DNA of 64,000 nucleotides from Massospora cicadina (lineage: Eukaryota; Entomophthoromycota; Entomophthoromycetes; Entomophthorales; Entomophthoraceae). Below, piece by piece: positions 1 to 64,000 of the stretch. The stretch's first letter is position 1; every line of letters starts with the position of its first letter. The translations under genes and the position numbers were made by a program. The stretch covers positions 124,001-188,000 of the forward strand of contig JAKSZP010014536.1 of NCBI GenBank assembly GCA_022478985.1. Direction: 5' to 3'. The notes under the pieces were generated by a model. The model ran no database searches, was not told where the DNA came from, and saw nothing but the letters and a program-made list of their open reading frames with translations.

Positions 1-1546
1 TAAAGTGTCAATGAACTATGTTATATTATCTATTTGCTGTAATAAATCCATAGTAAATTGTTTATGATTTTATAGTACTGTTGAAAAGCTAATAACTGGA
101 GATTTTGATAAGACCACAATGAGGTATCTTTCTCTACCAATAACTCTCAAAATTGAGAATGATTTTGCATAAATTTGGTTGATGTAAAAAGGCTACCCTA
201 TATATACCCTTCATTGTATGCTAACACAATCCTCAAAGGACATACAACTGTCAGAAATGAGGGCATAAAAAAATTGAGTGGTAAATTAAACACTGTTAGT
301 GTGACCAGATGTTGACGACCATTCATAAAGTCATATATACCTGCTCTAGATGTCAAAGTTGAGAACACAGAATCACATAATAACATTAGGTGATACTACC
401 TTTTTGGCCTTTTAGTGTGGTGATTATAGACCAGATAAGTTCATTACCTGCCATAAATTATGGGCATTAATTTATCATTGACACATTATACCAATTGATT
501 AGTTGAGTAGAGTCTAAATTTTGTTTTGGAAGTTATAACAAAAGTGAAGTCTTTATTCTTATATTAGCATACATTCTCTCACCTGGCAACCCCAGAGACT
601 TACTGATGGATTATAGCTCAAACTTTAACACCTTCTATTTAAAGGTAAATTCTGTATATAAAACCTATTTTTTGAGTAGTACTATATATAATTCTTTCAA
701 TAATGAGGAATTAAAACGCGCTAATGGTACATTATTATCCATACTTTTTAATTTTGTTTACTCCAACCCCTCAAGATGTTATTGCTTCATTAACAGTGCT
801 TACTTTATTTTAAAGTGAGTTGCTTTAAATAATTAAAACGCTGCTTCAATCTAAGCTTTATATGTTAAAGTACCACATCAGTTTTACATTTTTAAAATCT
901 TTATTTTTACATTTGTAAAAGAAAATTTTGAACAACAAAAAGTTCCCTTGTAGATAAGATAACTCAAGCACTTTATTAATAATCACTTATCTCTACCAAC
1001 TCAAGAGTTAATAACAGTAACTTATGTTAGCTACTCCTTCTAACATTTTGACTTTTAATATAGTACTTTTCTATCAATACTACCAAGAGTCCAATAAAAA
1101 AACCAGATACATCTTGTCATGCCCTCTTTGTAAGATCAATAAGCTTGGGTCTAAGTATTTATAGAAGACGTATTTCAAGGAACTTTTGTAAACCTAGTAC
1201 TAGAAAGTTTCTCAAGCTTATTAACTCCTAAACAAAATTTAGAAGGGGGCGTTGTTGAGGATTGAGACTATTCACCTTTCAATCACTGGTATACCTGACA
1301 TGATCACTAACTAATTTTGTCTCTCAATCAATAAGGCAATTAATAATTTATTAAACAAAATAAATTAACTTCTTGTAGCTTATCAATATTTAACATTGGT
1401 TCTAGATATTATTCAACTTAAAAGTGTATCCAAGGATACTGTATTTAATATACTCAGTATTCAACTTTATTATGTGAGAAATTAGCTTTAAAACATTTTT
1501 GTATCAGCATTTCTTTAGAAGTTCCAAAATGACAAAGTTGCCTAGT
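1..1546. other. AT-rich DNA without a recognisable gene
   Basis: The reading frames here are short (about 60-70 codons), low in complexity and AT-driven; none shows a domain or a partner frame. No RNA gene or clear repeat was seen. Probably intergenic or very old transposon-derived DNA. Confidence 0.5.
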
Positions 1547-1559
1547 AAAACTAAGGTTC

Positions 1560-1610
1560 ACATCGATGAATCACTTCCCTTGGGTTGGGACCATCTAGTA
1601 CTAAAAAAAA
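1560..1610 (+). mobile_element. Micro-retroposon copy 1 (longest, about 50 bp)
   Basis: An insert ending gggttgggaccatctagtac plus an A-run lies between two copies of actaaggttc (1550-1559 and 1611-1620). Its tail matches the 3' end of the ORF1-only element at 12961-14865, which ends ggcaccactagtgctaaaaa after the same gggttggg. This is the longest of six such inserts and links the ultra-short ones to a parent element. A-tail and target duplication are the marks of target-primed reverse transcription. Confidence 0.75.
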
Positions 1611-1744
1611 ACTAAGGTTCTGGTATTAAATTCTGATGAAATGAAGTATCCTAATTTTCATGAATTATACTATTCTGTTAGCCTCCAAGCTCCTCATCTT
1701 ATATAAAAATGATTTATACTTACTAATAAAGATTTCATATAATT

Positions 1745-1766
1745 TTTTTTTTAGTACTAGATGGTC
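1745..1766 (-). mobile_element. Micro-retroposon copy 2 (22 bp)
   Basis: The insert reads gaccatctagtactaaaaaaaa on the minus strand when its two halves are joined (14-nt tail plus eight A). It is flanked by a perfect 16-bp direct repeat, aagatttcatataatt, at 1729-1744 and 1767-1782. It contains only the last bases of the parent element plus the A-tail. Confidence 0.85.
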
Positions 1767-1782
1767 AAGATTTCATATAATT

Positions 1783-2744
1783 CTCAATCTAAATTGTACT
1801 TCTTATAAAGCTAGAATTTAATTAAATACTTTGATTTGACCTACAATACTAGATTTATAGTGATTTTTTCTCTGTCCATTAAAATCTTAGAGGATATAAG
1901 AGATCATACCAAGGTTCACCTAGAGTCCTTAAGATTCATCAACTCTGATGCATTTCCCTATAACATATCTATTTTACTTTAGAAAAATAGATTTTACTTA
2001 TCTATAAATTTTATGAAAAATAAGTTATATATTAAAAATTGAATTAATAGTCAACAGTGTCATTTTTAGATGATGATATAGTCTATGCATGAGTACTATG
2101 TTATTCCTGATGAACTTAATTTAAGACAGAAATATATTTTAATATAAGAATCTTCATAACACACAAGATTTCGGACAATTTAGAGTATAAAGAACTATTT
2201 TTGTCAATTTATCTGCTAAAGCGACATAATAAGTTGGAATAAATTCATATTTGAATGATCAGAGGTCTTTTTGATGGTAAATAATTAAGGGTTCTAAGGC
2301 ACTAACTTATGACTTCTAGTCAAAAAAACTTATGCATATATGTGTATATAAGCACCTCATACATAAAATTTAGAAGTATGATAGGTAAAGTAATATACAA
2401 TGAACAAATGTAGTGGGAATTCAGAGAGGCGTATAATCAACTTTTAAAAGCAAATTTTGTAGATGATTAAGGCTAATCTCAGTAGAGCTTAAATTATACA
2501 AATTATTGGTAACAAACTATTGTCTTAAGAATTATAATACTCTTCTACTAATCTATCTTATAAAGTTCCTAAAGTATAAAATTTCCATCATTATGCTTTA
2601 TTGTATTTGTATGTTATGGTTTAAAGATTTAGGTTTTATTAAAAAAATATAATTGGAAGTAGAAGTATAAGATAGCTATTATCACCTCAGGGTGAATCTC
2701 CACCCTTGTTGTGGATTTTAAGCCAACATTATGAACAAACTTTT
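1783..2744. other. AT-rich DNA without a recognisable gene
   Basis: No open frame of note, RNA gene or repeat was recognised. The sequence is strongly AT-rich with scattered homopolymer runs. Confidence 0.5.
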
Positions 2745-3045
2745 TTAGCGCTAGTGGTGTGCAACCCAAAAGGGGGAGCCACCGCGCATCTTTACCTGTG
2801 AATGAGCCAAAATAAAAGTTATATTAGAAATAAAAAGAAATGTTCAAATTACCCCCAAGTTATCAGCCTAGGAAGTCATATCAGAAGGTGGGGAGGCTTT
2901 GGGGAAGCTTTTTTCCGGCGCCCACTTTAGCTGGTGGACCATAGTGGACAGCATCTGGGTGGGAGCATCACTAACATGGGGCATAGGGGGGTATAGTTGT
3001 AGATTTCTTTGTTTATGAGGCCAGCGGTGTCCATCGCCTCAACTT
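2745..3045 (-). pseudogene. 5'-truncated ORF1-element fragment (C-terminus and 3' UTR)
   Basis: Read on the minus strand, this segment parallels 14575-14865: a 'VMDTAGLIN'-like stretch, the 'MPHVxDAPT' and 'LKWA..KSFPKAS' motifs, an in-frame stop, then a 3' UTR ending gggttgcacaccactagcgc plus an A-run. It is thus the last ~60 codons of ORF1 plus the 3' UTR, as left by incomplete reverse transcription. A degraded target duplication may be present (tatgaacaaactt on the left, tatgcaataagtt on the right), but it matches at only about two thirds of positions. Confidence 0.65.
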
Positions 3046-3672
3046 TATGCAATAAGTTTTATATTGATTCTTTACAAGATAATTAAGTATGTATAATAAC
3101 CCTAACAAAATTAAAATCTTTTTCTCTGTAAACAAACAAAATTTCTAAGTTAGATATGTTTAATAGACAGCATATTTAACTTTTTAGTGACAGTTAATTT
3201 AGTTTTACTGTAACTTGACTTAAACCACCCTAATCAAATATTATAATAAAGAGCAAATTCATATTACTTACTTTATTTTACTTATAGAAATAAATATCAA
3301 ATATTCTAAAAAAACAACTTTAAAGGTCTTAAGGCTAGTAACTTGCCACTATACTTAATTCAAGGCAGGCCAATCTATGGACATACAATCATAGATTTAA
3401 TAAAAATTTAAGAAAAATGTGTTCTTTAGACTCATTTAAAATAAACTATAATATTTTTATTATCCTATGTGTTTTTAGCTTTTTAATATCTCTTATATAA
3501 ATAAATTAAATAAAAGAATTAATATATGTTAGTAGATAAATGTCCTGACATATTACAATCCTGTAAAATTGGGAAAAGTTAGACTTGCACTCAGCATGGT
3601 AGTTAGATACATAACTATGTTACAATCACCTGATAATTAAAACACAGTATGTAAGTTGATAAAAAATTAAAC
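3046..3672. other. AT-rich DNA without a recognisable gene
   Basis: No gene, RNA or repeat was recognised between the truncated ORF1 fragment and the ORF1-only element that follows. Confidence 0.45.
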
Positions 3673-3687
3673 TACTTTCAAACAAAT

Positions 3688-5587
3688 TCTTTAAAGTAAG
3701 ATTTCAGGCGATTGACATTACCTAAAACAATATAAAAATAAAATGGACTGTACCACTCAAGCAAGCAAAATGGCACCAAAACCAAACAAAATCAAAACTG
3801 ACCAGGCTGGCAGCGTCAAACTGCTAGCTGACCATGGCGGAGGGGGAGAGGGGATCAGAGGCCACTTTCAGCTTCATCAGCATGAAGCAAGGTATGGGAT
3901 TGAGTCATAAAGCAGGAGTGTGGGCATCTTCTGTATTGGGTTTAATATCTCCCAAGGGAGGATCAGGGAAGACATTGTGCGCCGCAGCAAAGTTACCATA
4001 GTATACTCCAAGTTTAAACTATGTCTGAATTCATTCACTGAGGAGCTTGAAAAAGGTGGCAATATTGGTACAGGTGATTTTGACTTTATGGTTCTTTGAA
4101 ACCGCCACAACATTCAGGATTGGATCATGGGTAATCTAATGGAATTTCAGGAGGTCACACTTACCTGCAGCAGTAAGGGTAGCTGGGACAGCTTGAGGAA
4201 GTAGACCATCTGCCAGCATCAAAAAACTTAGCTATGGCTTTTCAGAGAGGTTGACAGTTGGTCAAGGCATTTGCTTTAACAGCGAGCTGATGATCATAGT
4301 GGAACAGTACAGCACATATCTGAGGAACGTAAAATTGAGTGTGGAATTGGTCATTAAAATCTTTATGTAAATTTTTTTTTGCTTAAAGTCAGATGGTTCA
4401 ATGATTTCCCTGATTAAAAAACCTTATCCCATTAAGACCCAGGTTTCTGGTTAAATAATATTAAGGCCTTGGCATAAGGGTGATAGGGTGATATTGAACA
4501 GACAAATTATGAGGCGCTTGGGAGTGACTGGAGGTCCTAGCCTCTGCCTTATAGGCTAGAGGGCGAAATAATAGCTGAGTCTGGATGGGGGTGTTGGAGG
4601 AAGAAGTTTTGGGCGCTGTCCCAATGACTGAACTGGCAGTGGGGGGTACTGGCAACAAGGTACACCAGGTATAGTCTGCCAAATTGGTGTCAGTGTCAGA
4701 ATTTCTGTCATAAGCATTTTCAGCAGAATGCCAACATGATTTTTTGTGGTCCAAAGTAAAGAAGACAGGGCAAATATGTTATACATAGTCAATGTTTGCC
4801 CAAAAAATTTTTTGGGGGCTGCTGCAACATGGGACCATGAGAGACTTAGTTTAGTGATTTTCAGGTGGAAAGGGGTGATAGTATCATTAGCCTGGGGAGC
4901 CATGAGGCGCCTGACACTGTTAGGGACAGTGAAATGGAGAATGGGGTTTAAGCCATAGGCTAAAAGCCTCAATATCAACTCCTTATACAACACTTGGGGT
5001 GGGAGGTGAGATGGGAAATTAATGAAACTTACCACCATTGTGGTATAAGTAGGTAGGTGAGTATGTGTCATGGAATGAGGATTATTTTTATTAATAGGTT
5101 TGATTTTGGCTGCCATGGCAGAGTCTCCTTAAAGGGGATACCAAAGTCAAAATAGTTCTTAAAAGGATGAAGTTCAATAAATTCTACTGGTGCAAAAGTG
5201 TCATTGGCAAGCTCAATTACCTTATCAGCATATAGGAATAATCGCCTATAGTTACCTCAATGGCAAAATTGAATTTTGTAGCAAGGGAGGGCGAGAGGGT
5301 TTTGGTGGATTGGGTGGGCGCATGTGAGGTGAAGCGCTAAGTATCTTGGTGGGACATAATGACAATTTGTGGAATTTTGACTAGTTGCACTAGTTTGACG
5401 CACTTTTCTGGAGGGGCATAAAGCACTAGGGGGAGTTTCACTGCTGCCCCATACTGGAGCAGCTGGCGGTGGAGCCGTGGACTTCATTGTAGAATGTTAG
5501 TTGGTGGCTTAGTGTAAGTTTAATATTAGCTTATATTTGTAAATTGCTCAAAAGTGAAATGAAACTGAAAAAAGTTTCTAATTTGTG
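3688..5587 (-). mobile_element. ORF1-only LINE-like element, copy B1 (about 1.9 kb)
   Basis: A single decayed ORF1 fills this element; no endonuclease or reverse transcriptase is present. Gene order, length and 5' UTR resemble the copies at 12961-14865 and 31874-33799. Candidate target duplications are tactttcaaacaaat (3673-3687) and tactttaaaataagt (5588-5602), matching at 12 of 15 positions, so the borders are less certain than for the other two copies. The 3' end resembles that of copy B2 but is decayed. Micro-retroposon copy 3 later inserted into the right-hand duplication. Confidence 0.6.
3824..5487 (-). pseudogene. Decayed ORF1 protein of element B1
   Basis: LINE ORF1-type protein, presumed to bind RNA and chaperone nucleic acid in the retrotransposition particle. 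The ATG at 5487 opens a Pro/Ala-rich N-terminus (PPPAAPVWG, then YVPPRYLALHL) that matches the other two copies (PAAPAWGGG/YVPPQDLAHHL and PPPAAPVWGS/FVPPWDLALHL). The body is split over several frames (4556-5116, 4461-4754, 3877-4113). The zinc knuckle seen in the other copies is damaged here: ICPVFFTLDHKKSC has lost the second cysteine. The C-terminus 'SPSAMVS' before the stop near 3824 matches the 'SPSAMVG' end of copy B2, so B1 and B2 are closer to each other than to copy A. It is not translatable as it stands. Confidence 0.65.
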
Positions 5588-5609
5588 TACTTTAAAATAA
5601 GTATGTCTT

Positions 5610-5627
5610 TTTTTTAGTACTAGATGG
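5610..5627 (-). mobile_element. Micro-retroposon copy 3 (18 bp)
   Basis: The minus-strand insert ccatctagtactaaaaaa lies between perfect 16-bp repeats aaaataagtatgtctt at 5594-5609 and 5628-5643. It landed inside the right-hand target duplication of element B1 and is therefore younger than B1. Confidence 0.85.
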
Positions 5628-5643
5628 AAAATAAGTATGTCTT

Positions 5644-6064
5644 CATATAGGCTTAGTTTTTTTTTATATCTCTTAGATTTAGTTTTTTATTGTATAATTT
5701 TATATTTACTGAATACTATGTATAGTCTTTTATATATAAAAGGTTTAGAAAAAATTTCAACTGATGTTGGGCTTTGCCCTGATAAATATGAAGCCTCAAT
5801 TTAGGGCTTCCCTTTTTCTTATAACATAATTTACAACATGTCTAAAATATTATGATACTATTCTGATATGTGCCATGATGTTAGTCCTAATTTACTTAGG
5901 GCTCAATATAGAGAGACAATTTCAAAGCGATTTATATTCAACACAACAAAGTCACAAGTAAACAAATCAAGTAATGGACTGAGTAACATTTTGAAGATTA
6001 ATATCCCTCCTAGTGATCCACTAATTGGGATAAACAAGAATTGCCTCATGACTTGAATTACTAC
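5644..6064. other. Non-coding DNA left of the first LTR element
   Basis: AT-rich sequence. Two overlapping ~60-codon frames on opposite strands (5868-6088) look like chance frames. No feature was recognised. Confidence 0.45.
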
Positions 6065-6419
6065 TATTAAACGGGTTAATGATTCCATATTGATTTATTA
6101 GAATAGTTTTTTCATTCAATGAATATTCATTTTTTATCTTGATTTCAGTTGCATCTCCTATTTCATTCTAGGCATTGATATATCCTAGAAACAGGTATAA
6201 ATACCTTCAATTCTTATCACAATAAAGTATCAAATTATAGAGTTTAACTTCATGCTGTGTTTTTGTCTTTGAGTTTAAGAGATCTCTTTTTCTGGGCGTT
6301 TTTAGTCATAAACACCCAGGATTACTGAAAATGCCCGCCAAATTGATGACCCTTAAAACCCTGAGAGTTATGCTACGCCACCTGTCAGGGAGTACATCAG
6401 AACCCCTAGTTCCCCAACA
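6065..6419 (+). repeat. 5' LTR of element 1
   Basis: It matches 11148-11513 along its length, including 'catcagaacccctagttccc' just before the terminal ACA. It contains a TATA box (tataaata, 6196-6203) and a polyadenylation signal (aataaa, 6221-6226) 18 bases later, as expected for U3/R. The end is placed at ACA because sequence similarity to the other LTR stops there and a primer-binding-site-like stretch follows. Confidence 0.8.
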
Positions 6420-6422
6420 AAT

Positions 6423-6432
6423 TGGTGATCCT
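6423..6432 (+). promoter_or_regulatory. Putative tRNA primer-binding site of element 1
   Basis: ttggtgatcc begins three bases after the 5' LTR. TGG is the usual start of a site complementary to a tRNA 3' CCA end. The matching tRNA was not identified. Confidence 0.4.
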
Positions 6433-6434
6433 GC

Positions 6435-7650
6435 CAGGGACCTTGCGAATGTCTTACATAGCCAGGCCGCAACCCTGACGTTAATGAGACTCTATACAAG
6501 GCAAACCCTGAGAAATTTAAAAAATGGTCCAATAGACGAATGGTAGAAGCCTATAACTCCTGGGGTGATTATGATGTGAGTGACTTCCAATGACTCCGTG
6601 AGTGCCCAGCCTTCTAACAGGTGTGGCAAGGAGGTGGCACAATGCCAATCTCCCATTTGATAACTGTGTTGAATGGCAGGAGCGCACTTGTGAAAAATTT
6701 TGGTTATCCGCCACACAACTATGAGAGAAGCTCAAGTACATGTGCCTAAAGGATTATGATAACATCAACCATTTCCTATAAAAATCAAAGACCTACTTGG
6801 ACAATGTACCATTCTGGAACTTGACTCTGTGATGATATGGACCAGAAGTTATTGAAATTGTTTAATAATGCTTTAGAAGAACTATACCTAGATGCTGTCC
6901 TTGTTACCCACCTTCATGTGCTGACCATGCCATTGAAGTCTGCCGCCAATATGCTCGCCTAACCAGCTGTTGGCCTACAAAATCAACCTCTAGAAGGCTG
7001 GAGCTAGAGAAATAAGAGCCTGAGGGTGATGCCACCGCAAAGTTCTAACATATCATCCCTTACTCTGAGTTTACCATGAAGATGAATGCTCTCTCAGATC
7101 AAGTACAATATCTCACTATGCTAGTACAAAGATGGCCTAGAGACAACCTTTGCTGCCAAAATTGTAATGAGCCTGAGCATCATTTCAGACAGTGCCAAAA
7201 CCCCTGCTGGTGGCGTAAAGTGGTTTATGTAGATGGAAGGTGTCTTGCCAGAGTTAGTTGAATAAATCAATATGCACCTTCAGCTCCTGGGCAGACAAAT
7301 TTTTCCCAGTCTGTACCCTATCAATACCCTAATCCGCCACATATGCCTTATGGGGAGCGCCAGTGGGAAATATCCGCCGTATCCTTATCCCTATACAGCT
7401 CCACCACCAAATGACTACTATGGGATAGGGCAATGCCTTACCAGCACCCCTATGTCAGGCCACCACCAGGGCAGTCTCAGCCTCCCTCCAACAGATTGAG
7501 TACTAATCATCAAAGTCTGAAACATAACAAGCCCAGAAACTCCTGCTGGAAGAAATATATGCTGCTGAAAATGGAAACAAGAAGAATTAGCCAGCCACAT
7601 TAAATTTGACCCAAACAAAAGAATGATAATTGATGACCTTTTGAACCCAG
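6435..7650 (+). pseudogene. gag remnant of element 1
   Basis: Structural protein forming the virus-like particle. Fragments in shifting frames include 'ANPEKFKKWSNRRMVEAYNSWGDYDVSDF' in two pieces, then a C-terminal zinc knuckle at about 7150-7200: C-QN-C-NEPE-H-HFRQ-C, a perfect CX2CX4HX4C. Beyond it comes a Pro/Tyr-rich stretch (about 7380-7500). Several stops sit where a Trp, Gln or Arg codon is expected, consistent with C-to-T or G-to-A decay. The start codon cannot be fixed. Confidence 0.65.
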
Positions 7651-8039
7651 ATTAGTAAAACCCAATGAAGCATATGGAGTACCGATGGAAGAAGATGATG
7701 AGCCCAGAAAAAAACGAGATGATACCTCTCTCCAATTGCACAAATTTGCCAATCAGGCTATGGAAAACCTGCAGCCCCAACACTACCCAAGTAATACAGC
7801 AGTTGTCCCTATAATAACACATCCAGTAGTGAAGAAAACAATTGCTACAAAATTTTGAGTACCACAACAACCTATGGTGTCAGTTCTTAACACAATGTCA
7901 AACTGACCTAAAGGTGTTTCAGCTATAAAGATTTTAGAAGATACAATTATCCCAGTACCCCTTGGGGACTTGTGCAAGTCCAGTCCAGCACTATACAAGA
8001 CCTTCATCAAGACATTAGTCTAACCTGGCTTTAAAATGG

Positions 8040-11000
8040 AGGACCAAAACAGGAATCTCTACTCGCCAATATAGGAGTACCCTGCACCATAGGGTCCCTC
8101 TTTGGATATTCAGTGCTCATCCTCCTTGATAAAGGCTATTCAGCAAATATTGTGACAAATAAATTCCTTCTGGACATTGGATATGAGGACATCCTTCAGA
8201 GCGACATGGTCTTCCTAATAGCTGGGGGAACTCAACAAGCTTGTTGTGGTCAAGTATTTGACCTCCCTGTGGAGATAGTTGGCAAAATCTGCTATATTGA
8301 TGCAGTAGTTTTTGATCACAACCACTTCCAGTTGTTGCTTTCCTGACAGGCCCTAAAGGAGTTTTGAATACATGCCAACTTTGAATCAGATCAACGGTTT
8401 ATGCAGACAGAAAAAGGAATGAAGCCCTTGACTGTTACATATTTTAACTCAAAGAGGCCATCTGACACCCCTACGCAACTGTATACCTACTGATGTGATG
8501 AGTTAACAGAAAAAAAGTAATGCTCTAACTCACTTGGAGGATCAACAAAAGGAAAATCTGTCACAACTACTCAGACAATTTGAGGCACTTTTCTGCCATG
8601 GTGGTGATGATGTTCCCCTCTCAACCTTAGGTTCACACTAGATTGATGTTGATGATATTAGATCCATTGCCAGGCGACCCTATCGCCTGCCGTAAGCATG
8701 TGAAAAATTTGTTGAAGCAGAGATTAAGAAAGGGCTAGCCAGTGTCCTCATTCGCCCCTCTCAATCACTGTGGGTGTTCCCTGTTGTAGTTGTTTCCGGA
8801 AAGAATTGAAAACTCCACTTATGTGTTAACTACATTCCTTTAAACTGATTAACAAAGAAAAACTTATACCCAATGCCACTGATCACAGAAATCTTCAATA
8901 TCATGGGAGGCGCAAAGTACTTCACTAGTATCAATTTATTCTCTGAATACTATCAATTGGCATTGGAGGAAGAGTCTATTCCAAAAAATGCGTTTGTCAA
9001 CAAATTTAACCTTTTGAATACACTCAAATGCCATTAGACTTACTGGAGCTTCTAGAACCTTCCAAAAGGTTATGGATGAATTATTCCGTGGCCTGAAAAA
9101 TCAGTTTGTCACTGTCTATCTTGAGGAAATCACTGTCTATTCCACTGATTTCAATCAACACCTGCAGGACCTAGGAGCAGTGCTTTGTTGGATTAAGGAA
9201 GCAAACCTTGGAACGTATGAGTCAAAGCAGATACTCTGCACTAGAGAGCTGAAGTTACTAGGGCACATCATCTCACCAGAAGGAAAACGCACTGACCCCT
9301 CTAAGGTTGAATCCATTTCTACATGGCCCATCCCAAACAATGAAGCTGATTTTCTGAGCTTTTTGGGATTTTTCAACTACTATTGGGCCTTTATTTAAAA
9401 CTTCATCAAGGTAGCTTCCCCATTTTACCAACTCCAGAAGAAGGGAACCCCTTTTGACTTTAGTGAGGCTGTCCACCAGAGTTTTGTCAGCCTGAGAAAT
9501 GCATTAGTTCAAGATCCCATCATGATCTTCCCCAACTTTAATAAAGAAATTCAGATGTTCACAGATGCCAGTGATTCAGCCATTGGGGGTGTGCTCACAT
9601 ATTATGAGTAAATAAGTATCTACCTGTTGAATTTGTCGCCATGAATTTTCCCCAGCGTAATACAACTACCCAACATATGAAAAGAGGTTCTGTAAGTGGT
9701 GTTTGCTCTTTGTAAATTTTAGTATTATCTGTTGGAGAGCGGGTCACTGTATTCACTGACAACTCAGCAGTAAGTTTCCTGCTGAATAATCCCAACAAAA
9801 TGGAAATCAAGTATGCTGGAGATATGAGCTAATGGAGTTTGATTTAAAATTTGTGCACCTCCGTGGATGGCTCAACGCAGTAGAAGATAAGTTATCACTA
9901 GTTCACATTAACCCAGATGGACCAGCAATCTTCCATATGGAGGAGATCAATCTCAAGAAATAGCTCCTGCAGATATGGAAGTTCCTTGAAGATTTTGAAG
10001 TGGCAAGTAGTATTCAGGATATGCCATCATTTAAGAAATGTTGTTCAAAATTTTTAATAATTAAAGGACACCTGTATTTACGCACCAAAGGATCAGTGGC
10101 CCAGGTGGTTCCAAGAAATTAATTCATGCAGCAAATGAAGGAGGCTCATGATAACGCCAGACATTTGGAGTACAAGCTACCTGGTTAAGACTCTTCACTG
10201 TATACTGGTGGCCAAATGCCTACACTGAAGTCAATAACTATGTATCCACATGCCATGTCTGCAAAGTCTTTGCTAAGTCGCCAGGTGCCCTTAACCCCCT
10301 GAACCCTATAGTAACACCTGAACTATTTTAGGATGTGGTGCCTCGACTTTATAAGATCCTTAAACGTTTCCACTGATGTATCAAAGTATATTCTAATAGC
10401 CACTGAATACTTCAGCCGTTGGCCTGTTGCCAAAGCAGTTTTCAGAGCTGATGCAGCCACCACAGTCCAAGCCTATATGAAGAAATATTTACTATCTATG
10501 GACCACCTCGCCAAAACCTGAGTGATTGAAGATCACATTCAACAATAAATTAATTAAAGAAATGTTGGCCCAGGTATGCACTCGTCACTCCATGACAACA
10601 GCATACAACCCTCAGTGTAATGGCCTAACTGAATGGATTATTCAAACACTGATGCATGCCCTGGAACAGAGCATCACTGAGATACTGATAAATGGCCTGA
10701 ATGCTTAACCGCCATCCTTTGGCATACAAAACCAAAATCCATAATACTACCAAGCACATGTCATATGAACTACTATTTGGAATAAAATTATAGCCCAACC
10801 CATTTGCCAGTAAACTCAGCAACCATTTCCCATCAACTCGCCACCTAAAACGGTCTAACATGGAGAAACTGGTACAAGATCATGCTCATTGAATGAAGAC
10901 TAACTATTACAACCACCTCAAAACCCTTCAGGTTTTTAAAGTAGGAGACCTATTCCTCCTGTATTGAAATGAACTTATGAACTCCCGCTCCAAAAAATTA

Positions 11001-11105
11001 AACTCACCCACAGAAAAGGACCGTTTAGAGTTACCAAAGTACTCCCCTATGGAAACTACAACCTAGATACCCTTACCAGAGTGCCATACCAGTCAATCAT
11101 CAATA
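8040..11105 (+). pseudogene. pol remnant of element 1 (PR-RT-RH-IN)
   Basis: Polyprotein for processing, reverse transcription and integration. In order: an aspartic-protease remnant (8113-8346) with LLDKGYSANIV, where DKG replaces the active D(S/T)G; reverse transcriptase from about 8690, with 'LYPMPLITEIF' and a damaged 'YLEEITVYS' (9110-9140) in place of YxDD, so both catalytic aspartates are Glu; the 'LLGHIISPEGK' and 'FLGFFNYYWAFI' motifs (9250-9398); RNase H 'MFTDASDSAIGGVL' (about 9555-9600); and integrase with core 'CLDFIRSL' (10333) and 'TTAYNPQCNGLTEWI' (about 10590-10640), where the catalytic Glu remains. The frames are interrupted throughout. The domain order RT-RH-IN assigns it to Ty3/gypsy. 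Confidence 0.8.
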
Positions 11106-11133
11106 ACAACCGCTCAAACTTACCAATATAAAA

Positions 11134-11147
11134 ACGTATAGGGGGAG
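11134..11147 (+). promoter_or_regulatory. Polypurine tract of element 1
   Basis: The purine-rich run gtatagggggag directly precedes the TG that opens the 3' LTR, as expected for the plus-strand primer. Confidence 0.5.
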
Positions 11148-11513
11148 TGTCAAACGGGTTAATAATTCCATATTAATTCATTGGTATAGTAATTCCATGT
11201 ATAATGGATATTCATTTTTTTACCTTATTTTAGTTGATTATCCTAGAACATTCTAGGCACTGAATATCCCTAGTTTCAGGTATAAATATCTTCAGTTCTT
11301 ATCACAATAAAGTATCAAATTATAGGGTTTAATTTCCTGTTATGTTTATTGTCTTTAAGTTTTATGAGATCTCTTTTCTGGGCGTTGTTTAGTCATAGAC
11401 ACCCAGGATGACTGACAATTCCTGCCAAATTGATGAAACTGAGAACCCTGAGATTTATGCTAAAACACCAGCCACCTGTAGGGCAATACATCAGAACCCC
11501 TAGTTCCCCAACA
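11148..11513 (+). repeat. 3' LTR of element 1
   Basis: It begins tgtcaaacgg, ends ccccaaca, and matches the 5' LTR. The TATA-like tataaata and the aataaa signal are kept at equivalent positions. Confidence 0.8.
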
Positions 11514-12681
11514 CTCCCAATTATTGCATGAGCTATTTGATCCTCCCTCTATTCAATTGTTAGATTTTCTTATTTATCCAATTATTCTAACTCTCCTTTT
11601 AAGAATTATATACCCCCTGATCCTTTAATAGTACCATAAATAGTACTAATATTCACTTAGTAAAATACTTTTTTACTCTATAATACTATTTTTAGCTTAA
11701 AGTCACTTTATCTGTAAACCTAGGCAAGTTTGAGTAAAAACTGGGCCCAATTTAAGAACATATGTGATGTACTAAGCATACCACAGATAATGATATTGTC
11801 ATTTTTTCTAGGAAAAATCATCAGTGATTAGCTTTTTAAAATAGAAAGCAACAAATGAATATTGAATATCTTCTCAAATTTTATTTTATTATATACTTAT
11901 AACTTCAAGTCACTTCTTTGTCTTAATTATATAAGATCAAAAAATATAGGAATTTATATGCTTCTAGGGTGATTCTTGCTTCCATTTTGTTTTATTAAAA
12001 CTCATCCATAATTACCAATACATGGAATGGTATATTTTCCTAAATTTGTCAATTTCTAAAGTTAATTATAGTGAGTGAGAATAGCATCTAATGACTATCA
12101 ATTACTCATAAGAGAGCTTATATTAATACTAACAAAAGATATAATCCACCTATGAAAGCCTTTATGCTCTTTTAATCTTCTAATTTAAATTCTACAAACC
12201 TTTTTTTATTTAGATTTCCTAAAAAAACAAAAATGCAAAACCTAAACTCATAGAAAGAGTATATAAGAATATACAAAATGAAATTAAATTTCATAATACC
12301 TATATTGCTTAAAAACATGTAAAACTCTACTTCATGAGCAAAAAATAAATTTAATATGTAACACCTTATACTGATAGATATAGCAACTGAAGTATAAAAA
12401 ACTAAATTAATTTATTTTTAGTAGGGAAGAATGAAAACATAGATTGATTCAATGTTTGTATTTCTGAGCTAAGCTAAACATTATCTAATAACAGGTCAGA
12501 AGATATAAAAAAGTTAGTACTAACTACATTAATGCTTTCTATTATGTATAAATATAAAAAAAGTAGAAAATAAGAGAATATTATTTATCCATGGTTTTTA
12601 TATATTAAACTAGAAAAAAGTAAGTCTTATGTTATTTATACCTTTTAAGGTATCAATTTTCAATATTGATAAATTTTAAAT
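11514..12681. other. AT-rich DNA without a recognisable gene
   Basis: No open frame, RNA gene or repeat could be supported. Homopolymer-rich and very AT-rich. Confidence 0.5.
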
Positions 12682-12820
12682 GTATTTAAGTTGGGTCAAC
12701 CTTAGGGATAAGTATACCACATCAAGAATTTTTCAAGCCAGTACAGGTTTCAAACCTATATCAAACAAAATTCTTGCGCTAGGGTGGAAGCAGGAATTAC
12801 CCTACCAGGCTAACCACCCT
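12682..12820 (-). mobile_element. tRNA-derived SINE, family A (older copy)
   Basis: On the minus strand, a tRNA-like head with an A-box-like 'ttagcctggtagggta' and a B-box 'ggtttgaaacc' is followed by a unique body. It ends in a tail 'cctaaggttgacccaactta' that matches the tails of SINE-B and of the LINE at 17637-22873. The same sequence recurs at 26892-27008. B-box consensus positions differ by C-to-T, as in CpG decay. No clear target duplication. Confidence 0.65.
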
Positions 12821-12960
12821 ATATAATATTAATATTATACAAGTTATTTTCTAGCTTTTTGTCAATTATTTATTTTATAGTTTCAATTTATAGGATTGTT
12901 TAGTTGCTTTATTTTGTTATTTAAAAATTCTAATTAACTTTAATAATAGAGTTTCTAGGA

Positions 12961-14865
12961 AATCTTTCTTTTGCTTTGATACCTAAATTATAGCAAAATT
13001 TGGATTTTTTAAAAAAATACAAAACACAACTGCTCAATTGAGCTAAAGCATACTGATGTCAATGCAATCAATGCCTGCTGCCCCAGCCTGGGGTGGTGGT
13101 GCACCGCCATCTGTCATCTTTCAGTCGCCACCAAAGTGCGCCCAGGCTGGCTCTGCCAGCCCTCCCAACGCTACTGGGCGTTATGTCCCCCCTCAGGACT
13201 TGGCCCACCACCTTGCAAGCTCTCAGGCGGTGCTCTGGAGCCCTTTGGTGCTCCCACAAAGCAATTTGCATTTCAGCCTCTGGGTCAAATATGAGAATCT
13301 TTTCCCATATGCAAGTGTGGCCATCATCAAGATGGCCATGGCGGTTTTCAAACCCGCTGGCTATATTGACTTCTGCCCCTCTAAGGGGTATTTTGATCTC
13401 AGCTTCCATTCTGAAGCTGATGCAGTGGCAGCAGCCAAGCTGCAGTTAATTTATAAAAAATTTCTTTGCCCACAGTTCACACCCAGCTCCTGGATGAGGC
13501 CACTTTGGTGATCCAGTTCGCCAGGTTGCCCTCCTTCCTCTCCCCAAATGCCTCCGCCATGAGCTCACAGAGGGTTTGGCCATTTATGGTGCAGACCCCA
13601 TGTTGCAGTTTGTGGTGCCCCATGGGGCGGATCATCTGGCAGGCCCTTGCGCCTTTGTGACAATCTGCACATTCAATCATGACACCCATCTCACGATTCC
13701 CCCCTGCATCATGATCAGGTCTGCCCCTGATCATCCTTTTTGGGTGCGCATCAAAAACAGCCACGCCATCTGCCCCTTGTGCTTTGAGCTTGACCACTCA
13801 AAGCGCAAGTGCCCCACAGTTTCTGCTTCCATTGCCCCCCCTTCTGGTGCTGCCCCAGCAGCTGCCTCACCCCAATTTTTTGAATGGGGTGTGATCTTCC
13901 ACCCCCACCCTCAGGTAATTCTAGCACTGCTTCAAAAACTGCAGCCAGTCAGAATTTAAAATTTTTAAAAAATTTGAATAATTTGGCCAGGTTATGGAAT
14001 TTTGAGTCAATGGCTGAAACAGTTTCAGCTGAGCTGCTGTGGTCAACTGTTTATAGCCAATCAGGTTCCACCACTGTACCAACTCCTGTGGTTGTGCCAG
14101 CGCTAGCTGAGCTTAGTCCATTTGAGTGTCTTGATTGGATTGATGATAGTGACTGGCCATACACTGCGAAGCCAGATTTTGCATCGGAGGAGTTTTTTAT
14201 TGATCCTCCTGATTCGCGCCCCCGCCATTTTTGCTCTAAAAGTGGCTTTCCAAATTATAAAAATATTAATCAAATGGCAGTGAAAGCCAAAGCTGCCCCT
14301 GCCAACACCCTCCTCCACCAGCATCTCCATGGGGTGATGGAACCCCTAGTTGAGAGTATTCCCATCCCAAATTTCCCTTCCAATTTTGATGAAGATGCTA
14401 AATATGAAATTGAAGAGCTTGCTTTTGGTGCAAGCCATGCTTGCATTGACGCAGCAAAAACCTCTCTTTTTGACCCCAACTATCCCCAAACCCAAAAGTC
14501 CATCAAGACTTTTAATTGTGTGCCAACTCTTATCACTTTTGCTGAGCATCAACTTGCTCAATATGTTAAGGTGATGGATACCGCTGGCCTCATAAATGAA
14601 GAAAACTCACAGCTATATCTCCTCATGCCCCATGTCGCTGATGCCCCTACCCCTATGTTGTCCACCTTGGTCCTCCAGCTAAAGTGGGCGCTGGACAAAA
14701 GTTTCCCCAAAGCTTCCTCGTCTTCTGATATGGCTTCCTAAACTGATAAACTAGGGGCTATATTAGGAATTTTTAATTTAAGATAATCCCTTTGTTTAGC
14801 CCATTTGCAAATAAAGATGCGTGGCAGCTCCCCTTTTTGGGTTGGGCACCACTAGTGCTAAAAAT
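12961..14865 (+). mobile_element. ORF1-only LINE-like element, copy A (1,905 bp)
   Basis: Perfect 14-bp target duplications, tagagtttctagga, flank it at 12947-12960 and 14866-14879, so the borders are direct. Inside are a 95-bp 5' UTR, one ORF1 and a ~120-bp 3' UTR ending ggcaccactagtgctaaaaa. No endonuclease or reverse-transcriptase sequence is present, yet the element is full-length by its duplications. It is comparable in design to the mammalian HAL1 half-LINEs (known ORF1-only derivatives of L1); the relationship is analogy, not homology. Confidence 0.85.
13056..14741 (+). pseudogene. ORF1 protein of element A (three frameshifts)
   Basis: LINE ORF1-type protein of about 560 residues, presumed RNA-binding. 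The ATG at 13056 opens a Pro/Ala-rich N-terminus (PAAPAWGGGAPPS; YVPPQDLAHHL). A likely RNA-recognition-type segment follows (IIKMAMAVFKPAGYIDFCPS), then a perfect CX2CX4HX4C zinc knuckle, C-PL-C-FELD-H-SKRK-C (about 13770-13815), then a long C-terminal domain rich in acidic and hydrophobic residues up to the stop at 14741. The frame moves 0-2-1-0 near 13465, 13575 and 13890, so three small indels separate it from an intact gene. The last 285 codons are uninterrupted. GC content and codon use are visibly higher than in neighbouring DNA. Confidence 0.75.
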
Positions 14866-15008
14866 TAGAGTTTCTAGGACTTCATATTCATAACTAATTT
14901 GATTTCTTTGTAGTCAAAAAATGAGCCCACAAGTCAGCATACTGCTTTTCAAAGCCACTTCATTATTCCAGTACTTATAGTATTAAAAAAATGTTTTATT
15001 TTTTATTT

Positions 15009-15279
15009 TATTTAAGGTGGGACAACCTGGGGATGATACCAAACCAATTAAGGGAAATCAAATGAATGGGAAAGGAGGATAATATCTGGAAAACTTTACG
15101 TGAAGCATATGATAGGCCAGGAACTTCATGGACTGCCTTTGCTATTTGCTATTTCAGTTTAAAATTGGTGCGCAACGCCAACACAGTCATAATTGTCCCC
15201 TACCCAAAGTTCCAGTACCAGATTTGAACTTGGGAGGCAGCAGTAGAGGTCCCTAATCTACCACTTGGGTATCCTCCCC
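15009..15279 (-). mobile_element. tRNA-derived SINE, family B (old, CpG-depleted copy)
   Basis: Collinear with the copy at 28669-28946. Minus strand: tRNA-like head (B-box now 'aagttcaaatctgg'), body, and the shared tail near 15009-15035. Nearly every CpG in the other copy appears here as TpG or CpA (for example gacgatacc becomes gatgatacc; atcgaactcggg becomes tttgaacttggg). No unambiguous target duplication. Confidence 0.75.
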
Positions 15280-15399
15280 TAAGTTGTTTTAAATTAATAT
15301 AAAGGACTTCAAATAATCATATATAGTATATGTTGATCTTATGCTTAGAACCTAAAGTTATTTTTTTAGAAAAAACTTCATACATTTATTTAATTATTA

Positions 15400-16990
15400 G
15401 GAAAACATTGGTAAGAGAGAATGGTGTAAATGGGAATTGTAGCCAGAAAAAAAAACTGGGAATAGATGCTGCTACTACATTAGCATCACCAACCAAATCT
15501 TATTGCTGATTTCCATTGTTAGCCACAATTCTATTGTAGGCAGGCTTACAGGGAATTGTGACGGTTGAGTCTCCTGGTAGCCTTGTCATTTTGGATGAGC
15601 AACATGGGGTAAATGCTATATGTGAGGCTTTGTAACATCTGGGGACAAGTCACAAGAACTTTTAATTTTGTTCAAGCTGATCAGAAAGCGATATGATCTT
15701 TTAAATTATTGGCTTTTTGTAATAGGGGCGTTCCTGGCTCAATTATCTAACCACATTTCAGAGTATATAAACCCATAAACAGTAGTAGTACAAAATATCT
15801 GTAGATGGATCAGTTGATTCTTAAGCGTTTTTTCAAACAAATATCTTAGAAGCGTGCAGATTTGAGGAATGTACATCATTTAGGAGAAACTACATCACTG
15901 CCCAGTAGTTCTTAATTATATTATAATTGAAGTATTGGTAGGCAATATCTTCATCAGATTCAATGCACACTGGGCAAACCTTACAAAAGTACCCTGAGTT
16001 ACAATTTTTGCCTATTTTTACCACTCAGTGTACAATATGCCAAGTGGCTGATTGCTGATTGGAGGTAACCAATGTATTATTAAGGCCCTCTGCCAACTCC
16101 TAGAGGTTATAGTTGGTGTCATGGCCCTTCTCTGCACAGTCTTTAATGATGTAGGGTTAATTTGGTGGGTTTAATGAAAGTTAAAGGGGATGTTCTTAAC
16201 AGCAATTGGAGAATTCTTATAAAAAATACAAATTTTTCTGCCAACAAAATATTATTTCTGATCCAGTTCCACTCCTCCTACGTTGTAGCAGAAGCCATTG
16301 CTGAAAAACTTTGATTCAATATCACGCCACATTTGATTTTCATCCTACGTCACCAGTGCAAATGACCATCCACCCAACCTAACTTCCTGGCTACATAGTC
16401 ACCAGTAATATGAGCTTTTAGGCTGAGAAATACAATATTGGGTGAAGCAACATCCATTCCCATAGGGAACATGATGAGACAGGCTCAGGAATCTATTGGT
16501 TCCAGGACCAAATAATTGCCCATGCAAGATCTGAGCAGTGCATGTGCAATTGCATTATCTGGATTAAAATTTGGTACAGATCTGGTAAGCATTATTTTCA
16601 AGTTTTATCCATGCCCATACCCCCTTTGCGTTTGGACTTAAAATAAAATGTCCAATTTAATTGGCTCCACTTTAGCTTTGAACCACAGGAAGGTGCAAAT
16701 TAGTGATTTAATCTTACCTTCCAAGGATGGCCTCAATGGCAGAATATGGGCCACAAACTAGAGTTTTTAAAGTAATAACGTATTAATCACTTTCACCTTC
16801 CCTTTGAGGTTCAATTGAGGACATTTTTAGGAAACCATTTAGGCCAACATAGTGGAGAAAACCGCTTGCTTCATTGCCTCAACTACCAGGCCTAGTTCAG
16901 TAAAAAGATTCTCAGGTACTAAATATTTGCATTGGTGCCAAGGAGTAAGATCAGTGGACATGGGGAACTATTGGTGCCCTTAAAACTTAA
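15400..16990 (-). pseudogene. LINE reverse-transcriptase C-terminal remnant
   Basis: On the minus strand, a decayed ORF2 C-terminal region. Near 16745-16810 the reading 'GKVKVINTLLL' followed by 'FVAHILPL' and 'SLICTFLWF' (16690-16740) matches the segment after the polymerase in Tad/L1-type LINEs. Near 15960-15990 'CKVCPVCIESDEDIA' resembles the C-terminal zinc-binding motif of such proteins. The polymerase core and endonuclease are absent, consistent with 5' truncation. It differs clearly from the LINE at 17637-22873, so it is probably another family. Exact borders are not visible. Confidence 0.6.
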
Positions 16991-17620
16991 AGTTATTAAT
17001 TATAGGCATCAATATACTTTTTAATATTATTAATATTTCACACAAAATTTGGAATTATGATATAGTACAATCAACATTCAATTGGAATAAAGGTTAGTCC
17101 ATTACTTACCTTAAATTAGTTTTTACATGTTTAGCACAATCTAATTGTTGCACTACCAACTTTTACTACATATCTTTTGTGAACTAATATATTTGTAGTG
17201 AGATTAGCCCTTTTAAAACTTGAGATAAATCATCTTATCTATTTAGGAAACAGAAACTTAAGGGCTCATGGTTCTTAATAGAACTTTAATGTAAGTGTTT
17301 ATGGTATAAAAATTTATAAAAATCAAACTGCGCGTTGACTCAAGCACTCAATGATGCAGAATATGTTGACTCTAATTACCTATTGAACAGTAGCTGCTGT
17401 GTTATAATTACTATTTTTATCTATGTGTTTATAATAAGATAAACAAACATGAATTTTCTCTTAGTTTTATCATAAAACTAGGTACTAAAAAGGCTCATGA
17501 TATATATACTTTCTTTTTAGCTCTATTTATACAAATGAGGTAATTGACAGGTTAAAAATATAATAGTTTAATTGCTATCAGATCAGCATATTAATTTCTA
17601 CTTTTTGTTAAGTGTAATAA
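16991..17620. other. AT-rich DNA without a recognisable gene
   Basis: Nothing recognisable between the LINE remnant and the target duplication of the next LINE. Confidence 0.45.
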
Positions 17621-17689
17621 TATAAAGTATTATATATTTTAAAGTTTATTCAGAGAAGGCCAACCATGGGATGGAAACTTCCAAAAAGT

Positions 17690-20600
17690 AACAACAATTG
17701 AGCACTAAGATGTACAAGAGTCACCCCAGAGGAGCTAAAGCTACCTCCTGTTGCCAGCGGGAACGCCAATGGAAGGAAGAGGGGTATCATGAGGAGAGGC
17801 TTGTGCCTCTACTGAGCATGTATAAAGGAAAGGATCTGAGGTGAGGAATTATACAGAGAACCAGGATGAAACCAACTGCCATTGGCAGGATGGCAAATGG
17901 CAAACAACCAGGCTTTGAAGTGTCCCATAAGGTGAAAATGGAAGCAACTCATAGCTTCTTGGAGGGTGGTAGTAGAGCCAGAAATGGCGTCAAGGACAAC
18001 CGTTTGTATCTCCCACATAGCAATTGCCACAACTAAAACGTGGAGGGAAGGGTGGATGTGGGAAGTCAAGAAAAGTTAAAGATGCCTTAGACAGGCTGAA
18101 AGCCTGTGTTTGGTCCTGAAAAAAGAGATGCTGAACCTCACACCAGATCACTTGTGAAGGTGACAATCTTCCAAGTGGTGAACCAAAGTCCCGTGTTGGT
18201 CACACACAACACACAAAGAATGAGAAGCATTGGACCACTCCACAGTGCGGTATACCCACTTCAGTCAGCACCATACATGGGAACAAATCTGTGTCTGTAA
18301 AAGAGGGTGGTGGGTAAAAGCCTGAGATGTCTTTATGGGTTGCCAGGGAGTATGGGATCTCCAATATGTCAAGATAGACCACATGAGCAATGGTAGGGGG
18401 ACAACTGGGTACCAAATTGTCATAATGACTTTCTCATGACTTCCTATTTGAAAAAGGAGTAGGGCGACCCTTTGAAAAGTGTGACCACTGACACTGATCC
18501 TCCACTATGCGCTCCGCATGTTAAGGAGGATCCTTTTAAAGTAGGCAGGGTCCCATGCAGGCCTGTGGCAGATGGGTGAGAGGCCATATAGGTAGAAAGA
18601 GAATTAGGGTGGGTGGGGTTGTGGAGACCAAGGACTCAGTCAAAGTTGACATGCCACATGCAACCAGTGCTGGGCCAGGAGTGTGGTATTGGTCACTGAA
18701 GCAATCCATGTGCCCAGGATCCTGGATACATGGGCCACGTAGTTGAGCAGGCCCATACCACCACTTTGGCGTGGGCCAAAGAGGACCTCCTGTTGCACAG
18801 GGGGAGGGCGACCTATCCAAAGACACACTTGTAGGAGGGCATATAAAGAATCAAAGAAGGAGGGGGAAAGGCAATGGCATGGTCAGCAAACCATACTTTT
18901 GACAGGAACATAGCGTTGGCAAGCACTACTCTACCTGTCAGGATAGTCTGGTGAGCCCAAGGGATGCGATGTGCTTTGTGACGTTGTCTAATATGTGGTT
19001 CTCCATTACTGAAGTGGAGTACACACCCAACTCCAGCCATACTCCCAGGTGGCGCACTGGGCCAGCAGTGGGTATGGACACAAAAGGGAGCATGAGAGGG
19101 GTGAATTGGTGTGACTGCCTGGGTAAGCTGTGAAGAGACCAAGCAGCTGGATCACTCTGATTGAGGGATAATGGAGACCATCAGAATCATTATCTACCAA
19201 GGAGAATGATTTTGGTTTTGGATGCGTTGTGGGCAGCGTTACTGGCCCTGGAGTACCCCCAGATAGTGGACTCCAATGCATGTGCATCATGGTTGATAGA
19301 CACCCCAACCACACAAATGTCAGCAAAAGAAAGCATCCTGACTGGTGCTTGGCCTTTCATCTGAACACCAGAAATTCTTGTATTAACACTGCAAATAAGA
19401 AGGTCAAGTCTAAAGTTGTATAAAAGTGGACTCAAGGTGTCCCCTTGACAGAGATCACTTTGAGGGTGAACCAAATTAGTGAGGAAACTTGGTCCCTGCA
19501 CTGCCATCGTGGCTGATTTGGTAAGCAACATTGTTTAACTGATGAACTGGGGGAGGTGAAGCTGATGAATGCAGGCCCTAAGGTAGTCCCTGCTGACCCT
19601 ATCATAAGCTTTCCGTTGGTCTAATAACACAAGCGCCCCAGTATCTGGAGATTGGTAGGCATTGGCCACAGTGTGAATATTGTCACATATTGACCGCTTG
19701 GGAACAAAGCCAGATTTCTCAGGGAGATTACCTCAGAGGCAACTTCTCCTAAGCAGTTAGCCATTATTTTTGTAAATATCTGGTCTTGGTATTATTAAGG
19801 GAATAGGGCACCAGTATGCCAAGTTTAGCCTATCCCCCTTCTTAAACAACGTTACCATGTAGGCCTTTGGCCCCCAGGAAGGAGGTGTGTCTCTAAAAAT
19901 ATTTTCTCATCAAGGCTAGCAATAGGGGGATAAATAATTAATATAATTTTTATAACTCATAAGGAACCCCATATGAACTTGGGCTCTTTTTGTATGGTGC
20001 ACCACAAACTGCATACCAGAGTTTGTTGTGGGTTATTACTTTCATCAGCTCTGGATAGTAAAAACGGTGCAGATGTGTGCGTCATGAGGAAATCATTGAT
20101 TTTGGCAGTATCAACTGGGTTGCCCTGTATAACTTGGAGTAATAGTTTTGAACTTCAGTAGATACTTCAGCTGGCGTTTCTGTAATGGAATTGTCCAGGC
20201 GCCTCACCTGTGTGCAGGCCAAGTTTTGGCATAGGGCAAAAACTTGGTGGAAAAAGTAGGCGGAGCACTTTTTGCCTGAAGTGATATTCTTTGCCTTGTA
20301 ATGGACACAAACGCGGTGTTTGTGTTGTCTTATCAGCATGTTAAGATGGGCATATACTTTGGTCCAATTTGTGACCCCAAGCAGGGCTTTACCCTGCCCT
20401 GTGGACATTATTCCTCATGTGGTCCACTTTAACAAGGGTGCGTTTAATGACTGCTGAAGCAGTCCAATAGCGCCATGATGAGATGTGACATTTTTGGAAG
20501 ATTAAGTCTGCTTTAAAAGTTGACCAGGTCAACAGAGGATCAGCACAGAATGGAGTTACAAACTCATGTGTCAAAGTGGTGGTGTCCATCCAACTTGAAA

Positions 20601-21440
20601 AGTGGATGATGTGAGGTTGTTGGGGAAAAGTTTACTCCACTTAGGCGTCTGTGGCACCATTCTTGGCAGAGTAAATACCACTAAAAAATCATATGGTCAA
20701 AGAAATCTATTTTTGTAGTAGTAAAATATGAGATCTGGGGGTAAAAAATAAATGGGGCAAGTAGAAAACTTTGAAGGACATAGACATCAGCTTCCCATTG
20801 TGAACATGGAGACATGACATGTTGGGTAGTAATGTTGCATGCTTGGGGAGGGTATCAAAAAGTCCCAAGGTGGCTTTCATAACTCAAAGTTTGACGTGCT
20901 CCTGCAGTGGGGAAGGTGAAGAAGGCCAGCGGTCAGTGGTTAGGTTGTCCCAACAGTTTAGGTTGCCAACCAAAAAGGAATTGGAGGGGGGAAGAGAAGC
21001 CATGGCCTAGAGGAATTCCCAGTGAACCCATGCAAAGGTTGGAGCATAGATATTAACTATTGTGTGCATTTTGGTGTCCCATGAAAAGGACATAACTAGC
21101 ACATGATCATCAAGAAAAATTATTTTTTATAAAAAATTAAAATTATGGTTTGCACATATAAGCACCCAACAGTGCAGCAACCAAAAGATTTGGGAGGGGA
21201 GGAGCATGGTTGCCCATGTGTCCTTTGCACCTTGTTGACAGAGGGTTTCCTGAATTGCTAGGATGTCCATAGGTAAATTTATTTTAAGAAAACTCAGTTT
21301 TTTAGCCTGGGATGGAAAGGACTTGAGTCCAGCAATGTTTAGCATCCCTATTGTGAAGGATCCCCCATCATTTCTTAGAAGTGAGGGGAGGACCCTCAGG
21401 ACCTGCCAATTCATTTTACCATGCAAGCTCAGCCTTTGCT
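17690..21440 (-). pseudogene. ORF2 of the 5.2-kb LINE (endonuclease, reverse transcriptase)
   Basis: Endonuclease nicks target DNA and reverse transcriptase copies the element RNA there. An AP-endonuclease N-terminus is readable at 21127-21426: 'IGMLNIAGLKS' then 'MDILAIQETLC' (the Glu of the QET motif is kept). At 20082-20408 comes the pre-RT region ('VRRLDNSITETPAEVS'). The polymerase at 19190-19531 shows 'QGDTLSPLLYNFRLDLL' and 'LSFADICVV', where the catalytic YADD reads FADI, so the second aspartate is lost. The post-RT 'RVVLANAMFLSKVWFADHA' lies at 18890-18950 and 'GGMGLLNYVAHVSRILGTW' near 18700-18760. Stops and frameshifts throughout. Confidence 0.8.
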
Positions 21441-21469
21441 TTTTGTAGGTGAGTGTTCAAGGAGGGAGT

Positions 21470-22794
21470 ATCGTCAGGCATATAAGTATTATCTTTGAGG
21501 GTGGCTTTAGCCATAGTTTGGATTTTTTGTTTGGATTTTTGATCTTTGCAATTTTTTGATATACCATGGATTTTGTAGTGCACCATCGAGATTATTCAAC
21601 AATTCTTATCCAAAAATCTCACCTAATTCTGAATTGGAAAATTCACTTGCATTCATTGTGCAGGAATCCTACAGGTGTGTACCAAGCGCATTTTGTGGGT
21701 ACAAGGAATAGCTATCCAATTTGATTGGGTGAGTATTTGGGATTCCACCAAAGCAGCAAATATGGCCTGGTCAGCCTGAGTTTGGGCAGGGGGATGGCGG
21801 AGGTTGCCGTGGCTGCTGCCTTAGCTTGCTCTTGGTGTTGCTGTTTGGCTTTTTTGCATTATTGTGAGGACACAGGTTTTACCTGGATATAACACCCCTG
21901 GTCGCCCATGGGAAGGTGACATTAGAGTCAGATGTGGGTTCACAGTGGCCAGCTCACATTGCATCTGAGTAAGTCTCATTCAGAATATTTTCCTCTTTGA
22001 TAGTACAAGTGTGTAACTTGTTGCCAAATGCATGACAATGAGTGCAAATGGGTGGTGCACTGTCAACTGTAACATGGAATGGTTGAGTTTGTTGCCCATT
22101 ATTGGTGAGAGTAGCATTGTTTGGAATCTGAGTCAAATCTTCAGATATGCCTGAGAATGTGGTGATCACCACAATAGCCTTACTCAAGCTAAGTTTAGGC
22201 ATAATCAAGAATTTTTGCATTTCAAAGAAGCAAATTTACCTGTAGCTTTGAAGTCCTGCTTGGAGATGGACTTTGAGGACTTCATGTCTAATGGTTGTGG
22301 GAAGAAAATCAAATGTGACAAAGACTTGGTTAAATTTCTTGCAGCGCATATGCTTGGTTTTGATCACTCATTGACCATTCAGGAGATTGACCATCACATG
22401 CACCTGTGCATCAGCGTCCTCTGCTTGTGCTGTCTCAAACCTGAGTTCCAATCATCTGCAGATCATTGAGTGCAGTGCTACATAAACTTCCAGGAAGTGG
22501 GTGCATATGTCATCACAGAAGTTCTCCCAAAGAGCTTTTAAATTTATATTAAGGAAAGCTTGGACCCCAAATTTACACCAACAATAGTGGATGGGAGTGT
22601 GGAGTTCTGATGTACTGGTTGCACTTTTCTTGCCATTCCAAAATTTCTGGTGAAATACTCACTGCAGAATTTTTATTTTTGTCAGGGCCACTGGTGTCTC
22701 CAGGGCATTTTCTAACTTTGGGCAGTGCAAACACCAACCATGTGCTTTTCACCACGCTTGCACAACCTTTACCTGGCATTGGACATGTACTCAT
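21470..22794 (-). pseudogene. ORF1 of the 5.2-kb LINE
   Basis: Minus-strand ATG at 22794 (MSTCPMPGKGCASVV) is the first ATG after the short 5' UTR. The N-terminal piece ends at 22573; later pieces run in other frames. Around 22020-22060 'CTHCHAFGNKLHTC' is a gag-type zinc knuckle whose histidine has become Asn (CX2CX4NX4C). A Gln/Ala/Pro-rich stretch follows near 21750-21850. The protein is presumed to bind the LINE RNA. It is not the same ORF1 as in the ORF1-only elements: the N-terminus and flanks differ. Confidence 0.6.
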
Positions 22795-22889
22795 CTCCCA
22801 GTTTGGATTATCAAACTTTAACTGTCTTGAATTGAATCAGTTTCAATTAGTGATTGCAATTGAAAGAAAAGTTTATAAAGTATTATATA

Positions 22890-24469
22890 GTCTATACTAC
22901 TATCCTAAACAGTAAAATAAGCAAAACTATATATTATAACATTGAAGATACATTTTTGAAGAAATTGATATCCTATTATTAGTTTTTAACTCTTTTCCAA
23001 AATAAAATGTACTTATTATAAGTGTAACAGATGAGGCCCCCAAGGCCCTGCTCACCATTTGACATAATTTAAACATAAGCCAAAAGAGAGCTGCCTTGAT
23101 CATTTGGTGGAATAGGTTGCATTAAAATCCTAAAAAGCATGACTCAAACAATACCAAAAGGAAAGTTAAGTTATGTTAAATTTGGGTGTTCTGAAATATT
23201 ACATGCAAAGTGATATAAACACAAAATATACCCCAGCAGGCTGAGGTGCAGTGGACGTTCAATATGCAGATATCCTCTGTCACCTGGTGGGCTTCACAGA
23301 GCTGTGCTTGAATAGCACATACCAACCCTGGCTCTAATGTGGGCTAAGGTACAGCAGGTGATCATGCCACACCTGCCTCAGATTATCCATGCCTGCTGTT
23401 TAAATGGGCTATTACATTTATGGTAGCCTAAGGTCCCAGATGGAGAGGGTTACAGGTATTCTCAGTACTGGTTGCTCCAGTTCTTCCTGTCATAACACTT
23501 TAATTACAATTCAAAAGTGCCCTCATAGCCTTCCAGAACTTGGTTTTTCTTCCTTCTGAAAACACATAATCTTTATAAACTTATAAAAATTAAAAATGTG
23601 ACTCCCAAGTGGGAGTTTAGACATATGCAAAAAGGGCTTTATTTCAATAGAAAATATTGAGAATTTCAGGTGAAGAAATGAGGAGCTCATCCCTAACTGA
23701 TAAATTAAGCCTTTCAAGAGCTACACAAATTAATAGTTTAGGTGTTGAGAAAGCCTAACAAACATTTGCATACCAACAACTATTCACTGGTGGATTAAGG
23801 GAGCCTAAAATAACAATAATCTGCCAGAAAATATAAATTCATTTAAAAATATCCCAAATCACCTCAACTTGACAATTAAGTCATGTTGGAGAAGTGTATA
23901 TGTTACCACTTGGAATAAGGATTTCCTAAGTCCCAACCTCAGGAAACTCTCATGTATGATCACCAATTGTTACAATAAGTCTAATTAGCATAATTATTCT
24001 ATAACAAAGTAGGACAAAAGTGATATAAATTTAGGATGTAATAGTAAATTATTAAAAACAGACAATCTAGATAGACTCATAAACCAATTTCTGTTGGGCT
24101 GTCTACTAACCCATATCATATGATATCTTAAAAGACTTAAGACAATAGTGTTAAATTTAAAAAGCAAAAAATTGGTTATGTAACTATTGTATAACTAATG
24201 ATATTTAATAAGTTTGTATATGCTATAAGATAAATTTTATTTTTATGAAAGTATCAAATAGATATCTGTTTGGGTAGATGTTATTCAAAAATTAAGTAAC
24301 TGCATTTTATATAAACAATTTTAGTATTTAGAATTGTTCTAGGTTATATGTTATATATCTTGATAATTTTGGAAGATTAGAATTCCTTTTTAAAACTTTT
24401 TTCTTTGCTCACTGTGGTATATGTCTATCTTTTTAGTGGAATCTTGCAATTGATTTTTAACTACCTATT
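22890..24469. other. Non-coding DNA with a GC-richer island
   Basis: No gene was seen. A GC-richer island at about 23225-23490 stands out from AT-rich flanks, but it has no open frame, no promoter boxes and no direct repeats that I could find; it may be an old transposon piece. Confidence 0.4.
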
Positions 24470-24920
24470 AAACTAGCTAGAGCTTTGAAATTGGCACACT
24501 TATGTATCTCCAATGACAATACAACAATCCATTAAAAATTTTATTTTCATAGTAATTTTGTATGTACCAAGTGAAAATCCTATATGTTTTGATATAGTTG
24601 GTATATCATTTCAGGTGAGCAGTTTAATATTTGGTTGCTCCAATAGGTTTAATAGTTTTGTCAAGTGGTTGGTGGTTTTAAGTTGCTTAATAAGTTGATG
24701 GTTTTAAGCAGGTAGTGATTGGTTGATTTGATATGTTAATTGGGTTTGGTAAGTTGTTGGGTCTTGGTTGTTTCAATAAATAAGTTGGTTGTTTTATCAA
24801 GAAGTTGGTGATTGGTTGATTCAAAAGTTTGATCTAACTTTCCAGACTAGCTAGAACTTTGAAATTTGACAAACTTATGTATCTTCCATGACAATACAAT
24901 AATTTATTAGAAAATTTCTG
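24470..24920 (+). repeat. Pair of ~75-bp direct repeats (24470-24548 and 24843-24920)
   Basis: Both copies share 'actagctaga.ctttgaaat', 'cacttatgtatct'/'aacttatgtatct' and 'atgacaatacaa' in the same order. The ~300 bp between them is rich in degenerate 'ggttggtggtttta'-type repeats. Possible internal repeats of an old element; function unknown. Confidence 0.55.
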
Positions 24921-25005
24921 AAAAAAAGTGAATTTTGCAAAATAAAAATGGGTTACTTATAATTATTTAAAAACTGACAAAAGCTTATAGCCCTACATTA
25001 AAGAA

Positions 25006-25078
25006 TGGAGCTGCAGGGTTTCGATCCCCGTGCCTCCCGCATGCAAAGCGGGCGCTCTACCAATTGAGCTACAACCCC
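25006..25078 (-). tRNA. tRNA-Ala (anticodon TGC)
   Basis: A 73-base cloverleaf folds fully: 7-bp acceptor (GGGGTTG with CAGCTCC), D arm GCTC/GAGC, 5-bp anticodon stem CCCGC/GCGGG around the loop TTTGCAT (anticodon TGC at 25043-25045), 5-base variable region and T arm CGGGG/CCCTG. The G3:U70 wobble pair, the main identity element of alanine tRNA, is present, and the discriminator is A. There is no intron and CCA is not encoded. A weak T-rich stretch (TTCTTT) follows on the minus strand as a possible Pol III stop. Confidence 0.95.
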
Positions 25079-25539
25079 ATTTCTTAAGGAAATGCTTATA
25101 ATTCTTATTGCATATAAAGTATGACGCTTGCCGAATTTAACTAGAATATCAAGCTTAGGGTATAACTCACTAGTGGAATACCCGTGCTTCGCTACGGTGT
25201 TTATAAATTACCTGGCGATTCTAAATCATTTTAGTTTTTATATCGGTCGATAGCTTTCAATAAGTTCAGAAACCATTAAACCTATTAAAAATTCCAACCT
25301 CCAACCACTTAGCCAAAATCAATTAAGCCTGTCAAATTAAATTAAACCATCAATCTCTTACCTGAAACTACTGAGCCTATCGAATCAACCAAAAATAAGC
25401 CACCACTCAACAAAAACTAATTGAACTTGCAAAACAGCCAAAAACTATCAACTTAACCCTTTCCGTCATTTTCAAAAAAATCATCCGTTTTTTGGCCTTA
25501 AATTTGGCACGAATTTCTTAGCCGATGTTCACTCTTTTT

Positions 25540-25559
25540 TTAGTACTAGATGGTCCCAA
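25540..25559 (-). mobile_element. Micro-retroposon copy 4 (about 20 bp)
   Basis: The minus-strand insert ttgggaccatctagtacta plus A lies between 18-bp repeats ccgatgttcactcttttt at 25522-25539 and 25560-25577. Part of the A-tail coincides with the T-run of the target, so the exact tail length is ambiguous. Confidence 0.82.
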
Positions 25560-25656
25560 CCGATGTTCACTCTTTTTAAGCTCATTTTGGTCCTTGTTGT
25601 GACACGAATATTCGATAAATTTTAAAATAAATCTACATATATCTTATTTTAATTGG

Positions 25657-25757
25657 ATGCATATATGCGTTTTTAATTTACATACCCCTCGATTTTTGAA
25701 CGCATATATGCGTTTTCAGATTTACATCACCCCCTATTTTTGGACGCATATATGCGT
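25657..25757. repeat. Three palindromes in a 43-44 bp tandem array
   Basis: acgcatatatgcgt (14-bp perfect palindrome) occurs at 25700-25713 and 25744-25757; atgcatatatgcgt occurs at 25657-25670. The spacers (tttacat...cccc...ttttg) are also alike. The unit could be a hairpin or a protein-binding site within the surrounding candidate element. Confidence 0.75.
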
Positions 25758-26734
25758 CGAATGATTGAAAGGGTTAATATCAAAGCTTATGAACTATCGA
25801 TTTAAATGAATATGAAAATACTCAGCCAAATTGCTGTATAATTACCATCAGAAACATACGTTTTGGATCTTATATAAAACAGTTATAAATTCAAGTGTGT
25901 TTATTAAAAAAGTATATTAATATTCCCAAATTTTATAAGGTATTGTGCAAAGTTTGGTGATTTTTGATTATTTGCTAATGAGATAATACAGCTTATATAA
26001 ACGAAAAAAACGATAAATTTTGTAAAGAAAAGTTTAGGCTAATTCTTGTTGATACCCAGTTTAACACAGATTTGTTTGCGGGTTTAAAGTTTACCAGATG
26101 ATCCTAATCGATTCTTTTTTATATTAGTAGATGGCTATCGATAAAATTTAAGAATCAAATTATATTGAATCAATATAATATTACCAACCACTCAGCCATA
26201 CCCAATTAAACCTATCGAATTATCTAAAACTTCAACCATTTACCTGAAACCATTGGCTATCGAATCATCTAAATCTACCACCCACCACCCACCACCCAGT
26301 TAAAACCAATTGATGAACTTTTAAAACAGCCAACAACCAATAACCACCAACCACTTAGCAAAACTAACTAACTTATCGAACTAACCAATCACTAACTGCT
26401 TATTAAAACCGTTAAGCTTATTAATCAACCCCAAAACCACCAACCGCTCACCAAAACCATTTAAAATCGAATCAACCAAATATCTAACTGCTCAGCCGTA
26501 ACGTTATACAATTTCCATTAAAAACATAAGATTTTCACTTGTTACATATAAAACTTTTTATTTTACTATGACAAACAAAAAATCCTTTCTTATTGCATAT
26601 CTACAGTATCTAGTGAATATCTATGCAAAGTTTCATCTTTTTAGGCCTTGTCATTGTTGTGTTACAGTGATGAGAGTGAGTGAGTGAGTGGGCTTTTGCA
26701 TTCATATATATAGATATAGTATATAATATTATAT

Positions 26735-26746
26735 ACAATGTTGTTA

Positions 26747-26785
<39 letters not shown>

Positions 26786-26891
26786 ATATTAAAAATATTA
26801 TATATATATTTAGATATTATATTTAATATTAAAAATATTATAAATATATTTAGATATTATATATAATATTATAAATATTATATATAATATA
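26735..26891. repeat. TA microsatellite and AT-rich tandem repeats
   Basis: A (TA)n run of about 30 bp near 26750-26781 is followed by two similar ~41-bp units (atttaatattaaaaatatta, then aatatatttagatattat). Slippage-prone low-complexity DNA; it served as the target of the following SINE. Confidence 0.75.
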
Positions 26892-27008
26892 AAAAGTATT
26901 CAAGGTGGGTCAACCTTGGGACAAATATACCACACCAAGAATTTTTCCAGCCAATACAGGTTTTGAACTTGTATTGAACAAAATCTGCACTGGGGTGGAA
27001 GCAGGAAA
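26892..27008 (-). mobile_element. tRNA-derived SINE, family A (second copy)
   Basis: Matches 12682-12820 over most of its length, including 'ccacaccaagaatttttcca' and 'caggttttgaacttgtat' (B-box region). It lacks the outer part of the tRNA head, so it is slightly 5'-truncated. A 15-bp duplication attatatataatata flanks it at 26877-26891 and 27009-27023; because the site is TA-rich, the duplication is suggestive rather than decisive. The tail matches SINE-B and the LINE. Confidence 0.7.
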
Positions 27009-27258
27009 ATTATATATAATATATATTATATATATATTTACATACTTTGTATGATTGTATGTATGATTGTATGCAAGTGTACACACCTTGCTTTTCTTGC
27101 AGTCATATATGAATAATTTTTTTAAAATAATTATTTTAGAAAAAAACTATTTTTTACTTTTTAGTGCAACTTTTTTATTTGATTTTGTTTTTTTACTATA
27201 TAATTTTTACTTTTTTACTTTTTATTATTTTCTCTCTTTAAGAAAAGCAAGTTTTTTA

Positions 27259-27372
27259 CACTTTATTCAAGATAAAAGAACCATGAGACCTTACTTATTT
27301 TTTTTAGTACTAGATGGTCCCAAAGAGACCTTACTTATTGATCTGTAAAAAACAGATATTACATCAGGTACT
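27259..27372 (+). mobile_element. Short A-tailed retroposon, interrupted by micro-retroposon 5
   Basis: Perfect 16-bp repeats aaaagcaagtttttta at 27243-27258 and 27373-27388 bracket it. The 3' end 'acatcaggtact' runs into AAAA, resembling but not equal to the ccatctagtact tail. Without the later insertion it would be about 74 bp. It contains a small inverted repeat (atctgtaaaaaacagat). Confidence 0.6.
27300..27324 (-). mobile_element. Micro-retroposon copy 5 (25 bp)
   Basis: The minus-strand insert tttgggaccatctagtacta plus A5 lies between 15-bp repeats gagaccttacttatt at 27285-27299 and 27325-27339. It is nested inside the older short retroposon. Confidence 0.85.
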
Positions 27373-27388
27373 AAAAGCAAGTTTTTTA

Positions 27389-28570
27389 AAAAATATTTTT
27401 TATTTTATCTTCTACTTTTTAATCATACTTTAATTAAATTATTATACATTTCATAAGTTAAATTAGTAGGTTAATTTAGTTTCTTAGATAACATTATATA
27501 TGAAATTTACTATATGTTTATAAAACAGTAACCAAATTTTTATTCAAAGTTTTATGGAACAGAGTAATCAAATAGTAAAGTTTTTTAATTAAAATACAAT
27601 TTTAAATTATTAAACTCTTTTCTTGTCACTTATATATATTTAAGGTTTCAGTTGTTAAAAAATTAAGTTGATTTTGGCTAATTGAATGGTGTTTTTGGTT
27701 GATTCAATAAGCTCATTTAGGGTCTGGCCAAATGTTTGGTGGTATATTATTTGGTTTGATAGATTTATTTTTGACATGATATATGTCCTATGGCTGGGGG
27801 CATATTCAAAATCCAGGCAAGTATAAGATCATAACTGATGAGCTTAAATGGTTAGAAATGGCACCATCTAGTACTAAAAAAAATGGTTAGAAATGGCTAT
27901 CATTTTTGTATAATGTGACCCATAAAATCAACCAGATTAGTGAAATGAAATAATGTAGATGGCAATCAGTAAATTTAGTATTGATTTATGCATAAAATCA
28001 ACCGAATAAATAAAATAAGGTAATATGGATAGATATCTGAAAGTTTACCATATAATTAACTGATAAAATCAGCTAAATATAAAACTAAATATGTTAAAAA
28101 GTGCCAACCTTATACCTGTACCTGAAATGTTGGACCAATCAAATCAACTGAACAATTATATATATTTCATAGAATATTTGTGTCAAGTTTATTTGAGATT
28201 AGTAAATAGCCTAGGAGTAGAGGTTGAGATACACATGCATTTATAATAATTTATTTATAAGATGATTTCCTAAACCACCACAACTAAAATGCTACCTAAT
28301 TTAATCTAAATCAAATAAAATCTAATCTACCAGCTACTTGCCTGCTGTCATACACAGTTTAGTTAGGCTAATCCAACCATTACTTAAGTAATCTAATCAT
28401 CTCAAATATTATTCTTTTAAAAGGTAAATGATAAAACTATGATAGTCTCTTATCATAATAGTAGATAAAATGGTAAGAAAGTTTCCAACAACCTTCAGCC
28501 ATAAGGTATATATCATGCACTTAAGTTTTTTACCATAAGGTAAAACTTGAATCATTTTTATAATCAGTTT
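27389..28570. other. AT-rich non-coding DNA with one micro-retroposon
   Basis: No gene seen. Degenerate repeats such as ttggttgattcaataagc (about 27690-27715) recall the repeats at 24560-24850 and the inverse ones at 25260-26510. Micro-retroposon copy 6 lies at 27863-27880. Confidence 0.45.
27863..27880 (+). mobile_element. Micro-retroposon copy 6 (18 bp)
   Basis: accatctagtactaaaaa lies between 17-bp repeats aaatggttagaaatggc at 27846-27862 and 27881-27897. It is one of only two of the six copies inserted in plus orientation. Confidence 0.85.
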
Positions 28571-28576
28571 GGTATA

Positions 28577-28610
28577 TTTTTCCCAAGGTTGGCCCACCTC
28601 GAATAAAATC
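28577..28610 (+). mobile_element. Isolated LINE/SINE tail fragment (about 34 bp)
   Basis: 'tttttcccaaggttggccca' continuing into 'cctcgaataaaatc' is the common 3' tail of SINE-A, SINE-B and the 5.2-kb LINE, with nothing else of the element upstream. Flanks aatcagtttggta and aatcattagtacca are only loosely alike, so a target duplication is not proven. It may be an ultra-short copy of the second tail family. Confidence 0.55.
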
Positions 28611-28668
28611 ATTAGTACCAATCATAATTTTCCACGGTCAGTAGTTTAGCGCTTATCTCAGGCATATT

Positions 28669-28946
28669 TTAATTTTATTCGAGGTGGGCCGACCTGGGGA
28701 CGATACCGCACCAATTAGGGAAGTGAAGTAAATGGGAAAGGAGGATAAAACCCGGAAAACCTCCATGCGCGGCGTATGATAGGCCAGGAACTCCATGGAC
28801 CGCCTTTGCTATTCGCTATCTCGGTTTGGGGCATTGGCGCGCAAAACCAACACAGTCAAAATCGTCCCCTACCCAAAGTCCATTATCGGGATCGAACTCG
28901 GGAGGCAGTGGTAGAGGGTCCATACTCTACCACTGGGGTATCCTCC
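28669..28946 (-). mobile_element. tRNA-derived SINE, family B (young, full-length, 278 bp)
   Basis: Perfect 17-bp target duplications cttatctcaggcatatt lie at 28652-28668 and 28947-28963. Minus strand: tRNA-like head with an A-box-like 'taccccagtggtagag' and a B-box 'gagttcgatcc', a ~190-bp body, and a tail 'ccccaggtcggcccacctcg' plus aataaaa. The head also holds an 11-bp inverted repeat (ccagtggtagag / ctctaccactg). CpGs are retained, unlike in the copy at 15009-15279, which marks this one as younger. Confidence 0.85.
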
Positions 28947-29039
28947 CTTATCTCAGGCATATTACCACCAATAACAAAATTATATAGGGTAGCTTAAACG
29001 TGATGTAAACTCATCAAATCTATTGGCATATAACCTTTA

Positions 29040-29405
29040 ATGCTAAATCCTTCATATAATTTAATTCCTTTTAAAAGCGGTGACCAAGTTAATCAAGATG
29101 ATTTACCAAATATCCCTCTTTTCATATTGTCACGGTTATTCATTTTTCTGGAGAGACGTGTCATTCCTGTTCCGAATTTTACCATTGGATTAGGTGCCAA
29201 TTTCAAAATACTTAATCTTTGCTTTCAGGTGGATTCGAAAGTGATTCTGATGACATTCTTGTCCCAGGTCCCCACATATCGAAGGTATAGTCATGCAGTG
29301 ATGCCATCACAGCGTGACGGTAAAAAGAGTTACAGAAAGGTTCAAACGATGTGGAGCTATAAGACATTATCATATCAAAATTATTTGCCCTTTAGCAAAG
29401 CATAG
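29040..29405 (+). CDS. Possible small or split gene of unknown function
   Basis: An open frame of 121 codons in a CpG-retaining island beside the GH16 gene; I do not recognise the protein. The start of the frame is a Leu codon with alternative-start potential, not ATG, and no promoter was identified. The part around 29232-29285, read in another frame after 'ctttgctttcag', gives an acidic stretch (GFESDSDDILVPGPHISK) that looks more protein-like than the long frame. An intron ending at that cag is therefore possible, with an upstream exon holding 'SGDQVNQDDLPNIPLF'. It would converge on the GH16 gene. A chance frame remains a real alternative. Confidence 0.25.
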   Translation: MLNPSYNLIPFKSGDQVNQDDLPNIPLFILSRLFIFLERRVIPVPNFTIGLGANFKILNLCFQVDSKVILMTFLSQVPTYRRYSHAVMPSQRDGKKSYRKVQTMWSYKTLSYQNYLPFSKA

Positions 29406-29459
29406 AAGCCTGCTAATATGGGATAAAATTAAAGGCTAGTAAGCGTTAAAATATCAAGC

Positions 29460-29474
29460 TTTATTGTTTTATTT
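29460..29474 (-). terminator. Polyadenylation signals of the GH16 gene
   Basis: On the minus strand, aataaa at 29465-29460 and a second aataaaa just upstream (29474-29468) lie about 30-45 bases after the GH16 stop codon, a usual place for 3'-end processing. Confidence 0.5.
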
Positions 29475-29504
29475 AAAACAAAAGCTTAAAGGGAAGCATA
29501 AAAG

Positions 29505-30863
29505 TCAAGCTTTAATTGAAGAAGGTAAAGCACGGTTTCTACAACGGAGTTTGGGCGATGGGTTGGGAATTGGATAGTACATTGTGGAATTCCTCTTTGA
29601 CATAAGGCCATTCTTTGGTACAGGCGATGGGTTGGGAGGTGGACGATAAATTGCGGGATTCTTCTTTGGCCCGAGGCCATTCTTTGGTACAGGCGATTGG
29701 TTAGAAGGTGGATGATACATTGCGGGATTCTTCTTTGGCACGAGGCCATTCTTTGGTACAGGCGATTGGTTAGAAGGTGGATGATACATTGCGGGATTCT
29801 TCTTTGGCACGAGGCCATTCTTTGGTACAGGCGATTGGTTAGAAGGTGGATGATACATTGCGGGATTCTTCTTTGGCACGAGGCCATTCTTTGGTACAGG
29901 CGATTGGTTAGAAGGTGGATGATACATTGCGAGATCACTTTTCGGCACGAGGCCAATATTTGGTACATGTTCAAAATCCTCATCTTTAACTTTAGATTTG
30001 GAGTGGCACTCCACCTTAACTGATTTGACGCGTACCGAGTAGTAGCCTGGGTTTTTCATGTCGGTTGAGTTCCAATCGACGTAACCGCCTGCCCAATTCC
30101 GCGTACCCTCGCTATTGGAACCACCATCCCAGATACCAAAGGAATATAGGGAGGGGGTGTTGGGGTACTCCTGGCCCGAGTATTCGCGCACGGGTTTACC
30201 ATTGACGTACCAGATGATACGCTCGGGGTTCCAATCGATTGTGTACTCGTTATAACCGTTGAAGGAGTCGGGTTGGGGGTGAGTTTGGCCGTGGGTTTCG
30301 GGCCAGGTGGGAAAGTGGCCGTCTTGGAACCAGTTGGTTTGGACTTCTTTTGTATTCTTACCGACCCATTCAAAGTCAATCTCATCCTTCGTATCAGACA
30401 TGGTGATGAAGCTTGAAATGACTCCAGCCCCCCTCGATGTCTTCATCACCGCGGTGATCTTTCCATAATCGACGTACCGTGTGGATTGGAGGGTTGCCCC
30501 CGAATTGGGTTGGCTCATCTTGAGAATCACTTCCCCATCTTCGATAGCGTAATCCCCAGTGATCTTAAAGTCATAGCTTTTGAAATCGCCAATCTTGCCA
30601 TAATCCTCGTTCCCAAGGATACGCGACTTATGGAAGGTGTACTCCTCACTTCGACATGGTGCCTTGGGAAAACATTTGACGTCGCCAAAGTTACCCGCCT
30701 CGTGACAAGTTTGGCCGCAGTAGGCGAACCCTTTACCGCACCAACCCTCCGAGTTACAGCATGGTGTATACCTGTTACATACGTTGCTTTGCTGGGTACA
30801 TCTTGTAACGTTTCCGGACGCCAGAACCACTCCGAGTGCAACTGATGTGATCCACCAACTCAT
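29505..30863 (-). CDS. Crh/Utr2-like GH16 chitin-glucan transglycosylase with cysteine-rich chitin-binding module
   Basis: Secreted enzyme of 452 residues. Crh-family GH16 proteins cross-link chitin to beta-glucan in the fungal cell wall. Starting at the ATG at 30863 (the open frame extends 4 codons upstream without another ATG), residues 1-17 form a signal peptide (MSWWITSVALGVVLASG). Residues 22-64 hold eight cysteines (22, 29, 35, 36, 42, 49, 53, 64) in the pattern of a CBM18/hevein-type chitin-binding module. The GH16 domain covers about 75-285; DEIDFEWVG at 160-168 supplies E161, D163 and E165, matching the Crh DEID(I/F)E signature. Residues from about 298 to 435 are 23-residue Pro/Asn-rich repeats (PVPKNGLVPKKNPAMYHPPS...). 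There is no C-terminal GPI-anchor signal, which many Crh proteins have. No intron is apparent and the frame is intact. CpGs are frequent, unlike in the surrounding transposons. Confidence 0.93.
   Translation of the reverse strand: MSWWITSVALGVVLASGNVTRCTQQSNVCNRYTPCCNSEGWCGKGFAYCGQTCHEAGNFGDVKCFPKAPCRSEEYTFHKSRILGNEDYGKIGDFKSYDFKITGDYAIEDGEVILKMSQPNSGATLQSTRYVDYGKITAVMKTSRGAGVISSFITMSDTKDEIDFEWVGKNTKEVQTNWFQDGHFPTWPETHGQTHPQPDSFNGYNEYTIDWNPERIIWYVNGKPVREYSGQEYPNTPSLYSFGIWDGGSNSEGTRNWAGGYVDWNSTDMKNPGYYSVRVKSVKVECHSKSKVKDEDFEHVPNIGLVPKSDLAMYHPPSNQSPVPKNGLVPKKNPAMYHPPSNQSPVPKNGLVPKKNPAMYHPPSNQSPVPKNGLVPKKNPAMYHPPSNQSPVPKNGLGPKKNPAIYRPPPNPSPVPKNGLMSKRNSTMYYPIPNPSPKLRCRNRALPSSIKA
29554..29967 (-). 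repeat. Six 69-bp tandem repeats inside the GH16 gene
   Basis: Units start (plus strand) at 29554, 29623, 29692, 29761, 29830 and 29899, exactly 69 bp apart, each opening ggcgat(t/g)gg. The three central units are nearly identical and the outer ones diverge, a pattern of recent expansion in the middle. 69 bp is 23 codons, so copy-number change keeps the frame. Confidence 0.95.
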
Positions 30864-30878
30864 ACCAATTACCACCAG

Positions 30879-30894
30879 CTAACCCATGTTTATA
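30879..30894 (-). promoter_or_regulatory. TATA-like element and a two-codon upstream ORF before the GH16 gene
   Basis: On the minus strand TATAAA (30894-30889) lies about 25 bases before the ATG, and ATG-GGT-TAG (30887-30879) lies between them. If transcription starts upstream of 30887, the minimal uORF could dampen translation; if this TATA is used, the uORF would probably be outside the mRNA. Confidence 0.3.
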
Positions 30895-31860
30895 CCAACC
30901 GAAATAGCGGCGCATGCACCGTTTAGGTAACACCAAGTCGAATTAATGCACATTGCCCACTTTTCAGTTTACGATTATTAATTTAACTTGTTTTACGACC
31001 ACCCACCCTTTTCTAAAATATGATGCAGCCAACCAAATTGGAACTTACGGATATGCCCCGGCTCATTTTTATCGATGTGCGAAAAGTGCAGGCTCGATCT
31101 GCATATGCCAATCTGCACTAAAACTTCCCACCTCTTTAGCGTTTTATTACTCGATAACGAATCGAATAGACTTATCAAATCATTATATCTGCATATACCA
31201 CTCCCTAATGCACAGATTTATTAAATTACTTAATGTTTCATCGCCTTAAATTTAAAGCTTGATAAGTGAAAACCACTTGCCATTAAAGTTAGATAACCGT
31301 TTGGTGGCGTAAATTTTAATTTAAGTTCCAATTAAAAATCATCCAACCAACCAAATTGTAAATTTAGGACTTAATATGCTAAGTTTGAATCTATTTTGAA
31401 ACACAGTAAGACCTACATATCAGCCTGCGTTTGCATTACCCCACAAAAATGAAACAATTAATCCTCCAACTATTACTTTATCTCAGACTTGTTATGCAAA
31501 TTAGTCGCCTCGAATTTAAATATCCTGATAAAAGTAAACAGTTCATGTTAAACCTTTATCTTTCACCAACCCTATACTAAATTCACAATGCCAGTAAGAA
31601 ATAAAACTTTACTACCCCAATTTACCCCAGTTCAGCTTAGATTAAGCGGTATTTCTTGTTTGGGGGTCAGTACTTGTAAAGTTCTCAAATACGATTATAC
31701 CGCTTGATTTCAACCTTTAACCTAATAAAACTAGATTTTAATTTTAAATATTAGCATAAATCCACTCAAATAGACCTTACGACCGTTGGAGGTGAGATAA
31801 ATTTCGTGGGTTATATTATCCTTTGTGATGCTTATAGTCACAATCATATAATCATACTAG
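30895..31860. other. Intergenic region upstream of the GH16 gene
   Basis: Several short frames but none convincing. CpG is less depleted than in the transposon blocks, as expected of non-repeat sequence. Probably holds the GH16 promoter. Confidence 0.45.
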
Positions 31861-31873
31861 AACTTTTACTAAA

Positions 31874-33799
31874 TTTAAATTTATTTGAGGCACACCAACC
31901 AGGGGACAGACATTGCCGATAAAATGCAATAAACCTACACCACTGGGTGACAAACAAAAGAGACAAAACAAAACAAAAAACCCTCTCACCAGGCAGGTAG
32001 CGGAGACTGCTAGCCCACCATGGCAGAGGGGGAGGGAGGGTCAGGCAGTTCTTCTACAGGCTCAGAAAGTTGGGAAGAATCACAGTTGTTGTAGAAGCAG
32101 ATAAGCGCAGAGAGCCATGGCATTGGGGCATCAGCATGGTGGGGATGGATACAGGTGAAATATTGGTTACTTACCTCAAGATCAGCTTGGAAAACAGCCT
32201 CCATTAACTCTGCTACATGATACTCCACTTGGATGTGGGCATCTGGGAGTTGGGCCAAGCTGGCAAGCATTTGGTGGGTAGTTTTAGAGGCTGGGTTAAA
32301 TTCAGCTAGTCTTGCCACATGCATGACAGCAGTTTTGGCAACATCCAGCAATTTGGAGATTTCCTTCTGTGCCACTTTGGGGAAATCAGAGGGGAAGTCA
32401 ATTGTGCTCAGCCCTTTACTGAACTAAGCTGTTAATTGGGCCACTGCTTTGCAGAGCTGGCTGCAAAGGGGTGAGGCCACCGCTGCAATGGCAAGCTGGT
32501 GGTCACTTTGGTAGGGGGCAGCATTGGGTTTAGGAGCGTATCATTTGGGGGAGAGGGATTTGCCAAAATCCAAATTATAAAATTCATCCTAATCATAATC
32601 GATTGGGATTTCTTCACCAGTTTCAGCATCCTTATTCATGAGAATTCCACCTGTCTCATCAACCTCATCTAATAGCTCCCAAGGATTCTGGTTTATGTGG
32701 ATAGTGGATGAAGAATTTAGGAGGGTAGGATTTGATAGGGGCACTTGGATGCAAATGGTGGTCCAAGCCTGACTCTAATTGGGCAGTTGGTGCCCAGGGT
32801 GAGGATTGTGGCTGGAGGATTTGGAGGGGACTGACCCCACACTGAGTCAACATGTGAGAATGTTGGGCAGGAGGGGGCAACAAAATGCCCTATTCAGATG
32901 ATACTTAAATGGGTTCAGAAATTGAACTGAGGGAATTGGCATGGGGACAGGACCATTTAGTGTGGTCAAGAGCAAAACAAATGGGGCAAATCAGTTGACC
33001 ATGATAGACACAAGCCCAAAAGAAATGCTCAGGTGCTTCAGCGATGCAAGTATGCAGGGGGATTTGTTGTGTGATGGTAGGGTGGTGGGGAATAATAGTG
33101 GCAGTGGCATGAGGGCCTGCAAGGCGCTCCACGTCAGAAGGAATGGCAAAGACCAGGTTGGGCTGAGTGCCATAAGACAAAAGCCCAGTCATCAACTCCA
33201 TAAAGAACTTGGGGTGGGAGATGCAAAGGGAGGTTGGCAAATGACACCACTAGAGTGGTGTCATCAGGGAGACGAGTTTGGGTGGTGAGGATGGGGGTAT
33301 TTTTATAAATGAGTGGAGTCAATGCCACCGCTGCAGCATCTGCTTCCATTGGAAAGCCTATGTCAAAATAGCCCTTATAAGGGCAGAAATCAATGAAGCC
33401 AGCTGGCGCAAAGGCAGTGGTGGCAAGTTCAATAATTGCCTTGTTGGCATATGGGAATAAATACCAATAGTCAATATGGAGGCAATAACAGATGGTGGAT
33501 TTGGGTAGGGCAAGAGGATGGGGGCGAGTTGGGTGGATGCACGCAAGGTGAAGTGCTAAGTCCCATGGGGGGACAAATCAGCCAGTAGAGTTTGGTGGAC
33601 TATTTGAGCCCATCTGACTTTAATTCCCTGCCAGGCGAAAAACGCTGGGAGGTGGATCACCGCTGCCCCACACTGGAGCAGCAGGCGGTGGATCCACTGA
33701 CATCAAATGGGAAAAGGTCGTGGCCAGGTGGCAGTGGATAAAATTAAACTTTTATATAAATTCACTCAAAAGTAAGTTCAAGCAGAAAACAACTCCTAT
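31874..33799 (-). mobile_element. ORF1-only LINE-like element, copy B2 (1,926 bp)
   Basis: Perfect 13-bp target duplications aacttttactaaa lie at 31861-31873 and 33800-33812. Minus-strand layout: ~95-bp 5' UTR, a decayed ORF1 (33703-32010), and a ~135-bp 3' UTR ending gtcccctggttggtgtgcct then caaataaa, the tail shared with the 5.2-kb LINE and both SINEs. No endonuclease or reverse transcriptase. Same size and design as copies A and B1. Confidence 0.85.
32010..33703 (-). pseudogene. Decayed ORF1 protein of element B2
   Basis: Homologue of the ORF1 at 13056-14741. The ATG at 33703 (MSVDPPPAAPVWGS) matches the N-termini of the other copies. Pieces in different frames: 33134-33349 (TTLVVSFANLPLHLPPQVLY), 32905-33240 with the perfect zinc knuckle C-PI-C-FALD-H-TKWS-C (about 32940-32985), and 32010-32375, ending HHADAPMPWLSALI and SPSAMVG before the stop. 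Stops include TAA and TGA where copy A has sense codons. Role as for copy A: presumed RNA-binding protein of a non-autonomous element. Confidence 0.72.
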
Positions 33800-33812
33800 A
33801 ACTTTTACTAAA

Positions 33813-34990
33813 ATGTCAAACTTATACTATTAACTAACCTTAGAATTTATAATTTTTAAGCTAACTTCAGCACTTTAAGCTTTATTATATAACTTTAATT
33901 ATAATTTACTTAATGCTGCATGGCATGAGATGACAGACATAGGGAAAAGATAGTTATGCTTTAGATCATTATATCATCTGAGAAGTCAGACGCTCAGCCT
34001 TAGACTGTGAGACCTTAATGCAGATTTAAAGTGAAGCTGTATATTATCTGGCTAATATTGGTAAATGTTGTACTATGCACAAAAATAATACATTTGGATA
34101 TTCAATGAGATTGCTTGAGTATATCTCATGATGAAAAACCCTTATGAGTATTTATTTACTAACTTTGGAAAGTTATATTTTAAACTTGACACTGACCTCT
34201 AAGGTTATGTTTCTATGGTTCACCAAACTAGAACCTTTTATAATATTAGTATAGTACTTTGTAGCTTTGCTTACCAGGCATAGGCCTATGTCATATATAG
34301 TTATTTATTTTCTAAAGAAGGCATCAAATTACAATATTCTTCATTTGCAAGATTGATATTATCAGGAATTCTAATGTTAATCAGATATGGAGCAGCCAAA
34401 ATGGCAGTTTATTTTCAGAAAATAAGGTTCAACCCTCACAACCAATAAAATTTGCAGTTTAAAGTTGATCCCTTTTATAGGTTCCTATCATTTCTTCCAA
34501 TATGTGATCAGAAGAAAATTAAAGAAGGCTATTTTATTATAAGTGGACCATAACGCCCTAACTATCAATAAAATTAAAATCCATAAAAAGCAATCTTTTA
34601 CAAAGAGCTTAGTTAATTTATAACCATACCAATTTAGGCTTACACCTACCTTGACATAGCATAGAAGATGATTAATTTGTAAATGATCATTATCCATCTT
34701 TGTTACTAGTGAACCCATTTCAATGCAGCTTTTAATGACGTTGGGTCATCAATAGTATAAGGTTTAAATAGATTAAAGTAAAGTTATTTTGATAATATCA
34801 TACTAGACATAAGCTTTAAGAGAATCTTAAGTTTCATCTCAGATTTAGGTTGATCAACTGGGGATATAATTAATGCATCAACAGCAAAGAAGCCTGTTTC
34901 TATTATAATAAAACTGTTACGCTTCACAACCTGAACTGCCACATATGCACTTTGATGCACTTGTATGATTACTTAGACTTCTAAGAAAAC
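33813..34990. other. AT-rich DNA without a recognisable gene
   Basis: Only short AT-driven frames. No repeat or RNA gene recognised. Confidence 0.5.
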
Positions 34991-35321
34991 TCATTATATA
35001 ATCAACTTCAGTCTGTCATGGACCCAGCTGATAAAGATTACACTGGGATCCCAATCCAGGTGTGTAAGCACCCAGTGGAGAGCCCAGAATGCCATGGGCA
35101 CCATGGTCCAAATGACTTAAATGAGCGGGTTATAGTAGGAACGTGAGGAAAGCAAAAGTTCAACAACATACCAAAGGACCCCAAAGCAAACCAAATGGTT
35201 GTGATGGGGGCAACCACAAGTCTTGCAGGGGCAACCCCCAAGGGTGAGGGAGGTAGGGAGGATGACAACTCCTCTGGGGTTTGCAGTTGCTGGCCTTTGG
35301 TTTTAAAAGATAACATCACAG
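34991..35321 (-). pseudogene. Unassigned decayed coding sequence left of element 3
   Basis: A GC-richer minus-strand frame (with 'PEELSSSLPPSPLGVAPARL' and 'TIWFALGSFGMLL') stops at the 5' LTR of element 3. A related 'WFALGP' frame occurs at 52996-53226 on the same strand, with similar DNA around it (ccccaaagcaaaccaaa / tcccaaggcaaaccaaaa). It may be an older transposon into which element 3 inserted. I cannot name the protein. Confidence 0.35.
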
Positions 35322-36181
35322 TGTCATGGCTTGAAAATGACATAATCATGGGGACAAATATCAAGGACAAAGCTGCATGTCAGGAGGTCAAGAAGGTGAA
35401 GTTGTCAGGCCTCCATGACCTCAATCATACCTTGGATCAACTCTGGGTGAAGGCAAGGTACGCCCAGGTTGGTCCTAGGGATGCAAGAGAAGTTTGGCCC
35501 TGTATAACAGCAGGTGCGTTAAAACAAACCAGCTTTGCATTAAATAAAAACAGTTCACTTCAGTTTATTGGTGAACAGGGTCTTGAAACCCACTTGGCTT
35601 TTAAAATTTCCAGCTTGAGACAGCCTCTTCTACAATCAATAACCCAAGTTCAGTCAATTACCAAGTATAGTTTACTGCCTGATGGAAGCATGCGCTTATG
35701 ATGCACCTTAGCTTAGACCCACTTCCATTGATTGATTGTTTCCCCAAATTCTCCTAAATACTTTTCCTTAAGATCAATCTCTCTCATTAATTGACTTCCC
35801 TAATAATAAAACCCTTCGCTAGTACACCTTTTTTAATATATGTTATCATGGACAAACCTGTACACAAACCTCTTTGAGGAGGTCTTGAACAACATTAACC
35901 ATTTAATTTTAACAACTGTAAATCTATCCGCCCATACACTGTTGGGCTTCCCAGGTTCTTTCTAACCTGGGTCACATATACACTCCCACTCTGAGCACCG
36001 CGTGGTTCTATCTTGGTGTTTCTCTCTACTGAAAACCATCCTTGAACTAAGTCATCACAGCTATAGCACCCTCTGCGGAGCTCTAGTAACTTTAATACTG
36101 TCAACTAGTTCCTTGGTGTTGGCCCTGTGCACCATGCACTACCACGCTTGGAACAGGAGAGTTATAGACACTCTTCTTACA
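35322..36181 (+). repeat. 5' LTR of element 3
   Basis: Starts tgtcatggct and ends ttcttaca; collinear with 49098-49955 (shared 'gtacgcccaggttggtccta', 'accatgcactaccacgcttg'). Within it a frame homologous to the downstream ORF of the 3' LTR runs open to 35701, where TGA interrupts it. The ATG that opens this frame at the 3' LTR is missing here because the base before TG is G rather than A. Confidence 0.8.
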
Positions 36182-36778
36182 TTAGTCAACCAGCCCTTTT
36201 ATTTTACATGCACAAACTTTTTCCATGTGGGACTTTCTCAAAGAGCAAACAGTGTGTGCCAGATGTTGGCCATGGCCACAGTGGGGCTCACTACTGTTTA
36301 CTCTTTTTCCCAAAGGTTGGAGCATCTAAGCATTATTTTTGCTACCTCCAACTGAAAAGTAACCATCCTTCTTGCTTGTACCCAGTGGATACAGATGCTC
36401 ACAGTCTGAGAGTTGAGATTCCCTGACTTCCCACCAAAAATAATAAAATTAATTCAAATAAATGGGGTTTTCTTTGGCACCACGTTTGGATGGTGCAGGC
36501 GGTATCCTCAAAGGTGGGCCTGGGGTGATGGCCTTGGATAACGTCAGAAAACCCATTACTAAAATGGAAATAGGGTCATTCACAACTAAAAACGTGTTTT
36601 ATAACGGTGATGCCATATATACAACCAAACCATATTTATTCTCTTATGGCTCAGATATAGAATCTATTTCTATGTATCTAATTACCCCAGAAACCCACGC
36701 TTAACTACCACAATGATTCATGGAACCCAGAAGGTGGAGAAGGAGTTACAATTTCAATATAAAAACGTTTATGCAGTT
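36182..36778 (+). pseudogene. 5' internal region of element 3 (possible gag remnant)
   Basis: An 80-codon open frame at 36462-36704 (MGFSLAPRLDGAGGILKGG...) and a following stretch 'TQKVEKELQFQYKNVYA' that continues in frame into 45446 (VEYMVGYVASVVRV) across the element-2 insertion. Position is that of gag, but I cannot recognise a gag motif or a zinc knuckle. About 800 bp in total, short for a complete gag. Confidence 0.4.
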
Positions 36779-37904
36779 TGTTGGGATTTTTGCCCATATT
36801 CCCAGCTAACTAGATTACCAGGGATCACTAGGGGATAATTTCCTGAAGCTAAGTAAATTGGATATCAGTTGATCCTGATTTTAGGGTAACAATGTTTGAG
36901 GGATTTTAGGTTATTTGTCTGGGTCAAATCCATTGGGGATTGATCTGGATGAATGCTTAAGATCTTGTTGGGCAGAGTTGCCAACGAAATAGGGGCATTT
37001 GATAGTTGATTGATAATTAATCATCAGGTGTACCAATTGGGATTGGTTGGGTTTCATTACAAATGATTGGGAATTTAAGGATCAAGTTGTGCGGTGAGTG
37101 ATGCCACCTGTAACTATTGAATCAATCAGTTGGTTAATTGCCTGCCTTAATGGATAACAAGTCCCATTACATAAGCAGGTCACTTGCCAAATATGGTTGG
37201 TTCACTGGGATCGAGAGGAAAATGTTAGGGAAACGTTTTCTAACTCCTCTCATTTTAGGTCTTGAGGATATCTAATGATGGAATCATAGCAAGGATGAGG
37301 AAGACCATCTCTGATGAGATGAGGATGGGTAATTCAATGGCAACGGCTGCCATTTCATTGAGGAGGTGCCACAAAGTGTTGGGCACCAAATTCCCACTAT
37401 AAATTCCCTTAACAAAAAACACTAATAAAAACACTTATTACCAGAGTATTATCCTAATATACTTTATCAGAATCCATTTTGAGTTCTATTCTTTCTCAAG
37501 GAAATTATTGCGGTGTTCTATAATTGGGAGACTCTTTAGGATAAAGAGTAAGTATCTGATTTGGAGATCCAGAGAAAAGAAGCTGAATCAAATCAGGGAT
37601 TGCTGCTGACTGTGTGTCACTGAGAGAAACCGTAAATGACGATCTGAGTGTGGAATGAGTTAGGTGGTACCAGGGAATGAATCCCTACTAAGGACATCAT
37701 AAGTATTTTGAGATTAAATACTGGCCAAACGTTGGGCCTAATTCTAGCACTTTATTTAACTATGGATAATTTTCTTTATACTATTATCAACAATTATATT
37801 TTACTATCAAACAATGCAGAGAATTTCACAATGACAAAACTGTGCAGTTATATAAATTTAGGGTTATTAGCTGAGAATAATCAAGAACCCTATAAATTTT
37901 AACA
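36779..37904 (+). repeat. 5' LTR of element 2
   Basis: Starts tgttgggatt, ends ttttaaca; collinear with 44324-45443 with mostly transition differences. Confidence 0.88.
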
Positions 37905-37905
37905 A

Positions 37906-37920
37906 TTGGTGCAAACTACA
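37906..37920 (+). promoter_or_regulatory. Putative tRNA primer-binding site of element 2
   Basis: ttggtgcaaactacag begins two bases after the 5' LTR; TGG followed by a tRNA-like complement is the expected form. Primer tRNA not identified. Confidence 0.45.
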
Positions 37921-37953
37921 GGGGTGTAGTTGAGTAGAAGATACTAGAACGTG

Positions 37954-39240
37954 ATGTCATATAAGGACAAAATAAGAAAATTCTGGATGGAGTTGGCAAC
38001 CATTAACCAGAACGCCCTGAACTTGGCGGATCATTGAGAATTTGCTGCCTTGGAGGAGAGAGTTGCAAGATTGAGGGAGGGGTTGATAATGTTGCAAGTT
38101 TCAGAAATGAGTTACTTGGAAAAGTAATTTCATTGAAAGAAAAAAGAAGAGGATTTAATTCAAGAAGTCTTATTTCTGAAAATGGAGCATGAAGCAGATC
38201 ACATTCATTTAAAAGCATTTAGTGCAGATATTAAGTGGCTGATTAAGCAGGTTGAGGAGTTGATGACTCACAAATGCAAATTTGAGCCATATGCGGTGAC
38301 TGACACCAAAGAAAGAATTCCCTAGACTTTAGTTGAAAAGATGACTACCCCAAGAAACATGCCACCCACTTTTACAGTTATTTTGGAAATGATGCCCAAA
38401 ATTACTCCCCAAGTGAGCTGAGTTGCTGAACCAAGAGAGGTGGCTAGAGAAACCTCAGAGGAATTCAAAGCAATACCAAAATTGCTGACTTTCTATTGGG
38501 ATAACGCCCCTGCATTTTTCTGATTGTTTAATATGACAATGCACGGATATGGTGATTGTCAAAAAGCATTAACAGTGATGAATTGTATAGATACCAACTG
38601 TCAAAACCTAATGTTGCCCCATCAGGAGGGGGATAGCTGGTCATATGCAGAGGCCAAAGCAGCCATTATGAAGAAATTTAGAAGCCTGACACGCATGTCA
38701 AAGCGCAAACAAGAGTTTATGGGTATTCAATTCATAAAAAATGAATCCTTATCAAGCTTCACTGATTGTTTCTACCAGGAATCACAAATCTTAGTTAAAG
38801 CAAAAAGGCTGGATGATTCTGATGCCCAAATTGCACTACAAGCGGCCCTTTGGCCCTACTGTAATTTGCATCAAATGATGTCTTCCATGTTCATGATGGA
38901 AATCACCACCTCTCAGATGGTGGACAATTTGAAAAGCTTGGGAGCTACCTTCAATGCCCTAAATAGAAGATTCAAATTAAATCCAGTACAAAATTCAAAT
39001 CCCATGAAGGGGAGCGAGGGTGCTAAGGAAATGAATAACTGAACTGTGCCAAGGAATGAGCTCAAAGAATTTAAACAGATCAATAAGAAGGAGAAAGTCT
39101 GTTACCAGTGCAGAGGAAAAGGATACCTTGTTGTGCACTGCAAGAAACCAAAGATTAAATTAATGTGGTCCAAGAAAAAGAGTCTGCACCCTCAAAGGAG
39201 TCAGGAAAAGGACCCACGGCCTAGATGGGGAACAGTATAG
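37954..39240 (+). pseudogene. gag of element 2 (one frame, six stops)
   Basis: Capsid/nucleocapsid protein. The ATG at 37954 (MSYKDKIRKFW) and the rest stay in a single frame for ~428 codons with about six premature stops, so few indels have accumulated. An N-terminal coiled-coil-like stretch (heptads with 'LEERVARLREGL') precedes a retrotransposon capsid domain (38524-39042: 'WSYAEAKAAIMKKFRSL', 'ESLSSFTDCFYQE'). The zinc knuckle at about 39095-39150 reads C-YQ-C-RGKG-Y-LVVH-C; the histidine has become Tyr by a CAC-to-TAC change. Pol follows in the +1 frame. Confidence 0.8.
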
Positions 39241-39241
39241 A

Positions 39242-42200
39242 GCTTCAGAAAAATTTATTCCTCCCAATATTATGCACAATGAAATTGACATCAGTGATCT
39301 GTTTGTGGATAAAGACTTGCAGGATCAGCTGTATCAAGTAGTCTATTTCGACGTGAATGTGGTAATAAGATCTGAGGTGAAGGGGATTGACCCTGAGATA
39401 ATTAAAGAAGTTGCTCGGCCATATGCCTGACAACTTGCAGACAAGATTCAAGCCGCAGATAATTTTGAAGAATTGACTGAAGTTCAATTAGATGAGGCAA
39501 ACCTGTCAATCCCCCTTAGCACAATCAAGGAATCATTCCCTGATTTATTGGCACAAATAATTCACACCCTCAATGAAATGGGATTACCAGCTGAGGTAAC
39601 TGAGAATATCAACCTATTGGTTGATCAAGGGCAAATCGCTGATATGATGGAAGGACAGCAAGAGGAGGTGTTCAAATTGTTTGACAAGTATTGGGAAGTA
39701 TTCACCCATGACAATCACAATTTGGGATGTGCGAGAGATGTGATCTATAAGGTTGAAACTGGGGAAAATTTTCCAATCAGGATGAGACCAATTTGACAGT
39801 TGAAGGCAGCCAAAATGGTAGTGGAAGAAGAAACCAGCAAACTATTGAAGCATGGGCTTCTATTTCCATTGTCAAGTCCTTGGGCGAGTCCAATTCTTAT
39901 TGTGAAGAAGAAGGATGGCTCTAATCAGGTGGTAATCAATTATTGGAAGTTGAACAAGATTGTGAAGAAGGATTTGTACCCACTACCAAGAATTGATGAT
40001 GCGCTAGATCAATTGGGAGAAGCGAAGTATTTATCTGCAATGGATCTAATAGTGGGATATTGGCAAATTGATTTTCCAAAAGAAGACCAAGAAAAATGTG
40101 TGATTATCACTGTGCAGGGGCTTTATTAACTGAAGAGAATGTCCCAGGGTCTGTTCAATGCACCTGCGACATTCCAGAGGACCATGGATGCAATACTAAA
40201 TGACTTGAAGTTGTCATGAGTCTTGGTGTACTTAGACAATATAAAAGTGTTCAGTAGGACTTTTACTGACCATTTGCACAACTTGGAGGAAGTGTTTAAG
40301 AGACTATCTGTGGCCAACCTGAAGATTAAGCCGAGGAAGTCTCATTTCTTCAAGAAAGAGTTGGAATACCTGGGATTTTTTATCAACTATAGTGGACTGC
40401 AGCTGCAAGCCCAGAGGATCAAAGCTATAACATGAATGGCTGTGCTGAAAAGTGTCCGAGATTTCCAAGTGTTCCTTGGAATGGTCAGATACTATAGAAG
40501 ATTTATTTGGGGTTTAGCAAGGATCGCTGAGCCCCTCTTCCATTTGTTGAAGGATCTGAAGAAAGGATCCATTTGGAATGAAGAATCCCAGAAATCCTTC
40601 AATGAGTTACTCCAGTACTTAATAGATTCTTCAATTTTTGGAGTATCTGAATTTAGATCAAGAATTCATTATATAAACCAATGCTTTATTGTTGGTGATT
40701 GGCGCCATATTGAGCCAGGTAGATGAAATTGGGGATGAACATCCAGTGGTGTATGTGAGCCAGACACTCTCAGCCACTGATAGGAATTAAACTGTAACTG
40801 AGCATGAATTCCTTGCATTCATTTATGCCTGTAAACAGTTTTGGGTATACATCCATGGAATGCACTTCAAAGTGGTGACAGACCACTCATCGTTGCATTG
40901 GCTGCACAATTTACAAGAACTGGAAGGACGACTGGCTCAATGGGCACTAAAGCTACAGGCTTATGATTATGAGATAGTCCACCGAGTGGGGTCTTCTCAT
41001 TAGAATGTGGATGGATTATTGTGGTTACCAAAAGTCCAGGTGGTATACCAGCAGGCAGATGAGCTATTTCAAAGAATGGTCGCTGGAGAAATTTGGAACA
41101 GCCCCAAGAAATCCAAGGTGTGCTTCAAAAAGTGATGGAAAACACCAAGACCATGGATTGACAAGTTTTCAAGATGATCAATGGGAGGTGATTACTATTC
41201 CCAAAGCCATCGGAATGAGCAGCTATCATTCAAGCTGCTAATAAGGTTGTTGGGCATGGAGGCTTGAGAAAAATGACCAAACATATTCACCAGTACTACT
41301 ACTGGGAGTCTATCAACTACAATGTCGCAGATTATCTGGCTTGCTGTGTGGAGTGCCAGTTGCACAAGCCACATAAGAATACAACTGGATACCAACTGGC
41401 CCACCCTGGATTATCTTGGAATACAGTGTCCATTGACGTGATGGGACCACTGACAATGAGCACAGAGGGAGTCAAGTACATAATAGTTGCATTTGATCAT
41501 CTGACAAGCTGGGTCATGATGAAGGCCCTGGCGAAAGTAGACACTACCAGTAATGTGAAGTTCATCCTAGATCAAGTAGTATACTGACATGGATGCCCGC
41601 AGATCCTGCTGAGCAATAATGGGACGAATTTCACGTCTCATGTGATCACACAATTAAATGAAATAATGGGGATATGAGGAATCATATCTGTACCCTACCA
41701 GCTGGAGACAAACAGACTGGTAGAACAAATCAATGGGACGCTGGCAGTGACACTGAGGAAGCAGGTTTCAGGAAGAACTTCCACATTGGGACGTACCTGA
41801 GTTTGGTGACGTCCACCTACATTATCAGTCATCATATGGTGATGGGAAAAACACCATTTGAGTTGCTATATGGAAGGAAGAACGCGTTACCACTGATTTT
41901 ATATTTGGTGGTGAAACCAGCATTGGGGATGAGTGCCAAGCAGTACCTGAACCAATTGACAAATATACTGATAGAAATGCAATCACAAGAATTTGATACA
42001 ACTTTGAAGAAAAAGATTCAAGTGAAAATGATGGATGATATGAACTGACTGGCCTTAGCAGAATACCAAATAGGTGAAAGAGTTGCCTATTGCGATACAC
42101 ATGGTTTTGGGAGAAGAAACAAGTTGGATGCATTGTGGTCAGGTCCATTCAAGATTGTCACCAAGATGGCGATGGATGCCTACTCCATCAAGAACCTCTT

Positions 42201-42293
42201 GGATGGAAGGATAGTAAATAGAGTCCATGCTAAGTTTCTAGAGCAATGGGTCAATAAAAAAATAATAGAAAAAGAGTTCCCAAAGTACCTCTG
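39242..42293 (+). pseudogene. pol of element 2 (RT-RH-IN, no visible protease)
   Basis: One frame covers 39242-40726 with about five stops. RT: 'FPLSSPWASPILIVKKKDGS' (39850-39920), 'LYPLPRIDDALDQLG', and YLDN (40225) where YLDD is expected, so a catalytic Asp is Asn. RNase H follows with a frame change ('VVTDHSSLHWL' about 40875). Integrase (41264-42048): zinc-binding 'CCVECQ', core 'SIDVMGPL', then 'LSNNGTNF' with the second catalytic Asp as Asn, and 'LVEQINGTLA' keeping the Glu. A GPY/F-type end (WSGPFKIV, 'NRVHAKFLEQW') closes near 42240-42293. No D(S/T)G protease motif lies between the gag knuckle and RT. Confidence 0.82.
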
Positions 42294-42695
42294 AACCATT
42301 AAGTTGGTTATGTCCTAATAATTTGGTTAAGTCCAAAAAAGGGCCGCTGAACCAAACTAGATGGTAAGTTTTTAAAAAGTAAGACCTCTGAACCATAGAA
42401 AACTGGTAGGTCTAAAGTATACCTAGGAACCAGTTTGGGGGAATAAAATAAAAAGATGGACCGCTGAACCAAAAAAGGAAGAAAAAGAATAAAAGATTGA
42501 TAAAAATATTGGAAAAAAAGATTATTTAAAAACGCATAAAAAATGATATCTTTATATTTTTATTTTATTTATTGGTTATTCTCAAACAGGGATGATTCCA
42601 CCTATGTCACCTCTTGGGGGGAGGGAGATGAATTGCAGTAGGAGTAAACAACCCATCAAAATATATGTGAAATTGGACGCTAGCAAGGGCTAGAC

Positions 42696-44290
42696 CTACT
42701 TAAAACCAATTTTGTTGAGCGGATGCAGATCCCTGTGAGAAAGCAACTTGGGGAAGAGAAATAGAAATATCAGAAGATGAAAAATGTGATACCCAGAGCA
42801 GGGAGGGAAGCAACAGTACAAGGAGAGGCAGTTGGAAAATAACCATGAGTAATCCCCATATGGCACTGGAGCTGGAAGGTTGGCCTTGAGAGCTTGCCAA
42901 TGGGCTTCATCAAGAACACCTGACATATGAGATGTCATTGAGCAAGGGATACTAGGCGGGTTTGCAAAATCATGCCCCCTAATAATTCCATCAGTAGAAG
43001 ATACCAATGGGATGCTCCAGAAATGAGATAGTTGTGCAAGGAGAAAATGGCATCTTTCAGGAAATGACTAAAAGCTTCTCAGAAGCTGAAGCAGAATAAG
43101 CAATGGAAGCTGGGAGAGGCTGGAAGCTTTGTGGCCCAACTTCAAAGAACTTGGCCAGCAAAGCAAGGAGCATAGGCTGCAACATCTCAATCTAAGATGT
43201 TTTCAAGATTGGAAGAGTTCAGAGCTATGGAAAAAGCCTCAGTGACTTGGGCCCTTAATTCTGCATAGGGGAGTTCGAAATTTATGCTGTTTCTGATGGC
43301 TAGTTCAGTGGCCAAGACAGCTAGCTTGTAATATTGACCAAGTAGAAAGAGGAACTCTGGAAACAAGTCTGATCCGGCAAGGAATGAATGATTGAGAGCA
43401 AAGGGCATTGCTTCAGGAGGTTTGATGATGATGGTAGGAGAGTTTGCAAATGGAGCTGAATCCAGGAGAGTTTTGAGATATAAGTCAGGAATCAATGATA
43501 GAGGAAGGATTGGTCACAAGTCAATTTAAACAATCACTATCCTGGTTTTGTCAGGGTTATTTACCATTTCTAGTAATTTCCATGGAAGGACTAGCCACTG
43601 GTACTTGACTAGGAGTATGAGTCCTGGAAGGACCATAGAAGAGGTTCTGGTACACAGATCGACTCATCAGCTGGAAGAGCTAAAGGTCTTTATCAGACAT
43701 GCTATTAAGCAGCTGTTGATACCGAGACTTGGAATTTGAAATATGAGCTGGATGAGAGGGGGGATGTCAGACTTATATGATAGTCAACATCATGCACTCT
43801 GAAATCAATTAAGCTTTAATTTCAGAGAAATTAATCTCAAAATTAATGGGATAAGCTCTCCAGAGAAGAATTAATAATGATATGAGACAAGAGGTTATTA
43901 TGAGAAAATAGCAAGGGTGAACATAAATAAGCATTCTTAATTGCACTGCAAAATGAAGATCAATGGCAAGAATCTCCTGTCGGTGATGAGGAGAAAATCA
44001 GGAAATTGAGGATGCTGGATTAAGAATCCTGAATATGACAGTGGGTCATATGCCCTGATGGGGGAAAACTGGATCCCATGAGTAGTATTGTCATGAGTAA
44101 ATTGATCAGCCTGGCATGACAGAAGGTTGTGGGGACTGTGCTTTGAGTAGGCAGTAGTAAGGAGGAAGAGGAAGAGAGCCGCATACCAAAGGTCATCCCA
44201 AGCAGCATTGAATACTGATTGATTGTACTCCACTTGAACAAATGAAGTATTCGTCCAAGTGTCTGAAGCAGCTTTACCTGCCCCAATCAT
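42696..44290 (-). pseudogene. Antisense open frames between pol and the 3' LTR of element 2
   Basis: Three protein-like minus-strand frames, in order: 43937-44290 (MIGAGKAASDTWTNTSFVQV..., with a hydrophobic 'LWYAALFLFLL' segment), 43187-43495 (extendable upstream to 'VNNPDKTRIVIV' near 43550 through two stops), and 42696-43007 ('WLFSNCLSLYCCF', hydrophobic). Between the first two, another frame reads 'QLLNSMSDKDL' and 'NLFYGPSRTHTPSQVPVASP'. Together they suggest one decayed or intron-containing gene of about 1.6 kb, opposite to pol. I do not recognise the protein. Antisense genes in this position are known from some plant Ty3/gypsy elements such as Grande. Confidence 0.45.
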
Positions 44291-44309
44291 TTTCTCACTG
44301 GAAATCTAG

Positions 44310-44323
44310 GAAAGAGGGGGATG
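44310..44323 (+). promoter_or_regulatory. Polypurine tract of element 2
   Basis: aggaaagagggggatg directly precedes the TG of the 3' LTR. Confidence 0.6.
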
Positions 44324-45443
44324 TGTTGGTATTTTTGCCCATATTCCCAGCCAACTAGATTATCAGAGATCACTAAGGGATAATTTCCTAAAGCGAAGTA
44401 AATTGGATATCAGTTGATCCTGATTTCAGGGTAACAATGTTTGAGGGATTTTAGGTTATTTGTCTGGGTCAAATCCATTGGGGATTGATCTGGATGAATG
44501 CTTAAGATCTTGTTAGGCAGAGTTGCCAACGAAATAGGGGCATCTGATAGTTGATTGATGATTAACTATCAGGTGTACCAATTGGGATTGGTTGGGTTTC
44601 ATTACAAATGATTGGGAATTTAAGGATTACGTTGTGAGGTGAGTGATGCCACCTGTAACTAGTGAATCAACCAGTTGGTTAATGGCCTGCCTTAATGGGT
44701 AACAAGTCCCATTACATAAGCAGGTCACTTGCCAAATATGGTTGGTTCACTGGGATTGAGAGGAAAATGTTAGGGAAACGTTTTCTAACTCCTCTCATTT
44801 TAGGTCTTAAGGATGTCTAATGATGGAATCATAGCAAGGATGAGGAAGACCATCTCTGATGAGATGAGGATGGGTAATTCAATGGCAACGGCTGCCATTT
44901 CATTGAGGAGGTGCCACAAAGTGTTGAGCACCAAATTCCCACTATAAATTCCCTTAATAATTTACTAATAAAAAACACTTATTACCAGAGTATTATCCTT
45001 ATACTTTATCAGAATCTATTTTGAGTTCTATTCTTTCTCAAGGAAATTATTGTGGTGTTCTCTAATTGGGAGACTCTTTAAAATAAAGAGTAAGGATCTG
45101 AGTGGGGATCCAGAGAAAAGAAGCTGAATCAAATTAGGGATTGCTGCTGACTGTGTGTCACTGAGAGAAACCGTAAATGACGATCTGAGTGTGGATTGAG
45201 TTAGGTGGTACCAGGGAATTAATCCCTACTAAGGACATCATAAGTATTATGAGAGGAAATACTGGCCAAGCGTTGGGCCTAATTCTAGCACTTTATCCAA
45301 CTATGGATAATAGTCTCCATACTATTATCAACAATTATATTTCACTATCAAAAAACACGGAGAATTGCACAACAAAGAACCTTTGTAGTGATTTAATTTA
45401 GGGTTATCAATCGAGAATAATCATGAACCTTATATATTTATCA
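44324..45443 (+). repeat. 3' LTR of element 2
   Basis: Starts tgttggtatt and ends tttatca; matches 36779-37904. The end was set so that terminal CA and the flanking duplication cagct agree with the left side. Confidence 0.85.
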
Positions 45444-45445
45444 CA

Positions 45446-48400
45446 GCTGTTGAATATATGGTGGGATATGTGGCTTCAGTAGTAAGAGTGGCCAAATATT
45501 CCTCTCCATTCTTTGATGCAGGAATGTACCCTGGGGTATGTTAGAACCTGAAGAAGAGTTTGGTGGTGAAGTGTTGGCGTTGTCTGCTATGAATAAAGAT
45601 CATTTGTGATATTTTTTAACTGCTACCCTTTCATCCCCTTCAGGTAAAATCAGCACTACTATATTGGTGGATAATGGAGCCTCTGAGAATTTCATTGACC
45701 AAGACCTAGACGACTACCTTGAGCTTAGTTATTTGTCAGGTGGTATGGTTAGGGGAGGGGCTTCTCAAGGTATTCCTACCCTGAAGGTACTAGGGTTAGT
45801 TGATTATCAAGTGGGCAAGTATCTTTTGATGGACCGTTTCCAAGCAATCAAAAACCTTTTATACCCCATTATCTTGGGAGTGGAATGGTGGCGAAAGTTT
45901 GACGTCAGGACCAACTTGAGAGACAATAATCTATATTTAACATTAAATAATGGTCATACATTAATTGTTCCTTTGCCTGAGGCTAACTTCCAGGGAGATT
46001 TGCCCCACTGGCCCAATATCCAAACCCTCAGTCTCGCTCTATTGTTAAAGACCTCACTGGAGGTACCTTTACCTTCTTGTTTGGAGGGTCTGGAATCTTC
46101 GTTTGATGTGGATTCAGACAATGAATTACCTGCTCATTCAGAGTTTGATTGTGAGTTCAAGCTCACAGTTGATCTGGTGCATATAACTTTCCCAAATTAC
46201 CCTTTGACCATATGAGAGGAAGCAGCATTAGATGTGTGGATTAAGGAGCAGTTAGCCAAAGGCGCGATTTTTTAGTGTATCTCCCCAGTATGCTCCCCAC
46301 TTCTCTTTGTTGAGAAAGCTGATGGATCTTTACGCCCTTGCATAGACTATGGGAACCTAAAAAATGTTACTGTACTAGATCTACATCCCATCCCTTTGGA
46401 TTCACAGATTGCGCGCTATGTGGAGAAGGCAAAAGTCTTCTACAAACTGGATTGCCTAAATGCTTTCAATAAGATCCAGAATAAGAAGGGCCAGGAGTGG
46501 CTAACCACATTCCATACCAGAAAAGGGATTTTCCAGTTTCGAATCATGCCCTTTGGGCTTAAGAATGCCCCTGCTATCTTTCAACGCCACATTGATGCAG
46601 CGTTGGGGGACTTGTTAGGTGTATGTGCGGTTGCCTACATGGATGATATCCTGGTGTTTTCCCCTGATCATGAGTCCCATACAGTACACCTTCGGCAAGT
46701 GGTGGAGAGGTTAAAGGCAGCCAGCCTTACACTGAAGATCAGCAAGTGTGAATTTTTCAAGTCCCAGGTCACCTTTCTGGGCAACGTCATGTTTGACCAA
46801 GGACACATGATAACTCCATACAGGGAGAAGGCGATTTGTGAGTGGCCCACCCCAAATTCAGTCAAGGAATTGAGGAATTTTTGGGGACTTGTACATTCCT
46901 CAAGAAGTTCACGCCAAATCTTTCTGAGGTGGCGGCGCCCCTGTATAAGGCTACTGGGTAAAAAAGTGCTTCAGTGGTCCCCCAGTTTTAAAGGATGTTT
47001 TCCAAGCAGTAAAGTGCACCCTGTTGTCCACGTCCATCCTTCGCCATGTAGATCCTGAAAAGGAGTTCATTGTGTCTACTGATGCCTCCAACTTCGCCAT
47101 AGCAACTGCCTTACTATAAGTGGGCGAAGATGTATAGAGCATCCATTGGGATATTTTTCTAAGAAGATGTCTCTGCCTGAGTTAAACTACGCCGTTTACA
47201 ACAAAGAGCTATTAGCAGTTGTGAAGGCGCTGACTTATTAGCGTCATCACTTGCATGGATCTTCCCAACCTTTCAGCATGTGTACTGATCACTGTGCCTT
47301 GATGTAATAACGTGCACCTCATGTCTTACCTCCACAGCAGACCCGTTGGCATGTAACCCTTGCCAATTTGCATTTTCTTATGAGTTTACTAAGGGCAATG
47401 GGAATGGGTTGGCGGAAGCTTTGAGCCGCAATCCTGCATTAGCTTCTGATCCAAAGGAGGTAAATGCTCATAATACCTAGTTGATGATTCTACCGGGTAA
47501 GATTGTGTCTCAACTTCTCTCTCCCATGGCCAACAGGCCAGCGTTTGCTCCTCTGGAAAATGTGGAGGAATACAGTATGTTCAGAAAGGTAGTCTTTTAT
47601 CAGCCGTTGTCAGCTGAATATACTATGGTCCTTGCTAAGAGAGCGCTGAATCAGGAGGATCTAAACAGGGGTTATCATGTAAAGGAAGAGATGGTGTGGT
47701 TTCAGGGGCGCCTATGGGTTCCTGCTGGACCACTTCTACTGAAAATTATCTGGGACCATCATGACAGAATCACCTTTGGTCATCCGGGGAAAGCAAAGAC
47801 TTTGGAGTTAATTCAACGCACATACAATTGGAAGGGCTTACCCGCTCAGGTGTGGAGGTATTGTAAAGAGTGCTTGATCTTCAATCAAATGAAACCAAAT
47901 TGACAACCACTAGCAGGGTTGTTGGTACCAGTTTAAAAGGCTGAAGGGCCCTGGACTTCCCTATCGGTGGATTTTATTGTGGAATTATCTGTTTCTGATA
48001 GCTATGATGCCATCATGGTAGTGGTGAACCGTTTTACAAAGTTTACCCACTTTATTTCTTGCAGAACTACAATAACTGTGGCTGAAATGGCTAGGCTCTT
48101 CGTCACTCATGTGTTTGCGCTTCATGGGGTCCCTCAAGAAATTATTAGTGATTGGGGACCCCAATTTACTTCTGTCTTTTGGGAAGAGTTGTGTAAGACT
48201 CTTCAGATTAGCCACTGCCATTTAACTGCCTATCACCCCCAATCAGATGGGCAGACCAAACGAGTGAACCAGTGCTTAGAACAGTTTCTGTGGTGTTACA
48301 CTGCCATGGATCTTTCAGATTGGGTTTCTCACCTTCCTATGGCCCAATTTAGCTATAAAAATACGTTACATGCGTCTATCAGTTGTTCCCCATTTTTTGC

Positions 48401-49019
48401 CAACCATGGGTTTAACCCCGACTTTAACATGGAGCCCAGCTGTGGATCTAAAGCTGAAGCAGTGGTGGACTTTGCTAAGACTATCAAGAAAGTATACCAG
48501 GGGTTTCTACAAGTTTTGAGGAGGCAATGCAAGCATATAAGGAGAACGCTGATGGTAAGAGATGGGTGGGTCCAGAGTACAAAGAAGGGGATCTCATGAT
48601 GCTTGATGCTCGAAACATCCCTATCAAGCAGCCATGCAAAAGCTGGGACCAAAGAGGATTGGTCCTCACTGCATTGTTAGAAAGGTGGGCCACGCATCAT
48701 ACCAGTTAGATTACCCTCTCCATTTCAGATTTTTCTATTTTCACGAGAGTATATTGATGTTGTTTGAGGGCCCCCACCAGAGACTCCCAAGGCTTATCTC
48801 GTGAATGGGGCGCCAGAGTGGGAAGTGGAGGAAATAGTAGCCTCCCGCCGAGTAAAAAGAAGACTTGAGTACCTGGTATCCTGGAAGGGATTTGATGCAG
48901 CGGAAAACAGTTGGGTACCAGTGCGTGACTGCACACATTTTAAGACCTGATTGACGTTTTCCACAAGCATTTTACCCAGGCCGCCAGATCTCAGTCAAAG
49001 CAAACCATTGCCACTATGA
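45446..49019 (+). pseudogene. pol of element 3 (PR-RT-RH-IN-chromodomain)
   Basis: Protease at 45664: VDNGASENFID, with DNG for D(S/T)G. RT in the same frame: 'LRPCIDYGNLKNVTVLDLHP', 'IMPFGLKNAPAIFQRHIDAA' and an intact AYMDDILVFS (46636-46665). A frameshift near 46900 precedes RNase H ('IVSTDASNFAIATALL', 47070). Integrase (47481-48599): HHCC zinc region 'HHDRITFGHPGKAKT...CKEC', core 'VDFIVEL', 'ISDWGPQF', and 'DGQTKRVNQCLEQ', where the catalytic Glu has become Lys. A chromodomain (48815-48925: EWEVEEIVASRRVKRRLEY then LVSWKGF...ENSWVP) targets integration in chromoviruses. After one early TGA (48948), the frame reaches a TGA at 49017 that overlaps the next ATG. Confidence 0.85.
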
Positions 49020-49570
49020 ATCTGGCCCAGCCCACAAGAACTTTTCTATGGCGCAAGCTCCTGGAGGGGGTGGAGCCCCAAAAGGATAAGAGGGTAATGT
49101 TATGGCTTAAAAATGACATAATAATGGGGACAAATATCAAAGACAAAGCTTCATGTCAGGAGGCCAAGAAGGTGAAGTTGGAAGGCCTCCCTGACCTCAA
49201 GCATAACTTGGAGCAACTCTGGGTGAAGGCAAGGTACGCCCAGGTTGGTCCTAGGGATGCAAGAGAAGTTTGGCCCTATATAACAGCAGGTGCGTTAAAA
49301 CAAACCAGCTTTGCATTAAATGAAAACAGTTCACTTCTTTTTCTTGGTGAAAAGGGTCTTGAAAACCATTTGGTTTTCAAAATTTACAGCTTGGGTCAGC
49401 CTCTTCTACAATTGATAACCCAAGTTCCGTCAATTACCAAGTATAGTTTACTGCCTGATGGAAGCATGCGCTTACTGGTGCACCTTGGCTTTTGCCCACT
49501 TCCATCAATTGATGATTCCTTGAATTCCCATAAATCCTTTTTCTTGAGACCAATCTCTCTCATTGATTGA
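49016..49570 (+). CDS. Downstream ORF crossing into the 3' LTR of element 3
   Basis: 184 codons, uninterrupted, in an element whose pol is riddled with stops. Its ATG (49016) overlaps the pol stop TGA (49017-49019) as ATGA. It runs through the polypurine tract, crosses the LTR border at 49098 and ends within U3 at 49570. Element 5 keeps the counterpart with the same ATGA overlap and alignable protein: VEPQKDKRVM/VELQKD-RIM, WL.NDI..GT, EAK..KL.GLPDLK..LE, QVG, ALK, GE.G.E..L. No known domain was recognised. Retroviral nef/sag-type genes occupy the same position, but no sequence similarity is claimed. Chance openness of one U3 is possible, but less likely with two diverged copies. Not a host gene. 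Confidence 0.55.
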   Translation: MNLAQPTRTFLWRKLLEGVEPQKDKRVMLWLKNDIIMGTNIKDKASCQEAKKVKLEGLPDLKHNLEQLWVKARYAQVGPRDAREVWPYITAGALKQTSFALNENSSLLFLGEKGLENHLVFKIYSLGQPLLQLITQVPSITKYSLLPDGSMRLLVHLGFCPLPSIDDSLNSHKSFFLRPISLID

Positions 49571-49955
49571 CTTCCCTCATAATAAAACCCTTCTCTAGTA
49601 CACCTTTTTTTAATCTGTTATCATGGACAAACCTGTACACAAACCTCTTTGAGGAGGTCTCGCACAACATTAACCATTTAATTTTAACAACTGTAGATAT
49701 CTCCGCCCATATACCATTGGGCCACCCTGGTTCCTTCTAACCTGTGTCGCCTATACACTCCCACTCTGAGCACCGTGTGGTTCCATTTTGGTGTTTCCCT
49801 CTTCTGATAACCATCTCAACCCAAGTTATTACAGCCCTAGCACCCTCTGTGAGGCTCTAGTAACTTTACTACTAATAACTATTTCCCAAGCGTTGTCCCT
49901 GTGCACCATGCACTACCACGCTTGGAACAGGAGAGTTATAGACACTCTTATTACA
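49098..49955 (+). repeat. 3' LTR of element 3
   Basis: Preceded by a purine-rich tract (aaaaggataagagggtaa). Starts tgttatggct, ends cttattaca. Collinear with 35322-36181. Confidence 0.8.
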
Positions 49956-51250
49956 TGTGGGTCAACAAGGGGTGGTACAAGGTCCACTACATGATCAACA
50001 GTGAGAGCAGGGTGAGAATGGGCCTGTGCAGAGCGTCAGGGCCAAGCTCTCCTTGAACGGGGTGCTCAGGCCCCTTGGGCAAGTGAGATCATTAGTGGTG
50101 GGTGAGGTAGAGGTCCCAACTCCGCAAATGATAGAATAAAAGTGCTATGGCGCTGCCCCAACTTAAGGGTGCCTTCTGGTGAGCCAACAATGTAGCGGAC
50201 AGCTGGATTTGCACCAAATGGGTGCACAAAAGTAGTTAAAAAGTGGATTTGTCATCTGGAGCAAACTGATTTAAAAGATTTATGATGCACCAATGGGTGG
50301 TGGGGTCAATCAACTGGATAATCCAGTCAATGAGCATCGGAAGGAGGATCTGGGCAGCAGCGCGCTTTTCCAGATTGATTGGCAGAATTTTTAATATATA
50401 TAAATAAGACATATGGGGGCTGTGACAAGCTGAATGATGGTTGTGAGGTTTATTAATTGCAAAACATGAGGAGAGTAAGAAATCAACTGACAACAGCACC
50501 CTGGGCAGGGCAGTTGCCTTAAAAATTGGGAAAATCGCTTGAGATGTTAAAGGATTAGTCATTTGGGGGTTGACAATGGGATCTGGCTGGCTGGTGGGGA
50601 GTGGGGGGGTGGTGGTGCTTAAGAGCCTGGCAAAATTGAAAAAAAAACATTTAAATTTTCTACATTTTTGGGCCCAAGCCAGGTCAACAGTGCCAATCCA
50701 GGACCTGACTACCCGAGTCAGGATGTCTGCATGATCTGAACTTCCTGGATCTGTCCTGGAGAGCTGAGGCAGCTGGGCCAAGTTTTTTGATACCCAGTCC
50801 AAAATTTATCTCATGCCCTGATGCAATTTTCTGCGCTGTCCAATATGGATCAGTTCCCCAGCCCAGAATATGCAGACCAGGCCTTGAGGTCATCACAAGC
50901 AATTTTTTCAAAAATTTTGGCAAGATTTTCAGAGGAGTGAGGAGTCCCAGGGGCCTGCTCTTGGCCCCTGGCTTGCACCACCTCTTTTTAAACCCCCTCT
51001 ATCAACCATAACATGGTAGAGGAGGGGGAAGAGGTGGGAATAGGACATTCTTGGGGGGAAGAGTAGTCACCCAGAGCTCATCAACCATGTGCACCAAGTC
51101 ACTCAGCTGCAAAAGGGGCTCCACTTGGGCCTTGGGACCCCTTTTTGTCCCAAAGGGATATTGTTACCTAACCAGATGCAGGGGCTGGACTCCAGGACTT
51201 ACAAAGTCATGGCATTCAGCTGTTCCCCTGTAACTCTATAGATTCGCATA
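49956..51250 (-). pseudogene. Unassigned decayed coding region right of element 3
   Basis: GC-richer minus-strand frames: 50236-50802 (188 codons, MDWVSKNLAQLPQLSRTDPG...) and an overlapping frame 50684-50923 reading 'LGTDPYWTAQKIASGHEIN'. Upstream (about 50930) the reading 'ENLAKIFEKIACDDLKAWSA' appears in yet another frame, so one longer protein has been broken by frameshifts. No motif identifies it; an ORF1-like transposon protein is possible given the setting. Confidence 0.35.
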
Positions 51251-53450
51251 GTAATATCATCCAGCTCATATGCTTTACCCCTTGCTATAGCATGAGCAGA
51301 TTGATCCAACCCTTCACTGAATTTGATGTAAATTGATGTGATGCAGTATAATTTTTTAAGATATAAAAGGTTGGCCATATCAACTTTAGCTGGGTTGACA
51401 ACTGTTAAGTCATCCTTATCAACCTTCTAAAAACACGCCATGAGTTTCTAGCAACGATAATGTCAATGGCACTGTAGCCATCAAGTTGTTACCATTTGAT
51501 TTTGGATTATAAAATATGAGTTCATGAGCCATCCTGATTGTCTTAGATAAACTAGCACAAACCTTACTAATCTTTGGGTTTTAATTGATTTGAATGGTTG
51601 AACCAGTGGTTCAAAATTTACCAAATCTTTTTAGTTGGTATCTAGGATGGTTAGTAAAACTGACCTCTCGCTTAAGGATGATAGATGTCAGATTATCAAA
51701 ATGCCAATCATAAAGTCCATGGTGTTGTAGCCAAAAACTTAAGATAACTTGGCCTTCTGATGGTTAAGTTTTATTAGAATGGGAAAACCCCTGCCCTTCT
51801 TAACCTTATCACACCATGGCAGGTGGGTACTACTGCAATGACATTGCATATGGAATCTTCTGGATAGTGTTTCTTGATGTGGGGTGCGTTCAGCCCATGC
51901 ACACATCCCAGTGCAACGCTTTTCCCTTTAAGGACTAAAAAGTTAAGCATTGGGATGATTCACTAAATGTGAAATTAGCTACCAACACCTCAAAGATATC
52001 AAGTGGCAAATTCAGAGGTGAACCAGAAATTGCATTACCACTAATTTATCTGGGAGGTGGGCTTAGGTTATCATAATATATCATTATATATAAGAGGAAT
52101 TTGAGCCACAACAGCCAAATCCACTTTACATACAAAAAATTGAGAGTGCTACATTTCTTAAAAATTGGAACATTAGATCTAAGTTCTTGTTTATCTGTAT
52201 TATAATACTTTAACCAGAAATTATATCAGGTTCTTCAACTATTAATAAAATTCAGTTACTTGATGCTATGGCTAAGAGTATAGAGATAAAACCATTAGTT
52301 CTCATTTTTAGTTTTTCTAATTGTCATCAACTTGGCATCAATGTTTTTCATCTAAGTACTCCAAAACTCTTACTCCTGTACCTTAAATGCTTATAATCAA
52401 AGACTATAAGTCACATAACCTTGGACCTGTAATGCTTATTTTCTTGATAGTTTTGAGACTTATACTCTTAAAACTTAATATATTCTTCAACTAAAGTTGC
52501 TAGTAACCATTAAATGAGAAACAAATTCTACTGTTGAGCTAATTGGTACAAGAGGACTCAAGCTTACTTAAGCCCACTATAATATCAAGAATTAAAATCC
52601 ATCGAGGATGTATGAATAACAAAAAAGCAAATATTTTCCTTGATTAATCATGGTATATCCTAAAACAAGGCGGAACTAAAGAAGACTATGAAGATCTTTT
52701 TATCATGGTGTTGAATACCTTATCAGTTGTTTAAAATCCATATCCAGATAAACAGGTATAATGTAAAACCCTAGGCGCCAGCTATCAAGATGTATAGGGC
52801 TTTTATACCTTCAGGAAGAAAGGTTTCAACCCAAAGTATTTCCCACTTGCACAATCAGCTGATCTAAGGCATACACTAGATGAGAGATGGGTAGCAGTGG
52901 CTCCTCCCTGCCTAGCTTCACCCATCTTAAAGTCTCCACCCAGTCCCAAATTTACAATCAGTAATCGAACTTCAGATAAAATTGGTGCAGAATATCTAAC
53001 AATACTTCTGTGATCTTAGAATTTTTGTAGATACTAATGCTATGGATGTAAAAAACTCTCCAAGTAAGGTTCTAAGAGGTAGCCTTTTCATCAAAGCATA
53101 TCTTAAACCTGGGATATACCCAGGTGAAAATTCTTTACAAAGAGATCTTTTCAAACCAAAAGTTTGAAGGAAAAGATCCAAATGTGGGGCAATAGTATCA
53201 ACTGGTCCCAAGGCAAACCAAAACAACGCGGGAAATCAAAGCTCAAAATTGATTAATGAATCTATAAATTGACTTAATCGGGACAGCATACATGAAATTT
53301 CAAGACCTGATTAATCATGACCACATACATTCGCCTTTCCCTTAGTATAAGACCTAGAAAACTTCATTGTGAAGGCTGTTGTGTGCTTTTTATTATGTTT
53401 CCCTAATAGGTAAAGAAAATTTATTTGAGATAAACTCAACTCTTATAACC
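51251..53450. other. Mostly non-coding DNA, scattered remnants
   Basis: No clear gene. Minus-strand fragments near 51830-51930 ('LNAPHIKKHYPEDSICNVIA') and 52996-53226 (MFWFALGPVDTIAPHLDLF) look protein-like and may belong to old transposons; the second resembles 34991-35321. Confidence 0.35.
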
Positions 53451-56400
53451 TTATTAGATTAAAATGGCAGTTGAATTATTACCTAAATCTTCCCTTTACA
53501 GCTCCTCCCTAAGCTCCCTTTCACAATACTTTGAGATCAGCTTTGCCTTGTGGACTGATGATGCCTTCATGGGTTCTGACATACCTATGAAGAAATCCAG
53601 GTCATTCCTTGGCACGTTGGGTTCCTAACATTATAACCCAAACAGATAATAGAGTAGTAAAGTTGTTGTTTCAAGATCTCCTGACCTTATATAACTCTAC
53701 CAACAACCAAAGATCCTTTCCTCCTACAAGTGCTTTTAACCGTTGTCCACAGAATGCTCTTGCTAAAGTCATACAGTGATTTTCTAGCTTGTGTGGCATA
53801 AATCACAATCTCTTTGTCTCTCTCACTTAGCTGAAATGGATAGAGTTTAAAGCTCCCCCTAGTTTTCTCACATTAGAACACAACCAAGTGTTGAAATTTG
53901 ACAACATGAGGAAACCACAGGAATAGTTCTGAATTCCTCTAAGGAAAGGATGAACCACGCGCTATTGATTATTGCACTAATTGCTTCTACCAGAGCAAAA
54001 TTGTAAAAGAGCAAAGAAAATGGAGTCAAACACTAACAACATGGAACTAGGATACCACACTGAGGACTACTCTACCACCTCCCAGAGGGCATGAAGAAGC
54101 CATAATGGTACATTTAGACCAGTTTCACTATGAGAAATTTCCCCCACCCCATGATAATTTAAATGCCCCTTTGAGTATAGTTGCAATTCTCATAGACCCT
54201 GCGGCTCCAGCTATCAATTTATATCAAATCTCACTTGTCCATCAGGTGAAAGAGAATCGTCACATGGATCCAGTTTTTGATGATCTTTCAAATGTGTGGC
54301 CTTATAAGACTCTGATGATCCTGAAAGTGCACCTTTGTCTTATGCTTGGGCAGCAGCTATGCCACTCAGTTCAACAACAGATACTCAAGGTTTGGAATGA
54401 GTTAAGGTTAAGAAGTTTAGTTCAACCCTTTGTTCCTCTGATTAGTTAAATAAATTTGATCATAAATGTTTCTCATTTTCTATTCATATTTCAGTAGGAC
54501 AGCGTAACGTAACAGTAATTTATCTAGTGGACACGGATGCTACTGGAAATTCAATTGATCTTAAGATTTTTAAAGCTTTGGATCTTGCAATCACCTCGGG
54601 TTCCTCTGTCTTGGGGAAATCTCAGATTCATATGCTCACACTATCTCTTTTTGAATTACTACGTTTATAGCCCATATATATAGATTTTTTACTCATTTCA
54701 CGGAAATCCCAGAGTTTCTCTACCCAGTGATTTTGGGGGTAGGATGGTGGCGCCGCCAGCCTGTGAGTATTGACTTGAAGCGGAATATGTTAGCTTTTTC
54801 ATCCAATGCTTACTAAAGTGAAATTCCCTTCTCAACACATTGGCAACAGGCAACACGGTAGCAGCAACTATGAAGTACTCTAATACAGATGTTGTTCTGA
54901 TGCTGATGATTTTCCCTTTATTCTTGTTCCCTTCAAGTCAGTTTTTGACTTAAAGGGGCTGATAAGCTTTAAGCTACTCATAAGTTTATCTAATTTTCAG
55001 TTAATGGTGGACCTCATTAAAATCAACTGTACCCTATATCTCTACACATCTGCAGAATACCAGGTGTTAAAGACATGGATTAATAAATTGGTGAAGAAGA
55101 AATTTATGATTTAGATAACCTCTCTTTTTCCTATCCTGGGGTCTTCACACAGAAACTTAATGGTACTTTAAGACAATGCGTGAATTATGGACACTTAAAT
55201 AATTTGATAGACCCAAATATTTACCCTTTGCCCTTAGAGGCAGCAATTTTTTATGCAATTTATATATCAAAGGTATTCTCCACACTTGATCTGTTGAATG
55301 CTTTCCATCAGTTGTGGGTTAGGCCAGGCCAGGAATGGCTGATGGAAATTTGCACTCAATATGGAATTTACCTGGTTAAAGCTATAACCTTTGATCTAAA
55401 GAATGCCCCAGAAGTTTTTCACCGCTGAATTGATGACGCCTTGAATATATCAGACTCTCTTGTGCAATTTCTTATGTGGATGACATCTTTTACACACCTA
55501 ATTCTGAACAACACAGCAAGAGTTAGTAGCAGTGGCTGCATCTCTCCTGAAAGCAGGTCTGGTTGATAAGCCATCAAATGCGATTTTTTAAGAATGAAAT
55601 CCAATTCCTGTGTAATATGAACTTTGAAGATGATCATGCCATCACGCCTTCTAAGCTGGACGCCATTTAATTATTGGACCGCTCTAGTTATGCAGAAGCA
55701 ACTGAGGAGCTTTATGGGTTCTGTCACGTTCCTCAATAAGTTCATCAGCATCTCAGAGCTGGCTTCGCTCCTTCACCCCCTCAATGATAAGAACATCCCA
55801 TTTTTCTGAAATCCAGAATGTAATAGGCGATTAATACATATAAGAGCTCTTCAAGAACTTAGTTCTTTGCCATTTACTGTGGCTTGTGACGCCCCTGGCT
55901 ATGCGTTTGGGGTTTTACTTCTGAAGGAACATGAGGGATTTAAACACCTGGTGGCTTAGTTCTCAAGGAAGTTTTGCACCTCAGAGCGAGCTTGGGCCAT
56001 TTAGTACTAAGAGTTGGCGGCAGTTTTTTCGTTCTTGATGCACTGGCGGTGCCTGGTACTGGGGGCCAAGATTATAGTGATATGCTTACAGACCACAAGT
56101 AGCTCAAGTATTATTGCAAACCTCATAAGATGCCTCACAGGCAGACCAGGACTCATTGTGACCTTCTGAGCTCTAATTTCAAGTATGAAGTAGTCAAAGG
56201 GGCCTTCCATAACTTACCAAATATCATGAGACAAAAACCCCTAATGGAGACCACTTTAGACTCAGACTCTAAATTGGTCACAGAAATTCCCCTTGAGAAA
56301 GTCATAGCTCCGCCACATCCAGCCATGGTTGTAGTCATGTCCCACACCACAACCTAAGCCTAAGCCAAAAACTAAAACCGAATCCAAGTTCAAACCTAAG

Positions 56401-57785
56401 TTCAAAGCCAAATCTTGTGGTTCCACAATTATTAACATCCCTGATACTCCTTTTGAGCCATTAAATTGAAATTCCATCTGAACCAGTCCTGGTATCCCCT
56501 ATCAACGAAGGTTCTCTCCTGGACGCTTTTACCCCTGATAATACTTCTGAGCCAGGAAGTGAAGTTACTTTATTGAACAAGCCTTGGTATCCCCTATCAG
56601 AGATGGTTCTCTCCTGGATGCTGCTTTGGCATCCCAGTCTACAAATTCTGAAGGCTGGGATCTCCTTGCAAAGATTGAAGCTGGTACAGCCTCCTCTGGA
56701 TAGTATTCCAAAAGGAAAGATATATATTTTCGTGACAAAGTATGAGATCCTTCTGAACTGCGTTCTTGTGTCATAAGGGAACATCATGATCCAACAACCA
56801 TAATCCACACTGGGGCGAAGAAGTATATCAATTTAATAAAACGTGGGTATGATTGGAATGTGTTAACCAAAGAATTTCGGCCTGGATTGAGCAGTGCTTG
56901 ACCTGTGCTCAGTCTAAGTCAGGTAGGACAGGACGGAATGGCCACCTCCACCCTCTTTAACAGGCAGCAGACCATGGACACCACTTTCAGTGGAATTCAT
57001 TTTAAAACAAACCATTTCCTGTGGGTATGACGTGATCATGGTGGTTGTAGTCTGCTTTACAAAACATTCTATCTTTATCATCTGTACTAACCACAACGGC
57101 TGAGGACATGGCACAGTTGTTTGTGGCACACGTGGTTTCCCTGTCAGGGTTCCTTAAGAAGTAATCAGCCTTAAGGGACCTCAGTTTAACTTGCAATTTT
57201 AGGAGGTCTTGTACGGAATTCTGTAGATAAAGCCGTGAAGTTTTTCAGACTACCACCCCCAGTCAGATGGCCAGAGATAAAATACTAACCAGTCCTTGGA
57301 GCAGTAACTTTGTGCTATGCAGCTGCTTCTCAGGATACATGGGCAGCGGAACTTCCTATGGCTAATTTGCATACAATAACTCCCTTCATTTTATCAATGA
57401 GAGGTGTCGCCTCTGTATGCTAACTTGGGGTACAAATATGATTTCACTGTTGGGCCTCAGATGCATAGTAACATTCCTGTGGCAGATATTTTCATCACAC
57501 ACATCCAGAAGGGTCATAAACACGTGCAGAGCTAGATGATTAAATTCATCAGTGATTCCAAGAGTTTGTGGACAAGAAATGACGTGCGTGTCATGAGTGT
57601 GTCTATAACGCTCATGTTCCTGTTGAGGTGGTGGGGAAAGTCCCACCCCACAACTTGTGAACAACTTGCTCTCAATAGAGGAAATAGACTACTGCAAAGG
57701 AGGACGGTGTCCAAAGGCCCCAGGGCGAAGGTTCTAAAACTCTGTAATTGGAGACCTCCTGGAAGTCAACGAAGAGTATAAAACA
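53450..57785 (+). pseudogene. Heavily decayed Ty3/gypsy element (element 4), same family as element 3
   Basis: Gag region about 53450-54480 (114-codon frame at 54105-54449). Protease at about 54528: VDTDATGNSID, where DTD replaces DTG. RT: 'CVNYGHLNNLIDPNIYPLPL' (55175-55235), 'STLDLLNAFHQLWVRPGQEW', 'FDLKNAPEVFH'; a YVDDI motif survives in another frame near 55467. RNase H 'LPFTVACDAPGYAFGVLL' about 55870-55920. A Lys/Pro-rich stretch (56345-56415) and a 95-bp imperfect direct repeat (from 56490 and 56585) lie before the integrase remnants (57000-57500). No LTR was found at either end; similarity to element 3 stops near 57785, before the chromodomain. Confidence 0.7.
56490..56625 (+). repeat. 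Imperfect 95-bp direct repeat in element 4
   Basis: tggtatcccctatca followed by ggttctctcctgga occurs at 56490 and again at 56585. A local duplication in the RNase H-integrase spacer. Confidence 0.7.
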
Positions 57786-58295
57786 TATACACATATTTTA
57801 AGTAAAACAAATGAAGGTTGTTATATACAAGTCTACCAACAAAATAGTTTGGTCTTAGGAAATCATTATTTAAAACTTGGGGGAATCATCAATATTGGGT
57901 GATGCACTGCACCCAAACAAACTAAAAACGCAACTTGCCAACAGCTGTCATATTGTAGCTTGAGTAAGCTCAAACTTGAGTGATTGACTAAAGCTTGATT
58001 TTTACAGAATTAGTATAGTAAATTAAGCGTGTCTCAAAGCCCCATTCTCCAATTAACCTTAAAGTTTCATCATAATTCTTGATATAGCTTATGTGTTTTA
58101 ACGCCAAAGATGTAAAGCTCATTTGTCTATCATGCGCACTCCCAGAACCAACTTGGCATATCTTGCCTTTACCCAGCGCTGTCTCCAGGGTTTTCTTCAG
58201 ATCAGGAAGGCCTGCCAACTTTGTCCTCTTGGCCTCCTCAAGCCCAACCTTATTTCTGTAATCTGTACCCTCATTGATGTCATTTAGCCATGACA
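57786..58295 (-). repeat. Truncated 3' LTR of element 5
   Basis: Starts TGTCATGGCT on the minus strand (58295) like the LTR of element 3 and aligns with it through 'aattgatgattcc...gagaccaa'-like sequence, then ends about 330 bp short of the full LTR at the junction with element 4. Confidence 0.6.
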
Positions 58296-58379
58296 TTATC
58301 CTTCAGTCTTTTTGGAGCTCCACACCTCCTCCAGGGTCATCAATCAAAAAAGTTTTTTTATGGAAGTAGCCAGTTTCAT
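57988..58379 (-). pseudogene. Counterpart of the 3' downstream ORF in element 5
   Basis: Minus-strand ATG at 58379 lies in 'ccgtaatgaaactggc': the ATG overlaps TGA (ATGA), with an additional in-frame pol stop TAA directly before. The upstream part (MKLATSIKKLF) has one TGA and a frameshift at a GGAGGAGG run; after a TGA at 'VELQKD-RIM' the rest (58296-57988, 102 codons) is fully open and aligns with the ORF at 49016-49570 (GLPDLKKTLE, QVG, ALK, IGEWGFETRL). Function unknown. Confidence 0.55.
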
Positions 58380-61300
58380 TACGGCAATATCTGGCTAAGC
58401 CTTGGGTCCTGCCAGTTCTGGAAACGCTCATTAAAGGCAACAATAAGATCTTGCGCATGGCCACAGTTGCATGTCAGTAACCAGCTATTTTCTGCAGCAT
58501 CAAAGCCTTTCCACGAAACCAGGTACTCAATTCTTCTCCTCACATGATGAGAGGCTACAATATCCTATACCTCCCACTTCAGTGCACCATCAATAAGATA
58601 TGCCTTTGGGTCTCTGGTGAGGACCCTCATACAAAGTCAGCTTGCTTTTGTGAAACATGACAAAAAACAAAATGAAGGGGAAGATCCAACTGGTATGATG
58701 CATAACCCACCTTCCTGGCACTGTGGTAAGGTCCTATCCAATTTAGTCCTAGTTTATTTATGCTGCTTGTTTAGAATATTTTTAGCACCAAGCATCACTA
58801 GATCTCCCTTCTTGTATGTTGGACTGACCCACCTCTTACCATTGGAGTTCTCCTTATAAGTCTGCATATATGCATCTGAATTGGCGTTGACCTCTTTATG
58901 TACCTTCTTGACAGACTTAGTAAATTCGACCACTGCTTCCACCTTTAACCCGCAACAGGGTTCCATGTTGAAGACAGGGTTAAAGCCATAATTGGTGTCG
59001 CGAAATTGACCCTGGGCTCCGCTTGTGTCAGCCAACCAGTATGAAGACTGGTGGCCCTTTGCTGTTTTGACTTCATTGGCGTACCAACCCCTATAAGTCC
59101 TGCATCCAACCCACCAACTAACCACTAACGGCTTCGCCTTTAGCTCCAGGTGTCCTTGGCATGTGCCCCGGCAAGTCCTGCCCCCTTCCTGGCGGCTCAG
59201 GCACTTCCACGCTGCCCCACCCTCATGACCCTTCACCAACCCATCTAGGCATGCCCCAGCGGGTCCATCCCCCTTCCTGGGCGGCTATGGCACCTCCCGC
59301 GCTGCACCCCACTAGGGTTGGTGGCTATGCAGCTCATCCGCTGGTAGCCAGCTGACCAGGTTCCCACCAGTTCCTCATAGAGAGGAGGCATGGGAGCTGG
59401 CAGCACCGGCCACTCCAGGCGTGATCACCCACGCTTATTGGGGATCTCCTATACCACCTTCCCACTCTAGTTGCACTAAGCTACTTAAAAAAGGAAAAAT
59501 TGCAAACGAGAGATGTTTATTAGGAGGGAATGAACGACTATATATACTACTTCCTGGGCTACTGCGCCCAAGTACTCTTTGGCTAATCAACTACTAGAAA
59601 TCCCATTGGCCTCTTGATTCCAAACCTCTATCAGATTGTAAACTATTCATTAATACTTCATAGCGATTCTCTTCAGATCTGCTCATATGATCACCAAATA
59701 TTAAATTAGGTCAATCTATCCTCAGCATAAGTCGCTGGTTGATTGTATATAAATTAATATATAAATAAGACTTTGAGCATTCTCAGCATGAGTTGCCGGT
59801 GCTCTGAATTAGATGATAGAAACATTTTGGATGATTCATAACAGATTCATCATCTTTCCACTGGAAACTCCAAAAACGATCTTTGATGGCATTACGGCAG
59901 CAAACGCAGCTTCCATCAAACCTAAACTCAATCAAATATATAACATTAAATATTATCAAACAAGGCGATTAGCTGGCAATTATGCTCAACTAACCAAATC
60001 CCCTAATTTGGATACTATTGGAAGGATTCATCTGGTTAAAATCCCAACAATTGGCAAAGAATGGATAACACCCAATAGAAGCATGCTGGGCGTTGTTATA
60101 GCTAAATTGAGCTAGGTGAAGATGAGAAGACCAATTAGGGTTTTCAGCTGCAGTGTAACACCGCAAGAACTGCTCAAGGCACTGGTTCACTCATTCTGTC
60201 TGCCCATCCAATCAGGAGTGGTAAGCAGTAGAGCGGCACATATGAATCTGAAGAATTTTGCACAATTCTACCAAAACACTGACGTGAACATGGGTCCACA
60301 TTCACTAAAAAACTCCTGGGGCATCCCATGAAGGGAAAACACGTGGGAAACATTTATCTTGGCCATCTGCGCCGCTATTAATATGATGTTTCATGTAATG
60401 AAATAGGCAAACTTAGTAAACCGGTACACCACTACTATGATAGCATCCTACCCCTCTGACAAGGGTAACTCCACAAAATAGTTGAATGAGAGTAAAGTCC
60501 AGGATCCTTCTGCCTCCTGGACAGGTACCAACAACCCATAAGAGGCTAAAATTTGGCTTCATCCTATTGCAGACCAGGCACTCCTTAGAATACCTTGCAA
60601 CCTGTGTGGATAATCCCTCTGTTTATAGGTATTGCAAATAAGCTCCAAAGTCTTCGCCTTCCCATGATGTCTTATAGTGATGTAGTCATGATGTTCCTTG
60701 ATTATTTCCAGATGGAGTGGGCTGGTGGGCACCCATAAGCGCCCCTAGAACCATATCACCTTATTCTTTATATGGTACTTCTTAGTGATATCTTCCCAAT
60801 TCAACTTGCATTTGGCAGAACTATAGCATATTCTGATAATAGGGACTGGAAAATGATGCCCTTCCTGAACATAAGATATTCCTCCATGTTCCAAGTGCAG
60901 CAAGAACCAGCATGCCTGCCAAGGTGGGTGATTGCTCAGATACAATTTTACCCGGAGGAACCAACAAGTGGACGTTATGCAACTCCACCTCATTAGGATC
61001 AGGTGCCAACGCAGGGTTTTGGCTCAGGGCATCAGCCAAACCATTTTCCTTGCCCTTCATAAACTCATAAGAGAACACAAATTATGCAAGTGTCTCATTC
61101 CACCAGGTTTGACTTGGGTTCAGGACATGAGGAGCTAAATATTACAACAGGGCTCAGTGACCTGTATAAACATGGAATGGCCAGGAAGAACCATGAAAAT
61201 GATGACGCCAATAAGTCAGTGCCCACACTACTGCTAAGAGTTCTTTGTTGCAAACAGTGTAATTGAACCTGGGAAAGAACAAATCAATGAGAGAATTATG

Positions 61301-62840
61301 CCTCAAGATGCTCAACTACATCTTCGACCTTTTGTAAGAGTGCTGCGGCTATTGTAAAATTGGACGCATCTGTAGTCACTATAAATTATCTCTCAGGGTC
61401 ATTCGGTGAAAAACTGACGTGAAAAGCAGGGCGAAGTTCAAAGCTTGGAAGGCGTCCTCCAGGGCAATGGACCACTGAAGAGCTTTGGCACTATTAGCTT
61501 TTTATAAAGGCGCCACTACCTCAGAAAGACTTTGCGCAAACTTTTCAGGAAAGTGCCAGCCCCCAAAAAGCTCCCCAACTCATTAACTGAGGATGATGTG
61601 GGACACTTGCGAATTGCCTTCTCATTGTATGGTTTGATCATGTGGCCTATGTTGAAAACTCTGTTGCCCAGGAAGGTGACCTGGGCCTTGAAAAACTCGC
61701 ACTTACTGATTTTAGGCTTAGCTTCACCTCCTTCAAGTGCCCAACTACTTGCCACAGGTGAATTACATTGGATGCTGGATCAGGGGAGAAACCAGAATGT
61801 CATCCATGCAGGCTACCGCACATAAACCCAACAACTCCCCAAGACTCCCAATACGATGGTGGAAAATTGCAGGCACATTATTGAGCCCAAAAGGCATGAT
61901 CCAGAATTTGAAAAACCCTTCCTAATATGGAATTCATTGATCCAAACCTACGCTTTTTGCTGCAAATCTGGTTAAAAGCATCTTAAGCATTCCAATTTGG
62001 AGAAGACCTTGGATTTCTCCACATAGCGAGAAATTTTTGCCTTCAGTGGGATTGGATGCAAATCAGGGATGGTAAAATTATTAAAATTTCCATAATCTAT
62101 GTAATAGCGTAGTGTCCCATTAGCTTTGTTACAAAGAGTAGCGGCGAGCATACTGGAGAGGTAAGATAAAAATAGCCCCCTTGGCGAGTTTCTCTGTAAC
62201 CTAAACATCTAGTGCTGCCTCTTCTAAAGAGTCTAAGTGTAAGTCAAGGAAAAGATGTGAAACAGGTCAACTGTGAGCTTAGAATAACAATCAAACTCCA
62301 AGTGATCCAGTAAGGAATTACAAAAGCCGCATCAAATAAAGCCTCAAACCCCTCCAAACAGGGGGTAGGAGTGCTTTGGGAATGGTCTTCAGTAGAGGCG
62401 TAAGACTAAGCTTATGTACATAAGGCCACTATGGCAAGTCTCTCAGGGTGCTACCATATGACATGGGAATAATTAATACATGAATACCCCCAAGGACAAA
62501 GTTAAGATATTGTCAGTCAAATTGGTTTTGACATCAAATTTTTGCCACCAACCCACTCCCAAGATGATTGGATACAGGAAGTTTTGACCTCCAAAAAGTG
62601 CTCATCCAGGTGGAACATACTAACTTGATAGTCAACTAGACCCTAAACCTTTAAATGGGGATACCCTGGGAGGCCCCTACTCCAACCATCTCCCTAGGTA
62701 TGTAGTTTAATCCAAGTTAGTCAGTTAAATACAGATCAATAAAATTCTCTGAAGCCCCAGTATCCACTAAAATGGTTGCACTAAACTTCCCTGAAGAAGA
62801 AGAGATAAGTGAAAAGCAAAAAACGTCCTGAACATTCCTT
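58380..62840 (-). pseudogene. pol of element 5 (PR-RT-RH-IN-chromodomain)
   Basis: Protease near 62720-62790 keeps an intact DTG (TILVDTGASENFID). RT at 62210-61520: 'LRYYIDYGNFNNFTIPDLHP', 'IMPFGLNN', CMDDILV in place of YMDDILV, 'PKISKCEFFKAQVTFLGN'. RNase H end 'ENGLADALSQNPALAPDPNE' (61078-60990). Integrase: 60190-60050 ('MNQCLEQFLRCYT', 'AQFSYNNAQHASIGCYPFFA') continues after the solo LTR at 58991 ('YGFNPVFNMEP'). A chromodomain is readable at about 58590-58480 (RRRIEYLVSWKGFDAAENSW), followed by 'QDLIVAFNERF' and the stop at 58380. Confidence 0.78.
58997..60049 (-). mobile_element. Solo LTR (1,053 bp) in the integrase of element 5
   Basis: Bounded by TG...CA and perfect 5-bp target duplications attgg at 58992-58996 and 60050-60054. 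Removing it and one duplication joins the integrase reading 'FFA-N' to 'YGFNPVFNMEP', as in element 3. On the minus strand a TATA-like 'agtatatatagt' (about 59540-59529) is followed by 'aataaac' (about 59520), placing U3 to the right and R/U5 to the left. GC- and CpG-rich toward 58997-59460, unlike its surroundings, so probably recent. The opening TGTTGGGATTTT resembles the LTR start of element 2 only for the first dozen bases. Confidence 0.85.
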
Positions 62841-62849
62841 TATTAAATG

Positions 62850-64000
62850 AAGTTAACACTGCCAAACCCAAGATAGGATCTACTTCAGGCATAACCATGT
62901 CCCCTGGATATGTTTCCCTTCAAAGAAAAAAGTGGGATATTTTTCCACTCTGATGACTGATAGGACATATCAAACATCATTTTTCTGCAAATTAACACCT
63001 ATTACATAATCTTTTAATAACAACTTTCGTCTCCTGAGTGCGGCAAATCATTGTGGGGAAAGCCTAGGATCCTCAGGGTTGATATGGTATATATAGATAT
63101 GGCCTCAGAACAACTCCCACAAAAAATAAAAATTTCTCATTGGTAATGAGATTCTTCATCTAAAATGGCGTTTTCAGGTTGCAGAGTCACCATACCTGAT
63201 GTGATATCCAACTGCGCCTCATTGTACATTAAAGAATGTCAACAATTCCTTCTTCTGAGGGTTTGCATTGTTTGGAGGAATGGGATTCTAGAATGGTGCG
63301 TTCAATTGATGTACTTTTTTAAAAAACGTTAGAGCTAGACCCCTGTCAACAATTGGGTTTCTTTATAGTGAAAGTGTGGCACTGGAAGGTACCGCCATTT
63401 TTTTACAAAAAACTTAGGCTTAATATTGGCAGTATTTAGAGCGTTTGTCGCTGGTGAAAACTTCAAAACAAGATATATGAAACATTAAATTAAAAAGTCT
63501 GCCTTGAGTACCTGCCAACCCTTGAGCTCTCCCAGAAAGGAAAGTACAAAAACTTAGAAACCTCCAATTGAAAAAGAGATTCAGGCTTTCCAGGAGCAGT
63601 GATTATAGGAGTGGCCACCAGTAAAACCCTTGCAGAAAAATATCTGAGATATTAATTGATATATTCAGCCTGGGCTCCTGCCAACCCTCACGCTTTCACA
63701 AAAAGGAAGGTAAGGGAGCACCAGATGCCATCAGGTGCAAAAAGGAATTGATGTTTCCATGGCCTGTATTATTGTGGTCAGCGTCAGTGAAACAAACACA
63801 ACACAATCAATGGACCCCCTTACAGTTGGGGTAAAGAATTCAAAAACAAAGAAACAATCACAGGATGGGAGGAGGCAAATGGAGCCTGCTATTCCAAAGT
63901 TTCCACTGACCAGCTGATTACAGTTCTAATGAATTATGACGCTTTGATGAGGTCAGGACACAGTAAGCCCAAGAACCACCTGAAATCATATAAATAGAGG
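62850..64000 (-). pseudogene. gag region of element 5 (poorly readable)
   Basis: Lies upstream of the element 5 protease on the minus strand. Frames are short and broken; no capsid motif or zinc knuckle could be read with confidence. Assigned by position only. Confidence 0.3.

What the first reader, a model, noticed from the sequence alone, without database searches (positions are those of the whole stretch)
1560..27897. Micro-retroposons: six 18-51 bp inserts with A-tails and 10-18 bp target duplications
At 1560-1610, 1745-1766, 5610-5627, 25540-25559, 27300-27324 and 27863-27880 the same sequence, (gg)accatctagtacta plus A-run, sits between direct repeats of 10, 16, 16, 18, 15 and 17 bp. 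Five of six copies carry only 13-20 bases of the parent plus the tail. The longest copy extends into gggttggg, as does the 3' end of the ORF1-only element A and of the fragment at 2745. LINE 5' truncation normally gives a broad length range; a cluster near 20 bp suggests systematic early abortion of reverse transcription or a distinct short RNA template. Such scars are easily missed by repeat annotation.
Basis: seen in the sequence. Interest (0 to 1): 0.88.

Follow-up and report, generated by a model that had tools for sequence, protein, structure and literature searches.

The report
Thousands of tiny aborted retrotransposon copies
In the giant genome of what is almost certainly a cicada-infecting fungus, a jumping gene appears to have left tens of thousands of scars only about 10 to 45 letters long, because copying of its RNA into DNA usually stopped within the first few dozen letters, at preferred points rather than at random lengths.

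Summary
All six inserts are real: same 3' end, A-run, exact 13-18 bp target duplications. The 1.47-Gb assembly, almost certainly Massospora cicadina, holds 32,266 exact copies of CCATCTAGTACTAAAA; reversed control 0. I read the 100 listed places: 90 are tiny, 10 long (91/9 by script; one is an internally deleted long copy). Duplications: 91 of 97 copies scored short, window's included; 2 of 959 with shuffled flanks. Lengths are not smooth: 61 of 100 at 13-21 nt (peak 14), 10 at 22-33, 0 at 34-39, 19 at 40-49 (11 at exactly 42). Bodies of 9-12 nt exist but are fewer. Paralogous repeats show the empty site. The parent is a 6.4-kb LINE with endonuclease and reverse transcriptase (L155), not element A. 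A related ORF1-only family with a similar tail shows no 13-33 nt copy in 20 read. Best explanation: target-primed reverse transcription that habitually aborts, first after about 20 nt of cDNA including tail, then beside AATAAA. Why it stops, or whether short RNAs are the templates, is unresolved.

The parts
1547..1620 (+). micro-insert 1 (42-43 nt body + A-run, insert 1560-1607) with its two 13-bp target duplications AAAACTAAGGTTC (1547-1559, 1608-1620)
1729..1782 (-). micro-insert 2 (15 nt body, insert 1745-1766) with 16-bp duplications
5594..5643 (-). micro-insert 3 (13 nt body, insert 5610-5627) with 16-bp duplications
25522..25577 (-). micro-insert 4 (19-21 nt body, insert 25540-25559) with 18-bp duplications
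27285..27339 (-). micro-insert 5 (19 nt body + one extra T, insert 27300-27324) with 15-bp duplications
27846..27897 (+). micro-insert 6 (14 nt body, insert 27863-27880) with 17-bp duplications
12961..14865 (+). element A: ORF1-only element with a related 3' end (GGGTTGGGCACCACTAGTGCTA-A) and a 14-bp duplication TAGAGTTTCTAGGA; comparison family, not the parent
2746..5500 (-). element B (5' edge approximate): degenerate ORF1-only element, related 3' end GGGTTGCACACCACTAGCGCTA-A, interrupted by other sequence at about 3044-3775; no duplication found (best exact repeat 8 bp)
   Evidence: extent is inference by eye
17637..22873 (-). degenerate LINE of another family (RT 33% identical to the parent LINE's), between 16-bp duplications TATATAATACTTTATA

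Best explanation
[quoted passage not shown] The endonuclease nicks a T-rich strand, the nick primes on the short A-tail of the LINE RNA, and in most recovered insertions the enzyme stops after about 20 nt of cDNA (tail plus 9-21 nt of body) or, less often, at body position 42 beside the AATAAA of the 3' UTR. The second strand is cut mostly 13-19 bp away and the product is sealed by end joining. Shown: exact common 3' end, short tail, target duplications, paralogous empty sites, a full-length relative with its own target duplication and EN/RT domains, and the discontinuous length distribution in 100 places. Inferred: the nick-and-prime steps (known for LINEs, not tested here), that the stops occur during reverse transcription of a long RNA rather than on pre-shortened RNAs, and the reason for stopping.
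For: Target duplications of median 16 bp (81 of 91 between 13 and 19) in 91 of 97 copies scored under 60 nt; shuffled flanks 2 of 959. The left copy of the duplication starts with A in 85 and has A second in 80 of 91, as expected for an L1-type nick. Empty paralogs carry one target copy: L083 against L086 (93.5% over 200 nt), L055 and L080; L150 against L099. Full-length relative L155:697-7138 between exact 15-bp repeats with EN, RT and zf-RVT matches. Body lengths 9-21 graded around a peak at 14, the shape of premature stopping; cDNA including tail has median 20-22 nt in 72 copies of up to 33 nt body. Junctions of 85 genome copies: 35 blunt, 30 with overlap, 20 with extra bases, so joining does not depend on microhomology.
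Against: The stop at exactly 42 (11 of 20 copies between 34 and 72 nt) is sharper than plain low processivity predicts. The ORF1-only family, with a similar tail and a predicted fold that is more stable in the last 60 nt (-15.7 against -11.2 kcal/mol, though not over longer stretches, -20.6 against -27.9), has 0 of 20 copies in the 13-33 nt class, so neither the hairpin nor a generally poor enzyme explains the pattern alone. No RNA data were available.
Confidence: 0.62

Rival explanations
1. The templates are short RNAs: 3' fragments of the LINE transcript (about 20-22 nt and about 50 nt including tail), made by RNA interference, decay or 3'-end processing, are captured by the LINE machinery and copied to their 5' ends.
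For: Sharp 42-nt class beginning at the last A of AATAAA; class-1 total length median 20-22 nt, near small-RNA size; absent from the related ORF1-only family in the 20 places read.
Against: Class-1 bodies are broad (9 to about 25 nt; the peak at 14 holds 18 of 100 places), not one RNA size. All copies studied end at the same 3' base with an A-tail (the search pattern imposes this, but the pattern-free window scan gave the same ends). None of the 12 copies scored at 42 nt has more than one extra base at the 5' junction.
Confidence: 0.2
2. Stops are imposed by host factors on the LINE RNA or cDNA: for example proteins bound at AAUAAA block the enzyme there, and early end joining cuts the reaction short near 20 nt.
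For: The 42-nt stop borders AATAAA, and the only 2 short copies among 20 ORF1-only copies (L184, L187) are also cut beside their AATAAA although it lies at 45-46 nt. Passages of PMC2666801 say that end-joining proteins divert LINE (ZfL2-2) insertions toward truncated copies.
Against: Only two informative copies in the second family; class 1 is not explained by AATAAA.
Confidence: 0.12
3. Chance motif plus microsatellite noise, or an assembly artefact.
For: The published assembly of the presumed host is Nanopore-based (PMC9584336, part 1 of 3 read), so A-run lengths are uncertain.
Against: 32,266 copies against 0 for the reversed pattern; duplications 91 of 97 against 2 of 959; empty paralogs.
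Confidence: 0.01
4. A short SINE family with its own promoter.
For: Short, A-tailed, TSD-flanked, high copy number.
Against: Bodies of 9-49 nt have no room for a tRNA, 5S or 7SL head; the only Rfam match in the window at gathering threshold is a tRNA-Ala elsewhere; the 5' ends are graded truncations of a LINE 3' end.
Confidence: 0.02

Closest known systems
5'-truncated L1 (LINE-1) insertions of mammals
   Same: common 3' end, A-tail, target duplications around 15 bp, A-rich target start, variable 5' end
   Different: here 90 of 100 places read carry under 50 nt of body, with two preferred stops and an empty range between; in the passages I read of PMC2912911 insertions were taken only from 50 bp upward, so scars of this size would have been left out
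Isolated ultra-short retrotransposon insertions in human disease (an Alu of 6 nt plus 40 A, marked as shortest in the table of PMC4859970; passages seen)
   Same: insert made almost only of the 3' end and tail
   Different: a single case, with a 1.4-kb deletion; here a very large number with clean target duplications
Half-L1 (HAL1) ORF1-only elements of mammals (mentioned in passages of PMC4859970)
   Same: elements A, B and C of the window keep ORF1-like sequence, and a tblastn with the parent LINE's RT found none in them
   Different: not the parent of the micro-inserts; 3' ends differ and 18 of 20 genome copies of family A read extend at least 80 nt
LINEs with EN, RT and zf-RVT domains (among the 120 listed of 1058, named fungal rows include Lichtheimia, Rhizopus and Mucor; the best row is a plant-named LINE-1 ORF2 fragment)
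   Same: domain content and order of the parent LINE
   Different: at most 40% identity in any listed row; clade not resolved by a tree here

Membership tests
LINE copy made by target-primed reverse transcription | target-site duplication of variable length around 15 bp | tested here: met
   91 of 97 copies scored under 60 nt, median 16 bp; shuffled flanks 2 of 959
LINE copy made by target-primed reverse transcription | constant 3' end with A-tail, variable 5' end | tested here: met
   the 3' core is fixed by the search pattern, but the window scan that ignores it gave the same inserts
LINE copy made by target-primed reverse transcription | empty site with one target copy | tested here: met
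   paralogous repeats of two inserts shown residue by residue (search); no sister strain tested
LINE copy made by target-primed reverse transcription | full-length relative encoding endonuclease and reverse transcriptase | tested here: met
   L155:697-7138, PF03372, PF00078 and PF13966, 15-bp duplication; its frames are interrupted in this assembly
LINE copy made by target-primed reverse transcription | L1-type nick preference TT/AAAA | tested here: inconclusive
   A in positions 1 and 2 of the left duplication in 85 and 80 of 91, but bases 5' of the nick were not tabulated
LINE copy made by target-primed reverse transcription | cDNA made from LINE RNA by the LINE enzyme | not testable with these tools
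   no RNA or biochemical data
SINE | RNA polymerase III promoter head | tested here: not met
   bodies under 50 nt; Rfam finds only a tRNA-Ala elsewhere in the window
MITE or other DNA transposon | terminal inverted repeats and fixed-length duplication | tested here: not met
   A-tailed, asymmetric, duplications of 9-23 bp, mostly 13-19
derived from ORF1-only element A | same 3' terminal sequence | tested here: not met
   A ends CACCACTAGTGCTA; micro-inserts and L155 end GACCATCTAGTACTA

The most novel reading that the evidence does not exclude
A dedicated class of short RNAs (about 20-22 and about 50 nt with tail), cut from the 3' end of a LINE transcript, is itself the main substrate of the LINE machinery in this fungus, so that the genome records tens of thousands of insertions of small RNA.
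Probability: 0.2. Interest if true: 0.88.

Novelty: new variant of a known kind. Interest (0 to 1): 0.76.

Why it matters
Where LINE reverse transcription stops is usually inferred from broad length distributions. Here some 29,000 events (90 of 100 places read, applied to 32,266 copies; an extrapolation from the first-listed contigs) could map stops at base resolution, with two stop regions and a related family that lacks the first in 20 copies read. That makes questions about initiation versus elongation, road blocks and host restriction directly testable. Scars this short are likely to fall below ordinary repeat annotation (not tested here), so LINE activity in this and perhaps other large fungal genomes may be undercounted.

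Tried and rejected
Element A as parent: rejected, its 3' end differs. A hairpin at the G-runs as the sole block: weakened, because the ORF1-only family is predicted to fold there too yet is not cut there in 20 places read; fold predictions also change with the stretch given. G-quadruplex: allowing it did not change the predicted folds. Microhomology-driven joining: not needed. Ascertainment (the pattern needs 13 nt): tested with a 9-nt pattern; the 9-12 nt class exists but is smaller. The 48 prokaryotic and 5 viral matches were treated as chance and served as control. ORF1 protein search: no hit. The position table printed is shifted by one base against the body lengths; one search has the right indexing. 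Literature: six searches listed nothing that I recognised as describing such micro-inserts (searches returned no papers); of the listed papers I saw titles and abstract beginnings, plus passages of three (PMC2912911, PMC2666801, PMC4859970). That library lacks most subscription journals.

Known weaknesses of my counts: the 100 places are the first listed, from contigs C1-C7, not a random draw. L077 is scored 14 nt by the aligner, but an exact 14-bp repeat puts it at 39 nt; corrected, the 13-21 class would be 60 and the 34-39 range 1. L067 is scored 58 nt but is a long copy with an internal deletion. Window copy 27863 is scored 18 by the aligner and 14 by its duplication. Six of the 97 copies scored under 60 nt have no duplication by the score used (L067, L077, L080, L085, L089, L108). 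Full lengths were determined for two of the ten long copies only. The empty-site search also printed many self-matches and weaker cross-matches that I did not inspect or count. One insert-like pair appeared in the reversed control.
Full report
Observation. A window scan that knows nothing of the insert sequence (exact repeats of 11 bp or more) finds the same six plus one SINE of 278 bp and a palindromic repeat, and nothing in the reversed sequence. A laxer scan (9 bp or more) finds the six, the palindromic repeat and three weak pairs; its reversed control gives four. Fifty-three chance occurrences of the 16-mer in other collections have no flanking repeat above 7 bp.

Host. The clearest gene in the window, a GH16/CRH2-like protein, is 65% identical over 71% of its length to one of Entomophthora muscae. 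The window lies in an assembly of 1,469,884,898 bases in 16,968 contigs whose contig C1 is 1,107,499 bases long. The published Massospora cicadina MCPNR19 assembly is 1.488 Gb with a longest scaffold of 1,107 kb (PMC9584336, part 1 of 3 read). I infer that this is the host; total size and scaffold count differ (19,694 published), so it is not proven. Passages of PMC11105155 report an expansion of LINE elements in M. cicadina.

Genome-wide copies. CCATCTAGTACTAAAA occurs 32,266 times, the reversed pattern never; with two more A, 31,059 against 0. I took all 100 listed places (C1-C7) with the six window copies, 106 in all, and aligned each to the 3' end of long copies. Of the 100 genome places: 61 have bodies of 13-21 nt, 10 of 22-33, none of 34-39, 19 of 40-49 (11 at exactly 42), one of 58 and nine of 73 or more. 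The one of 58 (L067) is a long copy with an internal deletion, so 90 are tiny and 10 long; one copy scored 14 (L077) is more likely 39 nt. A constant stopping rate fits badly (chi-square 66, p=1.6e-13).

Target duplications. 91 of 97 copies scored under 60 nt have a duplication by a tolerant score (85 by a stricter one); when each left flank is paired with another copy's right flank, 2 of 959 do (0 by the stricter one). Median length is 16 bp; 72 of 91 are perfect, 17 have one and 2 have two mismatches, so many insertions look young, with assembly error as a caveat. Junctions of 85 genome copies: 35 blunt, 30 overlapping, 20 with extra bases.

Empty sites. Some inserts lie in repeats that have unoccupied paralogs among the fetched DNA. 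The L083 insert lies between two copies of AAGGGATGCGTTTGATCC; L086, L055 and L080 carry a single, nearly identical copy at the same place and no insert (identities 89-93.5%). L150 against L099 shows the same. This demonstrates insertion with target duplication directly for these two; other cross-matches were not inspected.

Below 13 nt. CTAGTACTAAAAAA (9-nt body) occurs 37,792 times against 47 for the control. Eighteen of its 100 listed places were not in the first list (82 were, by my comparison of the lists); all 18 were fetched. Thirteen are inserts with 9-12 nt of body (three of them with 1-3 extra bases) and exact 14-18 bp duplications (two, L158 and L159, show the same sequence), four are long ORF1-only copies, and one has no duplication found. 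One insert of 5 nt turned up in flanking DNA. So the peak near 14 nt is not an effect of the pattern.

Parent. L155 holds a full-length copy at 697-7138 between exact 15-bp repeats AATCTCTTCCCTGGC. It has an ORF1 with a CCHC motif (read by eye) and ORF2 pieces matching Exo_endo_phos, RVT_1 and zf-RVT; its frames are interrupted in the assembly. Another copy (L154/L059) is cut at about 505 bp; by eye it has a 17-bp duplication with one mismatch (sequence). The database proteins listed are LINE-type reverse transcriptases, at most 40% identical (120 of 1058 listed). The window's own LINE at 17637-22873 is a different family (33% in RT).

A comparison family. The ORF1-only family of element A has a similar 3' end and 4,931 copies of ACCACTAGTGCTAAAA. 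Of the first 20 listed places, all read, 18 extend at least 80 nt, two are cut at 45-46 nt beside their AATAAA, and none falls in the 13-33 nt class. The four ORF1-only copies met were also long; against nine long of 100 in the LINE family, Fisher p=1.6e-4. The samples are small and the family looks older by eye.

Mechanism. The anatomy is that of LINE insertion by target-primed reverse transcription. What is unusual is where copying ends: tail plus body is about 20-22 nt in the first class (72 copies), and position 42, the last A of AATAAA, in the second. A predicted stem covers positions 14-17 and 20-22 (and, in one fold, 9-12), near the first stop, but the comparison family is also predicted to pair there and is not cut there, so structure alone does not explain it. 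A length near 20 nt would also suit an enzyme that fails to pass from initiation to elongation (inference). The AATAAA stop, seen in both families at different distances, suggests something bound or cut there (inference from few copies). Short RNA templates remain possible.

Verdict. A real, genome-wide phenomenon: a known mechanism with an extreme, patterned outcome that I did not find described in the searches named under Tried and rejected.

Noticed in passing
window 12961-14865 (+), about 2746-5500 (-), 31874-33799 (-): Three related ORF1-only elements, two with target duplications (14 and 13 bp) and similar length (about 1.9 kb): a half-LINE-like family; the tail of the first occurs 4,931 times in the genome.
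   Followed up: partly
window 17637-22873 (-): Degenerate LINE with ORF1 CCHC, endonuclease-like and reverse-transcriptase-like frames between perfect 16-bp duplications.
   Followed up: partly
window 28652-28963 (-) and about 15030-15290: tRNA-like SINE copies; the first has a 17-bp target duplication and a tail unrelated to the micro-inserts.
   Followed up: partly
window 29505-30878 (-): GH16/CRH2-like gene, 65% to Entomophthora muscae, whose C-terminus is an array of 69-nt tandem repeats, 23-aa units.
   Followed up: no
window 35305-36182 with 49081-49956; 36779-37858 with 44324-45399: Two nested pairs of direct repeats, 87-96% identical, with reverse transcriptase and integrase matches at 46276-48596 inside the outer pair: looks like one LTR retrotransposon inside another.
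   Followed up: no
window 25659-25757: Three spaced copies of the palindrome ACGCATATATGCG(T) next to micro-insert 4.
   Followed up: no
L089 near 256 (+): A 5-nt body (TACTA plus A-run) between 16-bp duplications, the shortest insert seen.
   Followed up: partly
L184 and L187: The only two short copies among 20 ORF1-only copies read are cut beside AATAAA, matching the 42-nt stop of the LINE family.
   Followed up: partly
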